From contig NZ_JAVHUY010000065.1 in assembly GCF_031085175.1 (NCBI RefSeq), positions 1 through 47,842 on the forward strand: DNA of 47,842 bases, written 5' to 3'. A program made the translations under genes and the position numbers. The DNA is from Phytohabitans maris (GTDB taxonomy: Bacteria; Actinomycetota; Actinomycetes; Mycobacteriales; Micromonosporaceae). Each line of letters opens with the position of its first letter. The stretch's first letter is position 1. Shown piece by piece: positions 1-47,842 of this stretch. The notes beneath the pieces were generated by a model. The model had not been told where the DNA came from and did not search any database. It saw only the letters and a program-made list of their open reading frames with translations.

Positions 1-1725
1 TGGTCTGGTGTCGATTGTGGATGGTGGCGTGGTGTCGCTGCGGCCTGGTGAGGATCGTGGGGTTCCGGAGCAGACCGCGCGGCTGGCTCGGGCTGCGTTC
101 CGGCGGGGGAATGTGTACCTGCGGATGCGTGATGAGCTGCGGGTTCGTTTTGATGATCGCGAGTTTGGGGAGTTGTTCGCGGTGCGGGGTCGGCCCGGGC
201 TGTCGCCGGCGCGGCTGGCGTTGGTGTCGGTGTTGCAGTTCATGGAGAACCTGACCGATCGGCAGGCTGCTGACATGGTCCGGGGCCGGATCGACTGGAA
301 GTACCTGCTCGGTCTGGAGTTGGACGATGCCGGGTTCGACGCCTCGGTGTTGAGTGAGTTCCGGTCCCGGCTGGTCGATGCGGACGCCGCCGAACGGTTG
401 ATCTTCGATCGGGTGTTGGGCATCCTGCGCGAGGCGGGCATGTTGGGCGGGGCCCGTCGTCAGCGCAGCGACTCGACGCATGTGCTGGCCGCGGTCCGGT
501 CGTTGAACCGCCTGGAACTGGTTGGTGAGACGCTGCGGGCGGCGTTGGAGGCCCTCGCGGGGGTGGCCGGGCCGTGGTTGGCGGGCTGGGTGCCGACCGA
601 TTGGTATGAGCGGTACGGGCCCCGGATCGACCAGTGGCGGCTACCCAAGAGCGAGACCGAACGTGTCACCCTCACACAAACCATCGCCGAGGATGGATAC
701 ACGCTGGCCGGAGCGTTGTCCCGGCCGGACGCGCCTGCCTGGGCGGCGGAACTGTCGGCCGTGCAGACCCTACGGACCGTGTGGATCCAGCAGTTCTACC
801 GCGACGAGCGCGGGGCGCGGCTGCGTGAGCCGAAGGAGGACGGGTTAGCCCCCGCCGCCGACAGGATCGTCTCTGCGTATGACACCGACGCCCGGTACGG
901 GATGAAACGCGGGCACGGTTGGGAGGGTTACAAGGTCCACCTCTGCGAGACCTGCACCGACGACCACCCGCACCTGATCACCGCCGTGCTGACCACCGCC
1001 GCCACCGTCTGCGACGTGCAGGTCACCGACCAGATCCACCAAGCCCAGGCGGCCCGGGACCTGACCCCGGACGAACATCTGGTCGACGCCGGCTACATCG
1101 ACGCCGAACTACTCATCACCGCCCGCCGTAACCACGGCATCACCCTGACCGGCCCGGTCCTGCCCGACGCCTCCTGGCAAGCCCACACCGACGGCGGCCA
1201 CACCCTGCCCACCTTCACCATCGACTGGGACCAGCAGCAGGCCACCTGCCCAGCCGGCGCCACCAGCATCAGCTGGAAACAACACCCCAGCCAACCCGGC
1301 AAGACCACCGTGCTGTTCTCCCGCACCGACTGCATGCCCTGCCCCGACCGGCCCAAATGCACCCGCAACACCTCAGGGGCGCGCAGCATCAGCCTCGCCC
1401 CCCGCGAACAACAACAAGCCCTCACCCAAGCCCGCACCGACCAACAAACCACCACCTGGCAGCGCCGCTACGCCACCCGCGCCGGCGTCGAAGGCACCAT
1501 CTCCCAAGCCGTCCGCGCCTACCGACTACGCCGAACCCGCTACACCGGACAACCCAAAACCCACCTAAACAGCCTCCTCACCGCCACCGCCATCAACATC
1601 GCCCGCGCCGACGCCTGGATCACCGGCCACCCACTCCACCCAACCCGCCACAGCCGCTTCGCCCAACTCCAATACGACCTCGCCGCCTAACACCAATTCG
1701 CCAGCAGAGTCTTGTAGGGGCAGTT
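1..1725 (+). mobile_element. IS1182-family insertion sequence (left end outside window)
   Basis: The first 1.7 kb holds a complete or nearly complete IS1182-type transposase gene and about 35 bases after its stop codon. The left terminal repeat is not visible because the window starts 7 bases before the assigned start codon. The right end is probably within a few tens of bases after the stop at 1690, but without the left end no inverted repeat can be matched, so the right boundary is approximate. Confidence 0.7.
8..1690 (+). CDS. IS1182-family transposase
   Basis: DDE transposase of the IS1182 family, which cuts and pastes its own element. The 560-residue protein has the family's order: an N-terminal DUF772-like helical region (about residues 35-130, including RPGLSPARLALVSVLQFMEN), an RSDSTHVLAAVRSLNRLELV segment near 153 that carries the first catalytic Asp, a middle region with DARYGMKRGHGWEGYKVH, a second Asp in HLVDAGYID, and a C-terminal catalytic Glu region (RYATRAGVEGTISQAVRAY). 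Length matches the family and the frame is intact, so it could be active. The start is taken as the GTG at 8; the frame stays open to the window edge, so a start further upstream is possible. Codon use shifts along the gene, with more relaxed third positions in the first third. Confidence 0.85.
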   Translation: MSIVDGGVVSLRPGEDRGVPEQTARLARAAFRRGNVYLRMRDELRVRFDDREFGELFAVRGRPGLSPARLALVSVLQFMENLTDRQAADMVRGRIDWKYLLGLELDDAGFDASVLSEFRSRLVDADAAERLIFDRVLGILREAGMLGGARRQRSDSTHVLAAVRSLNRLELVGETLRAALEALAGVAGPWLAGWVPTDWYERYGPRIDQWRLPKSETERVTLTQTIAEDGYTLAGALSRPDAPAWAAELSAVQTLRTVWIQQFYRDERGARLREPKEDGLAPAADRIVSAYDTDARYGMKRGHGWEGYKVHLCETCTDDHPHLITAVLTTAATVCDVQVTDQIHQAQAARDLTPDEHLVDAGYIDAELLITARRNHGITLTGPVLPDASWQAHTDGGHTLPTFTIDWDQQQATCPAGATSISWKQHPSQPGKTTVLFSRTDCMPCPDRPKCTRNTSGARSISLAPREQQQALTQARTDQQTTTWQRRYATRAGVEGTISQAVRAYRLRRTRYTGQPKTHLNSLLTATAINIARADAWITGHPLHPTRHSRFAQLQYDLAA

Positions 1726-2040
1726 GTGTACCACGATCCGCGTCCTGGGTTGCTCTCAGGGCGTCGATCAAGGGGAACGGGCGGTCGGCGCGTGATACGC
1801 CGGCAAAAGGGGTGGGTTTGGGTGAACGATCACCAGCGGCCAACGCGACCTGAACGTTCTGGATCTGGATCGCGTAGCGGCGTCGCCGCCGGCCGGAGCG
1901 GTGCCCGCGGACCGGGGCACGTCAGTCCTGAGGAAGGGTTGGGCCCCCGATGCCGAAGGTCTCTGGTCGGGGTATTTCCCGGGTGCCGGATCCGGGGGTG
2001 GGGCGGGTCGGTCCCGGATGTAGCCGAGCGCACCGCTCCC
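1726..2040. other. non-coding gap after the IS, no gene recognised
   Basis: About 315 bases between the insertion sequence and the MMPL gene. Reading frames cross it on both strands, but none has a recognisable product or a ribosome binding site. It may be debris left by the IS insertion together with the upstream region of the MMPL gene. Confidence 0.4.
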
Positions 2041-2046
2041 TAGCGT
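2041..2046 (+). promoter_or_regulatory. possible -10 box of the MMPL gene
   Basis: TAGCGT fits the actinobacterial -10 pattern TANNNT and would give a leader of about 35 bases before the ATG at 2088. No convincing -35 box is visible. Confidence 0.35.
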
Positions 2047-2087
2047 CAGGTGCTGTGAACAGGACTCTGGCGGAGGGGGAGCCCGCG

Positions 2088-4283
2088 ATGGGCAAGCGAC
2101 CGATGACGGTGCGGGTCGCGCGGTGGAGCGCGGAGCACCCGTGGCGCGCCATCGCGCTGTGGGTGGTGTTCGTGGCGGTCTGCTTCGTGGGCGGCAACGC
2201 GGCCGGCCTCAACGAGGCGACCGACGAGGACCAGGCGATCGGCGAGGCCGGTCGCGCGTCGGTGATCGAGATTCACGGTGACTTCGACGACCCGGCGGTG
2301 GAGAACGTCCTCATCACCGCCCCGGGTGGGGAGTTGGACCGGGCGGCGGCGGACGCGGCGGCGGCCGACGCGATCACGAGGATGAAGGCCACCGCGGGCG
2401 TGGCGAAGGTGGACGAGCCGGTGCCGGCGCGGGACGGTTCGGCGCTGCTGATCGGGATCACCATGGCCGGTGACCCGGACACCGCCTCGGATCGCCTCCA
2501 GCCGTTGCAGGACACGACCGAGGCGCTGCGGCAGGCGCACCCGCGGGTGCGGATCGAGGAGGTCGGCGGGCCGTCCATCAACAAGGCGCTCGACGACACG
2601 CTCGGCGCCGACTTCCAGCGGGCCGAGCTGCTGAGCCTGCCGGTCACGCTGGCGATCCTGATCGTCGCGTTCGGCGCGCTCATCGCGGCCGGGGTGCCGG
2701 TGCTGCTGGCGATGTCGTCGGTGTTCGCGGCGATGGGGCTGTCGACGCTCGCCTCCCACCTGCTGCCGGCGACCGACACCACCAACAGCGTGATCCTGCT
2801 GATCGGCCTCGCGGTCGGCGTCGACTACTCGCTGTTCTACATCCGGCGCGAGCGTGAGGAGCGGGCCAAGGGGCGCGGCCACCTCGACGCGGTGGAGATC
2901 GCGGCGGAGACGTCCGGGCACGCGGTGGTGGTCTCCGGTATCGCCGTGATGATCGCGATGGCCGGCCTGTTCCTCGCCACCGACGTGGTCTTCTCCTCGC
3001 TGGCGGTCGGCTCGATCCTGGTGGTCGCGGTCTCGGTGATCGGCTCGCTGACCGTGCTGCCGGCCCTGCTGGCCAAGCTCGGCCGCTGGGTCGACCGCCC
3101 GCGCGTACCGCTGCTGTGGCGCCTCTCGGCCCGCCGCTCCGGCGCGCCGCGCATCTGGCCGGCCCTGCTCCGCCCGGCGCTGCGCCGCCCGCTGCTCGCC
3201 CTGGTCATCTCGGTCGGCGCGCTGCTCGCGCTGGCGGTGCCCGCGGCCGGCATGAAGATGAAGTTTCCGGGCATGGAGGACCTGCCCCGTACCACGCCTG
3301 CGATGCAGGCGTACGACCGGCTGACCGCGGCGTTCCCGAGCACCGGTACGGCGCACTACCTCGCCGTGGAGGCACCGGCGGCCGAGGCGGCACAGGTGAA
3401 GGCGGCCCTGACCGGGCTGGCGGAGAAGGCGGGCGGCGACCCGCTCTTTGCCCCGGTCGAGGCGGACGGGCCGGAGATCGAGCAGTCCGCCGACGGCACG
3501 GTCAGCGTGCTGCAGGTGGCGACCCCGTACCATACCCGCACCGACGAGGCCCGGCAGTCGCTCGACAAGCTCCGCGACGTGTACGTGCCCGAGGCGATGG
3601 CCGGCCTGTCCAACGTGGACTACGCGGTCGGCGGCGACGTGGCCGGCAGCGTGGACTACGCCGCGCACATCCGGCAGAAGCTGCCGCTGGTGATGGCGTT
3701 CGTGCTGATCCTCACGTTCGTGGTGATGGTGCTGACGTTCCGCTCGGTGGTGGTCGCGCTGACCTCGATCCTGCTCAACCTGCTCTCGGTCGGCGCCGCG
3801 TACGGCCTGCTGGTGCTCGTCTTCCAGGGCACGTGGGCGGAAGGGCCGCTGGGCTTCACGTCGATGGAGTCGATCGTGACCTGGCTGCCGCTCTTCCTCT
3901 TCGTCGTCCTCTTCGGACTCTCGATGGACTACCACGTCTTCGTGGTCAGCCGGATCCGCGAGGCGGTCCAGCGTGGAGTGTCCAACAGGGACGCCGTGGC
4001 GTACGGCATCACGAGCTCGGCCGGCACGGTCAGCAGCGCGGCGATCGTGATGGTGGCGGTCTTCTCCATCTTCGCGACGCTGAGCACGATCGACATGAAG
4101 CAGCTCGGTATCGGCCTGGCGGCGGCGATCCTGCTCGACGCGACCATCATCCGGGCGGTCGTGCTCCCCTCGGTGATGACGCTGCTCGGCGACGCGAACT
4201 GGTGGGCACCGCGCTTCCTGCGCCGCCGCCCGCCGGCCCGCCACGCCCAGGAGCCGGAGCGCGAGCTGGTGTCCGTCCACTGA
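2088..4283 (+). CDS. MMPL-family RND transporter
   Basis: Integral membrane exporter of the MMPL/RND superfamily (YdfJ/ActII-3 type), expected to use the proton gradient to export lipids or hydrophobic drugs. The 731-residue protein starts MGKRPMTVRVARW, with a first membrane helix at about 20-40, an extracellular loop, a block of helices at about 175-360, a second large loop that starts near the GMKMKFPGMEDLP segment, and a second helix block to about 700. The two-fold repeat and length are typical. The frame is open from 1950, but the ATG at 2088 is preceded by a GGAGGGGG ribosome binding site, so it is preferred. There is no adjacent regulator. A strong palindrome follows the stop. The substrate cannot be told from sequence. 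Confidence 0.88.
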   Translation: MGKRPMTVRVARWSAEHPWRAIALWVVFVAVCFVGGNAAGLNEATDEDQAIGEAGRASVIEIHGDFDDPAVENVLITAPGGELDRAAADAAAADAITRMKATAGVAKVDEPVPARDGSALLIGITMAGDPDTASDRLQPLQDTTEALRQAHPRVRIEEVGGPSINKALDDTLGADFQRAELLSLPVTLAILIVAFGALIAAGVPVLLAMSSVFAAMGLSTLASHLLPATDTTNSVILLIGLAVGVDYSLFYIRREREERAKGRGHLDAVEIAAETSGHAVVVSGIAVMIAMAGLFLATDVVFSSLAVGSILVVAVSVIGSLTVLPALLAKLGRWVDRPRVPLLWRLSARRSGAPRIWPALLRPALRRPLLALVISVGALLALAVPAAGMKMKFPGMEDLPRTTPAMQAYDRLTAAFPSTGTAHYLAVEAPAAEAAQVKAALTGLAEKAGGDPLFAPVEADGPEIEQSADGTVSVLQVATPYHTRTDEARQSLDKLRDVYVPEAMAGLSNVDYAVGGDVAGSVDYAAHIRQKLPLVMAFVLILTFVVMVLTFRSVVVALTSILLNLLSVGAAYGLLVLVFQGTWAEGPLGFTSMESIVTWLPLFLFVVLFGLSMDYHVFVVSRIREAVQRGVSNRDAVAYGITSSAGTVSSAAIVMVAVFSIFATLSTIDMKQLGIGLAAAILLDATIIRAVVLPSVMTLLGDANWWAPRFLRRRPPARHAQEPERELVSVH

Positions 4284-4292
4284 GGAGCTGGC

Positions 4293-4346
4293 GTGATCGA
4301 AGCTCCCCCCAAGTCGTTCTAGCGACATGAGGGGAGCTTCGATCAC
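4293..4346. repeat. 54-base palindromic repeat, copy 1 (possible bidirectional terminator)
   Basis: Two 23-base arms, GTGATCGAAGCTCCCC and onward, paired at 21 of 23 positions around an 8-base centre (gttctagc). It begins 9 bases after the MMPL stop and lies between convergent genes. A second copy is at 32042-32095, identical at 49 of 54 positions. There is no U-run, so terminator action is inferred from position and stem strength. Confidence 0.85.
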
Positions 4347-4347
4347 C

Positions 4348-4382
4348 GCGAGCGGCTCTCGCGAGCGGCTCTCCGCGAGCGG
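4348..4382. repeat. 13-base tandem repeat
   Basis: The unit gcgagcggctctc occurs twice head to tail (4348-4360, 4361-4373), followed by a partial third unit. It abuts the 54-base palindrome and fills most of the space up to the convergent gene. Confidence 0.7.
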
Positions 4383-4409
4383 CGGCGGCCGCGCCGAGCG
4401 GTGAAAGCG

Positions 4410-4832
4410 TTACCAGGTGCGGGTTTCGGCGACCACGCCGAAGCCCGCACCGCGCCATTCCATCATCTTGCGCGCGGTCTCCGCCTGGGCCGCCGGGACG
4501 CTGTACACGAGGTGGCCGTCACCCGCCGTGGCGCCCTCGCCGGACCAGCGCTGGTAGTCGGACCAGTCGCCGTCGAAGACGCAGATCGCCGCCTCCAGGG
4601 CCCGGTACGCCGGGTCCACCGGGCACCCGGGGTTGAGCACCACCAGCCCGAACCCGGCCCGCCGGGCCACCCGTACGGCCAGCGCGACACCGCCCAGCCC
4701 GGCCAGGTCGCTGGGCGCCCGGTCCAGGAAGATCCCGCCATGCGGGTGCGCCGCCCGCCGCTGCACGGCCTCCAGGACATCGGCGAGCGGCCGTTCGCCG
4801 TACTCCAGGTCGACCTTGACCAGCCGGTCCAT
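4410..4832 (-). CDS. short spherulin-4-like (GH114-related) protein
   Basis: A 140-residue protein that resembles the second half of spherulation-specific family 4 proteins, relatives of alpha-1,4-polygalactosaminidases. Visible landmarks are VKVDLEYGERP (compare the family's GY-V-x-Y-G-R), GGIFLDRAP (compare the family's G-F-F-D-E), VVLNPGCPVDPAYRALE (family NPG-x-P-D-x-Y) and CVFDGDWSDYQRW. The family is usually well over 200 residues; the N-terminal strand and the NP-x-GPG segment are absent, and the acidic residue after IFLD is Arg. Its ATG overlaps the TGA of the upstream membrane-protein gene (ATGA), so translation is probably coupled. With the PelF-like enzyme two genes upstream, a role in handling a galactosamine-type polymer is a reasonable inference, but catalytic activity is doubtful. 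Confidence 0.55.
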   Translation of the reverse strand: MDRLVKVDLEYGERPLADVLEAVQRRAAHPHGGIFLDRAPSDLAGLGGVALAVRVARRAGFGLVVLNPGCPVDPAYRALEAAICVFDGDWSDYQRWSGEGATAGDGHLVYSVPAAQAETARKMMEWRGAGFGVVAETRTW

Positions 4833-5995
4833 CAGTAGCGCTCGGGGTCGAAGACGGCGTGCGCGGCCAGCATCAGCCCGACCAGGTAGGTGACCGCGAG
4901 CGCGGCGACGGTGGCCGGCAGCAGCGTGCCACCGGCCGCGAGCGCGGAGAGCGGGCCGGCCGCCACCACCGCGGCCACGACCGGGCGCGCGCGGGCGACC
5001 AGGAGCGCGGTCAGCGCCAGCACGCCGCCGAGCAGCAGCACCGCCGCGCCGCTGAGCACGAGGCCGCGGGCGCCCGGATGGCCGGAGATCTGGTACGGCA
5101 GCCGGTAGGCCGCCGCGCCCAGCGCGACACCCGCCACCAGCGGCGGCACCAGCGCCCCGACGGTCACCGTGCCGAGGTCACGCACCTCACGGTGAAAGGC
5201 CCGCAGGTCGTCGTGGGCGTCCGCCGCGGTGGCGGCGCGGGCTTCGTGCCAGCACACCACGAAAACCAGCAGCGGTACGCCCAACGCCAGTACCGCCGCG
5301 TCCGGGGCGGCTCGCCACACGAGTACCGCCAGGGCGCCCTGGCCGAGCGCGGCGACGACGCCGGTCACCGGTGCGCGTTCCCGCACCAGTAGCGCGCCGG
5401 CGAGCATCGGCGCGGCGGCCAGCGGGAGCACCTCGACCCGGTCCCCGGCGCCGGCCAGCAGCGCGCCGGCGGCCACCCAGGCCGGTACCGCCCAGCGCAG
5501 CCCCGCCCCGAGGCCGGCGACCAGCGCGTACCCGGTCAGGCCGACGGCCAGCGCCAGTCCCCGGTCGCCGGCCGGGCCCACCACGGACGCCGGGGCGAGC
5601 GCGCACGCGGTGGCGACCAGTGGTGCGCCGGCCGCCGCGTACACCCGCCCGCGCGCGGCCGCCCAGCCGAGCACGGCCGCCAGCGCCGGTACCGCCCAGC
5701 CGACCCGGGCCACCTCGTCCGCGGCGGCCAGCGCGCAGGCGACCGGGGTGAGCAGCAGCGCGGAGCGGCGCAGGGCGGCCCACACGTACGGCTTGGGGCG
5801 GGGCGCCCGCGCCGGCGGCTGCTCCAGCCGGGCGAGCACCGCCTCGCCGAGCGCGAATACGGTGGGCTGCCCGTACCGCCGGGCGGCCACCCGGTCGTTG
5901 ATCCCGGCCGCCTCCAGCGCGGCGACCAGTTCATCCACATCGGACACGCCGCGCTCGAACCGCTTGGCCAGCTCGGCCACTGTGGACTCACTCAT
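4832..5995 (-). CDS. polytopic membrane protein of the PelF-like cluster
   Basis: A 387-residue protein with a cytoplasmic N-terminal stretch of about 75 residues (MSESTVAELAKRFERGVSDV, then a predicted helical segment ending in RPKPYVW), followed by about ten Ala/Val/Leu-rich membrane helices to the C-terminus (ends HAVFDPERY). I do not recognise a named family. Position between a PelF-like glycosyltransferase and a spherulin-4-like gene suggests a membrane partner for polymer synthesis or export, comparable in role to PelE/PelG, but this is inference. The frame is open to 6235; the ATG at 5995 is chosen because the upstream extension is a Cys/Trp/Arg-rich shadow of the neighbouring gene. 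It overlaps the next gene by ATGA. Confidence 0.65.
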   Translation of the reverse strand: MSESTVAELAKRFERGVSDVDELVAALEAAGINDRVAARRYGQPTVFALGEAVLARLEQPPARAPRPKPYVWAALRRSALLLTPVACALAAADEVARVGWAVPALAAVLGWAAARGRVYAAAGAPLVATACALAPASVVGPAGDRGLALAVGLTGYALVAGLGAGLRWAVPAWVAAGALLAGAGDRVEVLPLAAAPMLAGALLVRERAPVTGVVAALGQGALAVLVWRAAPDAAVLALGVPLLVFVVCWHEARAATAADAHDDLRAFHREVRDLGTVTVGALVPPLVAGVALGAAAYRLPYQISGHPGARGLVLSGAAVLLLGGVLALTALLVARARPVVAAVVAAGPLSALAAGGTLLPATVAALAVTYLVGLMLAAHAVFDPERY

Positions 5996-6028
5996 GGCCG
6001 TCCTCGCTTCGCTGCGGGCGGCCATGAG
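5991..6028. repeat. inverted repeat over the start of the membrane-protein gene
   Basis: Arms ctcatggccg and cggccatgag (10 bases, perfect) enclose 18 bases that contain cgcttcgctgcgg. The left arm contains the start codon of the minus-strand gene, so the stem could hide it in the mRNA. The 13-base inner motif recurs at 28457-28469, and a related AGCGAAGCGA motif lies in trmD. Confidence 0.65.
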
Positions 6029-6056
6029 GCTCCAGACGCGCTGTGCATTCGCTCGC

Positions 6057-7430
6057 TCATGCTGCCACGTCCTGGTAGAGGTGGTCGTAGGCGCGGCGCA
6101 TCCCGTCCACTGTGAACAGCCGCAGCGCCCGTGCCCGCCCGGCCGCGCCCAGCAGGTGGCGCCGCCGCGGGTCGCGCAGCAGCTCGGCGCAGGCGGTGCC
6201 GAGCGCGACCGGGTCGCCGGGCGGCACCACCACACCGGCCTCGCCGACCGCCTCGGCCACCGCGCCCACGTCGGTGCTGACCGTGGGCCGGGCGCAGAGC
6301 ATCGCCTCGACCAGCGCGTCCGGGGTGTGCTCGGCGACGCTGGAGGAGGCGACGACGTGCCCCGTGGCGTACGCCTCGCGGCTGGACGGCACCGGCCCGG
6401 TGAAGACCACGCTGTCGCCGAGCCGGAGCCGGTCGACGAGGCGGCGGCAGGTACCCGCGTACCCGATGTCGGTCGTGGGTCCGGCGAGCCGGAGCCCGGC
6501 GTGCGGCACCTCGTCGCGGACCTGGCGAAACGCGCGGATCAGGGTGTGCAGGTCCTTGTGCGGCGCGATCTGCCCGACCCAGACGAGCGCCGGCGCGGCC
6601 GGCTCGGTCTCCAGCGGCGCGTACCGCACCGGCTCCACGCCGCCCGGCACCACCACGACCTTGGCCGGGTCGGCGCCGTCGCGCAGCTCCCACCGCTGGT
6701 GGAAGCGGCTGGCCGAGGCGACGAGCGCGGCCTCCGCGTACCCGAGGCGGCGCAGCGCCCGGTGGTAGCGCAGCAGCACCGCCTTGACCGCGGCCGGCCC
6801 CTCCGCTCCGACCTGCGGGCGGTCCTCGCTGAGCAGGAACGGCGTCCCCTCCCGCCACCGCGCGGCGAGCGCGACCAGCAGCGGTGGCCCGGCGGTGACG
6901 GCGTGGCAGAGGTCGGCGGCCGGCGCGCGTACCGCGAGCGGCTCCAGCGCGCGGTCGAGGTGGTCGGCGGCGTGGCGGGCGTCCCGGATCGAGAGGCGGG
7001 GCAGCGCCGGCTCGCCGCGGGACGCCTGCCAGGCGTCGAGCAGCACGTCGGCCAGGGGTACGCCGCGCAGCGGGGCGCCACCGGCGGCGGCCAGGTCGGC
7101 GAGCAGGCGCAGGCTCTCGGCGAACATCGCCATGCCCGGCCCGCCCTCGGTCAGCAGCCCCCGGCAGAGCAGCAGCGCGGCGGCGGTCGCGGCCCGGTGG
7201 CGGTGGCTGCGGGCCAGCCGCCCGGCCGGTGCGGGGCGGCGGTCGCCGAGCGGGTGGAGCAGGGCGTTGGGCGGGAGGGCGTACGCGGGCTCCCGGCGCC
7301 GCTTGCCGGGAGCGAGCGCGACCAGGTGGAACGTGTGCCGGTCGAGGCCGTGCACCAGCCGGTGGCACCAGTCGCCGGCGCCACCCTTGACGTACGGGTA
7401 GGAGTCGTCCGTGATGAGCGCGACGCGCAT
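6057..7430 (-). CDS. PelF-like glycosyltransferase (DUF3492 / GT4)
   Basis: Cytoplasmic GT-B glycosyltransferase. The N-terminus MRVALITDDSYPYVKGGAGD and the following WCHRLVHGLDRHTFHLVAL match the DUF3492 domain that marks PelF, the enzyme polymerising the galactosamine-rich Pel exopolysaccharide. The C-terminal half is a GT4 nucleotide-sugar domain: LVWVGQIAPHKDLHTLIRAF near 285-305, VVFTGPVPSSREAYATGHVV, and the E-x7-E type motif in AEHTPDALVEAMLCARPTVS. At 457 residues it is a little shorter than typical PelF. The ATG at 7430 has no clear ribosome binding site. It is followed after 61 bases by the membrane protein, suggesting one transcript of three genes. The precise sugar is inferred from family only. 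Confidence 0.75.
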   Translation of the reverse strand: MRVALITDDSYPYVKGGAGDWCHRLVHGLDRHTFHLVALAPGKRRREPAYALPPNALLHPLGDRRPAPAGRLARSHRHRAATAAALLLCRGLLTEGGPGMAMFAESLRLLADLAAAGGAPLRGVPLADVLLDAWQASRGEPALPRLSIRDARHAADHLDRALEPLAVRAPAADLCHAVTAGPPLLVALAARWREGTPFLLSEDRPQVGAEGPAAVKAVLLRYHRALRRLGYAEAALVASASRFHQRWELRDGADPAKVVVVPGGVEPVRYAPLETEPAAPALVWVGQIAPHKDLHTLIRAFRQVRDEVPHAGLRLAGPTTDIGYAGTCRRLVDRLRLGDSVVFTGPVPSSREAYATGHVVASSSVAEHTPDALVEAMLCARPTVSTDVGAVAEAVGEAGVVVPPGDPVALGTACAELLRDPRRRHLLGAAGRARALRLFTVDGMRRAYDHLYQDVAA

Positions 7431-7460
7431 GCAGGGGGCAACGATCGAGGTGTACCCCTA

Positions 7461-7478
7461 TAGCTGAGGTGTCAGCTA
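7461..7478. terminator. small hairpin between CAP gene and PelF-like gene
   Basis: Perfect 7-base arms tagctga / tcagcta with a 4-base loop, 11 bases past the stop of the CAP gene and 31 bases ahead of the PelF-like start. It could end the CAP transcript or act as an operator for the next operon. Confidence 0.4.
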
Positions 7479-7488
7479 CGCGACAGTG

Positions 7489-8247
7489 TCAGACCACCGA
7501 ACCGAACATCTGTGTCCAGTACGGGGTGCCGTTGCCCGCGTACGCCAGCCCGACGCCGATCGCCTTGGCGTCGCAGTTGAGGATGTTGGCGCGGTGCCCC
7601 TCGCTGTTCATCCAGCCGTCCATCACGGCGGCCGGGGTGCGGTAGCCGGCGGCCACGTTCTCGCCGATCGCGTTCGTGTACCCGGCCTCTTCCGAGCGCT
7701 CCCACGGGGTGCTGCCGTCGCTGCCGGTGTGCGACATGTTGTCGTGCTCGGCCTGGTCCTGGCTGTGCAGCCCGGCCGCGGCGGCGAGCTTGGCGTTGAC
7801 CTTGACCGGTCCGCAGCCGGCGGAGGCCCGCTCCTGGTTGGCGATCTCGACGACCTTGTTCTCGTCGGCCGACTGGGTCGGGCTGCTGCCGCTCTCGGTC
7901 GGCGGGCGGGTGGGAGTCGCGCTCGGCGAGCGCCTGGGCGTCGGGCTGGCCGGGGTGCGGGGCTTGGCCTTGGCGGTCGGCGACGGCTTGGGGCTCGCCG
8001 CCGGGCTCTGGGTGGGGTTCGCGGTCGCGCCCAGCGCGGTACCGAAACTGCCCGTTCCGCCCGCTTCGTCGGTACGCTCCGAAGCGGTCCGATTGGCCCC
8101 TGAATCGCCCGTCAGGTTGGGGCGCAGTACCGCCGCGCCCAAGGCCAGCAGAAGGGCGCCGACCAGCACCGCGAGCGCGAGTGGGCCGGGCAACCGGCGT
8201 GCTGACCGGTGCCGGCCGGTGTGCCTCGACGGCGCATCGGCGTCCAT
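7489..8247 (-). CDS. secreted or membrane-anchored CAP-domain protein
   Basis: A 252-residue extracytoplasmic protein. Residues 1-20 are basic (SRHTGRHRSARR), followed by one hydrophobic helix (LALAVLVGALLLALGAAVL, about 22-41), which is a signal anchor or signal peptide. A Pro/Thr/Ser-rich linker (about 75-125, with repeats such as SPAASPKPSPTAKAKP) leads to a CAP/SCP-like domain (about 130-252) with VVEIANQERASAGCGPV, HSQDQAEHDNMSHTG, GENVAAGY and the MDGWMNSEGHRANIL motif. The His and Glu positions of the CAP cavity are present. The function of bacterial CAP proteins is not settled. The start ATG is preceded on the minus strand by a GGAAGG ribosome binding site. Confidence 0.85.
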   Translation of the reverse strand: MDADAPSRHTGRHRSARRLPGPLALAVLVGALLLALGAAVLRPNLTGDSGANRTASERTDEAGGTGSFGTALGATANPTQSPAASPKPSPTAKAKPRTPASPTPRRSPSATPTRPPTESGSSPTQSADENKVVEIANQERASAGCGPVKVNAKLAAAAGLHSQDQAEHDNMSHTGSDGSTPWERSEEAGYTNAIGENVAAGYRTPAAVMDGWMNSEGHRANILNCDAKAIGVGLAYAGNGTPYWTQMFGSVV

Positions 8248-8563
8248 GGGGTCCTTCCCGGGTAGGTGGGCCGTGCCGGACGGTACGGGTGGGCTCCCAC
8301 CTGGGCAATCGCCCTAAGGAAGATCTAAGCCAGCACCAAGGATGCTATCGATCATGGGGATCAGACTGGACAAGAACGCCAATCAGAGCAGCGTGGGGGT
8401 GATGTGGGCCCGGTTAACTTGACGAAGTGGGCGTCTCGGCGGAGTATAGGGGCGTCGCCAGTCGCGCCCAATCATGCCCACGCGTGCCCGTGGGCTGATA
8501 GTCGCGAAGATAGCTGGGCGCGCGTTGGCCGGCCACTCCGGCAGCGCATTACAAGGAGACGAT

Positions 8564-8758
8564 ATGGCGAAGGCCCTCTACGGCCACGTTGGTGCGGCGC
8601 CCGATCGGCGCCTCCTCGACGAGGTCACCCGACTGCGTGCCAGGGTTCAGGCACTGGAGTTCGAGGTCACTAGGCTGCGTGCTGAAAATGACCGGCTCGC
8701 GGCGGCCGCTGCCGAGGCAGGAGACCTGCTGAGGCTGCCCGAACCGGCTCTGACCTGA
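8564..8758 (+). CDS. small conserved coiled-coil protein
   Basis: A 64-residue protein, MAKALYGHVGAAPDRRLLDE at the N-terminus, then a heptad-patterned stretch VTRLRARVQALEFEVTRLRA (about 21-40) that should form a parallel coiled coil, and a short acidic tail. An AAGGAG ribosome binding site lies 5 bases before the ATG; this decides the start against the longer frame from 8474. I recall similar short proteins in other actinobacteria with the same MAKALYGHV opening, function unknown. A strong hairpin follows 6 bases after the stop, so it seems to be a single-gene transcript. Confidence 0.75.
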   Translation: MAKALYGHVGAAPDRRLLDEVTRLRARVQALEFEVTRLRAENDRLAAAAAEAGDLLRLPEPALT

Positions 8759-8764
8759 GCTTCC

Positions 8765-8787
8765 GGGCGCCGGGGCTGCCGGCGCCC
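8765..8787 (+). terminator. GC-rich terminator hairpin
   Basis: Perfect 9-base arms gggcgccgg / ccggcgccc with a 5-base loop, starting 6 bases after the stop of the coiled-coil gene. There is no U-run, as is common in actinobacteria. Confidence 0.7.
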
Positions 8788-8822
8788 ACCGCCTTACAAC
8801 TCAATCGCATCGCACACACATC

Positions 8823-8859
8823 GCGCGCCGACACAACAAGTGGCGGCGCGCAGCTTTTT
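8823..8859 (+). terminator. intrinsic terminator with T-run
   Basis: Arms gcgcgccg / cggcgcgc with a 13-base loop, followed by agcttttt. This is a classic intrinsic terminator and lies in tandem with the hairpin at 8765. Together they isolate smc from upstream transcription. Confidence 0.6.
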
Positions 8860-8890
8860 GGCCGAGTTCGCCGGGCGTGCGGCTCGTCGC

Positions 8891-8930
8891 GGCGTGACGG
8901 TGCGGGGAGAGGCGTGACGGTGCGGGGAGA
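8891..8930. repeat. 20-base perfect tandem duplication upstream of smc
   Basis: The 20-base unit starting ggcgtgacgg occurs twice head to tail (8891-8910 and 8911-8930) without a mismatch, about 110 bases ahead of the smc start. It could be a doubled regulator site or a recent slippage duplication. Confidence 0.8.
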
Positions 8931-9039
8931 GCGGTGCCGAGGGGATTGTCGTTGTCCTTACCGTGCGGCGTGTCAAGTGCGTCGCCCGAGGTCGGGTTAC
9001 CCTGCCAAGGGAAGAGTCTCTGCGAGCGGATAGAAAGAC

Positions 9040-12000
9040 GTGCATTTAAAGAGCCTGACGGTGAAGGGCTTCAAGTCCTTCGCCTCCGCCACGACGTTGC
9101 GACTGGAGCCGGGCATCACCTGCGTGGTGGGCCCCAACGGCTCCGGTAAGTCCAACGTCGTCGACGCGATCGCCTGGGTGCTGGGCGAGCAGGGCGCGAA
9201 GGCGCTGCGCGGCGGCAAGATGGAAGACGTGATCTTCGCCGGCACGGCCGGCCGCGCGCCGCTGGGCCGCGCCGAGGTCACGCTCACCATCGACAACACC
9301 GACGGCGCGTTGCCGATCGACTACACCGAGGTGTCGATCACGCGGCGGATGTTTCGGTCGGGCGAGAGTGAGTACGAGATCAACGGCAGCTCCTGCCGCC
9401 TGCTCGACATCCAGGAGCTGCTCTCCGACTCCGGTATCGGCCGGGAGATGCACGTCATCGTGGGGCAGGGCCAGCTCGACGCCGTGCTGCACGCCAAGCC
9501 CGAAGACCGGCGGGCGTTCATCGAGGAGGCGGCCGGCGTCCTCAAGCACCGCAAGCGCAAGGAAAAGGCGCTGCGCAAGCTCGACGCGATGCAGGCCAAC
9601 CTCAACCGGCTCACCGACCTGACCGCCGAGCTGCGCCGCCAGCTCAAGCCGCTCGGCAAGCAGGCCGAGGTGGCCCGCCGCGCCGCCGGTATCCAGGCAG
9701 ACCTGCGCGATGCCCGGCTGCGCCTGCTTGCCGACGATCTGTCCACATTGCGCTCCACTCTGGACAAGGAGATCGCCGACGAGACCGCGCTGCGCGAGCG
9801 GCGTGAGCTTATCGAGCACCAGTACGGCGAGGTCGGCCGGCGGCTGGCCCAGCTGGAGGCGGCGCTGGCCGAAGACGCCCCGCTGCTCGCCGCCGCGCAG
9901 GACACCTGGTACAAGCTTTCCGCCCTGCAGGAGCGCTTCCGCTCCACCGAGCAGCTGGCCAGCGAGCGGCTGCGCCACCTGTCCGCCACGCCCGACGACG
10001 AGCGCCCGGGCCGCGACCCGGAGCAGCTGGCCGCCGAGGCGGAAAAGGTACGGGCCCAGGAGGAGGAGCTGCGCGCCGCGCTCAAAGCCGACCAAGCGCA
10101 CCTCGCCGAGGCCGTGGAGCGCCGCCAGGAGCTGGAGCGCCAGCTCGCCGACGCCGAGCGGGCCCTGCGTACCGCAGCGAAGGCGATCGCCGACCGCCGC
10201 GAAGGGCTGGCCAAGCTGACCGGCCAGGTCAACGCCGCCCGGGCGCGCACCACCAGCGCGGCCGAGGAGATCTCCCGGCTCGCCGCCGCCCACTCCGACG
10301 CCCAGTCCCGTGCGGAGAAGGCACAGGCCGAGGTGGACGCCGTGGCCGAGCTCTCCAGCGAGGCCGACCGCGACAACGCCGACCTCGACGCGCGGCACGA
10401 CGAGGCGGTGACCGCGCACGACGAGGCGGCCGCCCGGGTGCGGGCGCTGAGCGACGCCGAGCGGGCGGCCGAAAAGGAGGCCGCGACCTGGAAGGCGCGC
10501 GAGGACGCCCTGTCGATGAGCCTGCGCCGCAAGGACGGTGCCGGCGCGCTGCTGGCCCGCGCCGACCAGGTGCCCGGCCTGCTGGGCAGCCTCGCCGGCA
10601 TGCTGACCGTGGCGCCCGGCCACGAGGCGGCGCTCGCCGCGGCGCTGGGCGGCCTGGCCGACGCGGTGGCCGTGGCCGGCGTCGACGAGGCGACCGAGGC
10701 GATGCGGCTGCTCAAGATCCAGGACGCCGGCCGGGCCAGCCTGCTGGTCGGCAGCCCCGGCGGTCCCGGCATGATCGGGTCGCTCGACGCGCTCCGCCCG
10801 GCCCTGCCGGAGGGCGCGAAGTGGGCGCCGGACGTGGTGGGCTGCCCCGACCAGATCCGCCCGGCGGTGCACCGGGCGCTGCGCGACGTCGTACTCGTGC
10901 CGGATCTGGCCGCCGCGAGCCGGCTCGTGGCCGCCAACCCGGAGCTGCGCGCGGTCACGCCCGACGGCGACGTCGTCGGCGCCTACGCGGCGGCCGGCGG
11001 CTCGGCCAAGGCGCCGAGCTACATCGAGGTCCAGGCGGCGGTCGACGAGGCCAAGGCCCGCCGGGCCGAGGCCGAAGACGTGATGTCCGACGCGGCCGAG
11101 GAGCTCACCGAGGCCCGCGCCGAGGTGGCCGTCCTCAAGGAGGCCGTGACGGTCGCCGCGGCGGCCAAGAAGGAGGCCGAGGGGCAGCGCAACGCCGCCG
11201 CCCGGCGCCTCGCCGAGCTGGGTGCCGCGGCCCGCTCCGCCAAGGCGGAGACCGAGCGGCTGGCCGCCTCCCGGGCCAAGGCCGAGGAGGCCCGCGAGCG
11301 CGACCTGGCCGCCCTCGACGACCTGGAGGAGCGGCTGCGGCTGGCCGAAGACACCGCGGTCGACGAGGAGCCGGACACCGACGAGCGCGACCAGCTCGCC
11401 GCCGCCGTGCCGCAGGCCCGGCAAAACGAGATGGAGGTCCGCCTCGCGGTCCGCACCGCCGAGGAGCGGGTCGCCTCGATCGCCGGCCGGGCCGACTCGC
11501 TGGCCCGCCAGGCTGCCGCCGAGCGGGCCGCCCGCGAGCGCGCCGCCGCCCGCCGCGCCGCCCGGGCCCGTGGTGCCGGCATCGCCCGCGCCGTCGAGGT
11601 CGGCGCCCGCGAGGCGCTCGCCCGCGTCGCGGTCTCGCTGACCGACGCGGAGCGCACCCGAGACGAGATCGCCCAGTCGCGGTCCACGCGGGAGGCCGAG
11701 CTATCCGAGGTACGGGGGGCCGCCAAGCGCCTCGGCGCCGACCTGGAGCGGCTCACCAGCGAGGTGCACCGCGACGAGGTGGCCCGCGCCGAGCAGCGGA
11801 TGCGCATCGAGCAGCTGGAGATCAAGGCGGCCGAGGACTTCGGGCTCGACGTCGAGACGCTGGTCGCCGAGTACGGCCCGCAGCAGCCCGTGCCGCCGAC
11901 GCAGGCCGAGGTCAACGCCGCCGAGGCCGACGGCAAGCCGGCGCCGGAGCCGGTCGCGTACCACCGGCCGACCCAGGAGAAGCGGGCCGCCAAGGCCGAA

Positions 12001-12621
12001 CGCGAGCTGACCCTGCTCGGCAAGGTCAACCCGCTGGCGCTGGAGGAGTTCGCGGCGCTGGAGGAGCGCTTCAAGTTCCTCTCCGACCAGCTCGAAGACC
12101 TCAAGGCCACCCGCCGCGACCTGCTCACCGTGGTCAAGGACGTCGACGACCGGATCCTGGAGGTCTTCACCAGCGCGTACGAGGACACGGCCCGCGAGTT
12201 CGAGAAGGTCTTCACGGTGCTCTTCCCGGGTGGTGAGGGGCGCCTCGTGCTCACCGACCCGGAAGACATGCTCACCACCGGCGTCGAGGTCGAGGCCCGC
12301 CCGCCGGGCAAGAAGATCAAGCGGCTCTCGCTGCTCTCCGGCGGCGAGCGCTCGCTGACCGCCGTCGCGATGCTCGTGGCGATCTTCCGAGCCCGGCCCA
12401 GCCCGTTCTACATCATGGACGAGGTCGAGGCCGCCCTCGACGACGTCAACCTGGGCCGGCTCATCACGCTCCTCGCGCAGCTCCGGGAGAAGAGCCAGCT
12501 GATCATCATCACCCACCAGAAGCGCACGATGGAGGTCGCCGACGCGCTGTACGGCGTGACCATGCGCAGCGGTGTCACCGAGGTGATCAGCCAGCGCCTC
12601 GCCAACGACGAGGAAGGCTGA
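9040..12621 (+). CDS. smc: chromosome segregation ATPase SMC
   Basis: Condensin subunit that forms a ring with ScpA/ScpB and organises the chromosome. The 1193-residue protein has the whole architecture: Walker A GPNGSGKS at 31-38, a first long coiled coil (about 165-500), a hinge (about 505-655), the returning coiled coil to about 1000, then the ABC signature LSGGERSLTA near 1099 and Walker B FYIMDEVEAALDD near 1123. Length is usual for bacterial SMC. The start is the GTG at 9040, giving MHLKSLTVKGFKSF as in other actinobacteria; a purine-rich stretch (tagaaagac) precedes it. The coiled coils are rich in Ala, Glu and Arg, in line with the GC content. It abuts the HAD gene with no gap. Confidence 0.97.
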   Translation: MHLKSLTVKGFKSFASATTLRLEPGITCVVGPNGSGKSNVVDAIAWVLGEQGAKALRGGKMEDVIFAGTAGRAPLGRAEVTLTIDNTDGALPIDYTEVSITRRMFRSGESEYEINGSSCRLLDIQELLSDSGIGREMHVIVGQGQLDAVLHAKPEDRRAFIEEAAGVLKHRKRKEKALRKLDAMQANLNRLTDLTAELRRQLKPLGKQAEVARRAAGIQADLRDARLRLLADDLSTLRSTLDKEIADETALRERRELIEHQYGEVGRRLAQLEAALAEDAPLLAAAQDTWYKLSALQERFRSTEQLASERLRHLSATPDDERPGRDPEQLAAEAEKVRAQEEELRAALKADQAHLAEAVERRQELERQLADAERALRTAAKAIADRREGLAKLTGQVNAARARTTSAAEEISRLAAAHSDAQSRAEKAQAEVDAVAELSSEADRDNADLDARHDEAVTAHDEAAARVRALSDAERAAEKEAATWKAREDALSMSLRRKDGAGALLARADQVPGLLGSLAGMLTVAPGHEAALAAALGGLADAVAVAGVDEATEAMRLLKIQDAGRASLLVGSPGGPGMIGSLDALRPALPEGAKWAPDVVGCPDQIRPAVHRALRDVVLVPDLAAASRLVAANPELRAVTPDGDVVGAYAAAGGSAKAPSYIEVQAAVDEAKARRAEAEDVMSDAAEELTEARAEVAVLKEAVTVAAAAKKEAEGQRNAAARRLAELGAAARSAKAETERLAASRAKAEEARERDLAALDDLEERLRLAEDTAVDEEPDTDERDQLAAAVPQARQNEMEVRLAVRTAEERVASIAGRADSLARQAAAERAARERAAARRAARARGAGIARAVEVGAREALARVAVSLTDAERTRDEIAQSRSTREAELSEVRGAAKRLGADLERLTSEVHRDEVARAEQRMRIEQLEIKAAEDFGLDVETLVAEYGPQQPVPPTQAEVNAAEADGKPAPEPVAYHRPTQEKRAAKAERELTLLGKVNPLALEEFAALEERFKFLSDQLEDLKATRRDLLTVVKDVDDRILEVFTSAYEDTAREFEKVFTVLFPGGEGRLVLTDPEDMLTTGVEVEARPPGKKIKRLSLLSGGERSLTAVAMLVAIFRARPSPFYIMDEVEAALDDVNLGRLITLLAQLREKSQLIIITHQKRTMEVADALYGVTMRSGVTEVISQRLANDEEG

Positions 12622-13218
12622 GTGCGCGCCCGGCCGACCGCCCTGCTGGTCGATCTGGACGGCGTACTGCGCCGGTGGGACCCGGAGGTGCCGGCGCGGG
12701 TCGAGGCGGCGTACGGGCTGCCGGCGGGCGCGCTGGAAAAGACCGCGATGGAGTGGTCCCGCCTCCTGCCGGCGATCACCGGCCAGGTCAGCCACGCCGG
12801 CTGGATGGCGGGCGTGGCCGAGGCACTGGACGCGCCGGAGGCGGTCGCCGAGTGGCAGCGGTACCGCGGTGACGTCGACCCGGACGTGCTGGCGTTCGTC
12901 CGCGAGGCGCGGGCCGCCGGCGTACCGGCCGCGATCGCCACCAACGCCACCGACCTCCTCGACGCCGACCTCGCCGCGCTCGGCCTGACCGGCGAGGTCG
13001 ACGCGGTGGTCAGCTCCTCGGTGGTCGGCGCGCACAAGCCGACCCGCGAGTTCTTCGCCGCCGCCTGCCAGGCCCTCGGCCGAGCCCCCAGCCAGGTGCT
13101 GCTTGTCGACGACTCCGACCGCTTCGTGCGCGGCGCCCGGGTGGCCGGCCTCTCCGCGTACCGCTGGAACGGCCCCGCCGACCTGCCCTACCTGCGCGCC
13201 GCCCTCGACCTACGCTGA
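12622..13218 (+). CDS. HAD-superfamily hydrolase
   Basis: A 198-residue HAD-fold phosphatase of the haloacid dehalogenase/phosphoglycolate phosphatase group. Motif I is LLVDLDGVLRRWD (nucleophile Asp about 11, acid Asp about 13), motif II is AIATNAT, motif III has the Lys in GAHKPTREFF, and motif IV is LLVDDSDRFV. A helical cap lies between motifs I and II. The GTG start directly follows the smc stop (TGA-GTG), with GAGGAAGG inside the smc end as ribosome binding site, so the two are co-transcribed. Substrate unknown. Confidence 0.85.
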   Translation: MRARPTALLVDLDGVLRRWDPEVPARVEAAYGLPAGALEKTAMEWSRLLPAITGQVSHAGWMAGVAEALDAPEAVAEWQRYRGDVDPDVLAFVREARAAGVPAAIATNATDLLDADLAALGLTGEVDAVVSSSVVGAHKPTREFFAAACQALGRAPSQVLLVDDSDRFVRGARVAGLSAYRWNGPADLPYLRAALDLR

Positions 13219-13357
13219 GCCGGCCGGGCCGCCGGTAAGCGGCGTTCGCCGGTTATGTCCTTACTGACGGCGCGAGGAGTAGGTGAAGGCCCCTCGGTTA
13301 TTTTTGATATTGGGTGGGCCCAAACCGGGCTCACCTGTGTCATAGAAGGGGCAGGCT
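13219..13357 (+). other. AT-richer leader with imperfect hairpin before the GNAT-like gene
   Basis: The segment contains ttatttttgatattg, unusually AT-rich for this genome. It is flanked by ggtga...gccc...ggtt and aacc...gggc...tcacc, which can pair with small bulges. It could be a promoter or an attenuator for the next gene; nothing more specific is visible. Confidence 0.3.
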
Positions 13358-13909
13358 ATGCGGATCGAGACCCACGAGGTCTTGCCGGAGGCCATGCTCG
13401 ACGGGGCGTGGCGGCTGTACGCCGAAGCCTTCGAAGAGCTGCGCACAGTGGCGGTGCAACGGCACGTGATGACCCGGGCCGAGTTCGACGAGCACATGGC
13501 CGACCAGCGGATCCACAAGTACGTCGTCCGGCACCCGAACGAGGAGCACCTGGCGGCGCTCGCCACGATCACCAACGATCTCGACGCGGTGCCGCTGATC
13601 TCGCCCGACTACTTCCGGCACCGGTGGCCGGTGCAGTACGCCGAGCGGCGGATCTGGTACGTCCCCTTCAACGCGATCCACCCCGACCACCGCGGCAGCG
13701 GCATCTTCGAGCTGATCGTCGAGGCGATGCACCAGGTGGTGGGTACCCAGCGGCCGAGCATGGTCGGGCTCGACTTCTGCCGGCGCAACGAGGAGCGGTA
13801 CAAGCTGCCGCAGGCGATCCACGGCGCGCTCGACCGGCTCGGCACGGTGCGGAGTCACCGGCTCGACACCCAGGCGTACTGGTGCTACGAGCTGCCGGCG
13901 GCGTCCTGA
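13358..13909 (+). CDS. GNAT-like N-acetyltransferase
   Basis: A 183-residue protein with the layout of a GNAT acyl-CoA transferase. An N-terminal helix pair (WRLYAEAFEELRTVAV) precedes strands with EEHLAALATITNDLDAV, then strand 4 (RRIWYVPFNAIHPDHRGSGI), in which HPDHRGSGIFELI is the acetyl-CoA pyrophosphate loop. The C-terminus runs to QAYWCYELPAAS. The ATG at 13358 is supported by an AAGGGGCAGG ribosome binding site. Its 3' end overlaps the convergent GGDEF-EAL gene by 25 bases. Substrate unknown. Confidence 0.65.
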   Translation: MRIETHEVLPEAMLDGAWRLYAEAFEELRTVAVQRHVMTRAEFDEHMADQRIHKYVVRHPNEEHLAALATITNDLDAVPLISPDYFRHRWPVQYAERRIWYVPFNAIHPDHRGSGIFELIVEAMHQVVGTQRPSMVGLDFCRRNEERYKLPQAIHGALDRLGTVRSHRLDTQAYWCYELPAAS

Positions 13910-16281
13910 GTGCTCTCCGGCACCACCGCGAGCGCCACCAGCCACCGCTCGGTGAACTCCTCGGCGCTCACCGGCACGCTCCACAGGTGACCCTGCCCCA
14001 CCGTCACGCCCAATGCGGACAGTACGTCCTGCTGCGCCGGCGTCTCCACCCCCTCGGCCACGACCGTGAGCTTGAGCGCGGTGCTCATCGCGACCACCGC
14101 GCGGACGATCTCCTCGTCTTCCGCGTCGGTGCCCAGACCGTCCACGAAGGACCGGTCGATCTTCACGCCGGTGACCGGGTGGCGGCGCAGGTAGCCCAGC
14201 GCGGAGAAGCCCGTGCCGAAGTCGTCGACCACCATCTTCACGCCCAGCCGGCGCAGGTCGAAGAGGACCTGGTCGGTGACCGTGGAGGCATCGATCATCA
14301 CGGACTCGGTGATCTCCAGGACGACGCTGCTCTGCGGCACGTCCCACCGCTCCAGCGCCTCGGAGACCTTGCCCGGCAGCGTGGGGTCGCGCAGCTGGCG
14401 GGGAGAGACGTTCACGGAGACCCAGAAATCCTCGCCGACCAGCTCGTCGGCGCGCCACGCGGCCACCTGGCGGAGCGTCTCGTCGAGCACCCAGCGGCCG
14501 ATCGCCGCGATCAGCCCGCTGTCTTCCGCGATCGGGATGAAGACGGCCGGTGAGATCGGGCCGCGCACCGGGTCGCTCCACCGGATCAGGGCCTCGGCGC
14601 CGACCAGCTTGCCGCTGGCCAGTTCGACGATCGGCTGGTACGCCAGGTGCAGCTGGCCGGTGGCGAGGGCCTGCCGCAGCGCGAGCTCGATCTCGACCCG
14701 TTCGCGCACCCGCTCGTGCATCGACGCGTCGAACTCGGTCCACCGGCCCCGGCCGTCCGATTTCGCCCGGTACATCGCGGTGTCGGCGTCGCGCATCAGC
14801 GCCTCGGCGGTCACCGCGGCCACGGCCGGCACCGGCGCCATGCCTGCGGTGGTGCCGACCACCCCGATCGACGGCGTGATCACCACCTCGGCGCTGCTGA
14901 CCTGTACCGGCGCGCTGAGCCGTTCCATGATCCGCTCGACCAGCGTGACCGTCTCCTGGCGGGTGCCGAGCCGGGCGACCACGAACTCGTCGCCGCCGAC
15001 CCGGGCCACCATGGCCGGCTCCGGCACGGTGTCGCGCAGCCGCCGGGCCACCTCGACCAGCAGGTGGTCGCCGGCCTCGTGCCCCCACGAGTCGTTGACC
15101 AGCTTGAAGCCGTCGAGGTCGAGGAAGAGCACCCAGACGGCCGGCTCGGCGGAGGGCGTCTGGGCCGGCGGGACGGTGGAGAGCAGGCGGCTGATCTCGC
15201 GGGCCAGCATGAGCCGGTTGGGCAGGCCGGTCAGCGGGTCGTGGGTGGCCTGGTGCTCGGACCTGAGCTGAGCGGCCGCGTAGTCCCGCACCGCCGCGAC
15301 CGCCCGGGCGAACAGCAGCGCCACCATCGCCACGCCGCCGGCCGTCAGCACGATCCGCTCGACGGTGCCCTTGTGGGCGACGATCGGGATCAGGGCGAAG
15401 GGCACGACCATCGCCGGCACGATCACCAGCAGCCGCCGGGCCGACCAGGTCTGCACGGGTACCGCCGCCGCGCGGCTCAGGCCGGCCACCGACGGGTGCA
15501 GCGCGGCCGCGCCGATCGCCGTGCAGGACAGCAGGAACGGCACGTCGATGATCCGGCCGCCGGTGAGGTGCCCGGCCGCGCCGATGATCGCGTACGCCAG
15601 GTCGCCGGCGAGCAGCAGCAGGATTCCACATAGGAGCAGCACGTACGCCGGCCGGCGGCCGGTGGTGGTGAAGGCGAGGCTGACCAGCAGCAGCACCAGT
15701 ACGACGTCGAAGAGCGGATACAGTCCAGCCAGGACGGAGACGACCTGCGGCCGGCCGTCGATCGCGGCGGCGGGCATGGCCAGCAGCAGCGTCGTGGCGA
15801 GGGCGGCGCCCACGCAGACGATCAGCCCGTCGATGAGCGCGTGCCGCTGGATGCCGCTGCGGGCCAGCAGCAGCCCGGCCAGAGACAGGGCCATCAGCAG
15901 GTAGCCCGGCACGGTGAACGCGTCGCCGAGCAGCGCCTGCCAGCCGGTGCGCTCGACCGACCAGGGGCGCAGCAGCGCGCCGACCAGGAACATCGCGCCG
16001 GCCGCGCCGAGCAGGTACCACGGGTGGTGTGGCGTGGCCCGGTGCAGGCGCGGCGCGGCGAGGGTGGCGGCGACCGCGGCGAGCGCCATGAGGGCGAACG
16101 GCACCGCCGCGACCGTATCAGAACCCGCGGCGACGTAGAGTACGCTCGCTGCTACGCCAGCGGCGACGAAGAGGGCGGACGCGACCCCAGAGGCTCTGCT
16201 ATCCCTCGGCGGGGCAGGCTCCTCTATCGCTATCGCCCCCTGCCAGCATGCTGCCCTGGGCTGATCAACAACAGCGCACAC
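13885..16281 (-). CDS. membrane-bound GGDEF-EAL protein (c-di-GMP metabolism)
   Basis: A 798-residue inner-membrane protein that can in principle both make and break cyclic di-GMP. After about 30 residues there are about nine membrane helices (to about 335), then a GGDEF domain (about 355-510) and an EAL domain (about 525-775). The diguanylate cyclase motif RVGGDEFVVA (near 429) is intact. The RxxD inhibitory site normally just before it is missing (EPAMVARV). The EAL domain keeps AEALIRW (near 563), VNVSP, LEITESV, DDFGTGFSALGYL, VKIDRSFV and AEGVET, so phosphodiesterase residues are all present. The assigned start is GTG at 16281; a later start would only shorten the first loop. The large membrane part is a likely sensor. 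Confidence 0.92.
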   Translation of the reverse strand: MCAVVDQPRAACWQGAIAIEEPAPPRDSRASGVASALFVAAGVAASVLYVAAGSDTVAAVPFALMALAAVAATLAAPRLHRATPHHPWYLLGAAGAMFLVGALLRPWSVERTGWQALLGDAFTVPGYLLMALSLAGLLLARSGIQRHALIDGLIVCVGAALATTLLLAMPAAAIDGRPQVVSVLAGLYPLFDVVLVLLLVSLAFTTTGRRPAYVLLLCGILLLLAGDLAYAIIGAAGHLTGGRIIDVPFLLSCTAIGAAALHPSVAGLSRAAAVPVQTWSARRLLVIVPAMVVPFALIPIVAHKGTVERIVLTAGGVAMVALLFARAVAAVRDYAAAQLRSEHQATHDPLTGLPNRLMLAREISRLLSTVPPAQTPSAEPAVWVLFLDLDGFKLVNDSWGHEAGDHLLVEVARRLRDTVPEPAMVARVGGDEFVVARLGTRQETVTLVERIMERLSAPVQVSSAEVVITPSIGVVGTTAGMAPVPAVAAVTAEALMRDADTAMYRAKSDGRGRWTEFDASMHERVRERVEIELALRQALATGQLHLAYQPIVELASGKLVGAEALIRWSDPVRGPISPAVFIPIAEDSGLIAAIGRWVLDETLRQVAAWRADELVGEDFWVSVNVSPRQLRDPTLPGKVSEALERWDVPQSSVVLEITESVMIDASTVTDQVLFDLRRLGVKMVVDDFGTGFSALGYLRRHPVTGVKIDRSFVDGLGTDAEDEEIVRAVVAMSTALKLTVVAEGVETPAQQDVLSALGVTVGQGHLWSVPVSAEEFTERWLVALAVVPESTQDAAGSS

Positions 16282-16330
16282 AGTATCAAGCGAGGCCGCC
16301 GAGCGCCGGAAAACTTCGCCGTACGGTCTG

Positions 16331-16855
16331 TCACTCTCCCGTCATGCCGTCGATCCGTTCGCGGATGAGGTCCGCGTGGCCGTTGTGCCGGGCGTACTCC
16401 TCGATCATGTGCACGTAGACCCAGCGGACGCTGATCTCGGCGCCGGTCCGTTCGTGGCGGAACGTCTCGTCCAGCGCGTGCCCGCCGGCGGCCGCCTTGG
16501 CCAGCTCGACCTCCGCGAGAAATGTCGCGAAGTCGGCCTCGGCGTCCGCGCTGTCCACGTCGTCGAACTCGCCGTCCGGGTTGCCCTTGCTGCGGTAGAT
16601 GGGGGGCAGGCCGGCCTCGCCGCCCACCCGGCGCCGAAACCAGCCGCGCTCCACGTCCGCCATGTGCCGCACCAGCCCCAGCAGGCTCAGTGACGACGGC
16701 TCGGCACTGCGCCGGCGAAGCTGGTCGACGGTCAACCCTTGGCACTTGAACAGCAGCGTGTCGCGGTGGTAGTCGAGCCAGCCCTCCAGCATGGCCCGCT
16801 CGGCGGCGACGTACGGCTCGTTGCGGCGTTCTATCTCGGGTGCGGTCCAGGTCAT
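16331..16855 (-). CDS. DinB-family protein (DUF664)
   Basis: A 174-residue four-helix-bundle protein of the DinB/YfiT superfamily, whose actinobacterial members include mycothiol-dependent S-transferases. Metal-binding histidines are visible in LLGLVRHMADVERGWF (about 58-73) and in VYVHMIEEYARHNGHADLIR (about 147-166). The ending IRERIDGMTGE is typical. The ATG at 16855 has no clear ribosome binding site. It is a single gene between the GGDEF-EAL protein and a dispersed repeat. Thiol substrate unknown. Confidence 0.82.
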   Translation of the reverse strand: MTWTAPEIERRNEPYVAAERAMLEGWLDYHRDTLLFKCQGLTVDQLRRRSAEPSSLSLLGLVRHMADVERGWFRRRVGGEAGLPPIYRSKGNPDGEFDDVDSADAEADFATFLAEVELAKAAAGGHALDETFRHERTGAEISVRWVYVHMIEEYARHNGHADLIRERIDGMTGE

Positions 16856-16900
16856 GCGAGCATTCTGACCGCTGATGGCTCTATTCGTGGATACAAATAT

Positions 16901-16976
16901 GAGCTACCGCGATGTCCGTCTCGGTCCGGACCGTTGCTCCCGCGGCCTCACCCTCCGCGTTTGGTCACGGTCGCCC
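16901..16976 (+). repeat. dispersed 76-base repeat, copy A
   Basis: Begins gagctaccgcgatgtcc and ends cacggtcgccc. An inverted copy (B) is at 39379-39455, with about 87% identity by eye, including an unbroken stretch from ggtccggaccgttgctcccg through the following gcggcctcaccct. A third, interrupted copy (C) is at 45549-45657. All three lie between genes. Confidence 0.85.
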
Positions 16977-16986
16977 GGTTCCGCCG

Positions 16987-18369
16987 TCAGCGGTCGAGCG
17001 CCCGCTCCAGGTGGCGTACGCAGCGCAGCTCGCCGATCGTCTCGCCGACCGGGCGGTCCAGGTAGGCGTCGTCGAGGTCGGCGAGGCGGATCTTCGGCCC
17101 CAGGTGGCGGATCAGCTCCAGCGCCTCGCCGTACGGCTCGAGCAGCGGCCGCCCGCCAGTGACGCTGTGCCCGGGCTGGCGGATGCGGTCCAGGTCGGAG
17201 CGGTCGAGGAAGGGTGCCTCCGCGTCCGCGGTGACGAACATCCGCCGGTACAGCGCCACGTAGTCCTGCTGGCTGGTGCCGCCGACCGCGACCACGCCGG
17301 GCAGCAGGCAGCGCACGAAGTAGGCCAGGATCCGGTCCGCGTACAGCACGCCCGCGCGGAGGGCGGCGGCCACGGCGGCCGGCTCCATGGGTACCGGCAG
17401 CGGAGCGCCGCTGCTCTCGACGGTCCACTGTGCACCCGCGCCGGAGCCGGTCAGCACCACCTGGTGCAGGCGGCTGCCCTTGCGCAGCCAGAGGAAGTCG
17501 GGGGAGGCGTTGTTGACGGCCAGGTTGCTCGGGTCGGCGACCAGGTCCCGCTTGGCGCGCAGAAACGCGTCCCGCACCGCCGGGTCGAACAGCAGCGCGA
17601 AGACCGGGCTGGCCGGGTCCGCCACGTGCAGGGCCACGCACTCGGAGACGACGTCCTCGTCGATCTGCACCCGGCGTACCCCGTGGTCGAGGTCCAGGCT
17701 CGCCCAGATCTCGTCGTTGGCCATCCGGTACGCGGTCGGCGCGTCCGGCGCCTTCAGCCCGGAAAGCGGGCCGAGCACCGGGTCGGACGCGACCTCGTGG
17801 CGGGTACCCTCCAGCGGCTCGAACACCATCTCCAGCGGGCCGGGCAGCGCGCAGAACGAGGAGTTCTTCAGCGTGGTCTTGGAGAGCGGGTACACGCCGA
17901 ACAGCCCGCCGCGGCTGCGCAGGAACGTCGGCCCGAGCACCGGCGAGCGGCGGGCCAGGCAGCTCACGATCGAGCACTGGTTGACCAGCGCCACCCGCGC
18001 GCCGGCCTCCCGGCTGGCCACGTGGAAGAGGTAGTTGTGCAGGAACGTCTCGGCGTCCAGCAGCAGGTTGGAGTGGTCGGCCTGCTGGATGACCGGTACC
18101 CGGAGCAGGTGGTCGCAGGTCGCGTCCACGTCCGGGTCACCGTGCCGGCGCAGGTACGTCTCCACCGCCCGGGCCAGCCGCAGCCGGTGCGCGTTCGGGT
18201 GGGACCGCGGGGCGGGCACCAGCGCGCGCAGGTAGTCGCGCAGGGGTAGGTCGAGCGCACGCGCGAGTTGCACGCCGAGCTCCGAGCCGCCCGCCACCAG
18301 GCGATGGACCCGGTCCGCCGCGGGGTACGCGGCGGGCCGGTCGAGCAGGCTACCCGTGTGGGTGGACAA
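16987..18369 (-). CDS. unrecognised 460-residue protein
   Basis: I do not recognise this family. The protein is soluble, with no signal peptide or membrane helix. Distinct segments are RVPVIQQADHSNLLLDAETF (about 89-108), FHNYLFHVASREAGARVALV, GLFGVYPLSKTTLKNSSFCA, VQIDEDVVSECVALHVADPA, and a C-terminal RPLLEPYGEALELIRHLGPK. The Q-x-DHS-N-LLL block followed by a substrate-like segment recalls the start of BshC-type ligases, but the similarity is loose and I would not name it. The start at 18369 gives MSTHTGSLLDRPAAYPAADR. It stands alone, downstream of a 140-base non-coding stretch. Codon use matches the neighbours. Confidence 0.7.
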   Translation of the reverse strand: MSTHTGSLLDRPAAYPAADRVHRLVAGGSELGVQLARALDLPLRDYLRALVPAPRSHPNAHRLRLARAVETYLRRHGDPDVDATCDHLLRVPVIQQADHSNLLLDAETFLHNYLFHVASREAGARVALVNQCSIVSCLARRSPVLGPTFLRSRGGLFGVYPLSKTTLKNSSFCALPGPLEMVFEPLEGTRHEVASDPVLGPLSGLKAPDAPTAYRMANDEIWASLDLDHGVRRVQIDEDVVSECVALHVADPASPVFALLFDPAVRDAFLRAKRDLVADPSNLAVNNASPDFLWLRKGSRLHQVVLTGSGAGAQWTVESSGAPLPVPMEPAAVAAALRAGVLYADRILAYFVRCLLPGVVAVGGTSQQDYVALYRRMFVTADAEAPFLDRSDLDRIRQPGHSVTGGRPLLEPYGEALELIRHLGPKIRLADLDDAYLDRPVGETIGELRCVRHLERALDR

Positions 18370-18509
18370 TCCGGGCCTCCATCAGGTGCGGAATCTTCAC
18401 CTTCCTGACGGAGACAGGGTGGGCCCGGGTTGGATGAACCTCGATCAAACTCCGGTCCAGTTTCTGTATGGCTCCTGTGAAGGAAATGTGAAGGCCGCCG
18501 GAGCCCTGC

Positions 18510-20279
18510 TCAGCCGCTGCTGGCGGCCCCCGAAGGTGCCCGCGCAGTGAGCTCTACGGCGGCCACCTCGCGCAGGTCACCGCCGGTGGTGGTGCCCTCG
18601 ATCAGCACCCGGGCCGACCGGCCCTCGTGCACCAGCGTGCTCACCGCGTTGCCGAAGTACGGGCCGGCGAGCTTGCGCCACCGCACCGCGGGCGCCGCGA
18701 CCCGGGCCGCCCGGGCCAGCGTGCGGGCGACCGCGGTCGGGCCCCGCCACCAGCCCAGCCGCAGCACCGGGCGCATGAAGGACTGGATCTGGTTGTGCAC
18801 CGGCGAGCAGGTCAGCTGGTGCACGGGCGCGGCGACCGGGCGGTCCCGGTAGAGGGCGCGGGCCACGTACGAGTGGTGGACGTCGCCGGAGAGCACGCTG
18901 ATCGAGGCGACCCCGGCCGAGCCGACCTCGGCGAAGAGCCCGGCGAGCGCGTCGAACGAGCCCTGCATCGACGCCCAGTGCTCCAGGTCGAACGCCCGGC
19001 GCTGCCGCTCGGCGAACGCCGCCACCCGGGGCCGCGCCGAGCCGGCCAGCCGCTCGTTCCACGCCTCCATGTGGTGGATGCCGGGCGGCAGCAGCCAGGG
19101 CAGCGACGAGCCCACCACCAGGTGGTCGAAGTCGCCCCGGGCGAGCCCGGCGAACCAGGCCCACTCGCCCGGCGGCAGCATCGCGCGGTGGCCCGGGTCG
19201 AGCACCCGGCTGCACCGGTTGTCCAGTACGACGAGGCGGGTGCGGCCCAGGTCGAGCGCGTAGCTCCACTGGTAGCCGGGCGCGCCGTCGGCCTCATGTC
19301 TTTCGGGTCCCTGTTCGTCGTTTGGCGACCCCGCCAAACGACGAACAGGGCTGGGAGGGCTGTCGACGGCGGTGCCGAACTCGCGCAGGACGTCCGTGGC
19401 GTCGTCGGCGGCGGCCATCACCTTCTGGTACACCGGGTCGGCGGCGATCTGGTCCGGGTCGAGGTTGCCCAGGTGCTGGTAGACCCAGTACGAGGCGAGG
19501 CCGCTGGAGATCCGCTCCGGCCACCACGGCTGCTCGCGCACCTCGCGGCGCCAGGAGGCGGAGGAGTTCCAGTCGTCGATGATCTCGTGGTCGTCGAAGA
19601 TCATGGCGCTCGGCACGGTGGCGAAGAGCCAGCGGATCTCCGGGTCACGCCACGACTCCAGGTAGAGCTGCGTGTACTCCTCGTAGGTGACCACCTCGTC
19701 TTCGGGGTGGTCGTGCTCGGAGTGCCGCGCCTTGCTGAGCAAGCGCTTGACGGCCGGCGAGGGGATATCGGCGTACACCTGGTCGCCGAGGAGGACGAGC
19801 AGGTCGGGGGCGGGCACCGCGCCGGACATCAGCCGCCGGGCGTAGGCGTCGAGCGCGTCCGGGGGTAGCTTGCGCGGCGTCGCGTGCTGGGTGGTCTCCC
19901 GGCAGGACCCGAAGACCAGCCGCACCGGCTGGTCGGTGTCGTCACCCTCGCGGGTGCGGATCACACTCGGCGGGTACGGGCTGCCCGGCTCGGGCCACAC
20001 GCGGGCGTCGTCGACGAACACCTCGTACGGCGTCGCGCCGCCCGGGGTGAGCCCTTCGACCACCACGATCGCGTAGTGGTGGCCGTACACGCTGAATGTC
20101 GTCGCCTCCCCAGCGGCCTCCCCGGCGGAGACCCGGACGGTGGCCGGCGCGCTGGTCTCCACCCAGACGGTGGCGCGCGTACCGACCACCCGGCGCAGCA
20201 CCGGGCCGATGACAAGCTCAGCGGACAACGGATCAAACCTCCGCTCGGGGGACTGGGGACCATCCTCTCTACCCGACAT
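18510..20279 (-). CDS. PhoD-type metallophosphatase
   Basis: A 589-residue enzyme of the PhoD-like alkaline phosphatase/phosphodiesterase family. An N-terminal Fn3-like domain (about 18-110, GPVLRRVVGTRATVWVETSA) precedes the calcineurin-like core: RLVFGSCRETTQ, LVLLGDQVYADIP (near 163), AMIFDDHEIIDDWN (near 226) and the C-terminal metal motif SVLSGDVHHSYVAR (near 461). There is no Tat signal, so this copy looks cytoplasmic, unlike exported PhoD. A 42-base palindrome lies in frame at about residues 310-324, in the segment running from VDSPPSPVRRLAG to DEQGPERHEADG, in a loop before YQWSYALDLGRTRLVVLD. The catalytic motifs are untouched. The start ATG has no ribosome binding site at good distance. 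Confidence 0.88.
   Translation of the reverse strand: MSGREDGPQSPERRFDPLSAELVIGPVLRRVVGTRATVWVETSAPATVRVSAGEAAGEATTFSVYGHHYAIVVVEGLTPGGATPYEVFVDDARVWPEPGSPYPPSVIRTREGDDTDQPVRLVFGSCRETTQHATPRKLPPDALDAYARRLMSGAVPAPDLLVLLGDQVYADIPSPAVKRLLSKARHSEHDHPEDEVVTYEEYTQLYLESWRDPEIRWLFATVPSAMIFDDHEIIDDWNSSASWRREVREQPWWPERISSGLASYWVYQHLGNLDPDQIAADPVYQKVMAAADDATDVLREFGTAVDSPPSPVRRLAGSPNDEQGPERHEADGAPGYQWSYALDLGRTRLVVLDNRCSRVLDPGHRAMLPPGEWAWFAGLARGDFDHLVVGSSLPWLLPPGIHHMEAWNERLAGSARPRVAAFAERQRRAFDLEHWASMQGSFDALAGLFAEVGSAGVASISVLSGDVHHSYVARALYRDRPVAAPVHQLTCSPVHNQIQSFMRPVLRLGWWRGPTAVARTLARAARVAAPAVRWRKLAGPYFGNAVSTLVHEGRSARVLIEGTTTGGDLREVAAVELTARAPSGAASSG
19309..19350. repeat. perfect 19-base palindrome inside the PhoD-type gene
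   Basis: Arms of 19 bases (ccctgttcgtcgtttggcg and its exact complement) around the loop accc. It lies in frame within the coding sequence; 42 bases equals 14 codons. A related half-element, with about 17 of 21 positions alike, occurs ahead of ffh at 32375-32395. Confidence 0.9.
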
Positions 20280-20341
20280 TCCTATGCGCTAGGCGCGAGC
20301 CTCACGGTGTGGGACGCGCAGCCATCTGTCAGGATTTCCGC

Positions 20342-21451
20342 ATGGAGTACGTCGTCATCGCGCTCGTCCTGCTGGGCGTGCTCGTGCTCGGCGGCCTGGG
20401 GCTCGTCGTGCCCCGCCTGCGCCGCCGCCCCGAGCTGCCGCCGCCACCGACCCAGGTGGAGACGGCGCCCGTTCCGGTGGAGGTCGAGCCGGAAGCGGTG
20501 CCGGCCGCTCCGGAGCTGGAGGTTCCCGAGCCCACGGCGGGCCGGCTGGTCCGGCTGCGGGCCCGGCTGTCCCGGTCGCAGACCGTCCTCGGCAAGGGCC
20601 TGCTCGGCCTGCTCTCCCGCGACCGGCTGGACGACGACGTCTGGGACGAGGTCGAAGAGAGCCTGATCACGGCCGACGTGGGCGTCGAGGCTACCCGGGA
20701 GATCGTCGACCGGCTGCGCGAGCGCACCCGGGTGCTCGGCACCCGCACCCCCGACGAGCTGCGCGGGCTGCTGACCGAGGAGCTGGTCACCGCCCTCGAC
20801 CCGGAGCTGGACCGCGCGCTGAAGAGCGACGGCAAGCCCACGGTCGTGCTCGTGGTCGGCGTCAACGGCTCGGGCAAGACCACCACCTGCGGAAAGATCG
20901 CCCGGGTGCTGGTGGCCGACGGGCGCACCGTGCTGCTGGGCGCGGCCGACACGTTCCGCGCCGCCGCCGCCGACCAGCTCGCCACCTGGGGCGGCCGGGT
21001 CGGTGCCGAGGTGGTGCGCGGGCCGGAGGGCGCCGACCCGGCGAGCGTGGCGTTCGACGCCGTGCGCCGGGGCGTCGAGACCGGCGTCGACACGGTGCTG
21101 GTCGACACCGCCGGCCGCCTGCAAAACAAGGTCGGCCTGATGGACGAGCTCGGCAAGGTCAAGCGGGTCGTGGAAAAGCAGCAGGCGGTCGACGAGACCC
21201 TGCTCGTGCTCGACGCCACCACCGGGCAGAACGGCCTGGAGCAGGCCCGCGTCTTCACCGAGGTGGTGGACGTCACCGGCGTGGTGCTGACCAAGCTGGA
21301 CGGCACCGCCAAGGGCGGCATCGTCATCGCCGTGCAGCGCAAGCTGGGCATTCCCGTAAAGCTGGTCGGCCTGGGCGAGGGCCCGGACGACCTGGCCCCG
21401 TTCGAGCCGCGCACCTTCGTCGACGCGCTTCTCAGCGGAGACGAAGCATGA
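20342..21451 (+). CDS. ftsY: signal recognition particle receptor FtsY
   Basis: SRP receptor GTPase that docks Ffh-ribosome complexes at the membrane. The 369-residue protein begins with a membrane helix (MEYVVIALVLLGVLVLGGLG), an acidic Pro-rich linker (about 35-65), the N domain helices, and the G domain: GVNGSGKTTTCGKIA (about 173-187), DTFRAAAADQL, VLVDTAGRLQNK and VVLTKLDGTAKGGI. The single N-terminal helix instead of the long acidic A domain is usual in actinobacteria. The ATG at 20342 is chosen. Just upstream is CAGGAT at a distance that would suit a leaderless start, and no ribosome binding site is seen. It is divergent from the PhoD-type gene. Confidence 0.96.
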   Translation: MEYVVIALVLLGVLVLGGLGLVVPRLRRRPELPPPPTQVETAPVPVEVEPEAVPAAPELEVPEPTAGRLVRLRARLSRSQTVLGKGLLGLLSRDRLDDDVWDEVEESLITADVGVEATREIVDRLRERTRVLGTRTPDELRGLLTEELVTALDPELDRALKSDGKPTVVLVVGVNGSGKTTTCGKIARVLVADGRTVLLGAADTFRAAAADQLATWGGRVGAEVVRGPEGADPASVAFDAVRRGVETGVDTVLVDTAGRLQNKVGLMDELGKVKRVVEKQQAVDETLLVLDATTGQNGLEQARVFTEVVDVTGVVLTKLDGTAKGGIVIAVQRKLGIPVKLVGLGEGPDDLAPFEPRTFVDALLSGDEA

Positions 21452-21537
21452 GACTCAGTGTCGACGCCTCATTCGACAGGGACGCGTAACCTCGGGTGAC
21501 TTACCACGATCGGGCGCCGCGCCTCGGGAGACCATAC

Positions 21538-22326
21538 GTGACTTCGCATGAGATCCCGCTCCGCGGCGGGAACGTCAGCACCGTGGTGCGGGTGGGGGAC
21601 ACCGTGCGGCGCAACGCCGGCCCGTGGACCCCGTCGGTGCACGCGCTGCTGCGCCATCTGGAGTACGTCGGCTTCACCGGCTCGCCCCGCGCCCTCGGCA
21701 TGGACGAGCGCAACCGCGAGGTCCTCTCCTATCTGGAGGGTGAGTGCGGGGAGTACCCGCTGGCCCCGCACTGGGTGACCGACGAGGCGCTGGTCACCGT
21801 CGCGACGATGCTGCGGATGTTTCACGACGCGCAGTACGGGTTCACCCCGCCGCCGAGCGCGGTGTGGCGCTCCTTCGGCCCGCCGCCGCCGGACACCGAG
21901 GTCATCTGCCACCACGACGCCGCCCCGCACAACGTCATCTGGCGGCCGGACGGCACGCTCGCGTTGATCGACTTCGACCTCGCCTCGCCCGGCGCGCGGA
22001 TCTACGACGTGGCGTACGCGGCCTGGACGTGGGTGCCTCTCTTCTCCGACCGCGACTCGTACACGCTCGGGTGGAAGCGGCCCAACCGGCCCCGGCGGCT
22101 GCGCCTGTTCGCCGACGCGTACGGGCTGATCCCGCGCGACCGCCACCGCCTCGTGCGCACGATCCGAAAGCGGATCGTCGACCACGTGGAGGGCATCCGG
22201 CGGATGGCGGCGGCCGGCGACCCGGCGTTCGTCCGGATCGTGCACAAGGGGCACCTTCGTCGGCCCATGCGTGATCTTCGCCTCCTCGACTACGAACGGC
22301 ACACGCTCGAGTACGCACTCCGGTGA
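21538..22326 (+). CDS. aminoglycoside-phosphotransferase-like kinase
   Basis: A 262-residue protein of the APH/choline kinase fold. The catalytic loop is ICHHDAAPHNVIW, with catalytic Asp and following Asn, and the metal-binding Asp is in LALIDFDLASPGARIYDVAY. The N-terminal lobe is short (TVVRVGDTVRRNAGPWTPSV). Two starts are possible: GTG at 21496, which has no ribosome binding site, and GTG at 21538, preceded by CGGGAGA 7 bases upstream, which I prefer. It sits between ftsY and the nitrogen operon. Members of this family phosphorylate small hydroxylated molecules; resistance function is not implied. Confidence 0.82.
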   Translation: MTSHEIPLRGGNVSTVVRVGDTVRRNAGPWTPSVHALLRHLEYVGFTGSPRALGMDERNREVLSYLEGECGEYPLAPHWVTDEALVTVATMLRMFHDAQYGFTPPPSAVWRSFGPPPPDTEVICHHDAAPHNVIWRPDGTLALIDFDLASPGARIYDVAYAAWTWVPLFSDRDSYTLGWKRPNRPRRLRLFADAYGLIPRDRHRLVRTIRKRIVDHVEGIRRMAAAGDPAFVRIVHKGHLRRPMRDLRLLDYERHTLEYALR

Positions 22327-22397
22327 CGAGGGGTGACAAACCCGACCGTACGTTCGGTTGAGAGGACCCCCATCCGTCCAGCGAGTTTGAGGCTTTC

Positions 22398-22434
22398 TTC
22401 ACACGTACGAAACAAAGCGTGACCTGTCGGAAAT
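22398..22434 (+). promoter_or_regulatory. probable GlnR operator ahead of amt-glnB-glnD
   Basis: Reads TTCAC-N6-GAAAC-N5-GTGAC-N6-GAAAT, matching the actinobacterial GlnR pattern gTnAc-n6-GaAAc repeated (one spacer is 5 rather than 6). It lies 114 bases before the amt start, where GlnR activates nitrogen genes. The match and the target operon agree; binding itself is inferred. Confidence 0.65.
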
Positions 22435-22547
22435 CGCGCAGGCACCGTGCGCGAAACCTCGGCCCTGAAAGCTTCCGCGCAACCGGCGTACGGGCAACGC
22501 TGCCCCGGATCTGCCGGAGGGAGGCAACCTAACCGAGAGGAGGCAGC

Positions 22548-24273
<1,726 letters not shown>

Positions 24274-24308
24274 TAGAGGTAAGCGACGAAGTCGGTGCCG
24301 CCGCACGC

Positions 24309-26489
24309 GTGGAGCGTGCGGCGGCGCTTGACATGTGGCTCCGTTCGCTCGTGCCGGCCTGGCCGCCCGGAGTCGCGCTGGTCGCGTTCGGCGGGCTGGG
24401 CCGGCTCCAGTGCGCCCCGCACAGCGACCTCGACCTGATCCTGCTGCACACCGGCGTGCCTGGCATCGACGAGCTGGCCGCCTCGCTCTGGTACCCGATC
24501 TGGGACGCGCGGATCGGCCTCGACCACTCCGTGCGCACCATCCCCGAGGCGCTCTCCGTCGCGCACGACGACGTCAAGGTCGCCCTCAGCCTGCTCGACA
24601 CCCGCCACGTCACCGGCGACCGCGACCTCACCCGGCAGCTCGTCGAGGCGGCGGCCGAGCAGTGGCGGCGCACCGCGGTACGCCAGCTGGTGCGGCTGCG
24701 CGAGATCACGCTGGCCCGCTGGAAGGCGCACGGCGAGCTGGCGTTCCTGCTCGAAGGCGACCTCAAGGAAGCCGCCGGTGGCCTGCGCGACGTCGGCATC
24801 CTGCGGGCCATCGCCCAGGGTGGGCTGGCCGACACGATGCGCCCGGCGGTACGCGCCGCGCACCTGCGCCTGCTCGACACCCGGGACGCCCTGCACGCCA
24901 GCGTGGGGCGGCGGGTCGACCGGCTGGTGGCCCAGGAGCGCGCCTCCGTGGCCCGGATGCTCGGCCTGGACGACGGCGACGCGCTGCTGCGCCGGGTCGC
25001 CAGCGACGCCCGTACGATCACGCACGCGCTCGACGACGGCTGGCGGATGGCCGACCGGCTCCGCTCCGGGCGGCGCCGGGGCGCCGACGGCAAGCCGCAG
25101 CGGCGACCGGTCGCCCGCGACGTCGTGGAGCAGGACGGCGAGCTGGTGCTCGCCCGCACCGCGATCGGCGCACGCCCCGACCCGAGCCTGTCGCTGCGGG
25201 TCGCGGCCGCCGCGGCGGTCACCCAGCTGCCGATCGCGCGGGCCACCTCCGAGTGGCTGGCCGCGTACTGCCCGCCGCTGCCCGCGCCCTGGCCACCGGC
25301 CGCCCGCGACGCGTTCGTCACGCTGCTCGGCGCCGGCCTGGGACTGGTGCCGACCTGGGAGACCTGCGACCGGTACGGCCTGGTCGACGGCTGGCTGCCG
25401 GAGTGGACCCGGATGCGCAGCCTGCCCCAGCACAACCCGGTGCACCGCTTCACGCTCGACCGCCACCTCGTGCAGGCCGCGTACGAGGCGACCGCGTTCA
25501 CCCGCGAGGTGGGGCGCCCCGACCTGCTGCTGATCGGTGCGTTCCTGCACGACGTGGGGAAGGGCCTGCCCGGCGACCACAGCGTCGCCGGCGCGCCGGT
25601 CGCCGCCGCGATCGCCCAGCGCATCGGCCTGCCCCCGGAAGACGTGGCGGTGATCGAAAAGCTGGTCCGCCTCCACCTGCTCCTGCCCGACGTGGCCACC
25701 CGCCGTGACCTCTCCGACCCGGTGACCATCCGCGGGGTGGCCGACGCGGTCGGCGACACCACGACGCTGAGCCTGCTGCACGGCCTGGCCCGCGCCGACG
25801 CGCAGGCCACCGGCCCGGCCGCCTGGTCGGACTGGAAGGGCCGGCTGATCGCCGACCTGGTGCGCCGCGTGCACATCGCCCTCGACACCGGCGTGCTGCC
25901 GGCGCCCCCCAAGCCCGATCCGTCGCTGGTGGCCGGCCCCCTTCCGGTCGTACACCTGGATGGTGAACGCGTCGCGGTGGCCGCCGCCGACCGGCGTGGC
26001 CTGCTCGCCGCGGTCGCGGGTTGCCTGGCCCTGCACCGTCTGGAGGTCCTCACCGCGGACGCGTCCACGGTGGACGGCCGGGCGCTGGTCGAGTTCCGGG
26101 TCCGCCCCCGGTACGGCACCCCGCCCGACTCGCTCGCGCTCGCCAGCGACCTGCGCCGGGCCGTCTCCGGCGACGTCTCGGTGACCCAACGCCTGCGCGG
26201 CCGCGCCCTCGCCGCCCGCCCCGGTGGCGCGCAGCCCGCCCCGCGCGTGGTGTGGCACCGGGAGGCGGCCACCGACGCGGTGATCCTGGAGCTGCGCGCG
26301 GCCGACGCGCCGGGCCTGCTGTACCGGGTGACGTCCGCCCTGGACGAGGCGGGCGCACAGGTCCGCGCCGCCCGGATCTCCACGCTCGGCACGGACGTGG
26401 TCGACGCCTTCTACCTGGTCGGCACGTGGGCCGACGACGCCGAACGGGACAAGGTCGAGGCCGCCGTCCTCGGCGCCGCCGGCACGTAG
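24309..26489 (+). CDS. glnD: PII nucleotidyltransferase/removing enzyme GlnD
   Basis: Bifunctional nitrogen sensor that adds and removes the nucleotide on PII in response to glutamine. About 726 residues: the nucleotidyltransferase motif GGLGRLQCAPHSDLDLILLH (near 28-47), the linker with RWKAHGELAFLLEGDLKEAA, the HD hydrolase domain with FLHDVGKGLPGDHS (near 412), and two C-terminal ACT domains (about 560-640 and 660-726; the second starts ADAPGLLYRVTSALDEAGAQ). The start is uncertain. No ATG or GTG exists in this frame between the glnB stop and the GTG at 24309; an ATG at 24333 is the alternative. The gap to glnB is 35 bases, so one operon. Confidence 0.9.
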   Translation: MERAAALDMWLRSLVPAWPPGVALVAFGGLGRLQCAPHSDLDLILLHTGVPGIDELAASLWYPIWDARIGLDHSVRTIPEALSVAHDDVKVALSLLDTRHVTGDRDLTRQLVEAAAEQWRRTAVRQLVRLREITLARWKAHGELAFLLEGDLKEAAGGLRDVGILRAIAQGGLADTMRPAVRAAHLRLLDTRDALHASVGRRVDRLVAQERASVARMLGLDDGDALLRRVASDARTITHALDDGWRMADRLRSGRRRGADGKPQRRPVARDVVEQDGELVLARTAIGARPDPSLSLRVAAAAAVTQLPIARATSEWLAAYCPPLPAPWPPAARDAFVTLLGAGLGLVPTWETCDRYGLVDGWLPEWTRMRSLPQHNPVHRFTLDRHLVQAAYEATAFTREVGRPDLLLIGAFLHDVGKGLPGDHSVAGAPVAAAIAQRIGLPPEDVAVIEKLVRLHLLLPDVATRRDLSDPVTIRGVADAVGDTTTLSLLHGLARADAQATGPAAWSDWKGRLIADLVRRVHIALDTGVLPAPPKPDPSLVAGPLPVVHLDGERVAVAAADRRGLLAAVAGCLALHRLEVLTADASTVDGRALVEFRVRPRYGTPPDSLALASDLRRAVSGDVSVTQRLRGRALAARPGGAQPAPRVVWHREAATDAVILELRAADAPGLLYRVTSALDEAGAQVRAARISTLGTDVVDAFYLVGTWADDAERDKVEAAVLGAAGT

Positions 26490-26623
26490 CCCGCCACTTC
26501 GCTCCGATCCGATCCCAGATTGTTGGGATGGGAACGCCGGCCCGCGCGCACTAGCGTTCCAGCTCTCGGCCGGACCGGCCGGGCGGATCGGCATGGGCTG
26601 CGACGGAAAACAGGAGAACCGTG
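26490..26623 (+). other. intergenic gap before the lipoprotein gene
   Basis: Contains a weak hairpin (atccca / tgggat at about 26512-26530), which may end the glnD transcript, and an AGGAG ribosome binding site at 26612-26616. Nothing else is recognised. Confidence 0.35.
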
Positions 26624-27244
26624 ATGCGTGGGATGGCACTTTCGGTGAGCACGCCCGGAGCCAGGGCAGCGCGCCGGCTGCTGGCGGTGGGCGCGACCGC
26701 GGCGGTACTGGCGGTGGGCGCCGGCTGCGGCGGTGACTCGGCGGATCCGGCCGCGCCGCCAGCCGATCCGGCCACCGTCGCGTCGTCGACAGCCGCGTCA
26801 TCGGCACTCGCGACCGACAGCGACGGATTCCCGGTCGACCCGTGCGCACTCGTGCCGAAGGAACTCGTGGAGTCCACGCTCGGGATCACGGTGGTGGACT
26901 CGGAGAAGAGCAAGACCGGCTGCGAGCTCAAGACGGCCGACTACAGCGCCGGCGGTGGAAGCTACGAGATCAACGTGTACCCCTGGGCGGAGGGCGGCGA
27001 ACAGACCTACACGCAACTGGCCGGCAGCACGGGTAACCCCGACTTCCGCAAGGTCGAGGGCCCATGGGACGAAGCCGTCTACTACCAGGAGATGGGCGGA
27101 GCACTCACGCTGGCATTCAAGACCGCCAAGTGGGGTGTGTCGACGCAGATCGGCGGCATCAAGCTCATGGATCGTCTTGGCGCCGACCTGAGTGCGCAGA
27201 TGACGGCACTGGCGAGCGCGGTGGCTCAGGCACTGGCGGCGTGA
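26624..27244 (+). CDS. DUF3558-like putative lipoprotein
   Basis: A 206-residue exported protein. It has a basic, hydrophobic N-terminus (ARAARRLLAVGATAAVLAVG) ending in a lipobox-like AGC at about residue 35, then a Ser/Ala/Thr-rich spacer and a DUF3558-type domain. DPCALVPKELVESTLGITVV and a second Cys in KSKTGCELKT suggest one disulfide. It should be anchored on the outer face of the cytoplasmic membrane. The ATG at 26624 lies 7 bases after AGGAG and is preferred over the GTG at 26621. Its end overlaps the convergent regulator gene by 19 bases. Function unknown. Confidence 0.78.
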   Translation: MRGMALSVSTPGARAARRLLAVGATAAVLAVGAGCGGDSADPAAPPADPATVASSTAASSALATDSDGFPVDPCALVPKELVESTLGITVVDSEKSKTGCELKTADYSAGGGSYEINVYPWAEGGEQTYTQLAGSTGNPDFRKVEGPWDEAVYYQEMGGALTLAFKTAKWGVSTQIGGIKLMDRLGADLSAQMTALASAVAQALAA

Positions 27245-28368
27245 TCCCCGTCAGGATCTACCACGCGGCCGTCCGTCGAGGTGGACGGCCGCGCCAGCTG
27301 TGGCAGGTAGTGCCGGGTGAACAGGGTGCTGATCAGGTCGCGGCGGCTGCGGACCCCGGTCTTGTCGAACACCGCTTTGAGATGGTCCTGCACCGTGTAC
27401 TCCGAGATCGCCAGCGCGCTGGCGATCCGCGCGGTGGAGTTGCCCAGCAGGACCTGCTGGGTGACCTGGCGCTCGCGCTGCGACAGGCCGTACGCGTCGA
27501 GCACGATCGCGGCGAGGTCGCCCGGCTCGGCCGGGCCGATCGCCACCGCGGTCATCGGGGCCTCGGCCGAGCCGATCCGCCAGGCGTGCAGCGCCACCCA
27601 CCGGCCGCTGCGGGTGCGGGTCCGCGACCGGGCCGGCGTCGCCGTGTCGGCGGTGGCCCGCGCGGCGACGGCACGCACGACGTACGGGAGGGCGGGGCCG
27701 CGGCCGGGATGGTGCTCCGGCAGGTCGTCCAGCCACCGCCGGGCGGTCGGCGACACGGTCACCTCGTCGTAGCGCCCGTCGAGCACCACGAGTCCGGGCG
27801 CGTCGGCGACGCCGCCGGTGTCGGAGCCACCCAGCAGCAGGGAGCGTCGTAGCGCCGCCGTGGCCGGTGTGCTGACCTGCCGGGCGGCGACGAGGTCGGC
27901 CTCGGTGAACGCGGGCGAGCCGGCCGCCCGGCACAGCACCAGCAGGCCCCAGGTGCGGCCGCCCTGGCGCAACACGACCCGCAGCTCGTCCCGCAGGCCC
28001 AACGGCCGCAGGATGTCGCGGTAGTACTTGCTCGTCGACAGGTCTCCGCCGGTGGAGGTGCTGAGCAGGCTGACCGGATCCGGGCGGCGGACCAGCGCGC
28101 GCAAGCTGTCGACGTCGTCCTGCTCGATGTGCTCGATCTCGAACAGCCGAGGCATCGTCGTCTCCGGAAAGCCGTTGGCGTGCTGACCGCCGGTGTCCAG
28201 CAGGGTCGACGGATCCAGGACCACCCCGCACCAGACGTCGGCCGGCACCAGCCGGGTGATGCCGCCGGTGGCCGCCTGGAGGACGTCCAGGGTCGCTTCG
28301 GCGGTGCGCAGGTCACCGTCGATCCGTCGCAGGCCGCGTTGGATCGCGTCGGCGGTCAGGGTGGGCAT
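27226..28368 (-). CDS. GAF-LuxR transcription regulator
   Basis: A 380-residue regulator. The N-terminal two thirds resemble a GAF-like sensor (LRVVLRQGGRTWGLLVLCRA and ADLVAARQVSTPATAALRRS around 140-180), then a possible PAS-like stretch (APGLVVLDGRYDEVTVSPTA). The C-terminus is a LuxR/NarL DNA-binding domain: LSQRERQVTQQVLLGNSTAR, then IASALAISEYTVQDHLKAVF and DKTGVRSRRDLIS (about 295-350). There is no receiver domain, so a small ligand rather than phosphorylation is the likely signal. It is divergent from the ABC transporter operon, with 136 bases between, and may control it through the palindrome at 28428. Confidence 0.85.
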   Translation of the reverse strand: MPTLTADAIQRGLRRIDGDLRTAEATLDVLQAATGGITRLVPADVWCGVVLDPSTLLDTGGQHANGFPETTMPRLFEIEHIEQDDVDSLRALVRRPDPVSLLSTSTGGDLSTSKYYRDILRPLGLRDELRVVLRQGGRTWGLLVLCRAAGSPAFTEADLVAARQVSTPATAALRRSLLLGGSDTGGVADAPGLVVLDGRYDEVTVSPTARRWLDDLPEHHPGRGPALPYVVRAVAARATADTATPARSRTRTRSGRWVALHAWRIGSAEAPMTAVAIGPAEPGDLAAIVLDAYGLSQRERQVTQQVLLGNSTARIASALAISEYTVQDHLKAVFDKTGVRSRRDLISTLFTRHYLPQLARPSTSTDGRVVDPDGDHAASA

Positions 28369-28427
28369 GCGGTGATGCTAGGTAGCGATCCCCGATCCCC
28401 GGGATAGGCCGATCGCCCCCGTCGCGC

Positions 28428-28449
28428 GTGTACGTCGGCGGGCGTACAC
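28428..28449. promoter_or_regulatory. palindrome in the divergent regulator/ABC promoter region
   Basis: Perfect 7-base arms gtgtacg / cgtacac separated by 8 bases, centrally placed between the LuxR-type regulator and the ABC operon. This is a typical place and size for an operator. Just beyond lies cgcttcgctgcgg, a motif also found at 6005-6017. Confidence 0.5.
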
Positions 28450-28504
28450 CGACTCACGCTTCGCTGCGGACGCCGTTCGGCGCGGTTCGGGCGAGGCTGG
28501 CCGC

Positions 28505-29386
28505 ATGTTTCCAGTAGAGACCCGCGAGCTCACCAAGCGGTACGGCCAGCTGGTCGCCGTCGACCGGGTGAGCCTCACCGTACGGCCCGGAGAGGTCTAC
28601 GGGTTCCTCGGCCCGAACGGGGCGGGGAAGACGACCACACTGCGGATGCTGCTCGGCCTGGTACGGCCATCGTCGGGCACGGTCCGGCTGTTCGGCGAGG
28701 ACGTCGGGCAGAGCCTGGGCGACGTCGGCGCGCTGATCGAGGGGCCGGCGTTCTACCCGTACCTGTCGGGGCGGGACAACCTGCGCGTCCTCGCCCGCTA
28801 CGCCGGGTGCCCCGCCGGCCGCGTCGGCGTCGTGCTCGACCTGGTCGACCTGACCGACCGGGCCGGGGACCGCTACGGCACTTACTCCCTCGGCATGAAG
28901 CAGCGGCTCGGCGTGGCCGCCGCCCTGCTCAAGGACCCCAAGCTGCTGATCCTCGACGAGCCCACCAACGGGCTCGACCCGGCCGGCATGGCGGACATGC
29001 GGCGGCTGATCCGGCGGCTCGGCGCGGCCGGCAAGACCGTGCTGCTCTCCAGCCACATGCTCGGCGAGGTGCAGCAGATCTGCGACCGGGTCGGCGTCGT
29101 CTCCGGCGGCCGCCTCATCGCCGAGAGCACCGTGGCCGAGCTGCGCGGGGGTGCGCGGCTGCGGGTGGTCGCCGATCCGATCCAGGACGCGGCCGCCCGG
29201 GTACGGGCCCTGGTGGGGCAGGACCGGGTACGGGTCGAGGACGGCGCCCTGGAGCTGGACATCGAGGCGGGCAAGGCGGCCTGGATCAACGCCGAGCTGG
29301 TGGGCGCCGGCATCGACGTGAGTGAGCTGGGCGTGCGCGAACGGGAGTTGGAAGACGTCTTCTTGGAGCTGACACATGTTGGGTAG
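28505..29386 (+). CDS. ABC transporter ATP-binding protein
   Basis: A 293-residue ATPase of the BcrA/drug-resistance type. Walker A is FLGPNGAGKTTTLRMLLGL (about 38-56), the Q-loop region gives GALIEGPAFYPYLSGRDNL, the signature is the YSLGMKQRLG variant seen in BcrA-like ATPases, Walker B is LLILDEPTNGLDP, and the H-loop is LLSSHML. A C-terminal extension of about 80 residues is usual for the group. It is the first gene of a four-gene operon with permease, kinase and response regulator. Likely substrates are antimicrobial peptides or lipids, by family only. Confidence 0.9.
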   Translation: MFPVETRELTKRYGQLVAVDRVSLTVRPGEVYGFLGPNGAGKTTTLRMLLGLVRPSSGTVRLFGEDVGQSLGDVGALIEGPAFYPYLSGRDNLRVLARYAGCPAGRVGVVLDLVDLTDRAGDRYGTYSLGMKQRLGVAAALLKDPKLLILDEPTNGLDPAGMADMRRLIRRLGAAGKTVLLSSHMLGEVQQICDRVGVVSGGRLIAESTVAELRGGARLRVVADPIQDAAARVRALVGQDRVRVEDGALELDIEAGKAAWINAELVGAGIDVSELGVRERELEDVFLELTHVG

Positions 29387-30200
29387 TACGCGAGCCGAGA
29401 TCACCAAGCTGGTGCGGCGCCCGGCGAGCTGGCTGCTGCTGGCCGTCGCCGTCGTGCTGAGCCTGACCTTCACCTACCTGGTCCCGTACGCCGGTGCGAA
29501 CGGCGCCGCCGACGGGGCGCCCAACGCCACCCGGGGCGTCGCCGAGACGCTGCCCGAGCACCTGGTCGGCAACTCGATCGGCGGGCTGCCGGTGTTCGCC
29601 GGCGCGATCCTGCTGATCCTCGGCGTGCTGGCGGTCGGCGGCGAGTACGGCTGGGGCACCTGGAAGACGCTGCTGGCCCAGGGGCCGTCGCGGCTCACCG
29701 TGTACGGCGCGAAGATCGCCGCCGTCGCGCTGGCCAGCCTCGCCGTCGTACTGGCGCTCTTCGCGACCGGTGCGGTGACCAGCGCGGCGATCGCGGCGGC
29801 CGAGGGGGCACCGGCCGACTGGCCGTCGTTCGTCGACCTGGCCGCCGGTATCGGGGCGGGCTGGCTGATGGCGGCGATGTGGGCCGGGCTCGGCGTGGTG
29901 CTGGCCGTCGCGCTGCGCGGCGTGGCGCTGCCGATCGGGCTGGGCCTGGTGTGGCTGATGGCGGTGCAAAACCTCCTCTCCGCCATCGCCGCGCCCCTGC
30001 TGGACTGGGTGGCGAAGCTGCAGGAGTGGCTGCCCGGCCCGAACGCCGGCTCGCTCGCCGCGTCGCTCGGCACCTCGCCGGACACCCCGGGCGTGGCCAC
30101 GCTGGTCGGGGACGGGCACGCGGTCGCCGTGCTGGCCGGGTACCTGATCCTCTTCGTCGGCGTCGGCGGCCTCCTGCTCCGCCGGCGGGACATCCTCTGA
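29376..30200 (+). CDS. ABC transporter permease
   Basis: A 274-residue membrane subunit with about six helices: SWLLLAVAVVLSLTFTYLVP, VFAGAILLILGVLAVGGEYG, IAAVALASLAVVLALFATGA, WLMAAMWAGLGVVLAVALRG, LPIGLGLVWLMAVQNLLSAI, and VAVLAGYLILFVGVGGLLLR. The GGEYGWGTWKTLL segment after helix 2 is typical of ABC-2 type permeases paired with BcrA-like ATPases. Its ATG overlaps the ATPase gene by 11 bases, so translation is coupled. The C-terminal RRRD is a short cytosolic tail. Confidence 0.87.
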   Translation: MLGSTRAEITKLVRRPASWLLLAVAVVLSLTFTYLVPYAGANGAADGAPNATRGVAETLPEHLVGNSIGGLPVFAGAILLILGVLAVGGEYGWGTWKTLLAQGPSRLTVYGAKIAAVALASLAVVLALFATGAVTSAAIAAAEGAPADWPSFVDLAAGIGAGWLMAAMWAGLGVVLAVALRGVALPIGLGLVWLMAVQNLLSAIAAPLLDWVAKLQEWLPGPNAGSLAASLGTSPDTPGVATLVGDGHAVAVLAGYLILFVGVGGLLLRRRDIL

Positions 30201-30258
30201 CCGGCGGCGGCGAGGGTCGGCGCCGGCAAGGACCGGCCGTGACAGGAAGAATGTGGTC

Positions 30259-31353
30259 ATGAACGAGGCACGCCGGAGGTGGGCAGCCGATGCCCTCCTG
30301 GCCGGCGTGCTCCTCGTGATCGGCATGGGCGGCACCCGGGCGGCGGGGCTGGTGCAGGAGCGGCCGGTCACCGCGTTCACGTTCGTGCTGGTCGCGGTCG
30401 TGGCGCTGTCGCTGGTGGTGCGGCGGTCCTGGCCGCTGGTCACGCTCGGGGTCGCGGCCGTCGGTGTCTCGATCTACCTGTCGCTGGGCTACCCGTATGG
30501 GCCGATCTTCTTCTCGTTCCTCGTGTCGGTCTACACGGTGGCCCGGCACCGGCCGCTCAAGCCGGCCGCGATCGCCGCCGGCGCGGCACTCACCGTCCTG
30601 CTGGTGCACACCGTGGTCGACGGCAACACGATGGGCCTGGGGCCGGCGGCGGCGTGGGTGGCGGTCCCGTTCGCGGTGGGGGTCACCGTGCGGATCAGCC
30701 GGGAGGCGGCGGCGCAGGCCCGGGACGACCTGGCCCGCCGGTACGCCGACGAGGAGCGGCTGCGCGTCGCCCAGGAGGTGCACGACGTGGTCGGCCACGG
30801 CCTCTCCGCGATCAACATGCAGGCCGAGATCGCCCTCCACCTGCTCGGCAAGCGCCCCGAGCAGGCCGAGGCGGCGCTCACCGCGATCAGCCGTACCAGC
30901 CGGGAGGCCCTGGACGAGCTGCGCGTGACGCTCGCACTCGTACGGCGTACCCGGGAAGGTGAGACAAGAGCGGCCACCGCGGGCCTGGCCCGTCTCGACG
31001 ACCTGGTGGCGCGGATGTCCGAGACCGGCGTGCCGGTCGAGGTCGAGGTCACCGGCGACCGGCGGGACCTGCCGGCGGCGGTGGATCTGGCAGCATACCG
31101 GGTGGTGCAGGAGTCGCTGACCAACGTGTTGCGCCACGCCGGCGCGGCGTCCGCCACCGTCCGGTTGGCCTACCTGCCCGAGGAGGTGAGCGTGGAGGTG
31201 GTCGACACCGGCCGCGGCGCGGCCGGCCCGCCCGGCGGCGGGCACGGCCTGGTCGGGATGCGCGAGCGGGTCGCGGCGCTGGGCGGCGAATTCACCGCCG
31301 GGCCGGTCGAGGGCGGCGGATTCCGGGTGTACGCGAGGCTGCCGCTGCCATGA
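30259..31353 (+). CDS. NarL-type sensor histidine kinase
   Basis: A 364-residue membrane kinase. Five or six helices occupy residues 10-150 with very short loops, then a HisKA_3 dimerisation domain with the phosphorylated His in VAQEVHDVVGHGLSAINMQA (His at about 175), and a HATPase domain with VVQESLTNVLRHAGA, VVDTGRG and GHGLVGMRERVAALGG. With little outside the membrane it probably senses an envelope stress through its transporter, as intramembrane-sensing kinases do. The ATG at 30259 lies 10 bases after AGGAAG; a GTG at 30253 is possible. Its stop overlaps the response regulator start (ATGA). Confidence 0.92.
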   Translation: MNEARRRWAADALLAGVLLVIGMGGTRAAGLVQERPVTAFTFVLVAVVALSLVVRRSWPLVTLGVAAVGVSIYLSLGYPYGPIFFSFLVSVYTVARHRPLKPAAIAAGAALTVLLVHTVVDGNTMGLGPAAAWVAVPFAVGVTVRISREAAAQARDDLARRYADEERLRVAQEVHDVVGHGLSAINMQAEIALHLLGKRPEQAEAALTAISRTSREALDELRVTLALVRRTREGETRAATAGLARLDDLVARMSETGVPVEVEVTGDRRDLPAAVDLAAYRVVQESLTNVLRHAGAASATVRLAYLPEEVSVEVVDTGRGAAGPPGGGHGLVGMRERVAALGGEFTAGPVEGGGFRVYARLPLP

Positions 31354-32006
31354 TCCGGGTACTCATCGCGGACGACCAGGACCTGGTGCGCCTCGGGCTG
31401 CGCACGCTCGTCGAGAGCGAAGACGACATGGCGGTGGCCGGCGAGGCGTCCGACGGGCTCGCAGCGGTGGAGGCGGCCCGGCGCGAGCGCCCCGACGTGG
31501 TGCTGATGGACATCCGCATGCCCGGCATCGACGGCATCGAGGCCACCCGGCGCATCGTGGCCGACCCTTCGCTCGCCGAGACCCGCGTCGTCGTGCTGAC
31601 CACCTTCGAGCTCGACGAGTACGTCTTCGACGCCCTCCGCCACGGCGCCAGCGGCTTCCTGATCAAGGACACCAAGCCGGCCGAGCTGCTGCACGCCATC
31701 CGCCTCGTCGCCGGCGGCGAGGCGCTGCTGTCCCCGTCGGTGACCCGGCGGGTGGTACGCGAGTTCGCCACCCGGCCCAGCCGCGTGCACAAGCCGCACC
31801 CCCAGCTCGACACGCTCACCGAGCGGGAGCGGGAGATCGTGGGGCTGGTCGGCGAGGGGTTGAGCAACGACGAGATCGCCGAGCGGCTCGTGGTCAGCCC
31901 GGCGACCGCCCGCACCCACGTCAGCCGCGCGATGATCAAGCTGGGCGCCCGAGACCGCGCCCAACTCGTCGTCTTCGCCTACCAGTCCGGCCTCGTCGAC
32001 TTCTAG
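31350..32006 (+). CDS. NarL/LuxR-family response regulator
   Basis: A 218-residue regulator, partner of the preceding kinase. The receiver domain (1-120) has the acidic pair in IRVLIADDQDLVRLG, the phosphorylated Asp at about 54 in VVLMDIRMPGIDG, the conserved Thr in VVVLTTFELDEYV and Lys in FLIKDTKPAELL. The LuxR HTH (about 152-210) has LTEREREIVGLVGEGLSNDE and IAERLVVSPATARTHVSRAM. It starts inside the kinase stop codon and is probably translated by coupling. It likely autoregulates the operon. A cluster of palindromes follows the stop. Confidence 0.93.
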   Translation: MIRVLIADDQDLVRLGLRTLVESEDDMAVAGEASDGLAAVEAARRERPDVVLMDIRMPGIDGIEATRRIVADPSLAETRVVVLTTFELDEYVFDALRHGASGFLIKDTKPAELLHAIRLVAGGEALLSPSVTRRVVREFATRPSRVHKPHPQLDTLTEREREIVGLVGEGLSNDEIAERLVVSPATARTHVSRAMIKLGARDRAQLVVFAYQSGLVDF

Positions 32007-32050
32007 ACACCCCTCGGGTGTGATCGAAACACCCCTCGGGTGTGATCGAA
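32007..32050. repeat. 22-base perfect tandem repeat of small hairpins
   Basis: Two exact copies of a 22-base unit (32007-32028 and 32029-32050), starting at the first base after the response regulator stop. Each unit holds the hairpin acaccc-ctc-gggtgt followed by gatcgaa. The last bases of the second copy are also the beginning of the 54-base palindrome, as though the repeats arose by duplication of its edge. Confidence 0.85.
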
Positions 32051-32095
32051 GCTCCCGTCAAGGCGTTCTAGCGACTTGACGGGAGCTTCGATCAC
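32042..32095. repeat. 54-base palindromic repeat, copy 2
   Basis: Same element as 4293-4346. Here 22 of 23 arm positions pair. At arm position 16 this copy has G paired with C where copy 1 has C paired with G, a compensatory change that favours selection on the hairpin. It lies 36 bases after a stop codon and probably terminates the two-component operon. Confidence 0.88.
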
Positions 32096-32153
32096 AGGCG
32101 GCCGAGGCGAAACCGGCCGGCCGGGGGACGGCGTCAGCGGCCCCCGGACGCAC

Positions 32154-32208
32154 CAGCGGTACCACAAGTACGTTATGAGGCCGCCATAACGTACTTGTGG
32201 TACCGCTG
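32154..32208. repeat. perfect 24-base palindrome ahead of ffh
   Basis: Arms of 24 bases without mismatch (cagcggtaccacaagtacgt, ttatg, and its complement) around the 7-base spacer aggccgc. The arms are AT-richer than the surroundings. This is the strongest palindrome in the window. It could be a terminator, a nuclease-processed hairpin or a small mobile element. Confidence 0.9.
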
Positions 32209-32329
32209 GACAGAGGCGCAGCCGTCGATCGCCGGTCGTGTCCGTGCGACTAGATGGGGTTCGCGGCGACATTTCCGGCGCCGACGGGCGTGCCCGCGCT
32301 GGCGCGGGGCCGGGGCGGAGGTGTCCGGT

Positions 32330-32335
32330 TACGCT
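32330..32335 (+). promoter_or_regulatory. ffh: likely -10 box of ffh
   Basis: TACGCT fits TANNNT and would start transcription near 32342, giving a leader of about 65 bases that begins with the hairpin at 32344. The same hexamer precedes lepB1. Confidence 0.45.
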
Positions 32336-32343
32336 AGGAGCGC

Positions 32344-32363
32344 GGCCGGCTCGTGAGCCGGCC
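32344..32363 (+). promoter_or_regulatory. hairpin at the 5' end of the ffh leader
   Basis: Perfect 9-base arms ggccggctc / gagccggcc with a two-base spacer, so effectively a 4-base loop. If the -10 box at 32330 is right, this stem caps the mRNA and could stabilise it or affect translation. A half-copy of the palindrome in the PhoD-type gene follows at 32375-32395. Confidence 0.5.
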
Positions 32364-32405
32364 CGCTACGTGCCCGCCAAATGACGACAAACGGGATGTT
32401 GTGGC

Positions 32406-33974
32406 GTGTTTGACACCTTGAGCGACCGGCTCTCCGGGATCTTCACCAAGCTCCGTGGCAAGGGGCGCCTCTCCGACGCCGACATCGACGCCACCGCCCG
32501 CGAGATCCGCCTCGCCCTGCTCGAGGCCGACGTCGCGCTGCCGGTCGTCAAGGCCTTCATCGCGAACGTCAAGGAGCGGGCGCGCGGCGCCGAGGTCTCC
32601 CAGGCGCTCAACCCGGCCCAGCAGGTCATCAAGATCGTGCACGAGGAGCTGGTCGCGATCCTCGGCGGCGAGGCGCGGCGGCTCCAGTTCGCCAAGCAGC
32701 CGCCGACCGTGATCATGCTGGCCGGCCTCCAGGGCTCCGGTAAGACCACGCTCGCCGGCAAGCTCGCCCGCTGGCTCAAGGCCCAGGGGCACCAGCCGCT
32801 GCTCGTGGCTGCCGACCTCCAGCGCCCCAACGCCGTCGGGCAGCTCCAGGTGCTCGGTGGGCGGGCCGGTGTCGAGGTGTACGCGCCGGAGCCCGGCAAC
32901 GGCGTCGGCGACCCGGTGCGCGTGGCCCGCGACTCGATCGAGCATGCCAAGCGGGCGGCCCGCGACATCGTCATCGTCGACACCGCCGGCCGGCTCGGCA
33001 TCGACGCGGAGATGATGGCGCAGGCCGCCTCGATTCGCGACGCGGTCCAGCCCGACGAGGTCGTGTTCGTGATCGACGCGATGGTCGGCCAGGACGCGGT
33101 GACCACCGCCGAGGCGTTCCGCGACGGCGTGGGCATCACCGGCGTGGTGCTGTCCAAGCTGGACGGTGACGCCCGTGGCGGTGCCGCCCTCTCCGTACGG
33201 CACGTGACCGGCCAGCCGATCCTCTTCGCGTCCACCGGCGAAAAACTGGAGGACTTCGACGTCTTCCACCCCGACCGGATGGCCAGCCGCATCCTCGGCA
33301 TGGGTGACATGCTCACGCTCATCGAGCAGGCCGAGCAGGCGTTCGACGAGGAGCAGAAGGAGAAGATGGCCGCCAAGCTCATGGGCGGCCAGAGCTTCAC
33401 GCTGGAAGACTTCCTCGACCAGCTCATCGCCGTGCGCCGGATGGGCCCGATCGCGAACGTGCTGTCGATGATGCCGGGCATGGGCCAGATGAAGGACCAG
33501 CTGGCCGAGCTGGACGACAAGCACTTCGACCGGGTCACCGCCATCATCCGGTCGATGACACCGGGCGAGCGCACCAACCCCAAAATCATCAACGGCTCCC
33601 GCCGCGCCCGCATCGCCAACGGCTCCGGCGTGACCGTGATGGACGTCAACCAGCTGCTCAACCGCTTCACCGAAGCGCAAAAGATGATGAAGCAGATGGG
33701 CGGCATGATGGGCCTGCCCGGCGCCCGCCGCAAGGCGACCAAGTCGCCGAAGAACAAGCGCAAGGGCACCAAGGGCGGCGGCCGTCCCCGCTCGGCCGGC
33801 ATCCCCGGCGGCATGCCGGGCGGGATGCCGGGCGGGATGCCCCCGGGCATGCCCCAGCTCCCCCCGGGCATGGACCCGAGCGCGCTGGGCGGCGGCGGCC
33901 TGCCACCTGGCTTCAAGCTCCCGAAGCTCGACTTCGGCAAGCTCGGCAAGAAAGACAAGGACACCGACAAGTAG
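32406..33974 (+). CDS. ffh: signal recognition particle protein Ffh
   Basis: SRP54 GTPase that binds signal peptides and SRP RNA. The 522-residue protein has the N domain (1-85), G domain with GLQGSGKTTLAGKLA (near 106), VDTAGRLGIDAEMM (near 191) and VLSKLDGDARGGAALS, and the Met-rich M domain (about 325-450) with the RNA-binding TPGERTNPKIINGSRRARIA region. The last 75 residues are a basic stretch (ARRKATKSPKNKRKGTKGGG) and a Gly-Met-Pro repeat (GGMPGGMPGGMPPGMP) that lie beyond the usual end; such tails occur in actinobacterial Ffh. The start is the GTG at 32406. Confidence 0.96.
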   Translation: MFDTLSDRLSGIFTKLRGKGRLSDADIDATAREIRLALLEADVALPVVKAFIANVKERARGAEVSQALNPAQQVIKIVHEELVAILGGEARRLQFAKQPPTVIMLAGLQGSGKTTLAGKLARWLKAQGHQPLLVAADLQRPNAVGQLQVLGGRAGVEVYAPEPGNGVGDPVRVARDSIEHAKRAARDIVIVDTAGRLGIDAEMMAQAASIRDAVQPDEVVFVIDAMVGQDAVTTAEAFRDGVGITGVVLSKLDGDARGGAALSVRHVTGQPILFASTGEKLEDFDVFHPDRMASRILGMGDMLTLIEQAEQAFDEEQKEKMAAKLMGGQSFTLEDFLDQLIAVRRMGPIANVLSMMPGMGQMKDQLAELDDKHFDRVTAIIRSMTPGERTNPKIINGSRRARIANGSGVTVMDVNQLLNRFTEAQKMMKQMGGMMGLPGARRKATKSPKNKRKGTKGGGRPRSAGIPGGMPGGMPGGMPPGMPQLPPGMDPSALGGGGLPPGFKLPKLDFGKLGKKDKDTDK

Positions 33975-34082
33975 TCCGCCAAGCCGGCTAACGAATTGGG
34001 GGACTGGGACCAACGCTTTCGGGGCGGCAGGATGAGACGTGAGGTGGTTACGGTGACGCATCCTCACGGAAGGAAAGCCCCC

Positions 34083-34673
34083 ATGACCGCAGCACTGAGC
34101 CTGCCGCAGCGCGAGGTGTGGACCGTCGACGATCTTTCCCAGCTGCCGCCTGACCTTCCGTACGAGCTCGTCAACGGAAGGTTGCTCCTCATGTCGCCCA
34201 CCTTCATCCATCAGTTCGTCTGCACAGAGATAGCCTTCGCACTGCGGACCAACTGCCCGGACGGCTGGGCCCCCGTCGTAGACCTGTCCCTGGATGTAAA
34301 CCGCTACAGCGAACCTCGGCCGGACGTCGTCGTGATGGACACTTCCCACGTCGACCAGCACCCGCCGCCCGTCGAGGACGCGGTGCTCGCGGTCGAGGTC
34401 GTGTCGAAGGACTCGAACGTGCGCGATGTCTACGACAAGGCGGGCATGTATGCCGCCGCCGGCGTCAGGCACTACTGGGTGATCGACCCGCTGGGCGACA
34501 AGATCTCGCTCGCCGAGCATGTTCTGGAGTCGAAGCCGCACCGGCGGTATGCCATCGCCCGGCAGACCACCGAGGTCTTCACCACTGACGAGCCGTACCG
34601 GATCGTCGTCGACCTGCCGGCCTTGACGGCGCGGCGCGACGCTTTCCTGGCCCGGACGAAGGTCGAGGCCTGA
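34083..34673 (+). CDS. Uma2-family (DUF820) endonuclease-like protein
   Basis: A 196-residue protein of the Uma2 group, which has a PD-(D/E)XK restriction-endonuclease fold. The core is visible: YELVNGRLLLMSPTFIHQ (about 27-44), Asp in EPRPDVVVMD, Glu in VLAVEVVSKDS, and Lys in YDKAGMYAAAGVRHYWVIDP. These are the expected metal-binding and catalytic positions, so the fold is intact. The family is abundant in actinobacteria and cyanobacteria and its biological role is unsettled. The ATG at 34083 has GGAAGGA upstream, which decides it against the frame opening at 33996. Confidence 0.85.
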   Translation: MTAALSLPQREVWTVDDLSQLPPDLPYELVNGRLLLMSPTFIHQFVCTEIAFALRTNCPDGWAPVVDLSLDVNRYSEPRPDVVVMDTSHVDQHPPPVEDAVLAVEVVSKDSNVRDVYDKAGMYAAAGVRHYWVIDPLGDKISLAEHVLESKPHRRYAIARQTTEVFTTDEPYRIVVDLPALTARRDAFLARTKVEA

Positions 34674-34681
34674 CGATCAGG

Positions 34682-34687
34682 TAGGAC
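34682..34687 (+). promoter_or_regulatory. -10 box for a leaderless amidohydrolase mRNA
   Basis: TAGGAC lies 7 bases before the ATG at 34695, the spacing expected when transcription starts at the start codon itself. It overlaps the end of the Uma2 gene's short 3' region. Confidence 0.45.
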
Positions 34688-34694
34688 TGTGCGC

Positions 34695-35774
34695 ATGGCG
34701 TTTCACGTGCGTGGGGTCCTGTTGCCGGACGACGAAGAGCGCGACCTCTGGCTGGTCGGCGACCGGGTGACGTTTTCGCCCGTCGCGGGGGCCGAGACGA
34801 TCGCGGACTGTGGCTATGTCCTGCCCGGCCTGGTCGACGCGCACTGCCACATCGGCATCGCGCCCGGTGGGGCGCCGATCGGGGGGATCGCGCAGGCCAA
34901 GGAGTTGGCCGCCGCCGACCGCGACAGCGGGGTGCTCGCCATCCGGGACTGCGGTTCGCCGTACCCGTACCCGATGCTCGACGACGACCCCGACGTGCCG
35001 CGACTGGCCCGCGCTGGCCGCCATGTCGCGCCGCCCAAGCGATATCTGCGGGATATCGGCGCGGAGGTGGAGGCGCCGGAGGTGCCGGGTGAGGTGGCCG
35101 CCCAGGCGCGGGCCGGCAACGGGTGGGTGAAGCTGGTCGGCGACTGGATCGACCGCGCGGTCGGTGACCTCGCGCCGGCCTGGGACGCCGCCACCCTCGA
35201 GGCGGCCGTGGGTGCGGCGCAGGCGGCGGGGGCGCGGATCACGGCGCACACGTTCTCGGAGGAGGCCGTCGCGGTGCTGGTGCGGGCCGGCATCGACTGT
35301 GTCGAGCACGGCACCGGGCTCTCGCTCGACCTGGTCGACGAGATGGCCCGGCGGGGCACGGCGCTGGTGCCCACGATGATCAACATTGCCACTTTCGGTG
35401 ACATCGCGGCGCGGGCCGAGGAGAAGTTCCCCGGGTACGCGCGGCACATGCGCGCCCTCCACGACGGCTTCCCGGCCGTCGTCCGCGCCGCGTACGAGGC
35501 GGGCGTGCCCCTCTACACCGGCACCGACGCGGGCGGCGGGATCACCCACGGCCGGATCGCCGACGAGATGCTGCGCCTGCACGAAGAGGCCGGCATGGCG
35601 CCGTTCGACGTGCTGCGCGCCGCGTCCTGGGGGGCCAGGGAGTGGCTGGGCTTTCCCGGGCTGGTCGAGGGCGGCCTGGCCGATCTTGTCGTCTACGCCG
35701 AGGATCCCCGCCGCGACCTGCGCGTCGTCCGCGCCCCGCAGCGGATGGTGCTGCGCGGCCGGGTGCTCCCGTAG
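34695..35774 (+). CDS. metal-dependent amidohydrolase
   Basis: A 359-residue TIM-barrel hydrolase of the amidohydrolase superfamily (imidazolonepropionase/prolidase-like group). Metal ligands are visible in YVLPGLVDAHCHIGIA (H-x-H near 50), NGWVKLVGDWIDRAV (a Lys at the position usually carboxylated), TAHTFSEEAVAVLVRAGIDC, VEHGTGLS, and YTGTDAGGGITHGRI (Asp near 280). The C-terminus folds back into the small beta domain (GGLADLVVYAEDPRRDLRVV). The ATG is chosen because a -10 box is placed for a leaderless start there. Substrate unknown. Confidence 0.85.
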   Translation: MAFHVRGVLLPDDEERDLWLVGDRVTFSPVAGAETIADCGYVLPGLVDAHCHIGIAPGGAPIGGIAQAKELAAADRDSGVLAIRDCGSPYPYPMLDDDPDVPRLARAGRHVAPPKRYLRDIGAEVEAPEVPGEVAAQARAGNGWVKLVGDWIDRAVGDLAPAWDAATLEAAVGAAQAAGARITAHTFSEEAVAVLVRAGIDCVEHGTGLSLDLVDEMARRGTALVPTMINIATFGDIAARAEEKFPGYARHMRALHDGFPAVVRAAYEAGVPLYTGTDAGGGITHGRIADEMLRLHEEAGMAPFDVLRAASWGAREWLGFPGLVEGGLADLVVYAEDPRRDLRVVRAPQRMVLRGRVLP

Positions 35775-35793
35775 AACGGCGGAACGTCCCGGA

Positions 35794-35799
35794 TAGGAT
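35794..35799 (+). promoter_or_regulatory. proS: -10 box of proS
   Basis: TAGGAT lies 8 bases before the ATG, so the mRNA probably starts at or just before the start codon. No T-box leader precedes the gene. Confidence 0.55.
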
Positions 35800-35807
35800 G
35801 TCGGCTC

Positions 35808-37214
35808 ATGGCACGTGTGCTCACTCCCCGTGCGGAGGACTTCCCCCGCTGGTACCAGGACGTCATCGCGAAGGCGCAGCTCGCCGACAACGGCCCGGTG
35901 CGCGGCACGATGGTGATCCGACCGACGGGGTATGCGATCTGGGAGCGCATGCAGTCCGAGATGGACGACCGGATCAAGGCGGCCGGCGCGGAAAACGCGT
36001 ACTTCCCGCTCTTCATCCCGGAGAGCTACCTGCGCCGCGAGGCCGAGCACGTCGAGGGCTTCTCGCCGGAGCTGGCGGTGGTCACCCACGGTGGCGGCAA
36101 GCAGCTCGCCGAGCCGGTGGTGGTGCGGCCGACCAGCGAGACGGTGATCGGCGAGTTCATGGCCAAGTGGGTCGACTCCTACCGCGACCTGCCGCTGCTG
36201 CTCAACCAGTGGGCCAACGTCGTGCGGTGGGAGCTGCGGCCGCGGGTCTTCCTGCGCACCAGCGAGTTCCTGTGGCAGGAGGGGCACACCGCGCACGCCA
36301 CCGAGGCCGACGCGCGGGCCTACGCCCGCAAGATCCTGCACGAGGTGTACGAGGACTTCATGGTCGGGGTGCTCGGCATCCCGGTGCTGGTCGGGCGCAA
36401 GACGGCCGGTGAGCGCTTCGCCGGCGCCACCAATACGTACACGCTCGAGGGCATGATGGGCGACGGCAAGGCCCTGCAGCTGGGCACCTCGCACGAGCTG
36501 GGGCAAAACTTCGCCCGCGCGTTCGACATCACGTACTCGTCGGCGACCGGCGGGGTCGAGCACGCCTGGACCACGAGCTGGGGCACCTCGACCCGCATGC
36601 TCGGCGGCCTGATCATGTGCCACGGCGACGACAACGGGCTGCGGGTGCCGCCGCGGCTGGCGCCGGTCCAGGCGTACGTGATGATCGTCAAGGACGGCGA
36701 GGGCGTGGGCGAGGCGGCGGCCAAGCTCCGCGACGCCTTGCGCGACGCCGGGGTCCGGGTCGGGTTCGACGACCGGGTGGACACCCCGTTCGGCCGCCGG
36801 GCCGTCGACGCCGAGCTCAAGGGCTATCCGGTACGGGTCGAGGTGGGCCCCCGCGACCTGGCCGCCGGCAATGCGGTGCTGGTGCGCCGCACCGACGGTT
36901 CCAAGACGCCGGTGGCGGTGCCCGACGTGGTCAAGGCGGTGCTGGGCGCGCTCGAGGCCGACCAGCAGGCGCTCTACGACGAGGCGCTGAAGCTGCGGCT
37001 CGACCGCACCGTCACGGTGGGGACGCTGGCGGAGGCGATCGAGGCCAGCGCCACGGGCTGGGCCGACGTGCCCTGGTCCGAGGTCGGGCCGGCCGGTGAG
37101 AAGGAGGCGAACGGGCAGGGTGTGACCGTCCGCTGCCTCATCCGCGCCGACGGCTCGGTGCCCGACTCGGAAGACGAGCCGGAGCTGCGGGCCATCCTGG
37201 CTCGGGCTTACTGA
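35808..37214 (+). CDS. proS: prolyl-tRNA synthetase, short (eukaryote/archaeal-like) type
   Basis: Class II synthetase that charges tRNA-Pro. At 468 residues it is the short ProS type without the editing insertion found in the longer (about 570) bacterial form. Class II motif 1 is in GTMVIRPTGYAIWERMQSEM, motif 2 in RTSEFLWQEGHTAHAT, and motif 3 in WGTSTRMLGGLIMCHGDDNG, LRVPPRLAPVQ. The anticodon domain follows (about 285-390), and the C-terminal zinc-like domain of the type is present but ends early (ELRAILARAY). Whether a long-type proS exists elsewhere in the genome cannot be seen. A DUF402 gene follows after 10 bases. Confidence 0.95.
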   Translation: MARVLTPRAEDFPRWYQDVIAKAQLADNGPVRGTMVIRPTGYAIWERMQSEMDDRIKAAGAENAYFPLFIPESYLRREAEHVEGFSPELAVVTHGGGKQLAEPVVVRPTSETVIGEFMAKWVDSYRDLPLLLNQWANVVRWELRPRVFLRTSEFLWQEGHTAHATEADARAYARKILHEVYEDFMVGVLGIPVLVGRKTAGERFAGATNTYTLEGMMGDGKALQLGTSHELGQNFARAFDITYSSATGGVEHAWTTSWGTSTRMLGGLIMCHGDDNGLRVPPRLAPVQAYVMIVKDGEGVGEAAAKLRDALRDAGVRVGFDDRVDTPFGRRAVDAELKGYPVRVEVGPRDLAAGNAVLVRRTDGSKTPVAVPDVVKAVLGALEADQQALYDEALKLRLDRTVTVGTLAEAIEASATGWADVPWSEVGPAGEKEANGQGVTVRCLIRADGSVPDSEDEPELRAILARAY

Positions 37215-37224
37215 GCGCGCCGTG

Positions 37225-37878
37225 ATGGGCTTCACGCCCGGTCAGCTGATCGTCCACCGCAACGTCCACCGCGGCCGCATCGCCTGGGTACGCCCGGCCC
37301 GCGTGGTCGCCGACGACGAGCGCGGCCTGCTCGTGTGGGTCGCCCGGGGCACGCCGGTGGCCGGCGAGGTGGCCGCCGACGGGCGGGGCCTGCGGTCGAT
37401 GCCGTTCGCCGAGTGGATCGAGCAGGGCCCCTACCGGGTCGCGCCCGGCACCTGGGCCGGCCCGTCGGTGCTCAAGTTCCTGCCGGCGGGGGCCAACCAC
37501 TCGGTCTGGTGGTTTCGGGACGAGGCGGACCGCTTCGCCAACTGGTACGTCAACCTCGAAGAGCCCGGCGTGCGCTGGGACGACGGCGAGGTGGCCGGCA
37601 TCGACATCGTCGACCAGGACCTCGACATCGTGGTCCGGCCGGACCTGTCCTGGGCGTGGAAGGACGAGGACGAGTTCGCCGAGCGGCTCGGCTTTCCGGA
37701 TCACTACTGGGTGGCCGACGAGGCGGCGGTCTGGGCCGAGGGCTGGCGGGTCGTCAAACGGATCGAGGCGGGCGAGTTCCCGTTCGACGGCACCTGGACC
37801 GACTTCACCCCCGATCCGGCCTGGGCTCCTCCGCCGGTACTGCCCGTGGGGTGGGATCGGCCGCCGGCGCGGATTTGA
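37225..37878 (+). CDS. DUF402-domain protein (FomD-like)
   Basis: A 217-residue protein with the DUF402 barrel, a fold shared with nucleotide-hydrolysing FomD and ribonuclease-like proteins. Landmarks are GQLIVHRNVHRGRIAWVRPA at the start, HSVWWFRDEADRFANWYVNL (about 92-111), and the acidic block DIVDQDLDIVVRPDLSWAWK, DEDEFAERL that binds divalent metal in the family. Start is ATG at 37225; a GTG three bases earlier is equally possible, and no ribosome binding site is seen. It lies 10 bases after proS, so they share a transcript. Confidence 0.82.
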   Translation: MGFTPGQLIVHRNVHRGRIAWVRPARVVADDERGLLVWVARGTPVAGEVAADGRGLRSMPFAEWIEQGPYRVAPGTWAGPSVLKFLPAGANHSVWWFRDEADRFANWYVNLEEPGVRWDDGEVAGIDIVDQDLDIVVRPDLSWAWKDEDEFAERLGFPDHYWVADEAAVWAEGWRVVKRIEAGEFPFDGTWTDFTPDPAWAPPPVLPVGWDRPPARI

Positions 37879-37912
37879 TTACCCCCGGTCGGAGCTTTCC
37901 GCACGGGTCTGG

Positions 37913-37918
37913 CACAAT
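37913..37918 (+). promoter_or_regulatory. possible -10 box of the rpsP operon
   Basis: CACAAT in the context tctggcacaatgg lies about 135 bases before rpsP. It is a moderate match and would give a leader that contains the hairpin at 37981. Confidence 0.3.
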
Positions 37919-37980
37919 GGTTCGCTGGTATCCGGTTCCACGTTCGCGCCCTCTAACCCGGACGTGCGGCCAGTCCACCC

Positions 37981-38022
37981 GAGCTCCGGCGCCACAACCC
38001 CACGTGGCGAGCCGGTCAGCTC
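37981..38022 (+). promoter_or_regulatory. structured leader of rpsP
   Basis: The left strand gagctccggcgccac pairs with gtggc, gccgg and agctc on the right, broken only by two 2-base bulges (ga, tc), with an 8-base loop. It ends 30 bases before the rpsP start. Ribosomal-protein operons are often controlled through such leaders, so it is a candidate for autoregulation. Confidence 0.5.
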
Positions 38023-38052
38023 ATCCGTTATCGCACAGGAGCGAAAACAAAC

Positions 38053-38523
38053 GTGGCCGTAAAGATCCGGCTCCTGCGGATGGGTAAGATCCGCAACCCG
38101 CAGTACCGCATCGTCGTCGCCGACTCGCGCACCAAGCGCGATGGTCGCGCGATCGAGTACGTCGGTATCTACCAGCCGAAGGAAGACCCTTCGGTGATCG
38201 AAGTCAAGTCGGACCGGGTGCAGTACTGGCTCTCCGTCGGGGCGCAGCCCAGCGAGGCCGTCCAGCGCATCCTGGAAAAGACCGGCGACTGGCAGAAGTT
38301 CAAGGGCGAGCCGGCCCCGCCGCCGCTGCTGGTGGCCCCCGAGCGGGCCGACCGCAAGGCGGCGTACGAGGCGGAGGCCAAGGCGGCCGCCGGCGTCGCG
38401 GAGGCGGTCCCGGCCAAGACCGCGAAGAAGGCGACCAAGAAGGCGGCGGCTTCGGCTGAGGGCGGCGCCTCCGCTGACAAGACCGAGGAGCAGGCCGGTG
38501 CGGACTCCGGCGAGCAGGTCTGA
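38053..38523 (+). CDS. rpsP: 30S ribosomal protein S16
   Basis: Ribosomal protein of the 30S body. The core ([20 protein letters not shown], then [20 protein letters not shown]) covers residues 1-80. The C-terminal half (about 85-156) is an Ala/Lys-rich extension ([19 protein letters not shown]) ending acidic, as in other actinobacteria; E. coli S16 stops near 82. GTG start with AGGAG 11 bases upstream. First gene of the rpsP-KH-rimM-trmD block. Confidence 0.97.
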
Positions 38524-38524
38524 G

Positions 38525-38758
38525 GTGGCACTCCGGCCCGCGCTGGAGCACCTCGTCAAGGGCATCGTCGACCACCCGGACGACGTCCGGGTGCGCATGA
38601 TCGACTCACGCCGCGGCAAGCGGCTCGAGGTGCGCGTGCACCCCGAAGACCTGGGCACCGTGATCGGCCGCGGCGGGCGCACCGCCAAGGCCCTGCGGCA
38701 GGTCATCGGTTCGATCGGCGGCCGTGGCGTGCGCGTCGACATCGTCGACTCGTACTGA
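38525..38758 (+). CDS. khpA: KH-domain RNA-binding protein
   Basis: A 77-residue single KH domain protein, KhpA type. It begins MALRPALEHLVKGIVDHPDD and carries the RNA-gripping GRGGRTAKALRQVIG loop, the GXXG of the fold (about 49-63). The GTG start is one base after the rpsP stop; this decides it against the longer frame starting within rpsP. Conserved next to rpsP in Gram-positive bacteria, where KhpA works with KhpB on RNA. Confidence 0.93.
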   Translation: MALRPALEHLVKGIVDHPDDVRVRMIDSRRGKRLEVRVHPEDLGTVIGRGGRTAKALRQVIGSIGGRGVRVDIVDSY

Positions 38759-38761
38759 TAG

Positions 38762-39310
38762 ATGCTTCTTTACGTCGGGCGTATCGTCCGGCCGCACGGC
38801 ATCCGCGGTGAGGTCATCGTGGAGGTGCGGACGGACGACCCGGACGAGCGTTTCGCCCCCGGAAAGGTCCTGGCGACCGATCCGGGGGCGGTGCCGTCCA
38901 CGGCCACCGACCCGGCCGCCTACCAGGTGCCGGACCGCCTCAGGATCGAAGAGGTGCGCGCCCACCAGGGCCGGCTGATCGTCGCGTTCGACGGGGTCTA
39001 CGACCGCAACGTCGCCGAGGCGCTGCGCGGCGTGCTGCTCTGCGTCGACAGCGCCGACGTGGGCCCGCTCTCCGACCCGGACGAGTTTCACGACCACCAG
39101 CTCGTCGGCCTGACGGCGGTAACGCGGGCCGGCGAGACGCTCGGCGAGGTGGCCCGCATCGACCACGCGCCCGCCTCCGACCTGCTGGTCCTGCGCCGGC
39201 CCGAGGGGCGGACGGCGCTGGTCCCGTTCGTGAAGGCGATCGTGCCCGAGGTCGACCTGGCCGGCGGTCGCGTGATCGTCGACCCGCCCGAGGGCCTCTT
39301 CGACCTCTAG
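38762..39310 (+). CDS. rimM: 16S rRNA processing protein RimM
   Basis: A 182-residue assembly factor for the 30S head, which binds S19. The N-terminal barrel has LLYVGRIVRPHGIRGEVIVE (2-21), then a linker, and the PRC-barrel C-domain has LVGLTAVTRAGETLGEVARI and ALVPFVKAIVPEVDLAGGRV. The N domain has a modest loop insertion (DPGAVPSTATDPAAYQVPDR). The ATG is three bases after the KH gene stop. Normally trmD follows directly; here about 970 bases of repeats and two minus-strand genes intervene. Confidence 0.95.
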   Translation: MLLYVGRIVRPHGIRGEVIVEVRTDDPDERFAPGKVLATDPGAVPSTATDPAAYQVPDRLRIEEVRAHQGRLIVAFDGVYDRNVAEALRGVLLCVDSADVGPLSDPDEFHDHQLVGLTAVTRAGETLGEVARIDHAPASDLLVLRRPEGRTALVPFVKAIVPEVDLAGGRVIVDPPEGLFDL

Positions 39311-39335
39311 AAGCCTGGGGTCCGGGGGCACGGCC

Positions 39336-39363
39336 GAAACGTGGAGCGCGGCGGAGCGTTTTC
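39336..39363. repeat. 28-base palindrome-like repeat (nested type), copy 1
   Basis: Begins gaaacgtggagcgcggcgga and ends cgttttc. A near-identical 27-base copy sits at 45598-45624 inside repeat C. Here it lies 15 bases outside repeat B. Confidence 0.75.
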
Positions 39364-39378
39364 TCGCGAGCCGCACGA

Positions 39379-39455
39379 GGGACGACCGCGACCAGACGCG
39401 AAGGGTGAGGCCGCGGGAGCAACGGTCCGGACCACCGCGGACGTCGCGGCAGCTC
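39379..39455 (-). repeat. dispersed 76-base repeat, copy B (inverted)
   Basis: Reverse complement of the type at 16901-16976, with about 87% identity by eye. It lies in the rimM-trmD gap. Confidence 0.85.
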
Positions 39456-39486
39456 GGAATCTCTTGTCCTGAAGTTGCCCCTCCTT

Positions 39487-39517
39487 CCGTGGCCAGGGCC
39501 CAGTTCCCTGGCCACGG
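39487..39517. repeat. 12-base perfect hairpin in the rimM-trmD gap
   Basis: Arms ccgtggccaggg / ccctggccacgg with loop cccagtt. It is likely a terminator for the rimM transcript, about 180 bases after its stop. Confidence 0.65.
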
Positions 39518-39571
39518 GGTCGGGGTCATTTCCTTCTCCGCCGGAACCCGGAGGCGTGGGTTCCTTAGGAA

Positions 39572-39616
39572 CCCCCCAGGTGGAGGGGAGGCGTGGTACG
39601 TCCTCCACCTGGGGGG
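39572..39616. terminator. 15-base perfect hairpin between convergent genes
   Basis: Arms ccccccaggtggagg / cctccacctgggggg with a 15-base loop, placed 31 bases after the end of the minus-strand two-gene module. It is preceded by a small hairpin ggttcc-tta-ggaacc. It probably terminates the module in one direction and the rpsP operon in the other. Confidence 0.65.
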
Positions 39617-39646
39617 CTGTCACCGGTCGGGGGGATGACCGGCTGT

Positions 39647-39958
39647 TTAGGCCGCCTTGGCCGGAGGCAGGGCGGGAGCGGCCATGTGGCAGATGGTCGT
39701 TCGGGTCGACCATCCGGTTACGCGAACCGTGTACGCCGCCGCGACCGCCGCACGAGCCCAGCGCATGCGGGCGACGGCGGTGTCGGGGTGGTCGCCGAAC
39801 TCCTGCGCGACCATGGCCACGCAGGTCTTCGCGCCGTACGCGCGAACCGTCCGGACGACCGCGGCGCGTACCTGCTCCGCGCTGGGGCGCTGCGAGTGCT
39901 GCAGATCGGACACGAACAGCGCCTCACACCGCGTCGTGGTGATGTCCAGCCGGGGCAT
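39647..39958 (-). CDS. small conserved actinobacterial protein of unknown function
   Basis: About 103 residues. The opening MPRLDITTTRCEALFVSDLQ and the later VAMVAQEFGDHPDTAVARMR recall a small protein I have seen in Streptomyces and relatives next to small HTH proteins; no function is known to me. It is predicted all-helical. ATG at 39958 is preferred because the family opens that way; an ATG at 39970 overlaps the stop of the upstream gene and is the alternative. It forms a two-gene unit with the next gene, inserted between rimM and trmD. Confidence 0.7.
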   Translation of the reverse strand: MPRLDITTTRCEALFVSDLQHSQRPSAEQVRAAVVRTVRAYGAKTCVAMVAQEFGDHPDTAVARMRWARAAVAAAYTVRVTGWSTRTTICHMAAPALPPAKAA

Positions 39959-39963
39959 GGCTC

Positions 39964-40215
39964 TCACCATCGCCCGGTGTTGCGGGGGAAACATCCGCCA
40001 CTACGCGGAGACTCGGATGTGGGGGTGGGGAGGGGGGTGGCGACGATCGCGAGGATCTGCTCCACGGTCGTGTGCGCCCGGTCGGCGATCTGCTCGATCG
40101 ACGCCTCGCTGGCGAGGGCTTGCCTGATCGCCGAGCGCCAGGTGACGTCGGCCCGGGCGCGCACTTCCGCCGCCTGGTCCAGCACGTAGAGTGCCTGCTC
40201 GGGTGATCCGTACAT
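39964..40215 (-). CDS. small HTH-like DNA-binding protein
   Basis: An 83-residue protein, [20 protein letters not shown] at the N-terminus, then [20 protein letters not shown] and [20 protein letters not shown], which has the pattern of a helix-turn-helix (about 35-62) as in small actinobacterial regulators. The tail is Pro/Ser/Gly-rich. It ends at or within the start region of the next gene, so the two are coupled. It is divergent from trmD with 63 bases between, so it may regulate itself there. Confidence 0.65.
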
Positions 40216-40278
40216 GGGTTAAAGACTCGGCCAGAGCGAGTGCGGATACATCCGCCACCATGCGGAGGTCGAAAAGGG

Positions 40279-41145
40279 ATGCGGATCGACGTTGTCACGA
40301 TCTTCCCGGAGTACCTTGCCCCGCTCGACCTGTCGCTGATCGGCAAGGCACGGGCCGGCGGGCTGCTCGACGTGGGCGTACACGACCTGCGGGCGTGGAC
40401 GCACGACGTGCACCGGACGGTCGACGACACCCCGTACGGCGGCGGGCCGGGCATGGTCATGCGCCCGGAGCCGTGGGGTGAGGCGCTGGACGCGCTGGTC
40501 CCGGGGCCGGCAAGCTCCGGTCCGAGGAGCGAAGCGACGAGGGCGGAGCGCGCCGGCAGCCGGGGCCAAAGCGAGCGAAGCGAGCCAGCTGGCAGAGTGC
40601 CGGAGGGCGGCGTGCGGCTGGTGGTGCCCACACCGGCGGGTGAGGTCTTCACCCAGGCGATGGCGCACGAGCTCGCCGCCGAATCGTGGTTGATCTTCGC
40701 GTGCGGCCGGTACGAGGGGATCGACCAGCGGGTGCTCGACCACGCGGCCACCCGGATGCCGGTCACCGAGGTGTCGCTCGGCGACTACGTGCTGTTCGGC
40801 GGCGAGGTGGCGGTGCTGGTCATGTGCGAGGCGATCGTGCGGCTGCTGCCCGGGGTGCTGGGCAACGCGGACTCGCTGGCCGAGGAGTCGCACACGCAGG
40901 GGGTGCTGGAGGCGCCGGTGTACACCAAGCCGCCGGAGTGGCGCGGGCACCCGGTACCCGAGATCCTCCGCTCCGGCGACCACGGCCGGATCGCCCGGTG
41001 GCGGCGGGACCAGGCGCTGTTACGCACGGCACAGCGGCGCCCGGACCTGCTCGCCACGCTCGACCCCGGTACCCTGGACAAGCGCGATGTCGCCCTCCTC
41101 TCCGGGGCCGGATTTCAGGTCCGGGGTGCCGATATGGCAAAGTAG
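40279..41145 (+). CDS. trmD: tRNA (guanine-N1)-methyltransferase TrmD
   Basis: SAM-dependent enzyme that methylates G37 of tRNAs to prevent frameshifting. Landmarks: [55 protein letters not shown], and the trefoil knot SAM site [20 protein letters not shown]. At 288 residues it is longer than most; the surplus is an in-frame insert of about 35 residues (about 75-113) between DALVP and [11 protein letters not shown], low in hydrophobic residues ([20 protein letters not shown]). All catalytic motifs lie outside it. ATG at 40279 has AAAAGGG upstream. It normally follows rimM directly. Confidence 0.95.
40501..40617. repeat. in-frame repeat-like insert in trmD
   Basis: A purine-rich stretch with the 11-base direct repeat gagcgaagcga (40527-40537 and 40573-40583), bounded by ccggggcc-type sequence on both sides. 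It codes for the extra TrmD residues. Sequence of the agcgaagcga type also occurs at 6003-6013 (complement), which suggests a mobile or recombining short element. Confidence 0.6.
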
Positions 41146-41249
41146 TGAGGTTGCCGCGACCAGCCACCGCTCTTCGGTGTGCCCGCGTGCTCATCTCCCG
41201 GCCGCCGCCGGGTGGTGATCGCCCCAACGAGCCATGAGGAAGCCTTGCG

Positions 41250-41606
41250 ATGAACACGCTCGACACACTGGACGCCCAGTCGCAGCGGACCGACATCCCC
41301 GACTTCCGCGCCGGTGACACCGTCAAGGTGCACGCGCGGGTGGTCGAGGGCAACCGTTCCCGGGTCCAGGTCTTCCAGGGCGTGGTCATCCGGCGCCAGG
41401 GTGGCGGCCTGCGGGAGACCTTCACGGTCCGCAAGGTCAGCTTCGGCGTCGGCGTGGAGCGCACCTACCCGGTCAACAGCCCGGCGATCGACCGCATCGA
41501 GGTCGTGACCCGCGGCGCGGTCCGCCGGGCCAAGCTCTACTACCTGCGCGAGCTGCGCGGCAAGGCCGCCAAGATCAAGGAAAAGCGGGAGAAGCAGGCC
41601 AGCTGA
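41250..41606 (+). CDS. rplS: 50S ribosomal protein L19
   Basis: A 118-residue ribosomal protein at the 30S-50S interface. [40 protein letters not shown] and [20 protein letters not shown] are characteristic, ending in a basic tail ([12 protein letters not shown]). Length is typical. ATG is preceded by GAGGAAG. It follows trmD after 104 bases that contain a small hairpin (cccggc-cgcc-gccggg at 41197-41212). Confidence 0.97.
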
Positions 41607-41629
41607 GGCTGGCCCCTCCTGACATCGAT

Positions 41630-41655
41630 CCGGGTGCCCACAGTGGCCGCCCCGG
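41630..41655 (+). terminator. terminator after rplS
   Basis: Arms ccggg-gcc / ggc-cccgg with one bulged base on the left and two on the right, loop cacagt, followed by gtttgtgtt. It is the one T-rich end in this block and lies 24 bases after the stop. Confidence 0.5.
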
Positions 41656-41696
41656 GTTTGTGTTCTTGGTATTGGCCGCTTCGGGTGCCGGCCGGA

Positions 41697-41702
41697 TACG
41701 CT
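41697..41702 (+). promoter_or_regulatory. lepB: -10 box of lepB1
   Basis: TACGCT lies 7 bases before the GTG at 41710, the distance of a leaderless transcript. It supports that start over the later GTG at 41845. Confidence 0.5.
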
Positions 41703-41709
41703 GTCCGCG

Positions 41710-42837
41710 GTGACGTACGACGAACGCTTCGTCCGCGGCCAACGCCGCGGCGGCGCGACACCCCCGCACTACCGCTCGCCGAGCCTCCGCGGAGGAGGCG
41801 CCGCGGGCGGTAGTGCTGTATCTCGGACTCGGGGGGCGCGCGACGTGCAGCAAGATGGCGACGTCGATCCGTGGCGGATGCCCCGCCGCACCCCCGGCCG
41901 GCGCCGGCAGATGCCGCTCTGGCAGGAGCTGCCGCTGCTGCTCATCGTGGCGTTCTGCCTGGCGGTGCTGATCCGCACGTTCCTGCTCCAGGCGTTCTTC
42001 ATCCCCTCCGGGTCCATGGAGGACACGCTGCTGGTCGGCGACCGCGTGCTGGTCAACAAGATCGTGTACGACGTGCGCGACCCCGAGCGTGGCGAGGTCG
42101 TCGTCTTCCGCGGCCCGCCCAACTGGACGCCCGAGTTCCAGGACGAGCCGCAGGTCGGCTTCATGGCCAAGCTCGGCCGCACCGTCGGCGACCTGGTCGG
42201 TGTCAGCCGCCCCGGGGAGAAAGACTTCATCAAGCGGGTCATCGGCGTGCCCGGCGACAAGGTCAAGTGCTGCGACGACCAGGGGCGCGTCCAGGTCAAC
42301 GGCAAGTCGATGGACGAGCCGTACGTGTTGGAGAACTCCGATCCCGACCTGCCACCCAACCCGCGTGAGTGCCGCTCACGGCAGTTCGACGAGATCACCG
42401 TCGCGCCCGGCAACCTCTTCGTGATGGGCGACCACCGCCTGGTCTCGCAGGACTCGCGCTGCCAGGGCCAGGTGCCGATTGACAACGTGATCGGCCGGGC
42501 CTTCGTGATCGTCTGGCCGTACGACCGGTGGGCCGGCCTCGGCGTCCCGGCCAACTTCGACGACGTGCCGCGGGCCGCGGCGCTCGGACCGCCGGCGCAG
42601 TCTTCGCCTCGCCTGCCTGACCAGGGAGGTTTCGCTGTCGTCCTGCCGCTCCTGCTGCCCCTGGCCTTCACCACGCGGCTCACGTCGCTGTGGTCCCGGG
42701 ACGGCTACGGGCGTTCCCGGCGCCGGTCTCCGGGCGGCTTTGCGCGGTCTTTGGGTGCCTTCGCGCGTTGGTCTTTGGGCCTCTCCGCGCGTTCCCGAGG
42801 CGCAATTCCAGGTCGCCGTCGTAGGCTCCGTCCGTGA
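41710..42837 (+). CDS. lepB: signal peptidase I (first copy)
   Basis: Membrane peptidase that removes signal peptides outside the membrane. With the GTG at 41710 it has 375 residues: a disordered basic N-terminus, a membrane helix (LPLLLIVAFCLAVLIRTFLL), the catalytic Ser at about 102 in FIPSGSMEDTLLVGDRVLVN, catalytic Lys at about 175 in KDFIKRVIGVPGDKVKCC, and the MGDHRLVSQDSR box. After a second hydrophobic stretch (FAVVLPLLLPLAFTTRL) comes an unusual Arg-rich tail with an 8-residue repeat (FARSLGAFARWSLGLSARS). The N-terminal part up to 45 is encoded partly by a palindrome; a GTG at 41845 with GGGGGG upstream is an alternative start. The stop overlaps the next lepB (GTGA). Confidence 0.92.
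   Translation: MTYDERFVRGQRRGGATPPHYRSPSLRGGGAAGGSAVSRTRGARDVQQDGDVDPWRMPRRTPGRRRQMPLWQELPLLLIVAFCLAVLIRTFLLQAFFIPSGSMEDTLLVGDRVLVNKIVYDVRDPERGEVVVFRGPPNWTPEFQDEPQVGFMAKLGRTVGDLVGVSRPGEKDFIKRVIGVPGDKVKCCDDQGRVQVNGKSMDEPYVLENSDPDLPPNPRECRSRQFDEITVAPGNLFVMGDHRLVSQDSRCQGQVPIDNVIGRAFVIVWPYDRWAGLGVPANFDDVPRAAALGPPAQSSPRLPDQGGFAVVLPLLLPLAFTTRLTSLWSRDGYGRSRRRSPGGFARSLGAFARWSLGLSARSRGAIPGRRRRLRP
41766..41816. repeat. palindrome in the 5' part of lepB1
   Basis: Outer arms gcactaccgc / gcggtagtgc (10 bases, perfect) enclose a second palindrome cctccgcggagg. If translation starts at 41710 it is read in frame; if it starts at 41845 it is leader RNA. Confidence 0.65.
42746..42779 (+). repeat. 24-base period repeat in the lepB1 tail
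   Basis: The 10-base core ggtctttggg occurs at 42746-42755 and 42770-42779, 24 bases apart (8 codons), producing the repeated SLG/FAR peptide. A degenerate third unit follows. This points to slippage-driven growth of the tail. Confidence 0.65.
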
Positions 42838-43466
42838 TTGACGAGCAGACCGAAAAGCGCCGCGGGTCGTTCTGGCGCGAGCTTCCCATCCTGCTGGGCG
42901 TAGCGATCCTGGTCGCGGTGCTCGTGCGTGCCTTCGTGCTGCAGACGTTCTACATCCCGTCGCCGTCGATGGAGCACACCCTCGACATCTACGACCGGGT
43001 GCTCGTCAACAAGCTGGTCTACGACTTCCGCTCACCGCACCGGGGCGAGATCGTGGTCTTCGAAGCGCCCGCCGACTGGCGCAGCAACCCGGACGGCGAA
43101 GACTTCATCAAGCGGGTCATCGGCGTGGGCGGCGACCACATCGTCTGCTGCGACCCCGACCAGCGCCTGATCATCAACGGGCAGGCGCTCGACGAGCCGT
43201 ACATCTTCTCCGAGGGGGGCACCACCGACCTGGCGGCCGACGAGTCGTTCGACATCACCGTGCCCAAGGGGCGGCTGTGGATGATGGGCGACCACCGTTC
43301 GGCCTCCGGCGACTCGCTGGAGCACTGGGAGCGCACCCGCGACCTCAACGCCTCCACGATCTCCGAAGACGCGGTGATCGGGCGGGCGTTCGTGGTGTTC
43401 TGGCCGGTGGGACGGGCCAAGTGGCTGTCCGTGCCGGAGCCGTTCGACAAGGTCCCCAACTCCTGA
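42834..43466 (+). CDS. lepB: signal peptidase I (second copy)
   Basis: A 210-residue signal peptidase, shorter and more canonical than the one before it. Membrane helix LPILLGVAILVAVLVRAFVL, catalytic Ser at about 45 in YIPSPSMEHTLDIYDRVLVN, catalytic Lys at about 93 in EDFIKRVIGVGGDHIVCC, and LWMMGDHRSASGDS. Its GTG start is inside the stop codon of lepB1 (GTGA), so expression is coupled. Tandem signal peptidases near rplS and rnhB are common in actinobacteria, where each may prefer different substrates. Confidence 0.95.
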   Translation: MIDEQTEKRRGSFWRELPILLGVAILVAVLVRAFVLQTFYIPSPSMEHTLDIYDRVLVNKLVYDFRSPHRGEIVVFEAPADWRSNPDGEDFIKRVIGVGGDHIVCCDPDQRLIINGQALDEPYIFSEGGTTDLAADESFDITVPKGRLWMMGDHRSASGDSLEHWERTRDLNASTISEDAVIGRAFVVFWPVGRAKWLSVPEPFDKVPNS

Positions 43467-43737
43467 TCTCGCTTTCGCCCTCTGGGCCGGGCCTGTTCCC
43501 TCCTTTCCTTCCTTTCGTTCCGGTCCTTCGTTTCCTTCCGGTCCTTCCCCGGGCTGGCGGGGGTCGGCTCCGGGGTGGCCTTGCTTCTCGCGGGGTCTGG
43601 GGTGCTGGGTGGCGCCCCAGGGTGTTCGCGGGTGGTCTCGCTCGCTTGTCTGGGGCTTGTCTGGGGCGCTGGTGTTGGGGTGCTGTGGCGCCTCGGGGCG
43701 CTCACGGCGTCCGCGGGCGACGCAATAGGCTGGGGCC
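43467..43737. other. intergenic gap with a polypyrimidine tract
   Basis: A 271-base gap without a gene. Bases 43496-43550 are almost pure pyrimidine on the plus strand, with the 12-base repeat ttccggtccttc at 43518-43529 and 43536-43547. The rest is rich in G and T (gtctggggcttgtctggggc). Reading frames on the minus strand are low-complexity Lys/Glu/Arg and are not taken as genes. Confidence 0.7.
43726..43731 (+). promoter_or_regulatory. -10 box for a leaderless Nudix mRNA
   Basis: TAGGCT lies 6 bases before the GTG at 43738, matching the arrangement at proS, lepB1 and the amidohydrolase. Confidence 0.5.
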
Positions 43738-44343
43738 GTGGACGTTATCCCCCGCCGAGCGGCCCGCGTGCTGCTCGTCGACGGTGACGACCGCGTACTG
43801 CTGTTTCGTGGCTTCGACCCGGCCCGGCCGCACCACCGGTACTGGTTCACGCCCGGCGGTGGTCTCGACCCCGACGAGCCGTACGCGGCCGGCGCCGCCC
43901 GCGAGCTCGCCGAGGAGACCGGCCTGCGCCTGGCCTCCGAGGAGCTGGGCGAGCCGGTCTGGGACGAGGTGACGGAGTACCCGTTCGACGGCCAGTGGTA
44001 CCGGCAGCGGCAGGAGTTCTTCCTCGTCCGCGTGCCAAGCTGGGAGGTCGACACGCGCGGCTTCGACCAGGTCGAGCGCGACTCGATCGACGATCACCGG
44101 TGGTGGGAGGTGGCCGAGCTGGAGTCGACCGATGAGCGGATCTACCCGACGGATCTCGCCCCGTTACTGCGGCGTCTGCTGTCCGGTGGGCCCGCTTTGG
44201 GCGGCGGGCCCACGTCGGGCGGGGACACAGCCATGGGTGGCGGGCCCGCGTCGGGTGCCCGATCCGTGCCAGGTGGCGCATCACGGGGCGGGTCTGAGCC
44301 GGGCCGCCGCCCGACCGGTGGTGCCTCGGGGTCCCCGTGCTGA
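43738..44343 (+). CDS. Nudix hydrolase with Gly-rich tail
   Basis: A 201-residue protein that hydrolyses a nucleoside-diphosphate-X compound. The Nudix box is complete: GGLDPDE, seven residues, then RELAEETGL (about residues 41-63), so metal binding should be intact. The core ends near 145 (APLLRRLLSGG). The remaining 55 residues are a low-complexity Gly/Pro/Ser/Ala tail with a repeat-like ALGGGPTSGG, AMGGGPASGA pattern. The start GTG suits a leaderless mRNA. Its stop overlaps rnhB by 7 bases. Confidence 0.88.
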   Translation: MDVIPRRAARVLLVDGDDRVLLFRGFDPARPHHRYWFTPGGGLDPDEPYAAGAARELAEETGLRLASEELGEPVWDEVTEYPFDGQWYRQRQEFFLVRVPSWEVDTRGFDQVERDSIDDHRWWEVAELESTDERIYPTDLAPLLRRLLSGGPALGGGPTSGGDTAMGGGPASGARSVPGGASRGGSEPGRRPTGGASGSPC

Positions 44344-45149
44344 CCCCGCCGCGCACGGTGGTGCGCCGAGAAGGTGGCATCTACGCGCTTGAGCGGGCGC
44401 TGCAGCGCCGCGGCTTCCGGATCGTGGCCGGGGCCGACGAGGCCGGACGCGGCGCCTGTGCGGGCCCGCTGGTGGCCGCCGCGGCGGTGCTGCCCGAGGG
44501 CAAGCGCGGCGAGATCGACGAGCTGACCGACTCCAAGCTGCTCACCCCCGCCGCCCGCGAACGGGTCTACGCCGAGGTCGTCAAGCGCGCCCTCGCCTAC
44601 GCCGTCGTGATCATCCCGGCCGCCGAGGTCGACTCCCGCGGCCTGCACGTCTGCAACCTCGCCGCGATGCGCCGCGCCCTCGCCGCGCTGACCACCCGCC
44701 CCGAGTACGTCCTGACCGACGGCTTCGGCGTCGACGGGCTGGGCGTGCCGGGGCTGGCCGTGTGGAAGGGGGACCAGGTGGCCGCCTGCGTGGCCGCGGC
44801 CAGCGTGCTCGCCAAGGTCACCCGAGACCGGCTCATGGTGGAGATGCACGAGCGCTTCCCCCAGTACGGCTTCGACGAGCACAAGGGCTACGTCACCCCG
44901 GAGCACAACGCCGCGCTGGCCAGTCACGGTCCGTGCGCGGAACATCGCTTCTCGTACGTCAATGTGGCCACCGTCTCCGGCCGCGACTCCCGCCCCCCAC
45001 GCTCCCGCCGCCCCGCGACGGTCGGTGTGCTCGAGCCGATGGGGCAAGCGGTCCCCGCAGGGGGTACGGTCGGCGTGGCGTTGGCCGAGGGGGCGCGGCT
45101 GCCGCTGTCAGTGGGGGAAGATGTGGCCATGGAAGGCGGAGTGCGATGA
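44337..45149 (+). CDS. rnhB: ribonuclease HII
   Basis: Cuts RNA in RNA-DNA hybrids and starts removal of single ribonucleotides. The 270-residue protein has VAGADEAGRGACAGPLVAAA with the first Asp-Glu pair (near 33), DELTDSKLLTPAARERVYAE, the Asp in EYVLTDGFGV and that in VTRDRLMVEMHERFPQYGFD, EHKGYVT. The core ends near 205; a 60-residue low-complexity tail follows (SRPPRSRRPATVGV, AVPAGGTVGVALAEG). The GTG start lies within the Nudix gene, so translation is coupled. The stop overlaps the DUF2469 start (ATGA). Confidence 0.95.
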   Translation: MLTPPRTVVRREGGIYALERALQRRGFRIVAGADEAGRGACAGPLVAAAAVLPEGKRGEIDELTDSKLLTPAARERVYAEVVKRALAYAVVIIPAAEVDSRGLHVCNLAAMRRALAALTTRPEYVLTDGFGVDGLGVPGLAVWKGDQVAACVAAASVLAKVTRDRLMVEMHERFPQYGFDEHKGYVTPEHNAALASHGPCAEHRFSYVNVATVSGRDSRPPRSRRPATVGVLEPMGQAVPAGGTVGVALAEGARLPLSVGEDVAMEGGVR

Positions 45150-45469
45150 GCGCGGAAGATCTCGAAAAGTACGAAACCGAGATGGAGCTGCAGCTCTACC
45201 GGGAGTACCGCGACATCGTCCGCCAGTTCTCCTACGTGGTCGAGACCGAGCGGCGCTTCTACCTCGCCAACCAGGTCGACCTGCACGTGCGTAACTCGGA
45301 CGGCGAGGTCTACTTCGAGGTCGAGATGCACGACGCGTGGGTGTGGGACATGTACCGTCCCGCCCGTTTCGTGAAGAACGTGCGCGTCATGACCTTCAAA
45401 GACGTCAATGTGGAAGAGCTGGAAAAGCCCGATATCTCCCTCCCGACGGAGAACGGCTTCGGCGGCTAA
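45146..45469 (+). CDS. DUF2469 protein
   Basis: A 107-residue protein of the actinobacterial DUF2469 family (MSAEDLEKYETEMELQLYRE, then YRDIVRQFSYVVETERRFYL). It is conserved next to rnhB and lepB across actinobacteria, including Mycobacterium, and I know of no assigned function. It is acidic, with no membrane segment. It starts within the rnhB stop codon (ATGA) and ends the operon. Confidence 0.93.
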   Translation: MSAEDLEKYETEMELQLYREYRDIVRQFSYVVETERRFYLANQVDLHVRNSDGEVYFEVEMHDAWVWDMYRPARFVKNVRVMTFKDVNVEELEKPDISLPTENGFGG

Positions 45470-45548
45470 GGCGGCTCCCGGCTTCCCGCGCCGTGCGGCA
45501 GGCCGGAAACCACCACCAATCGGCGCCCCAAACCGTTGCACCATTCTT

Positions 45549-45657
45549 GAGCTACCGCGACGCGTCGTGGTCCAGACTGTTGCGCGGGGCTCCCGAGGAA
45601 ACGTGGAGCGCAGCGGAGCGTTTCTTGGGGTGCATTCCCGCGGCCTCGCCCTCCGCG
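45549..45657 (+). repeat. dispersed repeat, copy C (interrupted)
   Basis: Has the left part (gagctaccgcgac, then gtcgtggtccagactgttgc) and right part (tcccgcggcctcgccctccg) of the 76-base repeat, separated by about 52 extra bases. The extra bases contain the 27-base palindrome-like element at 45598-45624. Confidence 0.75.
45598..45624. repeat. 27-base palindrome-like repeat (nested type), copy 2
   Basis: gaaacg at one end and cgtttc at the other, with ggagcgcagcggag between. Near-identical to 39336-39363. It lies within repeat C. Confidence 0.75.
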
Positions 45658-45702
45658 GCGCGATAACTCGGGCCCGCACGCCGGGGTTCTTCGTGCCCCT
45701 TC

Positions 45703-45747
45703 CGCTGCCTTCGGCCGCGTGCTTCTTTCGCTGCCTTCGGCCGCGTG
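45703..45747 (+). repeat. 19-base direct repeat
   Basis: cgctgccttcggccgcgtg at 45703-45721 and again at 45729-45747, period 26 bases. Confidence 0.8.
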
Positions 45748-45838
45748 ACCAGCCGGGGCAGGCGAAGCTGGCAGGGTTTGATGGACGCCGCGTGGCAAGC
45801 GGATGAGCTGGGCAAATGCGTTCTGACAGAGCCTCTGG

Positions 45839-45909
45839 TGCGGTGGCCACCAACCTTTTGCCGGCTTCGCCGGCGTCTGGTCACCCCATGAACGTTGGCG
45901 GCCACCGCA
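45839..45909. repeat. inverted repeat with inner hairpin
   Basis: Arms of 16 bases (tgcggtggccaccaac / gttggcggccaccgca, one mismatch) about 39 bases apart, with gccggc-ttc-gccggc between them. Confidence 0.7.
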
Positions 45910-46109
45910 CTGCCCTGATGGGTGGCGGTGGCGTCTCCGGCGGCGGCCATGCCGCCGACCTGCGGCAGTGCCCTCGTGACCCCGTTGGCGGCCGTGCCTG
46001 ACGCGGCACTGTCGCTCCAGGTGCGTCCGGGCCGCCGCCATCGGCCCGGACGCGCTGCCCCGGCGGCCGGACTGTCCAGCGCCCGGCCCATTTCCGCTCA
46101 GGCCGCTTA

Positions 46110-47842
46110 GGGATCGCAGATAATCAACTCGCAGGCTCTGTCTGTTCTGTAATGGTTTGCAACAGGTGGGTCAGGGTGGTCGGTTCCGGCATGGGTGCGA
46201 TCGTGGTTCCGTGCAGTTTCAGCAAGGGCTGGATTTCGTTGATGGCTCGGCGGATGGTGTGGCGGCTGGTGGTGAACATCGCCGCCAGGGTCGGCTCAGG
46301 CAGTTGCAGGCGTAGGTGCAGGATCGTGGCCAAGACCTGGTCGGGCAAGGTGAATCGGGGTGGCCGGCCGGACCTTGGCGCGTGGGTGCGTTTGCCTTGC
46401 TGTTGGGCGAGGCGGGCGGCCTGCTCGTGTCGGGCGTCGCGGTGGGTTTGGCGCAGCTCGTCGAGGTCGGTGGTCAGCTGTTGGAGGTCCTGTGTGGACA
46501 GTCCGGTCAGCAGCGGATCTGATAGCAGGGCTGGGTCGGGCGCCGGACGGTCGGGCTGGTGGGCGGCGTCCCCGATCGTTGGTTGCGGGTGCAGGGTGTA
46601 GTTCCAGTCGCCGTGGAAGGCGTGTCTGGCGATCGGCACGGCGGCCATGTCGGCGTCGCTGACCTCGACGCCGGTCGGGTACTGGCCGGTGTCCAGTTCG
46701 GCGTGCACGCGTAGCCCGGTGCGGGTGGTCGTGGCGGCGATGGATTGCACGACGACCTCGTGGCTTTCCAGGGGCCGGCCGCGCCAGTTCATTGTGATGT
46801 GGCTGAAGAGCCGGTGCTCGACCTTGTTCCACTTCGAGGTGCCGGGTGGGAAGTGGCAGACGGTGACCCGCAGCCCGGTCTGTGCGGCGAACGCGGCCAA
46901 CTCGGTCTTCCAGGCCCGGGTGCGGTAGCCGTTGGACCCGCCCGCGTCCGCGGTGATCAGCAGCCGCCCGGCGGTCGGGTAGTCGGCGCGACCGATCGCG
47001 TTCCACCAGCGGCGGATCGACTCGACCGCGAACGCGGCGGTGTCGTGATCGGTGCCGACGTTGACCCAACCGGCGTCAGCGGCCAGATCGTAGACGCCGT
47101 AGGGCACGACCTTGCCCAGGCTGTCGCTGGGAAAGTCGTGCGTGCGCGTGGCGACCGGTTCGCCCTTGGGCCGCCACTGCCGGCCCGGGTTGCTGAACTG
47201 CCCGACGAGTTCCTTCTTCTTGGTGTCCACGCTGATGACCGGATCTCCAGCGTCCTGATAGTTCTTGACCTGGTCGTTGATGTAGCGGAACTGGGCGTCC
47301 CGGTCCGGGTGCCGCTTGCCCTCGATGGTCTTGGTCGGGGCCTGCAGGCTGAATCCCTCCGCCCGCAGCAGGTCAGCGACAGTGTCCGCGCCGATGCGGT
47401 GGCCCTGCCGGGTCAACTCCTCGGCCAGTCGGCGGGTGGATTTCGTCGTCCACCGCAGCGGCGACATCGGATCGCCCCGCTCGTCCGGCTCGACCAACGC
47501 CAGCAACGCCGCGCGCAGCTCAGGATCCAACTCGACTAGCCGCTTCCGACCACCGCCAGGCCGACGCGTGCGACCCAACGGCTGACCGCCAGCGTCTAGA
47601 TCGGACACTCCACGAGCCACCGTGTTCTCGGCCACCCCGGCAGCCCGCGCCACCGCCCGGATCCCGCCATACCCCAACGCGCGAGCCTCGGCAGCCATCA
47701 ACAACCGACGCTGCCGCTCATCCAAATGCGGAAACAGCACCCGAAACTTCCCCGCCAACACCAACTCGGTCTCCACCGTCACGGCCATACCACATCAGAC
47801 ACCCGCACGAAGCAGAAACGCTAGTTATTCTTCGGTGATCCC
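46110..47842 (-). mobile_element. ISAzo13-family insertion sequence
   Basis: About 1.73 kb. The left end reads gggatcgcagataatcaact and the complement of the right end reads gggatcaccgaagaataact; both start gggatc and agree at most positions for about 23 bases, so they are imperfect terminal inverted repeats. The right repeat finishes on the last base of the window. Target duplication cannot be checked because the right flank is missing. Confidence 0.75.
46124..47788 (-). CDS. ISAzo13-family transposase
   Basis: A 554-residue transposase. An N-terminal helix-turn-helix (GYGGIRAVARAAGVAENTVA, about 39-58) is followed by RWTTKSTRRLAEELTRQGHR and the DDE core: VISVDTKKKELVGQFSN (first Asp near 194), LLITADAGGSNGYRTRAWK (second Asp), and TSKWNKVEHRLFSHITMNWR (Glu). 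A C-terminal region (about 470-554) has a second HTH-like block (LPEPTLAAMFTTSRHTIRRA). All catalytic residues are in place and the frame is intact, so it may be active. Start ATG at 47788, 54 bases inside the right terminal repeat. Confidence 0.88.
   Translation of the reverse strand: MAVTVETELVLAGKFRVLFPHLDERQRRLLMAAEARALGYGGIRAVARAAGVAENTVARGVSDLDAGGQPLGRTRRPGGGRKRLVELDPELRAALLALVEPDERGDPMSPLRWTTKSTRRLAEELTRQGHRIGADTVADLLRAEGFSLQAPTKTIEGKRHPDRDAQFRYINDQVKNYQDAGDPVISVDTKKKELVGQFSNPGRQWRPKGEPVATRTHDFPSDSLGKVVPYGVYDLAADAGWVNVGTDHDTAAFAVESIRRWWNAIGRADYPTAGRLLITADAGGSNGYRTRAWKTELAAFAAQTGLRVTVCHFPPGTSKWNKVEHRLFSHITMNWRGRPLESHEVVVQSIAATTTRTGLRVHAELDTGQYPTGVEVSDADMAAVPIARHAFHGDWNYTLHPQPTIGDAAHQPDRPAPDPALLSDPLLTGLSTQDLQQLTTDLDELRQTHRDARHEQAARLAQQQGKRTHAPRSGRPPRFTLPDQVLATILHLRLQLPEPTLAAMFTTSRHTIRRAINEIQPLLKLHGTTIAPMPEPTTLTHLLQTITEQTEPAS

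Follow-up and report, generated by a model that had tools for sequence, protein, structure and literature searches.

Two 54-nt palindromes of nearly the same sequence lie in the 47,842-nt contig of Phytohabitans maris analyzed here (hereafter, the window; contig C62 of a 9.87-Mb genome, G000, that is 97.3% complete). Their presence raises the question of what such elements are: hairpins that serve two particular gene ends, or members of a family that spreads through the genome. The palindromes and their surroundings are arranged as follows.

2055–4283 (+): MMPL-like transporter ORF (named by eye), ending 9 nt 5' of copy 1
4284–4409: convergent spacer of copy 1, 126 nt
4293–4346: palindrome copy 1, 54 nt, with foot GTGATC, mid-stem and loop TTCTAG, between two convergent ORFs
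4410–4832 (−): ORF without assigned function, converging on copy 1 from the opposite side
31350–32006 (+): response-regulator-like ORF (named by eye), ending 35 nt 5' of copy 2
32007–32050 (+): 22-nt unit ACACCCCTCGGGTGTGATCGAA duplicated in tandem, the second unit overlapping nt 1–9 of copy 2
32042–32095: palindrome copy 2, between the response-regulator-like ORF and the ffh-like ORF
32406–33974 (+): ffh-like ORF (named by eye), downstream of copy 2, a synteny anchor

Both copies are palindromic, with 49 of 54 positions identical between them, and the coordinates given for them in the first-pass annotation are exact, as is its placement of both shortly behind stop codons (at 4283 and 32006). 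They fold stably (MFE −40.5 kcal/mol for copy 1, −43.6 kcal/mol for copy 2; z about −10), and none of 200 dinucleotide shuffles folded as well. The same annotation had the 23-base arms staying paired, which is not strictly so: copy 1 has two mismatches (C-A at 17/38, A-A at 20/35) and copy 2 has one (G-A at 22/33). The compensatory change that it placed at arm position 16 is there, with a C-G pair in one copy exchanged for G-C in the other (columns 16/39). A search of the window against Rfam returned no match at the gathering score.

The genome-wide family that had been predicted from these two copies exists. With at most one mismatch, the half-site TGATCGAAGCTCC matched 253 + 260 times in the 9.87-Mb genome, compared to 1 + 1 for the reversed control; if the pairing of half-sites seen at the listed locations holds for most of them, the family has roughly 250 copies. 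A strict degenerate pattern spanning the full element found 163 copies (control: 0), and covariance model R1 gave at least 150 matches, some copies being counted on both strands. Over 832,430 bases (C1, C34, C78:80001-160000, and C62; C34 and C78 were picked for having hits, hence density there is not representative), R1 placed 36 copies above 64 bits, followed by two others at 40 and 27 bits, a fall that indicates few decayed relics. Altogether, 83 rows were collected, four of which are chance matches (8 substitutions) and two of which have 53 nt, and 77 copies of 54 nt were kept; a 78-row set used to summarize column variation still included one chance row. Because an exact half-site or the best model score served to select part of the copies, conservation of the outer arms is somewhat overstated; this bias was checked by a model search (E 0.01) over the 832 kb. 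Half-sites were oddly arranged at fifteen loci, most of which are copies whose second arm has changed or been truncated; the starts of the two half-sites at C7:21219 are separated by 203 nt, a spacing that would suit an insert in the loop, and on C5 and C9 a lone arm lies 29–69 nt from another site. Some copies are part of an imperfect repeat that extends beyond the palindrome (CTTTCGGAGTCGGG...; 17 of the 83 rows under a permissive test that also admits false matches), thus flank similarity partly reflects shared descent of a larger unit.

All copies follow one design, a 54-nt palindrome with foot TGATC/GATCA, a genome-specific mid-stem (hereafter, the dialect), and the tip G..G(6-nt loop)C..C, which together form a stem of 24 pairs. 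Across the 77 copies, pairs 5, 6, 8, 10, 11, 13, 14, and 21 are invariant; the bulk of arm variation falls in columns 7, 15–17, 20, and 22 (78 rows), and columns 15–17 and 20 are variable but mostly paired. Compared to the Watson-Crick pairing expected from columns treated as independent, pair 16/39 shows the largest excess (55 of 77 copies vs 27.7 expected), followed by 7/48 (72 vs 57.3), 15/40 (70 vs 60.3), 17/38 (59 vs 49.8), 20/35 (44 vs 35.6), and, slightly, 18/37 (73 vs 69.4). No excess was found in these copies at 22/33 (57 vs 59.3), 23/32 (74 vs 74.1), or 1/54 (72 vs 71.2). Mismatched pairs are absent from 20 copies, number 1–3 in 49, and are more frequent in eight. An initial set of 17 copies had given a weak signal, its percentage of paired positions being reached by 23 of 500 shuffles and its doubly changed pairs by 96 of 500. 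Between genomes, an alignment of 22 hand-picked copies (1–5 per genome) showed changes on both sides in all 12 pairs that the search pattern did not constrain, the other 12 being fixed by it and therefore uninformative. Double-change cells numbered 88, compared to 29.1 in shuffles (0/500 reached 88) and a maximum of 11 in slid controls; the number of pairs with a double change (reached by 73 of 500 shuffles) and of further pair types (345 of 500) showed no excess in the same alignment. The covariation check proposed with the first-pass annotation thus finds pairing preserved through double changes, in the window's own genome and across genomes.

Genes were predicted with a simple codon-usage gene finder, and none of the 36 copies in the 832-kb sample lies wholly within one (a looser first gene set had placed two copies 'inside' genes). 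There are 16 convergent, 18 tandem, and 2 divergent copies, compared to 59/233/86 among all spacers of at least 54 nt, a convergent excess (Fisher p = 0.0001) and a divergent deficit (p = 0.02). A stop codon is faced by 34 of the 36, with 29 starting no more than 30 nt from it, and 17 of the 18 tandem copies are closer to the stop than to the next start. For eight copies, the neighbor's predicted stop is the TGA of the palindrome itself (nt 4, GTGATC), and two further genes end inside a palindrome, at nt 30 (TAG of the loop) and at nt 50, respectively. At C1:85782 and C1:267934, comparison with the related genome G003 shows a gene that is otherwise conserved and whose stop codon is where the palindrome lies. 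One strand of the element offers a TGA in the foot, TAG or TAA in the loop, and TGA behind the tip, and all three frames are closed on one strand in 60 of 77 copies (26% of shuffled palindromes), a figure that describes the family rather than tests it because the copies share descent. The smallest spacing between two full copies in the 36-copy sample is 1301 nt.

Orthologous sites in close relatives indicate when the copies arrived. The convergent genes around copy 1 are only 9 nt apart, without the palindrome, in G002, G003, and G004, from which the 63 nt of GAGCGG-rich repeats that follow copy 1 in the window are likewise missing. In the same three genomes, rearrangement of the copy 2 spacer leaves no clean empty site. 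At C1:308374, the orthologous spacer is 0 nt long in G004 and G005, with the stops abutting. C1 carries 14 copies; for 12 of them one neighbor or more is orthologous in G003, for 8 both are (not always adjacent there), and the palindrome is missing from all G003 flanks shown (100 nt each). Close relatives lack the palindrome in their orthologous spacers, which implies recent gain of the copies. Together with the positions of the 36 copies, these palindrome-free spacers agree with one of the readings that the first-pass annotation had named, an intergenic family, mobile in behavior, that settles behind stops. Other hairpins occupy some gene ends: the G003 spacers at C1:120026 and C1:343934 hold another GC-rich hairpin, a native hairpin is retained alongside the palindrome at C1:110514, and the glnA spacer hairpin stays in place, with its own sequence, in G000 and four relatives. 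When the palindrome was removed, the remaining spacer hairpins were not clearly weaker than controls (groups of 4–13 only). No target-site duplication of at least 4 nt was found at any of the 77 copies.

Not all sites are private to one genome. Within 500 kb, G005 carries four copies of its own dialect, two of them at gene ends where G000 likewise has a copy (209 orthologs, of which 13 and 4 have marked gene ends; hypergeometric p = 0.02), and a third lies in a spacer between gene X and glnA that is shared with G000 (26 nt behind X vs 11 nt in G000). G003 has no copies at any of the three shared places. Hot spots would explain this sharing as well as free movement does, and so would inherited copies that switched dialect together.

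Among 300 Micromonosporaceae genomes, nine contain strict copies (163, 51, 17, 16, 11, 3, 3, 1, and 1), and among 396 genomes of the phylum the only carrier is the window's own genome. The exact strict pattern misses divergent dialects; G003, with no strict copy genome-wide, yields five model matches, and the covariance model matched 27 of 151 genomes (own genome included), some with single, weak matches. Distribution within the genus is patchy, with strict copies in G000, G001, and G005 and none in G002, G003, and G004. The relatives' copies share the 54-nt design with foot TGATC and the G..G tip, and the mid-stem is genome-specific. Columns 10–15 read GCTCCC in the window's own genome, Catellatospora bangladeshensis (G055, in which one of three copies reads GTTCCC), and G074; GCGTCC in G005, G001 (Micromonospora sp. 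CPCC 205371), G159, G080, Micromonospora deserti, and four of five copies of Catenuloplanes japonicus (G011); and GGACCC in Longispora albida (G044). Because GCTCCC and GCGTCC are spread over several genera, dialects cross genus borders, and the window's own genus holds two of them.

The palindromes are probably a REP-like, non-autonomous mobile family of gene 3' ends. A candidate trans-acting factor that reads the foot and mid-stem would move the copies, dialects would represent lineages of substrate and factor, and copies may persist behind genes, where insertion is presumably harmless. The foot could provide a TGA stop when insertion strikes a stop codon. A transcribed gene end is indicated by the stop-proximal position and by a hairpin that is alike on both strands, and we infer that the transcribed hairpin may act as a bidirectional gene end, through termination without a U-tract or through mRNA 3'-end protection. 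A bolder version, which we regard as speculative and rather improbable, takes the element as a portable gene-end cassette that combines a bidirectional hairpin with three-frame stops and is moved by a non-Y1 mobilizer; its dialects would turn over at partly shared gene ends, and the mobile hairpin would replace older terminators.

If the family consisted of classical REP elements, a RAYT (TnpA_REP) Y1 transposase would move it. Its more than 100 copies agree with this, and so do the position behind genes and the repeat-supplied stop codons, which match REPs as described in an excerpt of PMC3733652, but the enzyme suggested by the first-pass annotation was not found: PF01797 has no match in the own genome, whereas 5 of 14 control genomes are positive, and it is absent from 7 of the 8 other strict carriers (the exception is G074; among 16 other genomes, G074 and G089 match). 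With the genome 97.3% complete, a Y1 gene may have been lost or missed. In the 8 nt outside a foot, GT[AG]G is no commoner than in controls (5/77 copies vs 4/77 control windows), the foot itself being TGATC, and same-family copies closer than 1301 nt are missing from the 36-copy sample; we therefore consider membership in the classical REPs very unlikely, and of the REP-type mobile element proposed at first, the REP-like position and copy number stand while the GT[AG]G foot and the Y1 transposase fall away. A search for IS91-type PF04986 gave no match in 10 genomes and is uninformative, as the controls gave none either. No transposase or parent element recurs among 490 ORFs neighboring copies. 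The largest cluster of neighbor ORFs (15 members) consists of transporter-like proteins by eye. One copy with its flanks matched nothing in PLSDB or INPHARED, and a plasmid or phage origin was rejected. Dispersed binding sites of a chromosome-organizing protein, with dialects that track changes in the protein, would account for a symmetric site that is strongly base-specific in foot and mid-stem. They give no reason for a position just behind stop codons, and with gains at non-shared sites and absence from same-genus genomes also against them, we regard them as the remotest of the explanations.

Alternatively, the palindromes may be bidirectional terminators that are retained by selection and dispersed by recombination rather than transposition. 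The convergent spacers, the stop-proximal position, and hairpins of −29.1 to −49.4 kcal/mol in the 36 copies are consistent with this, as is the different GC hairpin in the two G003 spacers. Termination, however, requires pairing and not one sequence, and the family combines eight invariant pairs with a pair 16 that is near random; the glnA spacer hairpin, in contrast, keeps its place with a sequence of its own. None of 72 flanks has at least 5 T in 12 nt, therefore the palindromes do not qualify as canonical intrinsic terminators, a reading that had been offered for them at the outset, and we consider retained terminators unlikely, though not negligible. A separate question concerns the paired changes, which the first-pass annotation took to be what selection on a hairpin would leave. 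The double changes agree with that view, which nevertheless has a rival: the variable pair 22/33 lacks covariation, and template switching between the arms during replication, which can create and maintain hairpins and can make one arm a copy of its partner (excerpt of PMC8794818), would leave double changes as well. The tandem duplication that extends into copy 2 is compatible with it. Against it, the 49 copies that retain 1–3 mismatched pairs indicate that homogenization is incomplete. Hairpin selection and template switching each account for the paired changes, and the latter is a tentative possibility that would explain covariation, not dispersal or position, and is compatible with a REP-like mobile family.

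That family works like a REP and fails REP membership on the defining features, and REPs are the nearest known kind. The excerpted account of Di Nocera et al. (PMC3733652) describes REPs as high-copy, extragenic repeats behind genes, between convergent and unidirectional genes, with species-specific variants and with ends that can provide stop codons. The Micromonosporaceae family resembles GTAG-tagged REPs and REPINs with RAYT in copy number, extragenic position behind genes, stop-supplying ends, and genome-specific variants. Unlike their 20–40 bp units, often arranged as inverted pairs (REPIN/BIME), it is a full symmetrical palindrome of 54 nt with sampled copies that stand singly, and it is without the GT[AG]G foot and Y1 transposase. 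CGTC REPs, which 'apparently lack a dedicated transposase' and have 8–9 bp stems with a fixed CGTC tag (same excerpt), are also high-copy and located behind genes, and CGTC is enriched within 8 nt of our feet (18/77 copies vs 4/77 in the control); however, our stems have 24 bp, and CGTC is absent near the feet of 59 of 77 copies. In 'double foot' REPs of TnpA_Y1 subclass 2.4 (excerpt of PMC6006769), the foot and its reverse complement occupy the two ends, as they do here, but our foot is TGATC instead of GT[AG]G and most carriers have no Y1 gene. MITEs are similarly short, non-autonomous, palindromic, and patchy, but they have target-site duplications, which were found at none of the 77 copies, and share their ends with a parent element, no candidate for which recurred among the 490 neighboring ORFs. 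Like intrinsic terminators, the palindromes are stable GC-rich hairpins just behind genes; unlike them, they have no T-tract and share one sequence among many loci. No paper on such palindromes in Micromonosporaceae was found in the open-access literature, most subscription papers being outside the scope of the search.

If this reading is true, REP-like mobile palindromes would extend to an actinomycete family that is without the enzyme thought to drive REPs. A genus in which two palindrome families are distributed almost as mirror images would then provide a clean setting in which to seek a second mobilizer, and the same genus would allow a test of whether gene ends are taken over by mobile repeats.

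Palindromes beyond the main family (54-nt elements behind genes, foot TGATC) and some other sequence features were found in the window, its own genome (G000) and related genomes (G001-G005):

Window 32153-32209: second near-perfect palindrome, 57 nt, GGTACCACAAGTACGTTATG..., behind copy 2 of the main family
Window 19309-19350: 42-nt palindrome, CCCTGTTCGTCGTTTGGCG...
G000:C1:47203-47256, 88550-88603, 350710-350759 and 385222-385271: examples of the family with half-site (one arm) GCAGATCGTGGTA
G000:C7:21219-21434 (locus L219:1219-1434): main-family palindrome with an apparent loop insert
L106/L107 and L179-L198: hairpin CGTGAAGGCCGGCGCACC... in the spacer downstream of glnA
L103:3219-3300 and L107:18818-18874 (G000:C1:283219, 378818): very long poly-G/poly-C tracts adjoining copies or genes

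The 57-nt palindrome (folding energy -47.9 kcal/mol) represents a smaller family: its 18-nt half-site recurs 7 + 7 times genome-wide (≤2 mismatches) versus 0 for the control. A palindrome similar to the 42-nt element lies in the panB region of G004, and G005 (L179-L184) carries several copies of further long palindromes, CGATCAAGGGCAAACGG... (e.g., L179:2820-2878), some nested with shorter arms.

In the main-family palindrome on C7, the half-site starts are 203 nt apart, and ~160 nt appear to have been inserted into the loop. The poly-G/poly-C tracts on C1 are possibly assembly artefacts.

The additional family with half-site GCAGATCGTGGTA was seen on C1 (L090-L108). At ≤1 mismatch, this half-site is frequent in G003 (265+253), G000 (99+96), G004 (91+92) and G002 (42+30), and low in G001 (10+9) and G005 (8+11), near controls of 3-6. 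Within one genus, this distribution is nearly the mirror image of that of the main family, whose strict copies occur in G000, G001 and G005.

The glnA hairpin keeps its position with both arms changed in G000, G001, G002, G003 and G005. It is vertically kept and terminator-like, in contrast to the putatively mobile main family.
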